Shown: positions 1-39,453 of the stretch, in pieces | Position numbering within the stretch: position 1 is the first letter of the stretch | Layout: every line of letters begins with the position of its first letter | NCBI GenBank assembly: GCA_020831485.1 | Contig: JAFIGG010000032.1 | Location: 1-39,453, forward strand | Reading direction: 5' to 3' | Length of the DNA: 39,453 nucleotides | DNA from: Opitutales bacterium | GTDB lineage: Bacteria > Verrucomicrobiota > Verrucomicrobiia > Opitutales > Oceanipulchritudinaceae | Translations under genes and position numbers: made by a program | Notes under the pieces: model-generated | Seen by the model: the letters and a program-made list of their open reading frames with translations, nothing else | Told to the model about the DNA's origin: nothing | Databases searched by the model: none

Positions 1-53
1 TGCGATAGCGCTTCGGGAGAGTGGGACTACATCGTTTTCGAAGCGCTATCGCA
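1..53. repeat. 15-bp perfect inverted repeat (hairpin-forming element)
   Basis: Bases 1-15 are exactly complementary to bases 39-53, giving a 15-bp stem around a 23-base spacer. There is no T-run after it, so it is not a clear intrinsic terminator. It lies upstream of the metallophosphoesterase gene and may be longer, because the window begins at its left arm. It resembles intergenic REP-like palindromes. No coding region is visible in 1-143. Confidence 0.7.
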
Positions 54-143
54 GCTTCGCTACTGTTCCTCAAGGCAGGGGCCTCCGGTAAACGCGGCCT
101 TTGAGCTTGTCCTGCACCTTCAGTTCGGCTGATCTCTGAACCC

Positions 144-923
144 ATGCGTTTGCTATTTATCGGAGATATTGTCGGCCGTCCAGGTCGCCAGGCAGTGATG
201 GGTTTTGTTCAGCGGAAACGCCGGGAATGGGACTTGGATGTGATTGTAGCCAACGGTGAAAATGCTGCGGCCGGCGCTGGGATTACGACCACGATTGCCG
301 CGGAGCTGCATTCTGCCGGTATCGACGCCCTGACTTTGGGAGATCATTGTTGGGACCAGAGAGGTTTCGCGAATGAGATCGATTCGATTCCGTATATCTG
401 CAGACCCTATAATTTGCCCAAACAATGCCCGGGTGCAGATCACCTGATCGTGCCGGTCGGCGAGCACAAACTGGGTGTGGTGACTTTGTTGGGTCAGACC
501 TTTATGAAGCTGAAGTCCGATAACCCATTCAATGCGGTTTCCGGTTTGTTGCGGGAATTGCGCAAGCAGACGGATTTCATTTTTGTTGAGATGCATGCCG
601 AAGCGACTTCGGAAAAGGTGGCCATGGGATGGTTTCTGGATGGCCAGGTTGCTGCTGTGATCGGCACTCATACGCACGTTCCGACGGCAGACGGGCGCTG
701 CCTGCCGCGTGGAACGGCTTACCTGACCGATGCCGGCATGAGCGGCCCATATGCCAGTGTGCTGGGGCGTGACATAGGAGCGGTCACTCTTGCGGCCCAG
801 GACGGCCTGCCGCGCCGCTTCGAAGTTGCTGAGAACGATGTGCGCATTTCCGGTTGTGTCTTGGACTTGGACCCGAAGAGCGGTCTTTGCACAAAGTTTG
901 AGCAAGTGTTTGAAGAGGTGTAG
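144..923 (+). CDS. ymdB: YmdB-family metallophosphoesterase (cyclic-nucleotide phosphodiesterase-like)
   Basis: The 259-residue protein has the length and opening of the YmdB/TIGR00282 family, whose characterised members are cytosolic, two-metal phosphodiesterases acting on cyclic nucleotides. Visible metal-site motifs are D8 in the opening GD motif, E39-N40 in the NGEN motif, H151, and H176/H178 in the GTHTH motif, followed by a typical TDAGMSGPY segment. The usual GNH motif reads GDH here (D67 instead of Asn), so one metal ligand is changed. No signal peptide or membrane segment is present. The ATG at 144 starts directly on the family's conserved N-terminus; no strong Shine-Dalgarno sequence precedes it. 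The gene converges on the next one with only 16 bases between stops. Family assignment is confident; activity of the variant site is unknown. Confidence 0.93.
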   Translation: MRLLFIGDIVGRPGRQAVMGFVQRKRREWDLDVIVANGENAAAGAGITTTIAAELHSAGIDALTLGDHCWDQRGFANEIDSIPYICRPYNLPKQCPGADHLIVPVGEHKLGVVTLLGQTFMKLKSDNPFNAVSGLLRELRKQTDFIFVEMHAEATSEKVAMGWFLDGQVAAVIGTHTHVPTADGRCLPRGTAYLTDAGMSGPYASVLGRDIGAVTLAAQDGLPRRFEVAENDVRISGCVLDLDPKSGLCTKFEQVFEEV

Positions 924-939
924 GACATAGGCGCGGGGA

Positions 940-2367
940 TCAGTCTTCCGCGGGCTTCATGCGCACGATTTCGGAGCGTCCCTCATGTCGGGTGACGTTG
1001 ATGGCCAAGTAAATGTAGCCATCGGGTCCGTTGGCGATGTCGCGGACTCGACCCCGGTCGCTCAGGATCACTTCTTCGTGCACGGCTTCGTCCCCATCGA
1101 GTACAACTCTGTGCACAACTTGTGCCGCAAGGCCTCCAACAAACAGATTGTTGCGCCATTCAGGAAATTTGTCGCCGGTGTAGAATGCGATGCCGCAGAC
1201 AGCGATGGAAGGTGTCCAATCGATGACCGGTTGTTCCATGCCTTCCTTTTCGGTCAGGTGGGTGATAGGGCGGCCATTGTAGTTGATTCCGTAGCTGATG
1301 ACAGGCCAGCCGTAATTCAGGCCGCGGCCGATTCGGTTCAGTTCGTCACCACCGCGCGGGCCGTGTTCGGTCTGCCAGATCACTCCGGTTTCTGGATGAA
1401 TGTCCATGCCTTGGGCGTTGCGGTGGCCATAGCTCCAGATTTCCGGCAGCGCATTTTCACGACCGACAAAGGGATTATCCTCGGGAATGCGGCCATCGTC
1501 GTAAATCCGGAAGGTGTTGCCGTTGGGCGAGGCCAGATTCTGGGATTCCTGCATGTCGCCACGGTCGCCTATAGTGAAAAATAGGTACCCGTCCTGAAAT
1601 ACGATTCGGGTGCCAAAGTGATGGCGTGCAGATGTGTAGAAGCTGTCGTCTGCGCGCCAGATGGTTTCATGATCGAACCATTCATGGTCTACGATGCGGC
1701 CTCGTGCGACGGTGGTCTGGCCCCGACCGCTGCGACGTTGCGAAGGTTCTGAGTAGCCCAGATAGACCCAGCCATTGTCTTCAAAGTTCGGGTGGAGTGC
1801 GACTTCCATCAGGCCACCCTGACCGCGGTGCCAGATGTTTGGGAGGCCTTTAATGGAGTCGGTGACGGTTCCATCCGTGCGGAGGATGCGCAGGTTACCT
1901 TCTTTTTCGGTGAAAAGTATGTCTCCGTTGGGCAGGAAATCCATTCCCCAGATTTCACCTGATGTTTCGGCCACGATTTCGAGTTCATACGAGTGGGTTT
2001 CGGTTTTATAAATTTCCCGGTCTTCGCTGACCTTCTCGGGACCCTTGTCGGCCAGTTCGGAAGCCCGCATTTCCCGGATGTAGACGACGAGTGAGTGAAT
2101 CTCTTCTTCGCTCAGCACATCTTTGAAGGCTTCCATCCCATCATCCGGCAAGCCTTCACGGATAACCCTTGCGAGAATCGCCGGGCTGTCACCGTAGGTT
2201 AGCTCGGGCGTCAGCAGGGAGCCGCCGAGTCCGCCGTCCATCCCGGCACCGTGACACACTGCGCAATGTTGCTGGTAAATGTTGCCCACGGCCCCCTGTC
2301 CGTGAAGAAGTGGGAAGGCCACAAGCAGAGAAATCGCAGGAATTAGGGTATGTTTGAGAGATGCCAT
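940..2367 (-). CDS. Secreted cytochrome c-PQQ-dependent sugar dehydrogenase fusion
   Basis: The 475-residue protein has a signal peptide (about residues 1-24), a c-type cytochrome domain (about 25-105) with heme motif CAVCH at 35-39 and a plausible axial Met at 78, then a soluble-glucose-dehydrogenase/aldose-sugar-dehydrogenase propeller (about 125-470). Propeller signatures include GQGGLMEVALHPNF (182-195), RHHFGTR with a candidate catalytic His (248-254), GDRGD (267-271), YGHRNAQG (313-320), TEHGPRGGDELN (333-344) and NYGWP. Family knowledge: such enzymes oxidise sugars with PQQ in the periplasm, and the attached heme would pass electrons to the respiratory chain. The exact substrate cannot be read. 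The ATG at 2367 is well placed before the signal peptide. The gene is divergent from the BNR_4 gene across about 110 bp. Confidence 0.9.
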   Translation of the reverse strand: MASLKHTLIPAISLLVAFPLLHGQGAVGNIYQQHCAVCHGAGMDGGLGGSLLTPELTYGDSPAILARVIREGLPDDGMEAFKDVLSEEEIHSLVVYIREMRASELADKGPEKVSEDREIYKTETHSYELEIVAETSGEIWGMDFLPNGDILFTEKEGNLRILRTDGTVTDSIKGLPNIWHRGQGGLMEVALHPNFEDNGWVYLGYSEPSQRRSGRGQTTVARGRIVDHEWFDHETIWRADDSFYTSARHHFGTRIVFQDGYLFFTIGDRGDMQESQNLASPNGNTFRIYDDGRIPEDNPFVGRENALPEIWSYGHRNAQGMDIHPETGVIWQTEHGPRGGDELNRIGRGLNYGWPVISYGINYNGRPITHLTEKEGMEQPVIDWTPSIAVCGIAFYTGDKFPEWRNNLFVGGLAAQVVHRVVLDGDEAVHEEVILSDRGRVRDIANGPDGYIYLAINVTRHEGRSEIVRMKPAED

Positions 2368-2478
2368 ACCTAGTAGAGTAGGAGATGGCTGCAGATGTCA
2401 AATTCAGGTAACTCTTAGATGACTGTCTGATTCCTTTCGGCCTTGAGTCATTTTCCCGGCCGTGGTTCGATTAGGTCC
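2368..2478. other. Intergenic region between divergent genes
   Basis: This 111-bp gap separates the divergent dehydrogenase and BNR_4 genes and should hold both promoters. I could not pick a convincing -35/-10 pair. A TTG at 2443 would extend the BNR_4 frame by 12 codons, but the ATG at 2479 is preferred. Confidence 0.4.
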
Positions 2479-3777
2479 ATGGACAATACCCCCCTGCCGG
2501 TAGCTGAAGTGATTGATGTATCGCCTGTCTGGGCCGGGCACCGGGTGCTTTTCTGCCTCCACACTGTGGGCGACCGTCAGTATGTCGCCTTTTACGACGC
2601 GGATCGTTGGCTTACAGTGGGCTGTCGACGCTTGGACCATATCCGTTTTCAGTGTGTCCGCCTACCAAAGCAGACCGCTTGGGACTCACACAATTACGTT
2701 GCCCTCAACGTGGATTCACAGGGGCGGATTCACGTCAGTGGCGACATGCACATTAATCCTCTGGTGTATTTTGTTTCGGACAATCCGCACGACATCGACA
2801 GTTTTCGACGGCTCCCGGGTCTCGTCGGGCGCAATGAGGAGCGAGCGACTTATCCCCAGTTTTTGAAGGGTCCGGAGCATGAGTTTATTTTTACCTACCG
2901 GGATGGGGATGCCCAGGATGGTGAACAGATCTTCAATCTCTACGATCCGGAAAGCAGACAGTGGACTCGCTTTTTCGAACAGCCATTGCTGACGGGGGAG
3001 GGAAGGCGCAATGCCTATTATGAACTTCCTCTACTCGGCCCGGATGGCTATTATCACCTTTGTTGGGTTTGGCGGGATAGCTATGACGCCTCAAGCAATC
3101 ATGATTTATCCTATGCCCGCAGTAGGGACCTGCGTCGCTGGGAAACTGGCGCCGGCCAGACCATCCCGCTGCCCATCCGCATGGCGACAGGTGACATTGT
3201 CGACCCGGTTCCAGTCGGGGGCGGCATTATCAATGGCGGCATCTTTCTCGGTTTTGACAGTTGCAACCGGGTGGTTCTCAGTTACCACAAGTTTGACGCC
3301 AAGGGGAATACCCAAGCTTACAATGCCCGCTTGGAAGCAGGCGAGTGGCGGATCTATCGAACCAGTGACTGGGATTACCGCTGGTGGTTCGGCGGTGGCG
3401 GTTCACTGGCCAAAAGCGACGTGATTCTGAGCCCGGTAGAAGTGGAGCAGGGGCAACTGATCCAGCGCTTCGAACATGTTCGCTATGGACGGGGTAGATG
3501 GCTTCTCGACGAAGCCACTCTGCAACCGATCTCAACCGAAGCGGATACGGGACCCTTGGCCGAGCACTTGATGCAGGTAGAAAGCAAATTCCCAGGCATG
3601 CAGGTGAATGTCCTCGCTGATACCGGCCAGCGCCCTGATGGCCGCCGGGATTACCTTCGCTGGGAGACCTTGGATGCCAACCGCGACCAGCCCCGCGAAG
3701 GTCCGCTGCCAGAGCCAAGCATTCTGCGGGTGGTGTCCGTGATGTCCTCGCTGCGCGAGGACATTGCTAATTCGTAA
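2479..3777 (+). CDS. BNR_4-type beta-propeller protein, possible polysaccharide-active enzyme
   Basis: The 432-residue protein matches the style of BNR-repeat family PF15892 (BNR_4): repeated YVAFYD, HNYVALNVDSQGRIH, INPLVYFVSD and FTYRDGD strands of a seven-bladed-type propeller. Some members of this fold are polysaccharide lyases (ulvan lyases PL24/PL25), which use paired histidines; here H71 and H91 sit 20 residues apart within the corresponding region, followed by an FTYR motif (138-141). No signal peptide is visible from the ATG at 2479; the upstream TTG extension (2443) does not add one. A cytoplasmic or unconventional location is therefore implied, which is odd for a lyase. It converges on the symporter gene across a hairpin. 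Fold assignment is good; enzymatic function is inference. Confidence 0.8.
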   Translation: MDNTPLPVAEVIDVSPVWAGHRVLFCLHTVGDRQYVAFYDADRWLTVGCRRLDHIRFQCVRLPKQTAWDSHNYVALNVDSQGRIHVSGDMHINPLVYFVSDNPHDIDSFRRLPGLVGRNEERATYPQFLKGPEHEFIFTYRDGDAQDGEQIFNLYDPESRQWTRFFEQPLLTGEGRRNAYYELPLLGPDGYYHLCWVWRDSYDASSNHDLSYARSRDLRRWETGAGQTIPLPIRMATGDIVDPVPVGGGIINGGIFLGFDSCNRVVLSYHKFDAKGNTQAYNARLEAGEWRIYRTSDWDYRWWFGGGGSLAKSDVILSPVEVEQGQLIQRFEHVRYGRGRWLLDEATLQPISTEADTGPLAEHLMQVESKFPGMQVNVLADTGQRPDGRRDYLRWETLDANRDQPREGPLPEPSILRVVSVMSSLREDIANS

Positions 3778-3812
3778 TTCTTGATTCCTGATGGAGAGCG
3801 TTGGGTTGGGTT

Positions 3813-3834
3813 CCGCACTCGGGGACGAGCGCGG
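3813..3834. terminator. Palindrome between convergent genes (possible bidirectional terminator, repeat family A)
   Basis: The arms CCGCACTCG (3813-3821) and CGAGCGCGG (3826-3834) pair with one mismatch around a four-base loop. The self-complementary octamer CTACGTAG follows at 3835-3842. It lies between the stop codons of convergent genes (3777 and 3852), the position of a bidirectional terminator, although there is no T-run. The arm sequence is the same as in the perfect palindrome at 15417-15445, so it also looks like a dispersed repeat. Confidence 0.5.
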
Positions 3835-3851
3835 CTACGTAGGTGCTGCGG

Positions 3852-4988
3852 CTACTTTGCTGCCTTATCCAAAACCACATTGATGGCGCCGTCACCAGTG
3901 ACATTGGTGGCGGTGCCAAAGCTGTCCTGGGCCATGTAGAGGGCTATCATCAGCCCGATGGCGGCTTCGGAAAAGCCAAGCACAGATGTCAGTACGCCGA
4001 GGGCGGCCATGATGGCTCCGCCGGGGACACCCGGGGCGGCGATCATTATCAGGCCGAGTAGAAGGATTGCCGGGAGCATCTGTGTCAGCCCCGGCAGATC
4101 CATGTTCAGATTCAGCGACATGACGGCGAGGGCGCAGAGTACGATGGTGATCATGCTGCCGGAAAGGTGGATGGCTGCACAGAGCGGGATGCCGAAGTCG
4201 GCAATGTTTTCGCGGATGCCGTTCTTTTTGGCACAGCGCAGAGTGACTGGTATCGTTGCCGCACTGCTCATGGTTCCAATAGCAGTGAAATAAGCCGGCA
4301 ACATGTTTTTCAAAAGTGCGAAGGGACTCTTTTTGGCAATCGTCCCGGCCACCATGTATTGGATCAATAACCACACCCAGTGGGTGACAATGACCACGCC
4401 CAATACCGAAATGAAAACCCGCAAGGTCGCAAACACTGTCTCTTCGGCGGCCAGTTCGGCAAAGATGCAGCCGATGTAGAAAGGCAGAATGGGCAGGATT
4501 ACATGGGTAATCGTCAACTCAATGATGCGTTTGCCCTCGTCGACAAAAGCCTTCAGGGTTCGTCCGCCGCTGTGCGCGATCCCGATTCCCAGTAGAAAAG
4601 CGGTGGCGAGGGCGGTGATGACGCCCATCATGGGCTCGATGTGAAGGTCGAAGAGGGGGCTTAGAATCACTTCTTCGGCAACCGGCTCCGCAGTGGTTGT
4701 GAGCAGCGGGACAGCAATAATGCCGACAAAAAACGCGAGTATCCCGGCAACGATCGTCGAGCCGTAGGCCAGTCCAACCGCAGTGCCCGCCAGGCGGCCG
4801 GATGCTTTCCCAAGCCCGGATATCCCGCTGGCGATGAAAAACAAAATGATGAACGGAATCAGGAATCCGATCAGACTGCCCAGGATCACCTTCAGTGTGA
4901 TGAGGAAGCGGACAATTATGTCCGGCGCAAAAGAGCCGATGAGAATACCCAGAAGAATGCCAGCGAGGAGACGGAGAATCAATTTCAT
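3852..4988 (-). CDS. Dicarboxylate/amino acid:cation symporter (DAACS family), atypical binding site
   Basis: The 378-residue membrane protein has the order of segments of the glutamate-transporter fold: early TM helices (from residue 4), the HP1-type serine motif SSAATIPVT (241-249), a TM7 motif PLCAAIHLSGS (268-278), the HP2 region APGVPGGAI (318-326) and TM8 QDSFGTATNVTGDG (354-367). Family members import dicarboxylates or amino acids with Na+ or H+. Aligned to GltPh by eye, the TM7 NMDGT motif is HLSGS and the TM8 Arg that binds acidic side chains is Gly358, while the TM8 Asp355, Thr359, Asn362 and Asp366 positions are kept. An acidic substrate is therefore less likely; a neutral amino acid or other solute is possible. 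It lies 82 bp downstream of the CNT gene, probably in one operon. Confidence 0.87.
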   Translation of the reverse strand: MKLILRLLAGILLGILIGSFAPDIIVRFLITLKVILGSLIGFLIPFIILFFIASGISGLGKASGRLAGTAVGLAYGSTIVAGILAFFVGIIAVPLLTTTAEPVAEEVILSPLFDLHIEPMMGVITALATAFLLGIGIAHSGGRTLKAFVDEGKRIIELTITHVILPILPFYIGCIFAELAAEETVFATLRVFISVLGVVIVTHWVWLLIQYMVAGTIAKKSPFALLKNMLPAYFTAIGTMSSAATIPVTLRCAKKNGIRENIADFGIPLCAAIHLSGSMITIVLCALAVMSLNLNMDLPGLTQMLPAILLLGLIMIAAPGVPGGAIMAALGVLTSVLGFSEAAIGLMIALYMAQDSFGTATNVTGDGAINVVLDKAAK

Positions 4989-5070
4989 GCGAATTTCATT
5001 TCTGAAAAGAAACTATTGAGCCTGCGACCTTGCCGAAGCTTTCCGATAAAATAATGCAATGGCGGGGCCA

Positions 5071-6360
5071 CTATTCCGCCACCTCGAGCAAACTCACCGC
5101 ATCGCCGAAGGTGAAGATGCCAGCGACACAACCGGTTATGAGGCAGGCCAGAGTGGCGGCGAGCAAGGCCCGCAGGCCAACGGCACCAAGATCCTTGGTG
5201 CGCGATGGTTCCAACGCAGCTATTCCTCCCATAAAGATACCCAGTGAGGCGACATGAGCGAAACCGCAGAGGGCGTAGGTCGCAATGACCGCCGAACGTG
5301 GCGATTGCAGGGTCCCTTCCTGTATCATCAAGGCCAACTGCTGGTAGGCTGGGACCTCGGTTACCAAGAGGCGCAAGCCGATCAATTCCGAGATAGCCGT
5401 CACATCGGCAGGTGCTACTCCCATTAGAAATACAAAGGGAACGAAAATCCAGCCCGCGATCTGCTCCAGCCGCAGGGAGTCCAGTCCGAACCATCCGCCA
5501 ATCCAGCCGGTAGCGCCATTGACGAGTGCGAGCAGGCTGATGAAGGCGATCAGAGCGACCCCAATGCCGATCGCCAGTTTAAAACCCTCCATGGAGCTGT
5601 CTGTGACCGCCTGCATCCAGTTGTCTTTGGACTCAATCTGCGGTTTGACGTCCACCCCCAGGGTCTCCGGCTGTTCGGTTTCCGGATAGACGACCTTGGC
5701 CATGACCAGCGCTGCCGGCGCACTCAGCAGGGAAGCGGTGACCAGGTGGCCAGCGATATCAGGAAATACCGACTGCAAAGTCAGCACATACAAGCCCAGC
5801 ACAGTTGAGGCGATGGTTGCCATGCCGGCAGTCAACAGCAGGCACAGTTCGGAGCGGGTCATATTGCGGAGAAAGGGGCGAATGGCCATGGCGGACTCAA
5901 TGCCGACAAATATATTGCTTGTGGCGCAGACTCCCTCAGCCCCACTTACCCGCATGCTGCGCGTGAAGAGTCTGGCGAAAGTACCGATAACCCAGGGCAT
6001 CACCTTCCAGTGGTAGAGCAGGCCCATAATCGCCGAGAAAAAGATCACCGCCGGCAGTGCCTGAAAGGCCAGCATGTAACCCAGCGATCCCTCGGTCCCC
6101 GCCGGAACGGCCAGGGGACCAAAAAGAAAGCTGGCACCCTCTTCGGCGTAGCCAAGCAAGTTAGCCACAAATTTGTTCATGAAGAGGAAAAGCCGCTCTC
6201 CGAAGGGCAGCCCGAAAATGAGGACTGCGAATAGAAACTGTATCCCTAGACCCCAGGCGATGATGCGTGGTTTGACGGCGCTCCGATGCGTGGATAACAT
6301 CCACGCGAAGCCCACAATAACGAACAGTCCCGCGAGGCTCATTAAGTTTACCCAACCCAT
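5071..6360 (-). CDS. CNT-family (NupC/SLC28-like) nucleoside transporter homologue with altered substrate site
   Basis: The 429-residue membrane protein has concentrative nucleoside transporter architecture: N-terminal TM helices, a gate domain, the hairpin motif SNIFVG (148-153), a MGVAPAD motif (313-319) and ALCGFA (363-368) with a following GG (378-379). Family members import nucleosides with Na+ or H+. The canonical GQTEAPL substrate motif reads GIESAMA (153-159), the NEF motif is TEV (334-336, Glu kept), and the Asn after GFA is His369. The Asn149 linked to the Na+ site is kept. The substrate may therefore not be a standard nucleoside. The ATG at 6360 gives the full family length. The gene is first in a likely two-gene unit with the downstream symporter. 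Confidence 0.87.
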   Translation of the reverse strand: MGWVNLMSLAGLFVIVGFAWMLSTHRSAVKPRIIAWGLGIQFLFAVLIFGLPFGERLFLFMNKFVANLLGYAEEGASFLFGPLAVPAGTEGSLGYMLAFQALPAVIFFSAIMGLLYHWKVMPWVIGTFARLFTRSMRVSGAEGVCATSNIFVGIESAMAIRPFLRNMTRSELCLLLTAGMATIASTVLGLYVLTLQSVFPDIAGHLVTASLLSAPAALVMAKVVYPETEQPETLGVDVKPQIESKDNWMQAVTDSSMEGFKLAIGIGVALIAFISLLALVNGATGWIGGWFGLDSLRLEQIAGWIFVPFVFLMGVAPADVTAISELIGLRLLVTEVPAYQQLALMIQEGTLQSPRSAVIATYALCGFAHVASLGIFMGGIAALEPSRTKDLGAVGLRALLAATLACLITGCVAGIFTFGDAVSLLEVAE

Positions 6361-6536
6361 AGGCTGTAAGTGTTACCGATCTTATGCGTGAATCAATCGT
6401 AAATATTATGGGTTGATTAGCGGGATTGGTTCAGCCCGGTGCTTCTGGTCGAACCATTTGCTGTATGCGGCTTTTTCGTCCTGGAACATTGAAAGAGTGA
6501 AGCGGTCCAGACCCAAATAACCTCGATTTCAAAATG

Positions 6537-6565
6537 TTAAAATATTCTTAAAAATTAATTATAAG
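6537..6565 (+). promoter_or_regulatory. Candidate sigma-70-like promoter of giant gene 1
   Basis: TTAAAA (6537-6542) and TATAAG (6560-6565) are separated by exactly 17 bases in an AT-rich stretch, matching 4 of 6 and 5 of 6 consensus positions. The -10-like TTATAAG (from 6559) also occurs 243-270 bp before the start codons of the other two giant genes, though without a comparable -35 there. Transcription from here would give a leader of about 230 bases. Confidence 0.35.
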
Positions 6566-6591
6566 AAATGTATCTGTTCATACATACATTT
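6566..6591. promoter_or_regulatory. Dyad AAATGTAT-N10-ATACATTT, possible operator or leader hairpin
   Basis: Two perfectly complementary 8-base arms at 6566-6573 and 6584-6591 lie immediately downstream of the candidate -10 box. The position suits a repressor operator or a hairpin near the 5' end of the transcript. No matching dyad of the same sequence is seen before the other giant genes. Confidence 0.3.
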
Positions 6592-6801
6592 TCCTTAAAG
6601 GCGACCGAGCCCGATTCTATCAGGGCTTTTCGGGGTATTAGAATTAATGATGCAGGAATTTTTTTTAAATAATTGAAGTTCAGGGGCTTTTGGCTTGCCC
6701 TGAAAAGCGTTAATACTGCTAATATCTGGTATTACCAGTGGCTTCTTCTCTGGGGGGTCTTTAGCTGTGTAATGTTAACTACTATCAAATTTAGTTTAAC
6801 A

Positions 6802-9800
6802 ATGAAGGTATATCTGTCTCTGTCTATCGTTGCATCTGTGTTGTTGTCTTCTTCCGCGAGCTTGCAAGCTGCGTTAAATTTTTCCCACTCTGGCCAAACG
6901 GTGGATTCCGGTGATTGGGCTTATTACGAGGTGGCTGTTCCCGCTGGCGCAGAGGGCTGGCGCATTGTGCTGGAGAGTGATTCGGAAGAACTGGCTTTGG
7001 GACTTAGCGAAGGCGCCGAACCGACCAGCACAACAACGACTGTGGAATTTGTCGGTGATACCCGATCCTGGACTCTTACCCGTACGCAAACTCAAGTCAG
7101 TGAAGGCAGCTGGTATATCGGTGTTCGCAATACGGGTGACTCGGCTGCCACATTCAATCTCTACAGCGAAGAAGCACCTGCTGTTCGTGAATTGAACTGG
7201 GACAATGGCTATGGGGACAATGCCTTTGTGGGGACGATTGGTGGTTTTTATCATTTTACTGTGTCCAGCCAAAATACCACTTATGGAGCCTGGCGGCATG
7301 CGCTGTCTTTGGCAGAGGGCAAGGCATTGCTGCGAACCCGTAGAGGGGCGGCGCCGACGACTAATTCTAGCATCTATGATAGCGGTGTCGTCGAAGACGG
7401 CGCGGGCATTGTCATGGGCCTGGGCACAAGCGGTGTTAACGCCCAGACTTGGCACCTGCATGTGTATGTGGATCCGGGCGCCGATTGGTCGCTGACAGCT
7501 GGGGACATTCCGATCACCGACTTGGGTGAGCTGGCTGCAGACGATTCCAGCAGCGAAGGCTTTGTCATGCCGGTAGAAGGGGTTCGCTATTTCCGCTCGA
7601 CGGTACCTGAGGACGCGCGAGCATGGCAGGTATGGCTGAAACCGGATGCGTCCAGCTCTGGCACTATGGAGCGTGAAATTCACCTGCGCAGCAACCTCGC
7701 CCCGGCCCCGGCCACCGACAGCGGAAACTGGGATAATTTTTCGGCTCAGTATGATGTGCGTGGCATCGGCCAGGACCTCTACGTGCCGGGAGAAATCAAT
7801 CCTGGCGGCGGAGATGTCTATTTTCTTGCAGTGAGGGGCGAGCCGGGAGAAAGCCTGTTTCTGTCTTCGCGCCAACGGTCCGCCGAAAGTCTGGCGTTTG
7901 GTCTGACCACTCCTTTAGTTGATAACGAAGGTTCACGGTTTCAGGTTTACCGCGTCGACAGCCAGCCGGTCGATATCCTTGGTTGGGAGGTCACGGTTCT
8001 TCAGCAATCCGGAGATTCCTTCATTTCTGCGCGTCAAAACGAGGTGGGCAATGCCCGCCGTAATGTTGCCTTCAGTGAAGTCGAGGGTGCTGACAACTCC
8101 TTTACTCTGGTCCGTCCGGACCTCAGTGACGGACCCTACTACCTCACGGTTTACAGTCAGGGCGCCGCCAGCTATGAGCTGATGAACCGGGCTCCAATTG
8201 TTTCAAATTTAGACTTCAATGATACAGTAATCAACGACGATCCCGACCGTGCGGGTTGGCGTTATTATCAAATGAACGAGAGTGAGGATCAACTCGCTGG
8301 ACTTGGCTGGATGTTGGAATTGGCAGATCAAGTTCCCGGCACCCGGATTGCCATTCGGCAAAATGACCTGCCCGGTGAGCGCAGCTTCCGCAACGGTGGA
8401 AACTCTCAGACTCTGGCGCGAATCACGGAGGAAAACAGTAATGGCTTTCTCCAGCGTCCTGGTCACCAGAATGAGACCTGGTACATCGGCATTTATATGC
8501 CTGACGCCGCCTTGGGTGAATTCGAACTGAACTCAGGCGAGATTTCCGTGGCGACTTTGGATGCCGACAATGTGGTTGACCAATCCTTCACTGATCTGCG
8601 TCCGAGCGAGTGGGTCTTTTACCGCTTTGAAATTGAGGAAACCGTCAACGGCCACGAGGTCTTGGGCTGGGAACTGGATGTTTACAACGAGGCCAACAAC
8701 ATGCCGCGCATGGTGCTGCAGAAGGCAAGTCTGCCAGCGGAAACCTTCGCGAGCTTGGCGAATTTCGGACGGGGAACCAGCTGGGGGGATGGTCAGCGTG
8801 CAACCGCACGGACCGATTTTACCGGCCGGGCTAATCCGGCGACCAGTGGCTTCAGCGAGCGGGAGATTATTTCTGTTGCGATGGGGCAGCCTTTGGATGC
8901 CGGCACCTACTATGTCGGATTCCGCAATACGAATTCAACCGACACCGCCGACTTTAGCTGGAACAGCCGCCTTATTGGATATGAAGGCTCTGGTTTTGGT
9001 TATGAGATTAAAGCTCTGGATTTTGCGGATGGATCGTCGGGAGAGAGTTTTCTGAATGCCCGCGGGGTGAGCTACTATTACGTGGACATTCCTGAGGAAA
9101 CTCCCAGTTGGCGGGTTCACCTCGAACTGCTGGGTGAAGAAGATGCCAGTAGCCTGTATATTCGTAAGGATTTCCTCCCAAATATCTTTACCCGCAGTGA
9201 GTCCTTTTTGAATCCTGCACGGCCTTTGGCCAGCAGTTATGTCATTCCTCCCAGTTCATTTATGGTTCAGAGCGACGGCCATCAGGTGAAGCAGGATCGC
9301 AGTGGTGACCAGTGGTTCGATTTTTGGGTTTCACGGACAAGCGGAATCTTGGATGCCGGACGCTATTACGTCATGGTCGTCAGCTCCGGCCAAGACCCTT
9401 CGGCGAATAACCGGATTGGCACCGGTGCCATTGAATACAACCTGCATTCGTTGGGAGAAATTCCGGTAACCCACTTGGGTACTGTGACGGAAGCAACGCT
9501 TGAATCTATTGGCCAGTCCTACCCGACGGGTGGTATCAACTATTACACCTTTGATGTGGATCCCGGCTTGAATGCGGTGACATTGAGGCTAGAGGGCTTG
9601 GACGGGAATCCCTACTTGAGGGTGCGTGAGGAGCATATTGCCCCGTCCTTGCTCCGGAGGCTGCCAGCGGGCGCTGGAGTTGCAAACTCGTATGGACAAT
9701 ACAGCGGTCGATCCTTCCGCTATGGCGATGCACAAGTCATCTATTTGCCGGATCCGGACTTGGAGGGCTACGCAATTGCAGTGGCCGCACAGACGACTTC

Positions 9801-12800
9801 AGGCGGTGCAGGTGAATATAATCTTCTTGTCGAGCCGGTGATTCCGTCAGTTGCGAATTTTGATGCTTTCAGTGATTCTGTTGAAGATCTTCCCAACAAC
9901 GAATGGGTGTATTATGAAGTTACCGTTCCTGATAATGCGGATCTTCTTGGCTGGGAGGTTCGCGTAGACAACTGGGAGGGCGCGCGGCCTTACATAGTGA
10001 TTCGGCGGGATGCCTTGCCGGACGATACCTGGATCAACAATGCAATCAATATGGGTGGTGGCACCAGTTGGTCCAGTGGTGGTTTTGCGGTGACGGGCGC
10101 CGCTTCCGTTAATACCAGGGACTGGTCAGGTCGGCACGCATCGTCTACGGGTAGCCCTTACGAGAGTTATCTGCTCTCTTTCCCGCTTGGTCAGCCTTTG
10201 CAGCCGGGTAGCTATTACATCGGCTTCACCAGCGTGAGTACCTCCGCGACCAGTTTCAGTTGGTCAACGGCAGCCATTGGAACTGAAGGTTCAGGCTATA
10301 CACATGAAGTCCAGTCAATAGATTTCGATGGTGAGAGCAGCAGTGCCTCCGGACAGCTGAATCCACGTGAGATTCACTACTATGCAGTTGAGATTCCAGA
10401 GAATACCTACCGCAGTTGGCAACTGGAACTGCGCCTGGCTGAACCGGAACAGGAAGCCCGCATGTTTGTCCGGCGTGGGATGCTGCCCAACTCTCAAGCA
10501 AGCAGCAGTGCACAGGCGAATTTGAATTCAACGGTGGCGGCACCTCCGCAGTTGCAACTGGACAAAACCGGGGATGAACACTTTGTGCTTTGGCCTGCGT
10601 CCGGACAAGAGTTCATTGCCGGCGGAACCTATTACATGCTGGTTGCCGGAGAAGGTGAGGAACCGGATGGCACTCGCATTGGCGAAGGCCCCATCGATTA
10701 TGAGTTGATCAGTCACGGTGAAGTTGAAATGGAGGACCTCGGTCTCATCGCAGGAGGCAGCCAGCTGACGCGTTCCGGCAGCTACGGTTCAGGTCAACAG
10801 AGCTACTATCAGTTCGAACTTGATGCAGGCATCGAACTGCTGCAGCTGGAGTTGAGTGACAGGATAGGGAACCCCCGTATGTATCTGGTTGAGGGCGCAT
10901 TGCCGTCGTCGGTGCAAACCAACTACGGTCTTTATAGTGGCCGCAGTGCAGGCTGGCAGGATAACGAAAGAATCAATGTTCAGGATCCTGCTGCCGGTGT
11001 TTACACTCTGGTGATTACGCACGCGAGTGGTTTTGGTGACGGGTTTAGTGAGGATTCCTACACATTGTCGATTCGCGACGATGGGCCACAGACTATTCTC
11101 AATATCGATGGCTTTGTTGCTGAAGATGTGTTTGTTCAGGACAGTAATGACTGGGCTTATTACCGCGTCACCGTGCCGGAGCAGATCGATGGCGAGGAAT
11201 TGCTCGGCTGGGAAATTCGCGTGACCGAATGGAGTGGCCAAGAGCCGCCGGTAGTAGTGGTTCGCAGGGACCAGTTGCCTGAAAATGCCAGCACAACAAG
11301 TGGCAATGTCAGTATTGCCGGGAGTGCGACCAGCTGGAATTCCGGTCAGCAGATTGTAATGATCCCACCTTCTGCGAATCATACCTGGCGGGACTGGACT
11401 TCACGTCCCTTCAATGCCGACGGGACTCAACAACATGAACAAATCCTGTTTTCGTTGCCGATGGGGCAACCGCTTCAGCCCGGTGAGTACTACATTGGTT
11501 TCCGTCCGCGGGGCGACACAACCAATCTGACTTTCAGCTGGAGCAGTCGTGCAATAGGGTCCGCTGGTTCCGGCATGAGCCTGGAAGTGGCTCAAATCGA
11601 ATTTGAAGATTCGGTCTCAGGCAGTCTCGCACCTCGCGAGGTCGCTTATTATACAGTTGAAATCGAAGAGGAAACGCCGAGCTGGGAAATCGAGCTGGAG
11701 CTGCCAGCAGGACATGAAGCTCTACTCTACATTCGTGGGACTTATCTGCCGAACTCGCGCACTACCAGTTCATCGACAGCGGATCCTTCTCTTTGGCAAG
11801 GGCAGAGCAATATTAATCAGGCTCCTCAGGTGCGCCTGGATGAAAGGATCAATCATCGCTTTGTCATGTGGCCACGGTTCGGAGAGGATTACCTTTTACC
11901 GGGAACTTACTACCTGATGGTTGTTGGCCAGGGCATTGAGCCAAGTGATGGAAATCGCATTGGTGAGGGAGAGATCTCTTATACCCTGCACAGTCGCGGC
12001 GCTGTTCATCCACATTCCCTCGGAGTGATGGGCAATGATACTAGCATTGAGGATTCCCGCAGTTATGTTGCGGGACAATTTGTTTATTATAGTTTTGAAG
12101 TCGAGGAGGGCACGGACTCCGTTGAATTGCGCCTGCTCGACCGCGTTGGCTCACCACGCATGGCCGTGGTCGAGGGCTCGCTCGGAGCCCGGCAGCTATA
12201 TCTGTCCGGATCCAATGCAATCATTACCCACGGCCATTACAGCGGCCAGACTCAGAATGTATGGCGGGATGATGAATTGATAACTTTACCGAATCCGGAG
12301 CCAGGAGAGTACACCATTGCGGTAAGTCACGGGGCGGCGCCAAATTATGGAAATGGCAGTTTTCGTCTTCAGGCTTCGGGCAAAAGTGCGCAGCCCTTGC
12401 TTTGGGGTGGGGGCGGAGACTCCTGGATCGGTTCACTTGTTCAAGGGCAGAGTGATTTCTTTCAAGTCGAGTTGACGGATCAATTGGAAGTCATTGTCGA
12501 GGATGTGCAGACTGAGATGCGTGATGTCATTGGCTGGCGCCTGCGTGCGCTGGAAAACGATGGTAGCGTGGAAATGCGTGTTCGCCTCGACAGCCTGCCG
12601 TTTGGCAGCGATACAGAAGGCGGCCAGAGTCGCTGGAGTCGAGGTTCCTTGTTGGTGGTGCCGCCGTATTTGGAAAGTGGAGACTGGTTTGTCGAGGTTC
12701 GCGGGATCGATAGCGCCAACGATTATCAGCTGATCAGCGAACCGGTTTTCGCGGAATCTGTGGAGATGAGCTGGACTATGCCTGCAAAGGATGAACAGAC

Positions 12801-15363
12801 CGATGATCCAGAGCTGGAAGACGGTATTTTTGCCGACTCCGCGGTATTGTCAGGAGGTGCCAGCGATGGTGGGCGTGATCTCGAAGTGGGTAATTTCCAT
12901 CTGTATGCCATTGAAGTGCCCGAGGACAATGGCGGCCTTTTGCGGGCCAGCTTGCGTAGCCTGAGCGGCGATCCCAACCTCTACATTCGCAAGGGTGCAT
13001 TGCCGACGGTGGCTCATGGCATTCCCAATAATTTTGGGCCTGGATTCGGACCCGTGGCTGATTTTATTCAAAACCGTCAAGCGATTGCTGAACGGGCAGC
13101 TTGGGTGCCTTTCGACGTGCGGGACAGTGCTGCGCTGGAGCCGGGTACCTGGTATTTGAAGGTTCATGCAGCCGGAACCAGTACGGCCCGCTACCGAATG
13201 CTTCTCGGTCACCATGCCGAACCGTTTGTCCGGGGTCTGGACCTTGCTGGCGGCAACCTCAGCAATCAGCAGTTGGATGCCCGTCATTGGCGCTACTACA
13301 GGGTGCAGATGCCAGAGAAACTTGAGGACCTGCCGCTGGAGTGGGAAGTGAGCTTCACTCAGCACTCAGGCTCGGTTACGATGTATGTCCGCGACAGCGC
13401 TCCCCCAGGTGTGTTTGGCAATGACAACCCCAGCTCGAGTCAGAACTTGCGGGATTGGCAAAGCGATGGAATGAATCCAAACGGTTACCATGGTTTCCGT
13501 TCGGCCAGCAATCCGGGAACTTATACCATGAATGGCGTGGGCTTGGTGCCTGGTGCGACATACTACCTTGGCTTTTACGCAGATTCAGATGCGAGCTTTT
13601 CCGTGGAGTCGGATATCGGGACAGAAACCATCGAGAGCATTTACGGTGCCATGGCACTGCTGAACGGAACCGGTGGCACGCTTGAGTTGGAGCTGCAGCC
13701 TGGTGAGGTGAGAACCTGGCGCATTGACTTTCCTGTCGAAGCAGAACGTTGGGAAAGTGTCGCCAGCAATAGTTCCAATATTGAGTTTTACCTGGGTCAG
13801 CATCGACGCCTGCCTTACTTGTTGGGCGATGGTAATAATTTTCGTAGCAGTGACGGAGGCGTGGACTGGGTAGAGGACTTTAATATTCCTTTCGGTATTC
13901 GTGGATTCGAGAACATCTACTACATGAGCGTGGTCAACACCGGAGATGCGCCTGAGTCCTTTACCTTCAGCGTCGATTGGCGCGATGAAGACGAGGACCC
14001 TGTCGATCCTGATCCACAGGATCCAGCGCCGGGTGATCCGCCGGTGATTGTCAGCCAACCCGCCAGCAGTGGTTTTGTCATTGGCTTGTCGGGTGTGCTG
14101 GAGGTGGAAGCGATGGATGCTGATGGCGGTTCTCTGGGATACACCTGGTTCCTCAATGGAGTGGAACTGGATGGGGATCGCTTTGTTCAGGACGATGAGG
14201 AGGGTCGCCTGACCATTTTGGATGTCAGTGCCAGCGATGCCGGCGATTACACTGTGACCGTCTCAAATAGCCACGGTTCGGTTAGTTCTGACCCTCTGAG
14301 TATTGAAGTCTATTCGGCTTATCAGATCGGCCTGCTGAATGAGCCATCTGCTTATTACGACTCCGGCGTGGAGAATACGTTTACGCTGAGAATTGAAGCG
14401 GATATGGTTGGCACGAGAGACTTGGAGAATGGCTTCATCGCAGTTTACGCCGTTCAGTCAGATGGCCTTTTGCCCGACGACCGGATCGGATTTATAATTC
14501 GGGATCAACAGGGGCACGAGGTTCAGGGCAGTGGCCTGCTCGAATGGCCCAGCGACGGCAATATGAGCATCGCCCGGGATGGGAGTTTTGATCTTGAGTT
14601 CACGCTTACATTCCCTGAACCCGAGGAATATCTGATTTTCCTGTCGCTTGGTGACCGGATCGAAGTGGGCGGTGATGTCTCTACGGTTACATTGCTCTCA
14701 GGACTGCTGGGAGACTTTCTGGTCCTCAGCGCCGATGAGCTCCGCCCCGAAATTACCACTCAGCCTGGACCGGCCACACAATCCGTGCTGCATGGCAGTC
14801 AGCTCAGTTTTGATGTCAGCGCCACCGGGCTTGGTGACCTTGAATACCGTTGGTTCCGTAATGGCAACGCTTTGACAGACTGGGCCACAGATTCCAAATT
14901 GCTTATTCCACAGGTAACCAAGTCCAGCGAAGGGACCTATAGCGTCGTGGTCCGCAATGCCTTTGGTGAAGTTGAGAGCAATGGAGCAGTGCTTCTGGTT
15001 GTTCTGCCTGAAGCCTTGCCTGATAGCTTTGGAGATGCCGAGATTGAAATCATCGATTTGCAGACCGGGTCCATACTTTACAACTCCGATTGGTTTGGGC
15101 TTTTTCTGGCATTTGAAAATTCACAGGGTTGGATTTATAACGAGGTTTCTGGGTGGCTTTATGTCTGGCCCGGGCAGGTTACTGGCCGCATGTGGTTCTG
15201 GGACCCCATTGCCGACTTTGTCTTCTACACTGACGAGGAGTTGCATCCTTTTGTTTACAACGAGGACATCGGCTTTGCTGTTTACTCACGCGGTGGTGAC
15301 GGGCGCCGCTACCTGATTGTTCTAAGCAGCCAGCAGGTTCTCGATTTGGATCTACAACCATAG
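6802..15363 (+). CDS. Giant secreted modular protein 1 (18 PPC-like units, two Ig-like domains, Trp-rich C-terminal domain)
   Basis: The 2853-residue protein begins with a signal peptide (1-23, cleavage after SLQA). Residues 24 to about 2397 hold 18 beta-sandwich units of 100-150 residues resembling pre-peptidase C-terminal (PPC) domains. Each shows a W-x-YY-x-V start, a GW or SW strand, a Y-I-R-x-x-x-LP segment and a G-x-YY-x-G/M-V end. Units 6-14 are three copies of a three-unit super-repeat. Then come an Asp/Pro linker (2398-2414), an Ig-like domain (2415-2505), a spacer domain (about 2506-2649), a second Ig-like domain (2650-2737) and the shared C-terminal domain (2738-2853). The ATG at 6802 was chosen because it starts the signal peptide; an ATG at 6772 or a TTG at 6673 are alternatives. 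No enzyme motif is seen. Function is unknown; a surface or matrix role is inferred. Confidence 0.85.
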   Translation: MKVYLSLSIVASVLLSSSASLQAALNFSHSGQTVDSGDWAYYEVAVPAGAEGWRIVLESDSEELALGLSEGAEPTSTTTTVEFVGDTRSWTLTRTQTQVSEGSWYIGVRNTGDSAATFNLYSEEAPAVRELNWDNGYGDNAFVGTIGGFYHFTVSSQNTTYGAWRHALSLAEGKALLRTRRGAAPTTNSSIYDSGVVEDGAGIVMGLGTSGVNAQTWHLHVYVDPGADWSLTAGDIPITDLGELAADDSSSEGFVMPVEGVRYFRSTVPEDARAWQVWLKPDASSSGTMEREIHLRSNLAPAPATDSGNWDNFSAQYDVRGIGQDLYVPGEINPGGGDVYFLAVRGEPGESLFLSSRQRSAESLAFGLTTPLVDNEGSRFQVYRVDSQPVDILGWEVTVLQQSGDSFISARQNEVGNARRNVAFSEVEGADNSFTLVRPDLSDGPYYLTVYSQGAASYELMNRAPIVSNLDFNDTVINDDPDRAGWRYYQMNESEDQLAGLGWMLELADQVPGTRIAIRQNDLPGERSFRNGGNSQTLARITEENSNGFLQRPGHQNETWYIGIYMPDAALGEFELNSGEISVATLDADNVVDQSFTDLRPSEWVFYRFEIEETVNGHEVLGWELDVYNEANNMPRMVLQKASLPAETFASLANFGRGTSWGDGQRATARTDFTGRANPATSGFSEREIISVAMGQPLDAGTYYVGFRNTNSTDTADFSWNSRLIGYEGSGFGYEIKALDFADGSSGESFLNARGVSYYYVDIPEETPSWRVHLELLGEEDASSLYIRKDFLPNIFTRSESFLNPARPLASSYVIPPSSFMVQSDGHQVKQDRSGDQWFDFWVSRTSGILDAGRYYVMVVSSGQDPSANNRIGTGAIEYNLHSLGEIPVTHLGTVTEATLESIGQSYPTGGINYYTFDVDPGLNAVTLRLEGLDGNPYLRVREEHIAPSLLRRLPAGAGVANSYGQYSGRSFRYGDAQVIYLPDPDLEGYAIAVAAQTTSGGAGEYNLLVEPVIPSVANFDAFSDSVEDLPNNEWVYYEVTVPDNADLLGWEVRVDNWEGARPYIVIRRDALPDDTWINNAINMGGGTSWSSGGFAVTGAASVNTRDWSGRHASSTGSPYESYLLSFPLGQPLQPGSYYIGFTSVSTSATSFSWSTAAIGTEGSGYTHEVQSIDFDGESSSASGQLNPREIHYYAVEIPENTYRSWQLELRLAEPEQEARMFVRRGMLPNSQASSSAQANLNSTVAAPPQLQLDKTGDEHFVLWPASGQEFIAGGTYYMLVAGEGEEPDGTRIGEGPIDYELISHGEVEMEDLGLIAGGSQLTRSGSYGSGQQSYYQFELDAGIELLQLELSDRIGNPRMYLVEGALPSSVQTNYGLYSGRSAGWQDNERINVQDPAAGVYTLVITHASGFGDGFSEDSYTLSIRDDGPQTILNIDGFVAEDVFVQDSNDWAYYRVTVPEQIDGEELLGWEIRVTEWSGQEPPVVVVRRDQLPENASTTSGNVSIAGSATSWNSGQQIVMIPPSANHTWRDWTSRPFNADGTQQHEQILFSLPMGQPLQPGEYYIGFRPRGDTTNLTFSWSSRAIGSAGSGMSLEVAQIEFEDSVSGSLAPREVAYYTVEIEEETPSWEIELELPAGHEALLYIRGTYLPNSRTTSSSTADPSLWQGQSNINQAPQVRLDERINHRFVMWPRFGEDYLLPGTYYLMVVGQGIEPSDGNRIGEGEISYTLHSRGAVHPHSLGVMGNDTSIEDSRSYVAGQFVYYSFEVEEGTDSVELRLLDRVGSPRMAVVEGSLGARQLYLSGSNAIITHGHYSGQTQNVWRDDELITLPNPEPGEYTIAVSHGAAPNYGNGSFRLQASGKSAQPLLWGGGGDSWIGSLVQGQSDFFQVELTDQLEVIVEDVQTEMRDVIGWRLRALENDGSVEMRVRLDSLPFGSDTEGGQSRWSRGSLLVVPPYLESGDWFVEVRGIDSANDYQLISEPVFAESVEMSWTMPAKDEQTDDPELEDGIFADSAVLSGGASDGGRDLEVGNFHLYAIEVPEDNGGLLRASLRSLSGDPNLYIRKGALPTVAHGIPNNFGPGFGPVADFIQNRQAIAERAAWVPFDVRDSAALEPGTWYLKVHAAGTSTARYRMLLGHHAEPFVRGLDLAGGNLSNQQLDARHWRYYRVQMPEKLEDLPLEWEVSFTQHSGSVTMYVRDSAPPGVFGNDNPSSSQNLRDWQSDGMNPNGYHGFRSASNPGTYTMNGVGLVPGATYYLGFYADSDASFSVESDIGTETIESIYGAMALLNGTGGTLELELQPGEVRTWRIDFPVEAERWESVASNSSNIEFYLGQHRRLPYLLGDGNNFRSSDGGVDWVEDFNIPFGIRGFENIYYMSVVNTGDAPESFTFSVDWRDEDEDPVDPDPQDPAPGDPPVIVSQPASSGFVIGLSGVLEVEAMDADGGSLGYTWFLNGVELDGDRFVQDDEEGRLTILDVSASDAGDYTVTVSNSHGSVSSDPLSIEVYSAYQIGLLNEPSAYYDSGVENTFTLRIEADMVGTRDLENGFIAVYAVQSDGLLPDDRIGFIIRDQQGHEVQGSGLLEWPSDGNMSIARDGSFDLEFTLTFPEPEEYLIFLSLGDRIEVGGDVSTVTLLSGLLGDFLVLSADELRPEITTQPGPATQSVLHGSQLSFDVSATGLGDLEYRWFRNGNALTDWATDSKLLIPQVTKSSEGTYSVVVRNAFGEVESNGAVLLVVLPEALPDSFGDAEIEIIDLQTGSILYNSDWFGLFLAFENSQGWIYNEVSGWLYVWPGQVTGRMWFWDPIADFVFYTDEELHPFVYNEDIGFAVYSRGGDGRRYLIVLSSQQVLDLDLQP
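8599..12435 (+). repeat. Three tandem copies of a three-unit super-repeat in giant gene 1
   Basis: Copies run 8599-9891, 9892-11136 and 11137-12435 (431, 415 and 433 codons). Each contains unit A (EW-x-YY start, GWE strand, GQPL and YY-x-GF end, then G-S-G), unit B (YY-x-V-x-I start, LPN segment, RIG-x-G-x-I/V-x-Y end) and unit C (YY-x-F start, HYSG- or YSGRS-like segment). The order A-B-C is kept in every copy. Divergence between copies is high, so these are old internal duplications. Confidence 0.8.
15013..15360 (+). other. C-terminal Trp/Tyr-rich domain of protein 1
   Basis: The last 116 residues contain NSDWFGLF, GWIY, GWLYVWPGQ, MWFWDP, FYTDEELHPFVY and GFAVYSRGG, closely matching the ends of proteins 2 and 3. 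I associate similar GWIY/WLWTS-type tails with the ends of many secreted proteins in Opitutae, so a sorting or surface-retention role is possible but unproven. Confidence 0.7.
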
Positions 15364-15416
15364 GACATTTTAACCGTCCTTATTCTCCGTTGTTCAGCGG
15401 GAATTGCCATGTTTAT

Positions 15417-15445
15417 GTTCCCGCACTCGTTTCGAGTGCGGGAAC
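15417..15445. terminator. Perfect 13-bp palindrome after giant gene 1 (repeat family A)
   Basis: Arms 15417-15429 and 15433-15445 are perfectly complementary around the loop TTT. It lies 53 bp after the gene 1 stop codon and could end transcription, although no T-run follows. The arm core CCGCACTCG is shared with the palindrome at 3813-3834, indicating a dispersed element. Confidence 0.6.
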
Positions 15446-15485
15446 CAATCCGGCGCACAAGTCCCCTGCATTTGCCGAGATTAAC

Positions 15486-15520
15486 TTATAAGCGCATTCT
15501 GTTTGGTATGCTTTAGAATT
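15486..15520 (+). promoter_or_regulatory. Shared upstream element of giant gene 2 (TTATAAGCG ... TTTAGAATT)
   Basis: TTATAAGCG (15486-15494) and TTTAGAATT (15512-15520) begin 26 bp apart. Giant gene 3 has the same TTATAAGCG and a TTTAG...AATT also beginning 26 bp apart (27347 and 27373), in an otherwise dissimilar region. This suggests a conserved promoter or regulator site. No clear -35 box is present. Confidence 0.35.
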
Positions 15521-15755
15521 TTTCATGGGGGCTTAGGGTGCACAGTAGAGGCGCTTGTTTTGGTATTAGTGAAACTAATAGGCGGAAGTGAATGCAGTAG
15601 CCTACCGCCTTCAGGGTTTTCTCTTGAAAGAGTTCCCGAGGTTCATGGTAGGATGGTCTGGTCGCAGTATTGCATCTGAAAATTCTACTCTGTTTTTTTC
15701 CTCAAGGGAGGGTTTTCATGGTGCTGTCAAACCACCGTTATCAGGCATATTTCTC

Positions 15756-18700
15756 ATGAGAACTTTCACCCGCTTTGCTTTGTACTGGATCCTTACCGCG
15801 CCACTAGCGTGGGCGGGCCTGGATTTCACCTCCACTGACTCCGTTGATGCGGACTCTCAGCAACCGTATGCGATTGATGTCCCTGCCGATGCCGATGGCT
15901 GGCGCATCGTTCTCCAAGCCGAAGGTCTGTCGCTTGAACTTTGGGAGGGAGCGGACACTTCGGGCTCGGCCGATTACAGCGGTCAGATCTATGCAGGCAC
16001 TTCGACTATCATCGTCGACGGCGAGGATTTAACTGAGGGGGTCTGGACTATTGGTATCGAAAATTCAGGCGTCGAGCCTGTCGACTATACATTGACCGGC
16101 GAAGAAATGCCAGCCGTTCGCACTCTGGATTGGGATGCCGGAGACGGTGCTAATGCCTATTCCGTTGGTTCGGAAAGCACCGGTGGCGTGTACTATTTTG
16201 AAGTGGAAACACAAAGTGCGGCTTTGGGCCTGTGGCGCCAGGCTTTGAATATTCAGTCCGGTGAAGCACGTTTGTTGCTGCGTGAAAGTAGCAGTCAATT
16301 GGCGTCGCCTTCGAACCATGACTACGATTCAGAAATGACCGATGTCGGTGGCGGAGTGGTTCGCACCGATGCTGGCGAAGGAGATCTCTGGCAGCTTACC
16401 GTGATTGCGGAAGCGGGTGCTGAATGGAGTCTGGTGGCTGGTGATGTCGAAGTGACGGATTTGGGTGATCTGGCCGCCAGCGATTCGGATGCCAGCAGTG
16501 CCGACACGCAGATCAAGGGTGAAGGAGTGCGGTTTTTCCGCACGAGCATTCCTCAGGAGGCGCTTGGCTGGCACCTGTGGTTGAAGCCCGAAGTCGGTAG
16601 CAGCGACACCTGGGTGGCGGAGATGCGCGTCAGGGAGACCGGAGAAGGTGCGCTTCCAACTCCTGGGTGGAATAATAATTGGGATACACTTTCTGGAGCA
16701 GAGTATGACTTTGCGTTCGAAGGGCAGGGCTTGATGGTTCCGGAGGCGGGTTCATCCTGGGAAGATCCCCTGTTTGAACCCGGCGACAGCGCCTTTTACG
16801 TTGCAGTGGTCGGGAATCCCGGCGACAGCTTCTATTTCGACTCGCGCCAGCAGGCCGTGGAATCCATCTCATTCGACAGTATTACTGATGAACTGGGGGG
16901 GGACGGTTCCTGGTTCTATAGTTTCAACCTGCATATTCCTTCCGAACTGACAGGGTGGGAAGTAACCGCCCTTGCAGAGCAGGGGAACGCTTTTGTGGCT
17001 GCACGGCAAAGTCAGTTGCCGAATGCGGATAACAATCAGGCTTTTTCCGAGGTGGAAGGCGCTGACAATTCCTTCACTATTATTGCAGATTCACTCAGTG
17101 GAGGCAGCTCGTTTGTCACCGTTTACGGGGATCAGGAAAGTGTCAGTTTTCGGCTGCAGAATCGCGAGCCTCTAATAACCGAGATAGATTTTGAGGACAC
17201 GGTTACCAACGACGAGCCCGACCGCACTGGTTGGCGCTATTACCGGATCAGTGATATCAATTCGCAGGCGTTCAATTGGTTGCTTGAGTTGGACAATCAA
17301 GCTCCTGACAGCGAAATTGCCATTCGACGCAATAACATCCCCGGATACCGGGAGAGCCGTTCCAACGGCAATGAGTCCAGTCACGAGGAAAATGACAGCA
17401 GTTCAGACCTTGGATTTCTGCAACGACCGGATCACCCGCCGGATATTTGGTATATAGGTGTCTACAATCCCGACAGCGCATTAGGAGAATTTACCTTGGA
17501 ATCCGGCCCCATTGTGCCCATTCCTCTTTCCTTGGATGGAACCGTTTCGGATCAGGAGATTCAAACGGGGGAATGGGTTTTTTATGAGTTTGTCATACCT
17601 GAAAATCTTGAATTCGAAGGCGAAGCCATCGAAGGCTGGGAATTGCGTCTGAATGTGCCGAATGGGCAGGTCATGAATATGGTTCTGCAGCGTGGTCAGA
17701 TGCCTACGGGGACGTTCAATGCCTTCGGTAGCATTGGTCGCGCTGAAAGCTGGTCGACTTCGCAGAGACAGAACGCCTCGTCAAACTGGGTTGGACGCGT
17801 GAACAAAGCAGATGGCTCACGTGAAATCCTGCACTCCTACGGAATGGGCCAGCCTCTGCAGGCGGGCACTTATTATCTCGCTGTAGCCAACGGCAATTTT
17901 GCCGACCCCGCAGAATTCAATTTGCACAGCCGATTGATCGGCTCTGATGGTTCGGGTCTGTATTACGAGATCAAAGACTTGGCTTTTGATGACAGCGGCG
18001 ACCAGAGTTCGGTGGCTGAGGGGACACTCGATCCATTGGGCGTGTCTTATTATGCCGTTGATATTCCTGAGAATAAAAGCAGCTGGCGGGTTACTTTGGA
18101 GCTGCCTGAGGATCATGAAGCAAACCTTTTTCTGCGTAAGGATTTTCTACCAAATTCCGCAATTGCGTTCAATTCCAATACTTCCAATGCAACTCAGAAC
18201 ATCTACGATCCGCTGGGTAATCCCAGCTTCAATGCATTTGGTCGACAGGTACGGCTCGATACGGATGGTCGCGAATCCTTTGATCTGTGGCCGGCATCGG
18301 GTGAAGAATATGTCGAGCCTGGGCGGTATTATATTATGGTTGCCAGTGAAGGGCAGAACCCCTCCGGCAACAATGAAAGCGGAGCCGAACCCATTGATTA
18401 TACAGTTATTTCACATGGAGAGATCCCTGTGCAGAATTTGGGTATGATTGATTCCGGTGAGTTGGAGGAGCTCATCGGGGAAAGCTATGCATTTGGCGAA
18501 ATCAATTACTATCGCTTTGAATTGCCTGAAGGTGAATTGGGAATCCGCATTGCACTGGAGAATGTGGAAGAGGGAAATCCGGTGCTTCGATTGCGTGATG
18601 GAGAAATGCCAGCCAACCTGTACAATCATGCTGAATCGACCGGCGGATTGAATTTGTTCTATGGCCATTACAATCCGGTGTCCTACCGTTGGTGGGATGA

Positions 18701-21700
18701 AAATATCCTATACCTGACCAACCCTGAAGGAGGACCTTACCACTTGACCGTTGGTGCTCGTCTCCCGCTTAGCGAAAGCACCTACGACCTGGCCTTTGAA
18801 GGCATTGAGGCACCTGCCATCGACATTGATAACCCGACTCCGATGACTATTGAGGGCATACAACCCGGCGAATGGGTCTTTTATGAGGTTGATGTGCCCG
18901 AAGACGTGCTAGGTTGGGAAGTGAATTTGTTGGAGTGGGTCGGAAGCAGCAACACCAACGACAGGCCAGCAATCGCGTTGCGTCCGGAGCTGTTGCCAAG
19001 GGATACCAGTAATACCGGCTGGTCCGGTAATGTCCAACCCCGTGACAGGACAGCACCCATCTGGAACTCCCATCGAACACTGGCCAAGAGGTCTGGAGAA
19101 TGGACTGGCTTGCATCGCAGTCCTGACGATGGATTGCAGTTTCGGACCTACCTGCATTCGATACCAATGGGGCAACCGATGAGTCCCGGAGTGCATTATG
19201 TCGGCTTTCACAATCCCGGGTCTTCGGATGAACCACTCGACATCACCTGGACGAATCGGGCCATTGGTCCGGAAGCAGAAGACTTCAGCCATCCGGTTCG
19301 CGATCTGGAATTCGACGGTAGCTCAACAGGAACATTGGAGCCCAGAGAGCTGGCTTATTATCAAGTAGAGATTCCTGAAGACACCTACCAGAGTTGGCAT
19401 TTTGAGTTGCTCCTGCCGGAACATGAAAGCCGGGGTGACGAAGCCCTGTTGCTGGTTCGTAAGGATTATATTCCGAATACCGAGAGTAACAGTTCGTCCA
19501 GCTTTGATCTGTCGACCCCGACTTCCGGAAATCACCAGCAATTGAGACTGGATCTGGATGGTGAGGAATCTTTTGTGCTTTGGCCCAAAAGTGGTGAAGA
19601 CTACATTCCAGGTGGTACTTACTACCTGATGGTTGCCTCTCAAGGACAGAGCCCCGACAAGGGGTTTAACCGAATTGGTGTCGGTGAAATCGATTATGAG
19701 CTCGTCAGCCATGGTGAATACGAAATACCTGCTGGGAATCTCTTGGGTGAATTGAGTCCCGGAGACGCGATGAGCATTTCCGGTGCATACGGAAAAGGTA
19801 AGGTGAGTTATTATCAGTTCGAAATTCCAGAGCTGGTTGAAGCTATTGAACTGCGCATGAATGTTCTGAATGGTGATCCCATAATGCGCCTGTCGAGAGG
19901 AATCTTCCCCGGGTCCATCCCGGTGAATCAATATGGACACTACAGTGGGCACGGTTCGGTCGGTGTGAGTACGAGCCTGATAACGCGCACCGACTCATCC
20001 AGTACGCCTTTGGCAGGAGTTTACACCCTGATGGTGATCCACGATGGAACCTCTGATTTTGAAGCGGCTGAATACGAGATTACCTTAGAAGACACCGGGC
20101 CCACGGTGATCGAGGACATCGATGGCTTTGCCGACTCGGATGTGACTATCGATGGTGGAGAGTGGGCTTATTATCGGGTTACGGTTCCGGAAAAAATTGA
20201 TGGCTGGGACTTGCTCGCCTGGGAACTCAGTATCACCGACTGGGAAGGGCCGGAACCTCCGGTGATGGTTATTTCGAAGGATGAATTCCCATCATCGGTC
20301 AGCGCAACCGGTAGCGGTACAAAAAACCGTAGTGGCTTTGTTACCGATTGGGACTCGGGCGATCGCTTGGTAGTGAGAGGGAATCATCGCCGCGACTGGA
20401 CCTGGCGTACAGAATCCGCAGATGGCGACGAATACGAACGCATTACAATTTCACTTCCGCTCGGTCAGCCGTTGCAGGCCGGTGAGTATTACATCGGTTT
20501 CCGTTCCGCACAGGCATCCTCCGATCCTATTACCTTCAGCTGGAACAGCACCGCAATAGGTTTGGAAGGTTCGGGTATGACCCACGAGGTCGCCGAGCTC
20601 AGCATGGACGGATCCGTGAGTGGCTCACTCGCTCCACGTGAAGTGGCTCACTATTATGTGGATATTCCGGCGAACACCCCTCACTGGCAGATGACGCTTG
20701 ATTTGGATGAAGGTCATCAAGCGATTGCTTATATACGGGGTACTTATTTGCCTTTGAATCAGGCGCAGGCTACATCGCACAACAATCCGGCGCGCTGGTC
20801 TACCTCCGAGACCCTCTCAGGCACCAGTCTGACAGCGCCCCATGTTCGCCTGAATCAAGAGGGGAACCAGAGCTTTGCGATATGGCCTGACAATGGTGAG
20901 GACAGTATTGAGGCCGGGCGTTACTACATATCTGTTGTCGGTATCGGCCAAGACCCGGTAGAGAGCAACCGGGTCGGCACCGGCGAGGTGAACTACACCC
21001 TTAATAATGGTCCGATTGAGATCCATGACCTTGGTGATGCAATCGCTTTTGGTGACTCCGTGTCTGTGGAAGGCGAAACGTATGAAGCCGGCCGGTATAA
21101 CTTCTATCGCTTTGAAATCGCGGATGACAACGAGGTCATTGAGATTCGCTTGGCTAACCGTGTTGGGGATCCCTATTTCTATATCAATTCTGGGATCAAC
21201 GCCCCCCGTTTGAGGCTTGGAGGATCTGGAGCCTATCTCAGAAATCATTTCAGTGATCATTTCCCCGTTTATAACTGGCAGCAGTTCGTAACCCTGACCG
21301 ATATGGAGCCGGGGGTCTACACGATGGCTGTGGGAGACGGGCTGAACTCCATAGACGGAGATGGGGGGTACGAACTCCAGATTAATTCGATTGCTCCTGT
21401 TAACATTCCGTTCACGGCGGGAACTTTTCCGGTCAGCGGATCGTTGATACAAGATCAGAGTGACTTTTACAGGGTTGATGTATCGGACACTCTGGAATTG
21501 AGAACAGGGGATTTGGATGAAGAAGAAGTTACAGTGCTTGGCTGGAAGGTCAGTATTACCGAAGCTTCAGGCGAGACGCGTTTCCGGATTCGCAGGGGGG
21601 ACCTGCCCGAGGGAAGCAGCGCGGGGTCCGAACAATCCAACTGGAGTCAGGGAACACAACTGATCGTGCCTCCCCTCCTTGAAACAGCAGAGTTTTATAT

Positions 21701-24700
21701 AGAAGTTCAGGGCGTAGAGGCAACCGATTACACGCTCGTCAGTGAGCCTATTGTCATGGACTCTCTCGATTATGTCTGGGAAATGCCGGCTCATGGATCG
21801 GTGCCTGACGAATCCCGCTTCGGCAATTCCCAATCCGATATCTCAAGCGATGGTATGGAATTGGATGCAGGTGAATTCCATCTGTATGCCATCGAGGTTC
21901 CGGAAGACAATGGAGCTCTGTTGCGGACTGTTTTGGAAAAGATAAGCGGTGATGAACTGGGACTGTATCTGCACCCACACACCTTGCCTACTACCAGTCA
22001 CAGTGAATCCAGCGGCTTTGGTTCCATACGGGTTCATTCCATGTCGGGCTCAGCCACCACGCAGTATGGTAACTGGGTTCCCGAAACGCTCGTTGAAACC
22101 GATCGGATGGAACCCGGTATCTGGTTTGTAAAGGTTCAGGCTGAAGGAGCCAGTGCGAATTATCATTTGCGCCTCGACCACAACGCTGCCGACCTAGTGC
22201 AGGACCTGGCCCTGGAGGGCGGTTCAATCGAGGGGCAGAACCTTCTGGCAACGGATTGGCGCTATTACCGTGTCGAAATGCCGGAGAATCCGGAAGACAT
22301 GCCCGCTGAGTGGAACATTACCTTTTCCGATCCTGCTGAAAATGTGGTCATGTATATTCGAGACACCATACCGCCGGGTCTTTGGTCGAATACGAACATG
22401 AGCACATCGACTGCGTATTTTAATCCTCGTGACTGGACCCGCGACGGCTTCTGGAGCCAGAACCGTCAGGGTCCTGAGAACCGGCGATTTACCAGCCCGG
22501 GAACTTACACGCTGACTGGAGAGATGTTGCGTCCGGGCAAAACCTATTACCTTGGATTCCGTGCGGACTCCGCGTCGACCTTTGCGGTTAGCTCGGATAT
22601 AGGTGAGGACACTATTGGGTCTATGTATGGAGTGTTTGCTTCAATTGAAGGCACAGGCGCCTGGTTGGAAGAGGACCTTGAACCGGGTGAAGTTAAAACC
22701 TGGGCCGTGGAATTCCCTGCCGAGGCTCAGCGTTGGCGCAGTATTGCTGAGAATAATCCTGAGCTTGAGTTTTATGTAGGCCATCATGGCCTTCTGCCTG
22801 ATTTCGATGGGGATTGGAATTTCCTCGAAAGCGAGAGCGAGGCCGACTGGGAAGCTCAGCGGAACTTCTTCAGCTCCTACAGGGAGTTTGAAAACACTTT
22901 TTACCTCACTGCAGTCAATACCGGATCTGCGACCGAATCCTTTACGATGTTCATCGACTGGCGTGACGAAGACAGCTTCAATCACAATATCAGCATCGTA
23001 GGCGAGGGCAGTGTTGCCATTGAGCCGGAGGATTATGTGGCTGGAGATACGGTGGAGCTGACGGCGATCGAAGATGTGGGTTGGATGTTTTCCGCCTGGA
23101 CTGGAGATGAAGAGTCAACGGATAACCCGCTTACAGTGACCTCCTTTGAGGAATTGGACATTACTGCAGAATTTGTTCCGTTTGAGGGAGTCTTTGTTCA
23201 ATCCGCAGAGTTGATAACTGAAGAGTTACTCCTTAGTTACAGCTGGGGCGAAGAAGTTGAGATCGAAGTGACGATTCCAAACACTTCGGATTCCTCAGCT
23301 TCGATTGTGCCGGAAGTGATGTTTGACGACGGATCCACGACCTGGACGGTCGAATTTGATCCGATTGAGGTGCCCGGGGGAGAGACGGAAACGGTCATTC
23401 TGACCTACAACATGGAGTCGGTAATGCCGTCGGGTAGTGGCGACTTTGATGTGTGGGTGAATGAAATCCATGCGGGAAGCTTTTTGGGAATCTATCTGGA
23501 GGCTTATCTCTATTATTCCTACGACGACTATGAATTGGAAATCGGTGACACCGAGTGGGTAGAATATCGCCTTCACGCCCCAGCGGACGAAGACATTGAG
23601 ATGGATATCTATTTCACTGTCGACGGTGTGGAGTTCGACCGGCACGAAGCGGTATCGGCTTCAGCGGGTTTTAACAGTGGCTGGGATTACTTCGAATGGA
23701 TTGTGGACGAAGCGGGCGAATTCGAAGTCATGGTGAATACCGTCCATGCATTGGGCTCGCCGGCAACGGTGATCGATCCCGACGGCATGCCGCCGGGTGA
23801 GGGCGATGTTGAAATTGCAAATATTTCGGCTCCCACGGAAGCTATTGTGGGCGAACCGGTTTCCATTCGGGTTACTGTAGAAGAAACCGGGGGGTCTTAT
23901 GATGGCACAATTGAATTGGTGCTGAGTCTGGACGGTGATGCAGTCGACTCACAAACCGTGAGTGTCTCTGCAGGAGAGACTACAATGCATGCCTTCTCAT
24001 ACATATTCGATGCCTCCGGCACCTACAATGGCAGCGTCAATGATGAAACTTTCGTTATCGAAGTTGAAGCAGCCGAGGTGGATGTAGAATTCAACAATCT
24101 GCAGGTCAGCTCTACGGAGTTGCACAACGGCAGCTACCTGGAGGTTACTGCAAATGTGGAGAATCTCGACAGTATCCCGGGTGAAGCCGATGTTCGCTTC
24201 ATTGTTAACGACCTTATTGGTGGACCGCTAGCGGATCCGCCGGTGGAGATTCATACGGAAACGGCCCGGATTCCCATGGATTCTGAAGAGAGCCAGACCG
24301 TTATTTTCTACTATGAGTTCTTCGGCCCCGGTGAGTACAGTGTTGCCATCGGCGATCTGGCGCCTGTCGAGGTAACCGTGTTGCCAGGTTGGTCGCAGTT
24401 TGGCTACGGACACCACAATCAGCAGGTCGGAAGCTTTGGTGCGCCCCAGTTCAGCGTCCAGGCACGCTGGGAGTTTGAGGCCGACGATCAGTCCTTTGCC
24501 TATATCAGAGGTGAAGCAATTGTCGTGGGCGATGTTGTCTATTTTGGTAGCTATCCCGGTGCTGTATTCGCTCTGGATGTCGATTCCGGTGATCCGGTTT
24601 GGGGCAGTCCCTTTGAGCCCGATGGCATGGTGGATAAGTCTCCGGCCTACAGTAACGGCCGCGTTTTTGTGACCACTGCTGGCAGCGACTCGACCAGCCT

Positions 24701-27224
24701 GCACGCAATCAATGCTGAAACCGGCGCTGAACTCTGGACCGAAGCAGATCTTGGCAGCAGCTCGTTGACCGCTCCTATCGTAGTTGGCAATACCGTCTAT
24801 GTTGGCAGCGACGATGGCTACCTCGATGCCTTTGACGCGGAGGACGGCAGCCTGCTCTGGAGTTTCGAAGCCGGAGCGGCGGTGCACTCGACCCCTGCGT
24901 TCAGCGATGGCGTCATCTATGTCGGTAGCGACGACGGCGTCTTTGCTGTCGATGCCCTTTCCGGTGAAGCCATCTGGAGTGAAGACTACAGCTTCATCCG
25001 GGCACCGATTGCATTCGGACAGCATTTCATTGATGGCAGTCCGCGTTCCCAGCTCTACCTGGCAGGTATGGACGGAATGCTGACCGCACTGGATGCGGAA
25101 ACCGGTGATTTCCTCTGGGAATACGACACCGGAGCCATGATCCATGGTTCCCCGGCTGTAATTAGCAACGAAGTCTATGTCGCCAACAACGATGGTAAGG
25201 TCTATAAATTAGCTGTTGCAGACGGTGCGATGGAATGGAGTTTTGCCTTTGAAGCCGATGGCGCGATTATTGGCTCTCCTGTTTATGCAAACAGCCGAAT
25301 CCACTTTGCTACCACCGAAGGGACTGTATACGCGGTTCCCGGATTTATAGATGAGCCGGCTGCCCTTTGGACTTACGATCTTGGAGGTGCAGTACGCAGC
25401 TCAATGGTGATGTATGACGAAGCGATCTTTGTTGGTGACGACGATGCCCGCTTCCATGCACTTCAGGGTGGAGAAGAAGGACCGGTGCCAGGAGAGGCTC
25501 CGGAAATCACAGAAGACTTGATTGCCGTTGGTTTTGCCATCGGAGGCGAGGGTATAATTGGTCTCGAATTTGACGGTTCTGGCGACGGTTTGGAAATCGA
25601 ATGGTTCCAGGATGGCGACCTGCTGGAAGGCGATCGCTATAACTTTGAAATCTCCGGTGGATTGGTTGTGTCTGACGTTACGATCGAGGATGTGGGTGAT
25701 TACAGCGTCACCATCCGCAACGATTATGGTGAGGTTACTTCGGGCCCGATATCGGTTGAAGTCTATTCGCGCTATGCGATTGAGCTGACCATGGCCGATG
25801 ACCTCTACAGCGATCCTGCATTGAACGAGGGAACCCTTCGAATCTTTGCAGAAGAAGAGGGTACGGTTGACCTCGAAACGGCCACGCTCGAATTTATGGG
25901 TGGGCGCAGCTCGGGTGATGGCGATGAGGACGATCTTGTCTTCGGCCTGTATAATGGCGATGGCAACAGTGTCTTGGTCGCCGGAGGCGGTATGTTCCCT
26001 GCTGACGACGGGACTATCAGTATACCAAAAGACGGTGAGGTACTTCTGGATGTAAGCCTGAACTTTGCAGATGCAGACGAATACGAACTGTGGTTTTTCT
26101 TGTCCGAGGCGGTTGAACTCTCCGAGAACGATATAATACCGTTTGCTCTGGGAGCACCAGAGATGTTTACCTTCACGGTTCAGGACACCAGCGAAGCACC
26201 GCGTTCGACCTATTCGATGGCCACCCAGTATCCCGATGTAATTCTGGCGGGCACCCAAGAAACCATGTCGGTGACCATCGCTCCTATTGACGAAGGTTTG
26301 ATGGGTTACGAGGCGACTTGGATCCGGATTGAAGCGGACGGCCCCGGCGATGTGACCTTTACGCTTCCAGACGATGCCTTTGGTGGAGATTCCATCGTGA
26401 TTGAAAACAGCGGCGACTACGGTCCGGAGTCCGGATATGAACTCGCAGTTGACTACAATGAGGTCCTGAACTGGGAAGTGGGATTCAGCAGTGTCGGTGA
26501 ATACACCGTGACGCTTGAGTTGATCGCGGATGTCGACGGCACTGAGGTTGTTCTGGCCGAGGCTGAGGACAGCCTGTCTATCGGCGATGTTCCTGCCATC
26601 ACGACTCAGCCCGAGCCCGACACTCAAACCGTGCTGCACGGTTCCAGTGTGAGCTATAGCGCTGCCGCAAGCGGTTACGGAGAACTGGAGTACCAGTGGT
26701 CCAGGGATGGACAGTCCGTCTCTGATTGGTCCACGGATTCCGACCTGACGATTCCGCAGGCGACCAAACGCCATGAAGGCAATTATACGGTGGCTGTTCG
26801 CAGCCCCTTCGGAGAGGACGAAAGTGATTCCGTCGAACTGATTGTGGAGCTGCCCGAAGCTTTGCCTGATGCAGTTGGCGACGCTGAAGTCGCTGATGTT
26901 GATGAAGATACTGGGACTACCTCGTATAATTCCGATTGGCTGGGAGTTTTCTATACACTCGAAGGCAGTATTGGCTGGATCTATACCCAGCGCATTGGCT
27001 GGGCCTACGTCTGGTCCGGTCAGGCTACCGGGACAATGTGGTTCTGGGATCCGCTCGCGGATTTGGTTTTCTACACCGACGAAGAGATTCATCCCTTCGT
27101 CTATTCGGAAACCATCGGCTTTGCCGTCTATGCCCGCGGTGCCGGCAACAAACGCTACCTGCATGTGCTCAGCGATGACGAGATCATTGACCTGGACCTC
27201 GAAGGCGGAGAACCCGACCTCTGA
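15756..27224 (+). CDS. Giant secreted modular protein 2 (18 PPC-like units, InlB-B-like, CARDB-like, PQQ-type propeller, Ig-like domains)
   Basis: The 3822-residue protein has a signal peptide (1-20, cleavage after AWA). Residues 21-2407 hold 18 PPC-like units colinear with protein 1. Residues 2408-2476 resemble the divergent InlB B-repeat (GEGSVAIEPEDYVAGDTVEL ending in W-x-W-x-GD). Residues 2477-2878 hold several CARDB-like beta-sandwiches, and 2879-3240 an eight-repeat PQQ-type propeller with motifs such as VYVGSDDG and LDAETGDFLW. An Ig-like domain (3248-3338), two spacer domains, another Ig-like domain (3614-3701) and the shared C-terminal domain (3702-3822) follow. No PQQ-enzyme catalytic context is seen, so the propeller is probably structural or binding. 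The ATG at 15756 starts the signal peptide; the GTG at 15588 is an alternative. Secretion is confident; function is unknown. Confidence 0.85.
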   Translation: MRTFTRFALYWILTAPLAWAGLDFTSTDSVDADSQQPYAIDVPADADGWRIVLQAEGLSLELWEGADTSGSADYSGQIYAGTSTIIVDGEDLTEGVWTIGIENSGVEPVDYTLTGEEMPAVRTLDWDAGDGANAYSVGSESTGGVYYFEVETQSAALGLWRQALNIQSGEARLLLRESSSQLASPSNHDYDSEMTDVGGGVVRTDAGEGDLWQLTVIAEAGAEWSLVAGDVEVTDLGDLAASDSDASSADTQIKGEGVRFFRTSIPQEALGWHLWLKPEVGSSDTWVAEMRVRETGEGALPTPGWNNNWDTLSGAEYDFAFEGQGLMVPEAGSSWEDPLFEPGDSAFYVAVVGNPGDSFYFDSRQQAVESISFDSITDELGGDGSWFYSFNLHIPSELTGWEVTALAEQGNAFVAARQSQLPNADNNQAFSEVEGADNSFTIIADSLSGGSSFVTVYGDQESVSFRLQNREPLITEIDFEDTVTNDEPDRTGWRYYRISDINSQAFNWLLELDNQAPDSEIAIRRNNIPGYRESRSNGNESSHEENDSSSDLGFLQRPDHPPDIWYIGVYNPDSALGEFTLESGPIVPIPLSLDGTVSDQEIQTGEWVFYEFVIPENLEFEGEAIEGWELRLNVPNGQVMNMVLQRGQMPTGTFNAFGSIGRAESWSTSQRQNASSNWVGRVNKADGSREILHSYGMGQPLQAGTYYLAVANGNFADPAEFNLHSRLIGSDGSGLYYEIKDLAFDDSGDQSSVAEGTLDPLGVSYYAVDIPENKSSWRVTLELPEDHEANLFLRKDFLPNSAIAFNSNTSNATQNIYDPLGNPSFNAFGRQVRLDTDGRESFDLWPASGEEYVEPGRYYIMVASEGQNPSGNNESGAEPIDYTVISHGEIPVQNLGMIDSGELEELIGESYAFGEINYYRFELPEGELGIRIALENVEEGNPVLRLRDGEMPANLYNHAESTGGLNLFYGHYNPVSYRWWDENILYLTNPEGGPYHLTVGARLPLSESTYDLAFEGIEAPAIDIDNPTPMTIEGIQPGEWVFYEVDVPEDVLGWEVNLLEWVGSSNTNDRPAIALRPELLPRDTSNTGWSGNVQPRDRTAPIWNSHRTLAKRSGEWTGLHRSPDDGLQFRTYLHSIPMGQPMSPGVHYVGFHNPGSSDEPLDITWTNRAIGPEAEDFSHPVRDLEFDGSSTGTLEPRELAYYQVEIPEDTYQSWHFELLLPEHESRGDEALLLVRKDYIPNTESNSSSSFDLSTPTSGNHQQLRLDLDGEESFVLWPKSGEDYIPGGTYYLMVASQGQSPDKGFNRIGVGEIDYELVSHGEYEIPAGNLLGELSPGDAMSISGAYGKGKVSYYQFEIPELVEAIELRMNVLNGDPIMRLSRGIFPGSIPVNQYGHYSGHGSVGVSTSLITRTDSSSTPLAGVYTLMVIHDGTSDFEAAEYEITLEDTGPTVIEDIDGFADSDVTIDGGEWAYYRVTVPEKIDGWDLLAWELSITDWEGPEPPVMVISKDEFPSSVSATGSGTKNRSGFVTDWDSGDRLVVRGNHRRDWTWRTESADGDEYERITISLPLGQPLQAGEYYIGFRSAQASSDPITFSWNSTAIGLEGSGMTHEVAELSMDGSVSGSLAPREVAHYYVDIPANTPHWQMTLDLDEGHQAIAYIRGTYLPLNQAQATSHNNPARWSTSETLSGTSLTAPHVRLNQEGNQSFAIWPDNGEDSIEAGRYYISVVGIGQDPVESNRVGTGEVNYTLNNGPIEIHDLGDAIAFGDSVSVEGETYEAGRYNFYRFEIADDNEVIEIRLANRVGDPYFYINSGINAPRLRLGGSGAYLRNHFSDHFPVYNWQQFVTLTDMEPGVYTMAVGDGLNSIDGDGGYELQINSIAPVNIPFTAGTFPVSGSLIQDQSDFYRVDVSDTLELRTGDLDEEEVTVLGWKVSITEASGETRFRIRRGDLPEGSSAGSEQSNWSQGTQLIVPPLLETAEFYIEVQGVEATDYTLVSEPIVMDSLDYVWEMPAHGSVPDESRFGNSQSDISSDGMELDAGEFHLYAIEVPEDNGALLRTVLEKISGDELGLYLHPHTLPTTSHSESSGFGSIRVHSMSGSATTQYGNWVPETLVETDRMEPGIWFVKVQAEGASANYHLRLDHNAADLVQDLALEGGSIEGQNLLATDWRYYRVEMPENPEDMPAEWNITFSDPAENVVMYIRDTIPPGLWSNTNMSTSTAYFNPRDWTRDGFWSQNRQGPENRRFTSPGTYTLTGEMLRPGKTYYLGFRADSASTFAVSSDIGEDTIGSMYGVFASIEGTGAWLEEDLEPGEVKTWAVEFPAEAQRWRSIAENNPELEFYVGHHGLLPDFDGDWNFLESESEADWEAQRNFFSSYREFENTFYLTAVNTGSATESFTMFIDWRDEDSFNHNISIVGEGSVAIEPEDYVAGDTVELTAIEDVGWMFSAWTGDEESTDNPLTVTSFEELDITAEFVPFEGVFVQSAELITEELLLSYSWGEEVEIEVTIPNTSDSSASIVPEVMFDDGSTTWTVEFDPIEVPGGETETVILTYNMESVMPSGSGDFDVWVNEIHAGSFLGIYLEAYLYYSYDDYELEIGDTEWVEYRLHAPADEDIEMDIYFTVDGVEFDRHEAVSASAGFNSGWDYFEWIVDEAGEFEVMVNTVHALGSPATVIDPDGMPPGEGDVEIANISAPTEAIVGEPVSIRVTVEETGGSYDGTIELVLSLDGDAVDSQTVSVSAGETTMHAFSYIFDASGTYNGSVNDETFVIEVEAAEVDVEFNNLQVSSTELHNGSYLEVTANVENLDSIPGEADVRFIVNDLIGGPLADPPVEIHTETARIPMDSEESQTVIFYYEFFGPGEYSVAIGDLAPVEVTVLPGWSQFGYGHHNQQVGSFGAPQFSVQARWEFEADDQSFAYIRGEAIVVGDVVYFGSYPGAVFALDVDSGDPVWGSPFEPDGMVDKSPAYSNGRVFVTTAGSDSTSLHAINAETGAELWTEADLGSSSLTAPIVVGNTVYVGSDDGYLDAFDAEDGSLLWSFEAGAAVHSTPAFSDGVIYVGSDDGVFAVDALSGEAIWSEDYSFIRAPIAFGQHFIDGSPRSQLYLAGMDGMLTALDAETGDFLWEYDTGAMIHGSPAVISNEVYVANNDGKVYKLAVADGAMEWSFAFEADGAIIGSPVYANSRIHFATTEGTVYAVPGFIDEPAALWTYDLGGAVRSSMVMYDEAIFVGDDDARFHALQGGEEGPVPGEAPEITEDLIAVGFAIGGEGIIGLEFDGSGDGLEIEWFQDGDLLEGDRYNFEISGGLVVSDVTIEDVGDYSVTIRNDYGEVTSGPISVEVYSRYAIELTMADDLYSDPALNEGTLRIFAEEEGTVDLETATLEFMGGRSSGDGDEDDLVFGLYNGDGNSVLVAGGGMFPADDGTISIPKDGEVLLDVSLNFADADEYELWFFLSEAVELSENDIIPFALGAPEMFTFTVQDTSEAPRSTYSMATQYPDVILAGTQETMSVTIAPIDEGLMGYEATWIRIEADGPGDVTFTLPDDAFGGDSIVIENSGDYGPESGYELAVDYNEVLNWEVGFSSVGEYTVTLELIADVDGTEVVLAEAEDSLSIGDVPAITTQPEPDTQTVLHGSSVSYSAAASGYGELEYQWSRDGQSVSDWSTDSDLTIPQATKRHEGNYTVAVRSPFGEDESDSVELIVELPEALPDAVGDAEVADVDEDTGTTSYNSDWLGVFYTLEGSIGWIYTQRIGWAYVWSGQATGTMWFWDPLADLVFYTDEEIHPFVYSETIGFAVYARGAGNKRYLHVLSDDEIIDLDLEGGEPDL
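17562..21443 (+). repeat. Three tandem copies of the three-unit super-repeat in giant gene 2
   Basis: Copies run 17562-18860, 18861-20150 and 20151-21443 (433, 430 and 431 codons), in the same A-B-C unit order as in gene 1 and at the corresponding place in the array. The boundaries are set at the GEW-x-(F/Y)YE or GEWAYYR openings. Confidence 0.8.
22977..25470 (+). other. InlB-B/CARDB/PQQ-propeller cassette of protein 2
   Basis: Between the last PPC-like unit (ending in DWRDED) and the first Ig-like domain lie an InlB-B-like repeat (22977-23183), CARDB-like sandwiches (about 23184-24389) and an eight-repeat propeller (24390 to about 25470) opening with WSQFGYGHHN. Protein 1 passes directly from DWRDED through a short Asp/Pro linker to its Ig-like domain, so the cassette is a clean insertion or loss. 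Confidence 0.7.
26859..27221 (+). other. C-terminal Trp/Tyr-rich domain of protein 2
   Basis: The final 121 residues contain NSDWLGVFY, GWIY, GWAYVWSGQ, MWFWDPLADL, TDEEIHPFVY, GFAVYARG and LHVLSDDEIIDLDLEG. They are nearly the same as in protein 3, and stretches of DNA are identical (for example 27168-27190 and 39310-39332), pointing to a recent duplication or gene conversion at this end. Confidence 0.75.
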
Positions 27225-27242
27225 TGTGAGGATGAATTCAGA

Positions 27243-27306
27243 GGGCGCGAGGGCGCACCCGACCCGCTAGACGGGAGGGTGGACGCCCTCGTCCGCCCCC
27301 TTTTCC
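27243..27306. terminator. GC-rich double palindrome after giant gene 2 (repeat family B)
   Basis: The stretch begins with GGGCGCGAGGGCGCACCC (27243-27260) and ends with a strong hairpin: GGGTGGACG (27277-27285), loop CCCT and CGTCCGCCC (27290-27298), with one wobble pair. CCTTTT follows at 27299-27304. This is a good rho-independent terminator candidate on the plus strand. A second copy of the same element lies after giant gene 3 at 39379-39426. Confidence 0.65.
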
Positions 27307-27346
27307 TAAGTATTGGCTAGGCAACCTTTACGGAGTGCTCATTCAG

Positions 27347-27396
27347 TTATAAGCGGGTATCCGAAGATCCCCTTTAGCAGAATTAATATTTTCTGC
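27347..27396 (+). promoter_or_regulatory. Shared upstream element and dyad of giant gene 3
   Basis: TTATAAGCG (27347-27355) is 254 bp before the chosen ATG. TTTAG...AATT starts 26 bp downstream (27373), the same spacing as before gene 2. The overlapping dyad GCAGAA/TTCTGC (27377-27382 and 27391-27396) could be an operator. Confidence 0.33.
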
Positions 27397-27600
27397 ACCT
27401 CCTTCACAGAGGGCTTCAAGTCAATATAAGAAAAATTTATCCCGAATTTAGGGTTGTCTTTGAATGGGGATTGGGCGCGAGCCCTTGAATCTGCAGGGGG
27501 GGTATTTGATAGTATGGGGCAAATTCGTCTGTTTGCTCAGCCCAATCTTGTGGCTGTGCCTGTGTCAGACAAAAGGAACTCAAACTCTATTGAGACCACC

Positions 27601-30600
27601 ATGCAGAATACCATCCGTTACTTTTCATCTACAATATTTTCCGCATTTTCTGGGGGCCATCTACGCTATGCAGGTAGAAGCCTCTGGCGCAAGGCTCTCA
27701 GCACAGTTAGCTGTCTAGGTATGGGGCTTGTGGTGGGAGTGCCCGTTTTTGCTGAAGAATCGTTTTCAACCAGTGGAACCCTGCCAGCTGGGGAATGGAC
27801 ATACGAAACTATCGAAGTTCCTGCGGAGAGTGAAGGACTGCGTGTCGTGATTTCCAGCGAAGATGGTGATCCGGAACTCTATCTGCGGGAGGGAGAGAAC
27901 CCGACTGAAAGTGAATACGATTATGCGGGAAGTTCCTTTTCTAAGGAAACATTTACATCGACCATCCTTGTGCCGGCAGATGAGCTGAGTGAGGGCACTT
28001 GGCACATAGGTGCTTATAATCCTGACAGTCAGTCACTCGAATACAGCCTTTCTGCGAAAGAAGCACCTGCGTCGATTGAGCTTGATTGGGACGAAGGGGA
28101 TGGGAGTAATGCCTTTGAAGTGACCGACAGTGATGGGGGGAAGTATAAGTTTACGATAGCTACCCGTGAGACTCAGCTCGGAGCCTGGCGGCAGTCCTTG
28201 GCGGTCGAATCGGGGAAGGCCCAGCTCTTTGTGCGGGAACACGATCCAGCAGCACCAGATAATTACGATCTGGGTAGCGATTTGAATGAATTCGGTGCTG
28301 GTTGGGTTCTGCCCCTCGATACGGAAAACGTGTCTGGGACAATATGGCATATAACCGTAGCCGTCGAGCCGGGCTCGGATTGGAGTCTTGTGTCCGGTGA
28401 CGTGCCGGTCATTGATTTGGGAGAGCTGGCCGAGGACGCTTCCAGTGGAAGCGAGGCCTACGACAACGCGGATCCCGATATCCCAGCGGGTGTGATTCCT
28501 CCGGAAGGAGTGCGCTTTTTCCGCACCACGCTGCCGCAGGGAACCCGTGCATGGAGATTGTGGTTGCAAACCGAAGATGGCAGCGATACCTGGATGCGCT
28601 TATTTGATCTGCGCGCCGGACAGGTGCCGACACCCGACTCCAATGGAGACTGGGATAGTTTTTCCGCTTATGATGAGTTTAGAGCCGAAGGTCAGAACTT
28701 GCTTGTTCCGCCAGAGATCGAGGCGGGCGAAGGGGTTAATTACTATGTCGCCGTGATTGCCGATGCGGGAGAGAGTTTCCGTCTTGATTCACGTCAACAG
28801 CCGGTAACAGACGTCGACTTTGACGATGAAACAACGGTTGTCTACGGTGGCGACGGATCGTGGTTCCATACCTTTCGCATCGCTGATGTGCCGGATGACA
28901 TTCTTGGCTGGGAGGTAACGTCGCTGCAGGAATCGGGCGACCCGTTCATCGCCGCACGGCGGGATGAAGTCGCGAGCCACCGCTACAGCGATGCTTTCTC
29001 CGAGGTTGAGGATGAGGTGAACAACTCTTTCACCTTCATTCCACCCGAGCTTTCGGATGGCACCTATTTTGTGACGGTGTATGGATCGGATGACTTTACC
29101 TTCCGATTGAGGAACGGTGTGCCCGAAGTGACTACAATCGACTTTGAGAGTTCAACGGCCAACGATGAACCTGACCGGGCGGGTTGGCGCTACTACCAGA
29201 TGCCGGAGAGTGAGGATCAGGTGCGGGCTTTGGGCTGGATGCTCGATCTGGCCGACCATGCTCCCGACACGCGCATTGCAATTCGGCGGAATGATCTGCC
29301 AGGCAGCATTAACTACCGTACTGGTGGAGGTTCCAGCACAACCACGCATGTGCTTGAAGAGGGCGAGCACGGATATCTGCAACGTCCCGAACATGAATCT
29401 GATTTCTACTACATCGGTGTTTATACCGAGGAGGCTGCACTCGGCAACTTTGTGCTCGAATCGGGCGCAGTCGAACCGCCCGAGGTCGATTTGGAAACGC
29501 CTGCGACCGAGGTCGAAGGGTTGCGTCCTGGCGAGTGGGCCTACTTTAAGTTTGAGCTTCCGGATACCTACGACGGGCACGAAGTGCTCGGATGGGAATT
29601 GCGGTCGAGCAGGATCTCCGGCAGCCTGAACGGCATGCTGTTGCGTCGCGATCAGTTGCCGAAAAATACCTTTTCCTCCAGCGGAATTGGGAGCCGAACC
29701 TCCTGGGGTTCGGGCGACAGCTCCTTCAGTACTCTCGACTGGACGCGACGACAGCAAACGGCTGACGGCAGCACAGGTGGAATGGAAAGGGTCATTTCCT
29801 TCGGCATGGGCCAGCCACTTGAACCGGGTACCTACTACATGGGTGTTCAAGCGGATATATGGATCGATGATCCTGCAACCTTCAGTTGGCAGAGCCGATT
29901 GATCGGCGCCGAAGGGTCAGGCTTTGCCTACGAAATCGGCGAACTCGATTACGATGGTGGCGTCAGCTCAGAGTCCTTGGACCCGCGCGAAGTTGCTTAT
30001 TACACTGTCGAGATCGGAGAGAATGTCTCCAGCTGGCGTCTGCGCCTCGACCTGCCGGATGAACATGAAGCGCATATGGTCCTGCGCAAGGATTACCTGC
30101 CGAGCCTCGAGGTACAGGACACTGAACTCTGGTCGAATATTTACGATCCGCTGGGATCGATTGACGACCCCAGTCGAGATGGCCGTCATGTCCGCCTCAG
30201 CCGCGATGGAAGTGAATTTTATGACCTATGGCCAGAGGAAGGGGAGGACTACGTTGAGCCCGGTGAGTATTACATTCTGGTCGTGAGCGAAGGACAAAAT
30301 CCAGAAGGTGCGAGCCAGATTGGCGAGGGCGAAGTGGATTATACCCTGACTTCCGTGGGCGAGGTTCCGGTTATGGATTTGGGCACCGTTGACGCGGGTG
30401 AGGAGATCTTCGAATCTAACCGTAGCTTTGCAAATGGTATCGATCGGAATTACTACACCGTTGAGGTCCCCGCAGGTGCGCTGGGCGTGCGTATTGGAAT
30501 TGAGGACGTTCAGGGTGCCCCCGAGGCCGGTGTTATTGAGGGGATGGTGCCACCAGCCATGAGCAACTACGGCACCTATAATACCCGTAGTGTGGAATGG

Positions 30601-33600
30601 AGCGGCGAGCAGCGGATCTACGTTTCGAACCCCGAGCCGGGTCCGCTCAGCATTGCCGTGCATGCCGACGTGGTTGAATCCGATGAATACAGTCTGCGCG
30701 TCGAGGGGATTGAGGCCGAAACCGTGCCGATCGATGATTTTGAAACAACTGTAGAAGGCCTTTCGCCGGGCGAGTGGACCTTCTATGAAGTCGAGGTTCC
30801 GGACGACGGAACCTTCCGTGGTTGGGAAGTCTTTGTGCAGGACTGGGAAGGAGACTCGCAGCCGACCATAACCATCGGCTATGAGCACATCGCCACGTCA
30901 ACTTCCAACGAGGGCTGGCCTCCGACTATCGCTACCGGTCCGGCTAGAGCCAGTTTCACTACATCGCGTTCCGTTGCCGGTTCCGGGGCCAATTGGACAG
31001 GACTTCCAGAGGGCCTCGACGGTCGGGATCCGGAAGCATACCGCATTACCCTCGCGGAGGAGCGACCTTTGGTGCCTGGGACATACTACGTGGGTTTCAA
31101 AGCCGATGAGTCCGACGCTGAGGCGATAAGCTTTGATTGGACGAGTCGGGCAGTGGGTGATTATGAAAGCGGCTATTATTACGAGATTTTTCCAATCGAT
31201 TTTGGACGCCCCGCAGGCGGACAAATCGATCCGCGCGAGGTTCATTACTACCTCTTCGAGGTCGAGGAAGAAGACGAGCTTACAAATGTGCGCTTCAATC
31301 TGGAATTATCGGGCGAAGATGAAGGCGATGATGCCCAGCTTTACATCCGCGAAGGCTGGATTCCAAACACCTACGGCCAGTCAACCTCAGCCGCTGACCC
31401 GGCGCAGGCGACGGAGCCCCATCAAGTGCGGTTGAACAAAGAAGGGAATGACCAGTTCGTTCTCTGGCCACGGAACCAGGCAGAATATGTTCAAGAGGGC
31501 ATCTACTACCTCATGGTCGTGGGCGAAGGCCAGAATCCGGACCGCGACGAAGGAATCATCGGCGAGGGCAGTGTTAATTATTCGCTTAGTGCCGAAGAGG
31601 TCGCTCCCGATCATCTCGGAGTGCTCGACGTTGAAGATCCGATTGTAGAAACCGGATCCTACGAACCCGGTGAAGTCCGGTATTATCAGTTCGACCTTCC
31701 CGAGGGCGTCGAAAGCCTGCAGGTTCGGCTTGAGGATACGGATGGCGATCCGCTCATGACCCTGCGTGAGGGCGAATTCCCGTCCCGCATGTACAGCAGT
31801 TACTACGGTCACTTCAGCGGCTACAGCACAGCATTCGAACGACGGGACTCAAGTCTTATAACCATCGCTGATCCCGATGCTGGTACCTACAATGTTATGG
31901 TGGCTCATGGTGGTGGGACGGAAGCGAATCCGAGTGTTGCTGAAGGGAGTTATACCCTTAGGGTTGAAGCCACTGGTGCTGTTGAGATTCCCATGGATGG
32001 GTACAGCGATTCGGTTTCAGATCTGGGTGCCGGTGAGTGGGCCTACTACGTCGTCGAAGTTCCCGAAACGATAGAAGGCGAGGAAGTCCTGGGCTGGGAG
32101 GTCCGGGTGACCGATTGGTCGGGCGAAGGTCCGCCTTTAATGGCGATCAACCGTGGTTCGGTTCCTCCTGGAACAACGACCATCTCGTCTGCAGGGAGTT
32201 GGGATGAGGATGGTCAATGGATGTCAACCCAAGCTCACAACTGGACTGAACGGGATTTCTCGGCCGATGGCAGTGTCGAATACGAACAAATTGTTATCGC
32301 AACGGCAATGAGACGACCCTTGGAGCCAGGCACCTTTTATATTGGTTTTGAAAATACTGCAGACAGTGGTTCCGTTAGCTTTGATTGGACCAGCCGGGCG
32401 ATTGGACCGGAGGACTCCGGTATGAGCTATGAAGCAGACTTGATCGATTTTGAGGATGGCTCTACTTCGGGCAGTCTGGACCCACGGGAAATCGCCGTTT
32501 ATGCCGTGGATATTCCTGAGGAGACGCCTAGTTGGAAAGTGGAGCTCGACGTCGAAGACGGGCATGAAGCCTTGCTTTATTTGCGTCGGGAATATGTGGC
32601 AGACACCCGGTCAAACCGGACTGCCACGGGCAATCCGGATGGTAGCCTTGTTCAGATGGATACTCCGGGAAACCAGCATTTCGCCACCTGGCCCTCTCGC
32701 CATGATGAGTATCTGGAGCCGGGACGTTACTACCTGACCGTTGCCTCCGCCGGCCAATCTCCGTCCGACAATAACTGGATCGGGACCGGTGCCGTTGAAT
32801 ACACGCTTCGCAGCTACGGTGAGGTCGATGTGCACGATCTTGGGACTGTGGCTGCCGGAGTTGAGCTGACGGAAACTGATCGCAGTTACGACAGCAGTGA
32901 AGTTCACTACTACCGCTTTCAAGTTCCCGAGGGCTTGCCCGCCCTCGAATTGCAGCTGTTCGACCGCGACGGCTCGCCGACGATCAGTCTGCATCGGGAC
33001 GAGATTGCCCCCGGAGCGGAACGATGGGGATCGACGCTCGGACTCACTTCGGGTAATTACAGTGGGCGCTCACCGGAGTGGCAGTCGCAGGACTTTCTGA
33101 CTCTTGGAAACCCGGAAGCCGGGGTCTACACCATGGCCGTTGCTCATGGAATCGTGAGCGGAACGGGTGGCTATAGCCTCCGGGTGCGCGGGATCGAGCC
33201 GGCGGCTCTGGATTTTGCAGCTGCAGCCGATACTGTTTCGGGCGAAGTTGGAGAGGGTCAGAGCTCCTTTTATCAGACGGAAGTCGGCACCGAGGTCGAT
33301 GTCGGCGAGGGAGCCGAATCCCAAATGGAGGATGTCATCGGCTGGCGTCTGAGACTGCAGACGAGCGAAGGTGAAGCTGAAGCGCGCGTGCGATTTGGCG
33401 AGACGCCTCAAGGTGGCGACTTTGAAAACGATCAAACCCGCTGGCAGCAGGGAAGCTTGCTGATCGCTCCGCCGAACATTGAACCGGGCGAATGGTTTGT
33501 CGAAGTAAGGGGCGTGACCGCTGCCGAATACACCCTGGAATCACAGGCCATTACCCTGGATTCACTCGAGCGGGAAATCTGGGAAATGCCGGCGCGCGAT

Positions 33601-36600
33601 GAAGTATCAGATGCTCCGGGATTGGATGATGCCGTTTTTGGTGACAGCGGCATCGACGCGGCGGGTGAGCCACTGCAGGACGACGACCAGGGTGTCGATC
33701 TGAGCAATGGGGATTACCATCTCTACGCGATTGACGTACCGGAAAACAATGGTGGTTTGTTGCGGACCTTGCTCGAGTCGATATCCGGTGAGGCAGAATT
33801 GTATGTGCGCCCAGCATACCTGCCAACGGTGACGCACAACGAAGAAGGTGACGGCTTAGGTCCGTTGACGCTGCACCGTTTGACGGGATCGTCAGAGACT
33901 CAGCGCGGTAGTTGGGTGCCTTATCATGTTCTGGAGGACGAGAGGCTCGAAACCGGATTGTGGTTCCTGAAGGTCTATGCCGGCGGGGACACTAGTGCCC
34001 GTTACCGTTTGACGCTCAGCCACCACAATAAACCGCTGGTAAAAAGTCTGGCTGCAGATGGAGGAAATCACGAATCCGAATCGTTGAACGCAGGCGACTG
34101 GCGCTACTATCGGGTGACCTTTCCCGAGAATCCCGAAGATATGCCGGCCGAGTGGACGGTCGATTTTGACCGCGAGCAGGGCAGCCTTGAAATGTACCTG
34201 CGCGATTCGGCCCCCCCTGGATTCTGGGAAAACACGGGTATCAATTCACACACTAACCCCCGCGATTGGGATACTGAGGACCTGATAGTCGGACCCAACC
34301 AGCGTAGCTATGATGAGGGAGTTCACACTTTTGACGGTACCTTCCTGCGTCCTGGTAAGACCTATTACCTCGGCTTCCTTGCCGACAGCGACGCCGTCTT
34401 TTCAGTGAGTTCCGACATCAGCGTGGAAACAATCGAGCCGATCTATGGGTCGTCCTTTGACGTCCTCGAAGGGACCGGCGGTATGCTGGATGTCGAACTC
34501 GATCCGGATGAGGTTCGGACCTGGCGGGTCGATTTTCCTGCCGAAGCTCGGCGGTGGCGAGTCCAGGCCGAAAACAGCAGCGAGGTTGATGTCTACGTTG
34601 GTCGACACGCTTTCCTGCCCGATTTTTCCGGAACGGTTTCCAATTTCCTCGAGAGTGAAGGGGTGGAGGATTGGCAGGAAGATCGCCTGATTATTCCTTC
34701 GAGTCACCGTGATTTCCCGAACACCTTCTACATGACGGTTGAGAACACGAGTTCAGAGCCTCAAGCTTTCAGCCAGTTTCTCGACTGGCGTCAGGATGAC
34801 GAATTTAACATCAGCCTCGATATTGTAGGTGGAGGCAGTGTTGAGATCGATCCGGAGGATTACACTTCGGGAGACACGATCGAACTCGCTGCGACAGCGG
34901 ATCTAGGTTGGACTTTTTCAGAGTGGACGGGCGATGTTGAGTCGACTGAGAATCCACTCAGCCTGACTCCTTTCGAGGAGTTGGAGATCACGGCGGTCTT
35001 TGAGGAATTCGAAGGCATCTATATTGCTGAAGCGGAGGTTCTAACGGAGCACTTGATTGTTGGGGACGGACCTGGTGATGAAGTCGAGGTGGAAGTTACC
35101 ATTGTAAACACAGGTGATTCGGCCGATTCGATTACGCCGGAATTGAGCTTCTCGGTTGAAGATTTTGACCCGGTTGATCCAGCCGACTGGGAAGGCATTG
35201 CTCCCTTAGGTTCGGTCGAAGTGAACGCTGGTGAGACTGAAGTAGTAACCCTGACTTACAACATGGAGGATGTAACCATTTTCGATACAGGTGCCTATTA
35301 TAATGTTGAAGTCAACGGTATTGATGCCGGTTCATTTGTTGGGATGTATCTGTACTCTTATATGTATGCGGGTTACTATGCAGGTGAGATCCTGGCTGGG
35401 GAGACGGAGGTAGTTTCTTTCTACCTGTATGGACCTCCGGACGAAGATTTGGAGGTGACCGTTCCCCTGGCTGTTGATGGCGACACAGTCGATGATATGA
35501 CTTTGACTGCTCCCGAGGGAACATGGGTTGGTTATGAATCTTTTGAATACGCTTTCTCGGAACCGGGCGATCGGACTGTTACCGTTGCCAATATTGAGTC
35601 GGATGGTTCACCCATTACGGTGCTGGATCCGGCAGAGGTTCAAGGTGAGGTTGAAATCACCTCAGTAACAGCGCCTTCCGAAGTTAACGTAGGTGAAACC
35701 TTTACGGTCAGGGTTGACCTTGAGGAGACCGAGGGTGAACACGATACAAGCATCGAACTCGAGCTGAGTTTCAACGGTGACATCGTCGACACCGAAACGG
35801 TAGTGGTCGATGCCGGTGACACTGCTGTTGCAGAGCTGACACACACCTTTAGCACTGACGGCACCTACACCGGCGATGTCAATGGAGAGAGCTTCTCTAT
35901 CGATGCATTGTTGCCGGACTTGGAACTGGAATTCAGCAATCTTCAGGTTGGCTCAACGAATGTCTACTCGGGCAACTTCATCCGGGTGACCGCTGAGGTC
36001 GAGAATCTGGATTCGCTTGCCGGCGAGTTCGAGGCGGAGTTTTCGGTGGTGGACCCGGAAGGCACCTTTGACGGCGAGCCTTCGGAAGTCCATGAAGATA
36101 CTTATGTTGGCTGGCTTGAAGCGGAGGAGTCGAAGACCCTGAGCTTCTACTTTTATGCCGACGGCGGTCTGGATTATGAGGCCCAGGTGAGCGTTGACCG
36201 TCTCGATCCATTGACGGTCGAGATCGCTCCAGCCTGGTCGCAGTTTGGCTACGGCCACGGAAACAGAGGGATCGGTAACCCGGTCTCGGGCCCCTCGGTC
36301 CCTGTGGATATACTGTGGGAGTATGACATTGAAGGAACGTCTGAAGATGCCGTGGACTCTTCGCCGGTTGTCGCGGATGGAGTGGTCTATTTTGGCAGTT
36401 CACTGGCCCTTGTGCACGCAGTGGATGTGGAAACCGGCGACCCGGTTTGGGCCGACGAATTTGAAGCAGACGGCCCCGTAACGACCTCACCTGCGATTGC
36501 GGACGGAAGGGTCTTTGTGACGACTTCCGGCGAAGGGCAGGCCTCCCTGCATGCAATCGATGCCTCTGAAGGCAGTGAACTGTGGACTGTTGACGGTATT

Positions 36601-39366
36601 GCCGATGCCGCCTTGACCGACCCAATTGTTGCCGAGGACCACGTCTTCGTCGGCAGCGATGAGGGCAGTCTGCATGCCTATGATGTAGAAACCGGCTCTG
36701 AGGCCTGGCCTGAGTACGAAGCCGGCGATGCCATTGTGGCGACTCCCGCTTACGTAGAGGGTATCCTGTACTTTGGAACCTACAACGACGATGGTAGCGG
36801 TGCCATTCACGCGGTGGATGCATGGACAGGTACCAGTGCCTGGGAATCGCCCTATGAAACCGATAGCATAGATTCATCGCCTGCCATGGAACAGGTGTTT
36901 GGACTGGAGGGTTGGACCCTCTATGTTGGAAACTCTGCAGAAGAACTGCTGGCGCTGAATGCGGAATCCGGTGAGATGATTTGGGATGGGTCTTACGCGC
37001 TGGGTGGATCCGTGTCAGGATCACCGATGGTTGCGGGGCCGAATGTATTTGCGGTGACCACTTCCGGAGAGGTTCATAAGATCGACGCGGTGTCTGGCGA
37101 TGCCATCTGGGACACGCCTGCTTCTGTTGGGTCTGCTGTTTCACTGAACCCTGTATATGCCAACAGCTGGATCTACCTCGGCACCCTTGAGGGGCAGATC
37201 ATGGTGCTCCCCGGGAGTCCGGATGAAGCCCCGGCAGCTACGGTTTGGGACTGGGATATTGGCGCTCCGTTGAAGGCATCACCTGTAGTGTTTCAGGGGC
37301 AGGTATATGTGGGTGCCGGCGATGGCAATCTGTATGCGTTCCATACAATTGAGGATCAGGAACCCGGAGATCCGGAGGCACCGTCCATCGTAAGTCAGCC
37401 GCAATCGATCAGCGTTTTCGCTGGTGATCCTGCAGGATTCTTTGTCGAATTTGGTGGCGAGCCCCCATTTGAATTTGTTTGGGAGTTTGGCGAAGTTGTC
37501 CTCGAAGGTGAGGACGAGGCCTTCATCCAGCTGGATGATGTAAGCCTTGACGATACCGGATCCTATCGGGTGACGATCAGTAACGAGCATGGTGAAGTCA
37601 CTTCTGATCCGGCCACGCTGGATGTTTATTCCACTTATCTCATGGATACGGACTTTCCTGAAAGCCTCGTTGCAGAGCAGGAAACCGACTTCCAGTTCAC
37701 GCTAGAAACCGATGATGAGGGCACCACTGGCTTTGACGCCACCTGGATTCGTTTCGAGATCGATGGACCAGGCGAAGCGGCCATTATCGTTCCCGGGGAT
37801 GAGGCCCCGGAGGCTATCCCAGCTGGAGAGGTCGTCGGGCCTCCATCCGGCCTTCCGCTTCCGGCCCAGGTGGATGAGGTTTTGGATTGGGAAATCGTTT
37901 TCAGCGAGCCGGGTGAATACACCGTTACGCTGGAGCTGTTCACTGAGTTTGAAATGATGGGTGAACCCGATCCCCGCCCAGAACCAGGAAATGGAGAGGT
38001 GATACCCGTCTCGGACAACGGCGATGATACAGAGACCGTCGAAGTGTCGCTGGCAAGCTCCTCTGATACCCTGACTGTCGAAGAGCCTTCTTTGCCGTTC
38101 ATCGTAGAGCAACCGGAATCGGTCATAGCCCAGCTTGAACAGGGTGTTGAATTCACGGTTGAAGCCGGGGGTGATTCCCCCCTGAGTTACCAGTGGTTCC
38201 ATGATGAGGAAGCGCTGGATGGGGCGACTGATTCCACCTTGAACATTCCGGCTGCCTCCATAGAGTTCACCGGATCCTATACGGTCGAAGTCAGCAATGC
38301 CTTTGGCGAAGTTCTGTCCGACAGCGCTCAGCTTGACCTTCGCGCGCCGTATTCGATGGACGTGAATTATTCCGAACAGGTGCTTTCCAACGAAGATATA
38401 GATGTTTTCGTTGACCTGTATGCTGCAGGCGAAGGAACGGTCGGCTATGAAGCCGTGCGTTTCCAAGTGTCGGCCGATGGCCCCGGGGAAGTCACCTTTG
38501 TGGCGACGGATCCCGAAGGAAATACAGAAACCGTGCATGACGATGGCGAATGGGGACCCGAGGACGGTTTCCCGCTCGCAGCCGATCACGATGAAAGCTA
38601 TGAATGGATCCTGCACTTCAGCGAGACTGGCGAATACACCATTGGCTTTGAAGTCTTCAATGTGCTGGAGAGCGGCGAACTTGGAGAACAATTGATTGCA
38701 TTTTCGGTCGATACCGTTGAAGTCGAAACCCTGCCGCCGCCAGAGATCGTCGAGCAACCGCAGGACGTGACTGTGTCACACGGTGAAGGTTTCAGCCTGG
38801 ATGTGACTGCCAGCGGAGACGGCGATCTGCAATACCGCTGGTACCGCAGCGATCAACCCGTAACGGAGTGGCGTTCTATAACCAGCTACAGCATCAGCTC
38901 ATCCTCGAGTTCGCACGCAGGCTCCTATTATGTGGTCGTCGAAACCGAATACGGCAGTGTGCAAAGTGATACGGTTTCGGTCCAGGTAGAGATTCCACCC
39001 GAATTGCCGGAAGGCGTCAGCGATGCCGAAGTCGAAGAAGTGGATGAGGAGACCGGCAGGACCCGTTACAATTCGGATTGGCTCGGAGTATTCTATGCCA
39101 TTGAAGGAAGTGCGGGCTGGATCTACAGCGAACGCATCGGCTGGGTCTACGTTTGGCCTGGTCAGGCGTCTGGCAGCATGTGGTTCTGGGATCCGCTTGC
39201 GGATCTGATTTTCTTCACTGACGAGGAAATCCATCCTTTCGTCTACTCGGAGAAAGTCGGTTTCGCCGTATATGCCCGGGGTGGGGAAGACCGCCGCTAT
39301 CTGCACGTCCTCAGCGATGACGAGATCATTGATCTGGACCTGGAAGGGGAGGAGCCGGAGTTGTAA
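27601..39366 (+). CDS. Giant secreted modular protein 3 (18 PPC-like units, InlB-B-like, CARDB-like, PQQ-type propeller, three Ig-like domains)
   Basis: The 3921-residue protein starts with a long n-region and a hydrophobic signal core (about 33-51, cleavage after PVFA). Residues 52 to about 2400 are 18 PPC-like units colinear with proteins 1 and 2. An InlB-B-like repeat (about 2402-2470), CARDB-like sandwiches (to 2878) and a PQQ-type propeller (2879 to about 3250) with VYFGSS, VFVGSDEGSLHAYD and VYVGAGDGNLYAF strands follow. Next come Ig-like 1 (3260-3344), a spacer, Ig-like 2 (3499-3581), a second copy of the spacer, Ig-like 3 (3714-3801) and the shared C-terminal domain (3802-3921). The extra Ig-spacer pair distinguishes it from protein 2. 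The ATG at 27601 was preferred; the TTG at 27454 is an alternative. The protein is very acidic. No enzyme motif is recognised; an adhesive or matrix role is inference. Confidence 0.85.
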   Translation: MQNTIRYFSSTIFSAFSGGHLRYAGRSLWRKALSTVSCLGMGLVVGVPVFAEESFSTSGTLPAGEWTYETIEVPAESEGLRVVISSEDGDPELYLREGENPTESEYDYAGSSFSKETFTSTILVPADELSEGTWHIGAYNPDSQSLEYSLSAKEAPASIELDWDEGDGSNAFEVTDSDGGKYKFTIATRETQLGAWRQSLAVESGKAQLFVREHDPAAPDNYDLGSDLNEFGAGWVLPLDTENVSGTIWHITVAVEPGSDWSLVSGDVPVIDLGELAEDASSGSEAYDNADPDIPAGVIPPEGVRFFRTTLPQGTRAWRLWLQTEDGSDTWMRLFDLRAGQVPTPDSNGDWDSFSAYDEFRAEGQNLLVPPEIEAGEGVNYYVAVIADAGESFRLDSRQQPVTDVDFDDETTVVYGGDGSWFHTFRIADVPDDILGWEVTSLQESGDPFIAARRDEVASHRYSDAFSEVEDEVNNSFTFIPPELSDGTYFVTVYGSDDFTFRLRNGVPEVTTIDFESSTANDEPDRAGWRYYQMPESEDQVRALGWMLDLADHAPDTRIAIRRNDLPGSINYRTGGGSSTTTHVLEEGEHGYLQRPEHESDFYYIGVYTEEAALGNFVLESGAVEPPEVDLETPATEVEGLRPGEWAYFKFELPDTYDGHEVLGWELRSSRISGSLNGMLLRRDQLPKNTFSSSGIGSRTSWGSGDSSFSTLDWTRRQQTADGSTGGMERVISFGMGQPLEPGTYYMGVQADIWIDDPATFSWQSRLIGAEGSGFAYEIGELDYDGGVSSESLDPREVAYYTVEIGENVSSWRLRLDLPDEHEAHMVLRKDYLPSLEVQDTELWSNIYDPLGSIDDPSRDGRHVRLSRDGSEFYDLWPEEGEDYVEPGEYYILVVSEGQNPEGASQIGEGEVDYTLTSVGEVPVMDLGTVDAGEEIFESNRSFANGIDRNYYTVEVPAGALGVRIGIEDVQGAPEAGVIEGMVPPAMSNYGTYNTRSVEWSGEQRIYVSNPEPGPLSIAVHADVVESDEYSLRVEGIEAETVPIDDFETTVEGLSPGEWTFYEVEVPDDGTFRGWEVFVQDWEGDSQPTITIGYEHIATSTSNEGWPPTIATGPARASFTTSRSVAGSGANWTGLPEGLDGRDPEAYRITLAEERPLVPGTYYVGFKADESDAEAISFDWTSRAVGDYESGYYYEIFPIDFGRPAGGQIDPREVHYYLFEVEEEDELTNVRFNLELSGEDEGDDAQLYIREGWIPNTYGQSTSAADPAQATEPHQVRLNKEGNDQFVLWPRNQAEYVQEGIYYLMVVGEGQNPDRDEGIIGEGSVNYSLSAEEVAPDHLGVLDVEDPIVETGSYEPGEVRYYQFDLPEGVESLQVRLEDTDGDPLMTLREGEFPSRMYSSYYGHFSGYSTAFERRDSSLITIADPDAGTYNVMVAHGGGTEANPSVAEGSYTLRVEATGAVEIPMDGYSDSVSDLGAGEWAYYVVEVPETIEGEEVLGWEVRVTDWSGEGPPLMAINRGSVPPGTTTISSAGSWDEDGQWMSTQAHNWTERDFSADGSVEYEQIVIATAMRRPLEPGTFYIGFENTADSGSVSFDWTSRAIGPEDSGMSYEADLIDFEDGSTSGSLDPREIAVYAVDIPEETPSWKVELDVEDGHEALLYLRREYVADTRSNRTATGNPDGSLVQMDTPGNQHFATWPSRHDEYLEPGRYYLTVASAGQSPSDNNWIGTGAVEYTLRSYGEVDVHDLGTVAAGVELTETDRSYDSSEVHYYRFQVPEGLPALELQLFDRDGSPTISLHRDEIAPGAERWGSTLGLTSGNYSGRSPEWQSQDFLTLGNPEAGVYTMAVAHGIVSGTGGYSLRVRGIEPAALDFAAAADTVSGEVGEGQSSFYQTEVGTEVDVGEGAESQMEDVIGWRLRLQTSEGEAEARVRFGETPQGGDFENDQTRWQQGSLLIAPPNIEPGEWFVEVRGVTAAEYTLESQAITLDSLEREIWEMPARDEVSDAPGLDDAVFGDSGIDAAGEPLQDDDQGVDLSNGDYHLYAIDVPENNGGLLRTLLESISGEAELYVRPAYLPTVTHNEEGDGLGPLTLHRLTGSSETQRGSWVPYHVLEDERLETGLWFLKVYAGGDTSARYRLTLSHHNKPLVKSLAADGGNHESESLNAGDWRYYRVTFPENPEDMPAEWTVDFDREQGSLEMYLRDSAPPGFWENTGINSHTNPRDWDTEDLIVGPNQRSYDEGVHTFDGTFLRPGKTYYLGFLADSDAVFSVSSDISVETIEPIYGSSFDVLEGTGGMLDVELDPDEVRTWRVDFPAEARRWRVQAENSSEVDVYVGRHAFLPDFSGTVSNFLESEGVEDWQEDRLIIPSSHRDFPNTFYMTVENTSSEPQAFSQFLDWRQDDEFNISLDIVGGGSVEIDPEDYTSGDTIELAATADLGWTFSEWTGDVESTENPLSLTPFEELEITAVFEEFEGIYIAEAEVLTEHLIVGDGPGDEVEVEVTIVNTGDSADSITPELSFSVEDFDPVDPADWEGIAPLGSVEVNAGETEVVTLTYNMEDVTIFDTGAYYNVEVNGIDAGSFVGMYLYSYMYAGYYAGEILAGETEVVSFYLYGPPDEDLEVTVPLAVDGDTVDDMTLTAPEGTWVGYESFEYAFSEPGDRTVTVANIESDGSPITVLDPAEVQGEVEITSVTAPSEVNVGETFTVRVDLEETEGEHDTSIELELSFNGDIVDTETVVVDAGDTAVAELTHTFSTDGTYTGDVNGESFSIDALLPDLELEFSNLQVGSTNVYSGNFIRVTAEVENLDSLAGEFEAEFSVVDPEGTFDGEPSEVHEDTYVGWLEAEESKTLSFYFYADGGLDYEAQVSVDRLDPLTVEIAPAWSQFGYGHGNRGIGNPVSGPSVPVDILWEYDIEGTSEDAVDSSPVVADGVVYFGSSLALVHAVDVETGDPVWADEFEADGPVTTSPAIADGRVFVTTSGEGQASLHAIDASEGSELWTVDGIADAALTDPIVAEDHVFVGSDEGSLHAYDVETGSEAWPEYEAGDAIVATPAYVEGILYFGTYNDDGSGAIHAVDAWTGTSAWESPYETDSIDSSPAMEQVFGLEGWTLYVGNSAEELLALNAESGEMIWDGSYALGGSVSGSPMVAGPNVFAVTTSGEVHKIDAVSGDAIWDTPASVGSAVSLNPVYANSWIYLGTLEGQIMVLPGSPDEAPAATVWDWDIGAPLKASPVVFQGQVYVGAGDGNLYAFHTIEDQEPGDPEAPSIVSQPQSISVFAGDPAGFFVEFGGEPPFEFVWEFGEVVLEGEDEAFIQLDDVSLDDTGSYRVTISNEHGEVTSDPATLDVYSTYLMDTDFPESLVAEQETDFQFTLETDDEGTTGFDATWIRFEIDGPGEAAIIVPGDEAPEAIPAGEVVGPPSGLPLPAQVDEVLDWEIVFSEPGEYTVTLELFTEFEMMGEPDPRPEPGNGEVIPVSDNGDDTETVEVSLASSSDTLTVEEPSLPFIVEQPESVIAQLEQGVEFTVEAGGDSPLSYQWFHDEEALDGATDSTLNIPAASIEFTGSYTVEVSNAFGEVLSDSAQLDLRAPYSMDVNYSEQVLSNEDIDVFVDLYAAGEGTVGYEAVRFQVSADGPGEVTFVATDPEGNTETVHDDGEWGPEDGFPLAADHDESYEWILHFSETGEYTIGFEVFNVLESGELGEQLIAFSVDTVEVETLPPPEIVEQPQDVTVSHGEGFSLDVTASGDGDLQYRWYRSDQPVTEWRSITSYSISSSSSSHAGSYYVVVETEYGSVQSDTVSVQVEIPPELPEGVSDAEVEEVDEETGRTRYNSDWLGVFYAIEGSAGWIYSERIGWVYVWPGQASGSMWFWDPLADLIFFTDEEIHPFVYSEKVGFAVYARGGEDRRYLHVLSDDEIIDLDLEGEEPEL
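29524..33249 (+). repeat. Three tandem copies of the three-unit super-repeat in giant gene 3
   Basis: Copies run 29524-30762, 30763-32025 and 32026-33249 (413, 421 and 408 codons). The unit order A-B-C and the motifs (GEW-x-Y/F, GWE, SRLIG or SRAIG followed by G-S-G or similar, then RKDYLP-type and HFSG-type units) match those in genes 1 and 2. Confidence 0.8.
34804..37350 (+). other. InlB-B/CARDB/PQQ-propeller cassette of protein 3
   Basis: The order is the same as in protein 2: an InlB-B-like repeat opening with GGGSVEIDPEDY (from 34804), CARDB-like sandwiches (about 35010-36234) and a propeller opening with WSQFGYGHGN (36235 to about 37350). The propeller repeats carry the V-Y-x-G-x-x-x-G / A-x-D-x-x-T/S-G-x-x-x-W pattern of PQQ-type or BamB-like blades. 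Confidence 0.7.
39004..39363 (+). other. C-terminal Trp/Tyr-rich domain of protein 3
   Basis: The final 120 residues repeat the motifs NSDWLGVFY, GWIY, GWVYVWPGQ, MWFWDPLADL, TDEEIHPFVY, GFAVYARGG and LHVLSDDEIIDLDLEG. It is the best conserved segment among the three giants. Confidence 0.75.
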
Positions 39367-39378
39367 ACCCGATTTTAT

Positions 39379-39426
39379 GGGCGCGAGGGCGCGCCCACCC
39401 CGGGAGGGTGGACGCCTCGTCCACCC
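39379..39426. terminator. GC-rich double palindrome after giant gene 3 (repeat family B)
   Basis: GGGCGCG (39379-39385) pairs perfectly with CGCGCCC (39390-39396). GGGTGGACG (39406-39414) pairs perfectly with CGTCCACCC (39418-39426) around the loop CCT. It starts 13 bp after the stop codon. It is a clear relative of 27243-27298, shorter in the middle, so the element may have been duplicated along with the gene or is dispersed genome-wide. No T-run follows. The remaining bases to 39453 hold nothing recognisable. Confidence 0.65.
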
Positions 39427-39453
39427 AAATCTCTGAATCCTTTCAATCCCGAT

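Follow-up and report, generated by a model that had tools for sequence, protein, structure and literature searches.

Three giant, putatively exported proteins encoded in tandem in an Opitutales genome share a fixed array of 18 PPC-type units that occurs in other Verrucomicrobiota

The window analyzed here is a whole contig of 39,453 nucleotides from an Opitutales bacterium. It contains three consecutive open reading frames on the plus strand, which we call P1 (6802-15363), P2 (15756-27224) and P3 (27601-39366). The frames are intact, with the ends expected from an earlier first-pass annotation, and encode proteins of 2853, 3822 and 3921 residues, respectively. With coding lengths of 8.56, 11.47 and 11.77 kb, all three exceed the 5 kb by which giant genes are defined. 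As had been proposed, all three N-termini resemble signal peptides when read by eye (...SLQA/ALN, ...LAWA/GLD and ...PVFA/EES). The proteins are very acidic, with a pI of 4.28 for P1 and 4.05 for both P2 and P3, and each contains either no cysteine or one. The genes upstream of P1 encode a YmdB-type phosphoesterase, a glucose/sorbosone dehydrogenase, a BNR protein, a dicarboxylate symporter and a nucleoside transporter; none of these neighbors suggests a pathway, and no secretion or processing gene was found on this visible side of the locus, in agreement with the earlier reading. On the other side, the contig extends for another 87 nt beyond the P3 stop (39366-39453) and breaks off just after a palindrome, and the tandem may therefore run on past P3; the remainder of the assembly yielded no fourth copy of the array. 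The palindrome, GGGAGGGTGGACGCC(C)TCGTCCRCCC, is imperfect and lies shortly 3' of both P2 (27274-27298) and P3 (39403-39427). The genome contains six copies of its 14-base core and none of the reversed control; the palindrome is possibly a dispersed terminator-like element.

With respect to export, the genome has three secretin genes and two exosortases. By reading, no PEP-CTERM tail was found at the ends of the three proteins: P2 and P3 have acidic ends (...IIDLDLEGGEPDL and ...EGEEPEL), P1 ends in ...LDLDLQP, and there is no hydrophobic stretch. A search for the type IX translocon protein SprA (PF14349) gave no matches in 132 genomes, and gave none in the control genomes either.

P1, P2 and P3 are colinear homologues that align end to end, with identities of 41% over 2477 columns for P1 and P2, 39% over 3764 columns for P2 and P3, and 41% over 2451 columns for P1 and P3 (E = 0 in each case). 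We located the units of the array that they share using an iterative profile HMM seeded with four units, which converged on exactly 18 units in each protein. The array spans approximately the N-terminal 2400 residues and lies at 6892-13974 in P1 (residues 31-2391), 15834-22952 in P2 (residues 27-2399) and 27772-34776 in P3 (residues 58-2392), as delimited by iterative and unit-type profiles. Unit identity across the paralogues averages 43% where positions match and 20% where they do not, and thus chance can be excluded as the source of the identical order. The first-pass annotation had described 18 units in identical order and had named a lack of homology along the full arrays as grounds for rejection; we found the arrays to be homologous unit by unit.

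Rather than repeating one unit uniformly, the array consists of five unique units, three triplets of the form B-C-A, and four unique units. Positions 6/9/12, 7/10/13 and 8/11/14 are alike within each set (28-43% identity), and units 1-5 and 15-18 have at most 28% identity to every other position. A triplet is about 415-430 residues long, and the triplet block (units 6-14) occupies 8590-12375 in P1, 17553-21380 in P2 and 29515-33183 in P3. The block was defined in P1 by unit identities and unit-type profiles, with a fold prediction for its third triplet, and in P2 and P3 by iterative and unit-type profiles.

Several lines of evidence bear on the fold of the units. In Pfam searches, P1 and P3 match the PPC domain (PF04151) with scores of 50.4 and 63.9 bits, compared with a gathering cut-off of 25.9. 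No PPC domain is listed for P2; the Pfam model does not detect its units, which are homologous by the array profile. A model of the third P1 triplet, predicted from 11 triplet sequences, has a mean pLDDT of 80.9 and a pTM of 0.83, and a single unit of it matches the ColG collagen-binding domain (1nqj) with a Z score of 11.4 at 1.8 A over 89 residues; further matches are to 5sv5 (Z 10.3) and 1wmd (Z 8.6). As judged from this predicted fold and the Pfam scores, the units are PPC-type beta-sandwiches, which bears out the beta-sandwich array of the first-pass annotation. Two consecutive predicted units also fit the two tandem beta-sandwiches of the SIDT1 ectodomain (Z 12.8, 217 residues, 4.1 A); SIDT1, however, is a eukaryotic membrane protein with 11% identity to the triplet, and the fold alone is common to both. 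Jelly-roll matches to the triplet model were discarded as evidence because their rmsd exceeds 10 A. When the whole array was compared with the PDB by sequence, no match was obtained.

We mapped the protein-binding residues of the PPC domains of protease E495 (D26, D28, Y30 and Y/W65) onto the array units; by this uncertain mapping, the second Asp of the PPC-typical D-x-D-x-Y is missing from the corresponding stretch of almost every unit. No peptidase family is among the Pfam matches of P1, P2 and P3 at E values up to 1, indicating that these are not PPC-bearing peptidases. In the proteases that have been studied, the enzyme is followed by one or two PPC domains, whereas here there are 18 units in fixed order and no protease. 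The PPC domains of E495 bind proteins (PMC3327674), and the PPC segment of a Grimontia collagenase binds collagen (PMC6168687).

The three proteins differ in what follows the array. P1 has Ig domains (PF13927 and PF07679; 14038-14982), followed by a Trp-rich C-terminal domain. In P2 and P3, the array is followed by an InlB B-repeat, a CARDB domain and a PQQ/BamB-type propeller, an insert identified by Pfam at 23001-25475 in P2 and 34828-37320 in P3 and absent from P1, and then by Ig domains and the Trp-rich domain. P3 follows the P2 plan with more Ig-type domains; the last Ig domain lies at 26592-26828 in P2 and at 38740-38970 in P3, where it is predicted with a pLDDT above 80 nearly throughout. 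Thus, the domains listed in the first-pass annotation, including the Ig-like ones, are present, but for P2 and P3 that list was incomplete. The propellers of both proteins score above the Pfam cut-offs of PF13360 and PF13570. In contrast, the P2 propeller scores 138.1 bits against an NCBIfam equivalog cut-off of 285.2 bits for BamB, and it is embedded in a giant protein.

The Trp-rich C-terminal domain, at 15004-15360 in P1, 26850-27221 in P2 and 38992-39363 in P3, was delimited by paralogue alignment and profile searches. It is about 100 residues long, is 61-64% identical among the three proteins, confirming the common C-terminal domain noted earlier, and has the pattern GWY.S.WFG.F...GWIYH..HGWLYV...WFWD...GW.WT...YPF.Y. 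No relative was found in Pfam or NCBIfam and no convincing one in the PDB, where weak matches to Ika8 and XepA (E 0.03-0.04) were discarded. Its structure, predicted from three sequences, is of low confidence (pLDDT about 35).

We observed the Trp-rich domain on many unrelated exported Opitutales proteins. A three-row profile finds it in 35 of 132 Opitutales genomes, and a 20-row profile gives at least 12 matches in the window's own genome; some genomes have 12 or more copies. Among 30 sampled proteins whose end is visible, 25 have it no more than 20 residues from the stop, and in several other proteins it stands right behind the signal peptide. The domains with which it is combined include chondroitinase B, fasciclin, PQQ propeller, Ig and FN3 domains. 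One protein from another contig of the same genome (L009, 1441-3282, plus strand) has a signal peptide, then the Trp-rich domain, and then four fasciclin domains. The simplest reading of these sequences is that the domain may have a general role in attachment or sorting.

A survey of genomes for colinear homologues, which the first-pass annotation had proposed as a check on its lineage-specific family, revealed homologues well beyond the lineage. Profile searches detected the array in 5 of 273 genomes within the order Opitutales and in 14 of 388 sampled genomes across the phylum, ten of them strong (E < 1e-100) and four marginal; since these searches scored the two best candidates per genome, array copy numbers are lower bounds. 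The carriers belong to other families of the order and to two families elsewhere in the phylum, which lie outside the class by kinship label. Two of the relatives, identified in a scan of genome contigs, are the Opitutales MAGs JAFIGH01 (Super_Day6_Bin.11) and SLTG01 (CSSed165cm_93). Unit-type profiles indicate that the order u2-u3-u4-u5-(B-C-A)n-u15-u16-u17 is kept in homologues of four other genus groups. Most homologues have n = 3; n = 1 was observed in group G482 and, with a modified part after the triplet, in G063. The homologues vary in the number of leading u1/u2-like units, in n and in the attached domains, which include a Kelch propeller in the G010 homologue and InlB and other tails, as read in the sequences, in further homologues. 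The Trp-rich domain is absent from the array relatives outside this genome, which end in other tails.

The units best conserved between the window clade and other orders are u5 (47%), u16 (43%) and u17 (43%), compared with 21-36% for the others. These three units flank the triplet block or sit near its ends, a sequence pattern that would fit a spacer bounded by working parts at both ends.

Homologues elsewhere are single genes or unlinked copies, and no conserved neighbor gene was found among those examined, whose neighbors are unrelated. The side-by-side arrangement of three may be the only feature that is particular to this genome. In a relative from group G039 (L108, 3-5561, minus strand), an FGE-sulfatase domain and a PPC domain precede the array, and the gene adjoins a transposase-like frame. 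In a G010 copy (L030, 7247-14305, minus strand), the array starts mid-unit at an overlap with an opposite-strand TPR-like frame; here, either the gene is truncated or the assembly is chimeric.

A tree of 14 arrays places P1 with G039a, an array from another family, to the exclusion of P2 and P3 (support 100/99), and a tree of the N-terminal half agrees (99/98). Since P1 is closer to G039a than to either of its two neighbors in the locus, at least one duplication must predate the divergence of the two families, and P1, P2 and P3 are thus old paralogues and not a recent lineage-specific amplification. G039 also contains pieces of at least one further array copy, a follow-up search having added a third G039 piece, and because its assembly is incomplete, a loss of P2 or P3 counterparts there cannot be claimed. 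Given the homologues beyond the order, the conserved unit order and the two trees, we reject both the lineage-specific origin and the recent tandem duplication that had been proposed. That the proteins are giant, exported and of a surface or matrix type is, however, a plausible part of the earlier proposal.

We consider it about an even chance (probability roughly 0.5) that these proteins are stalks at the cell surface, constant in their layout, on which binding heads can be exchanged. The 18 PPC-type beta-sandwiches in fixed order would make up a semi-rigid rod, with the rigidity between units suggested by one predicted segment, and this rod would serve as a stalk at the cell surface or in a matrix. 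The conserved working parts would lie at its ends and the triplet block would be a spacer that changes length by whole triplets. The stalk would present heads that can be exchanged, here the InlB, CARDB, PQQ-type propeller and Ig domains and in relatives other domains, and the Trp-rich terminal domain would be the attachment or sorting end. Since relatives outside this genome lack that domain, either anchoring differs there or the domain is not the anchor proposed here. Two further points count against a stalk: secreted enzymes can carry PPC domains as parts that are only transient, and the relatives examined show no conserved neighbor gene.

It is distinctly less probable that the array is itself the working part, a multivalent scaffold whose units would weakly bind polysaccharide or protein and hold a cell or an enzyme cluster on a particulate substrate, with the heads adding specificity. 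The shared fold of the units and the collagen-binding domain, the known binding of proteins and collagen by PPC domains (PMC3327674, PMC6168687), the FGE-sulfatase domain on one relative and the chondroitinase B domain on one protein with the Trp-rich domain are all consistent with such a scaffold. The units, however, are not interchangeable, as they keep a fixed order throughout the phylum and are far more alike at matching positions than between positions; moreover, the D-x-D-x-Y stretch is not kept, as far as the uncertain mapping goes, and no catalytic domain was found in P1, P2 or P3.

Fainter still is the prospect that the three proteins co-assemble into an S-layer-like coat or an extracellular fiber as separate subunits that differ in their heads. 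The adjacency of three colinear paralogues, the conservation of the terminal units, at which contacts could be made, and an old divergence that is consistent with subunit specialization would suit such an assembly, but the single or unlinked homologues elsewhere indicate that three subunits are not needed, and no self-assembly domain of a known type was found. That an ordinary repeat protein was recently amplified in tandem, to little functional effect, as three genes in a row and the transposase gene beside one homologue might bring to mind, is highly improbable. The 39-41% identity among the three proteins and their intact frames of 8.6-11.8 kb speak against it, and it is already contradicted by the grouping of P1 with a gene of another family and the conservation of order across the phylum.

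The stalk reading can be carried further, though only tentatively: the array proteins might be a phylum-wide, unnamed family of surface fibers with a conserved blueprint of fixed terminal units, triplet-wise length control and exchangeable heads. In this lineage, a new Trp-rich terminal module, which would serve many other exported Opitutales proteins as well, might fasten them to the cell. As the first-pass annotation had anticipated, no Pfam or NCBIfam entry covers the overall plan, and no named family for array proteins was found in the libraries and open papers searched. The family thus appears to be unnamed, yet it is made of a known kind of domain and falls within a known class of giant secreted proteins. 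It resembles the giant genes (>5 kb) of Planctomycetes, Omnitrophota and other PVC bacteria (PMC5177795, PMC12057145) in size, signal peptide, mosaic of extracellular domains and patchy distribution, but differs from them in having a defined colinear array that can be traced across the phylum; likewise, P1-P3 showed none of the Rhs or beta-helix lyase domains that PMC12057145 describes in its PVC example.

With this analysis, three anonymous giant genes become a defined protein family whose blueprint can be tested and which offers a way to study how the Verrucomicrobiota surface is built. If the Trp-rich module is a sorting or attachment signal, it would allow part of the surface proteome that Opitutales export to be recognized by sequence alone.
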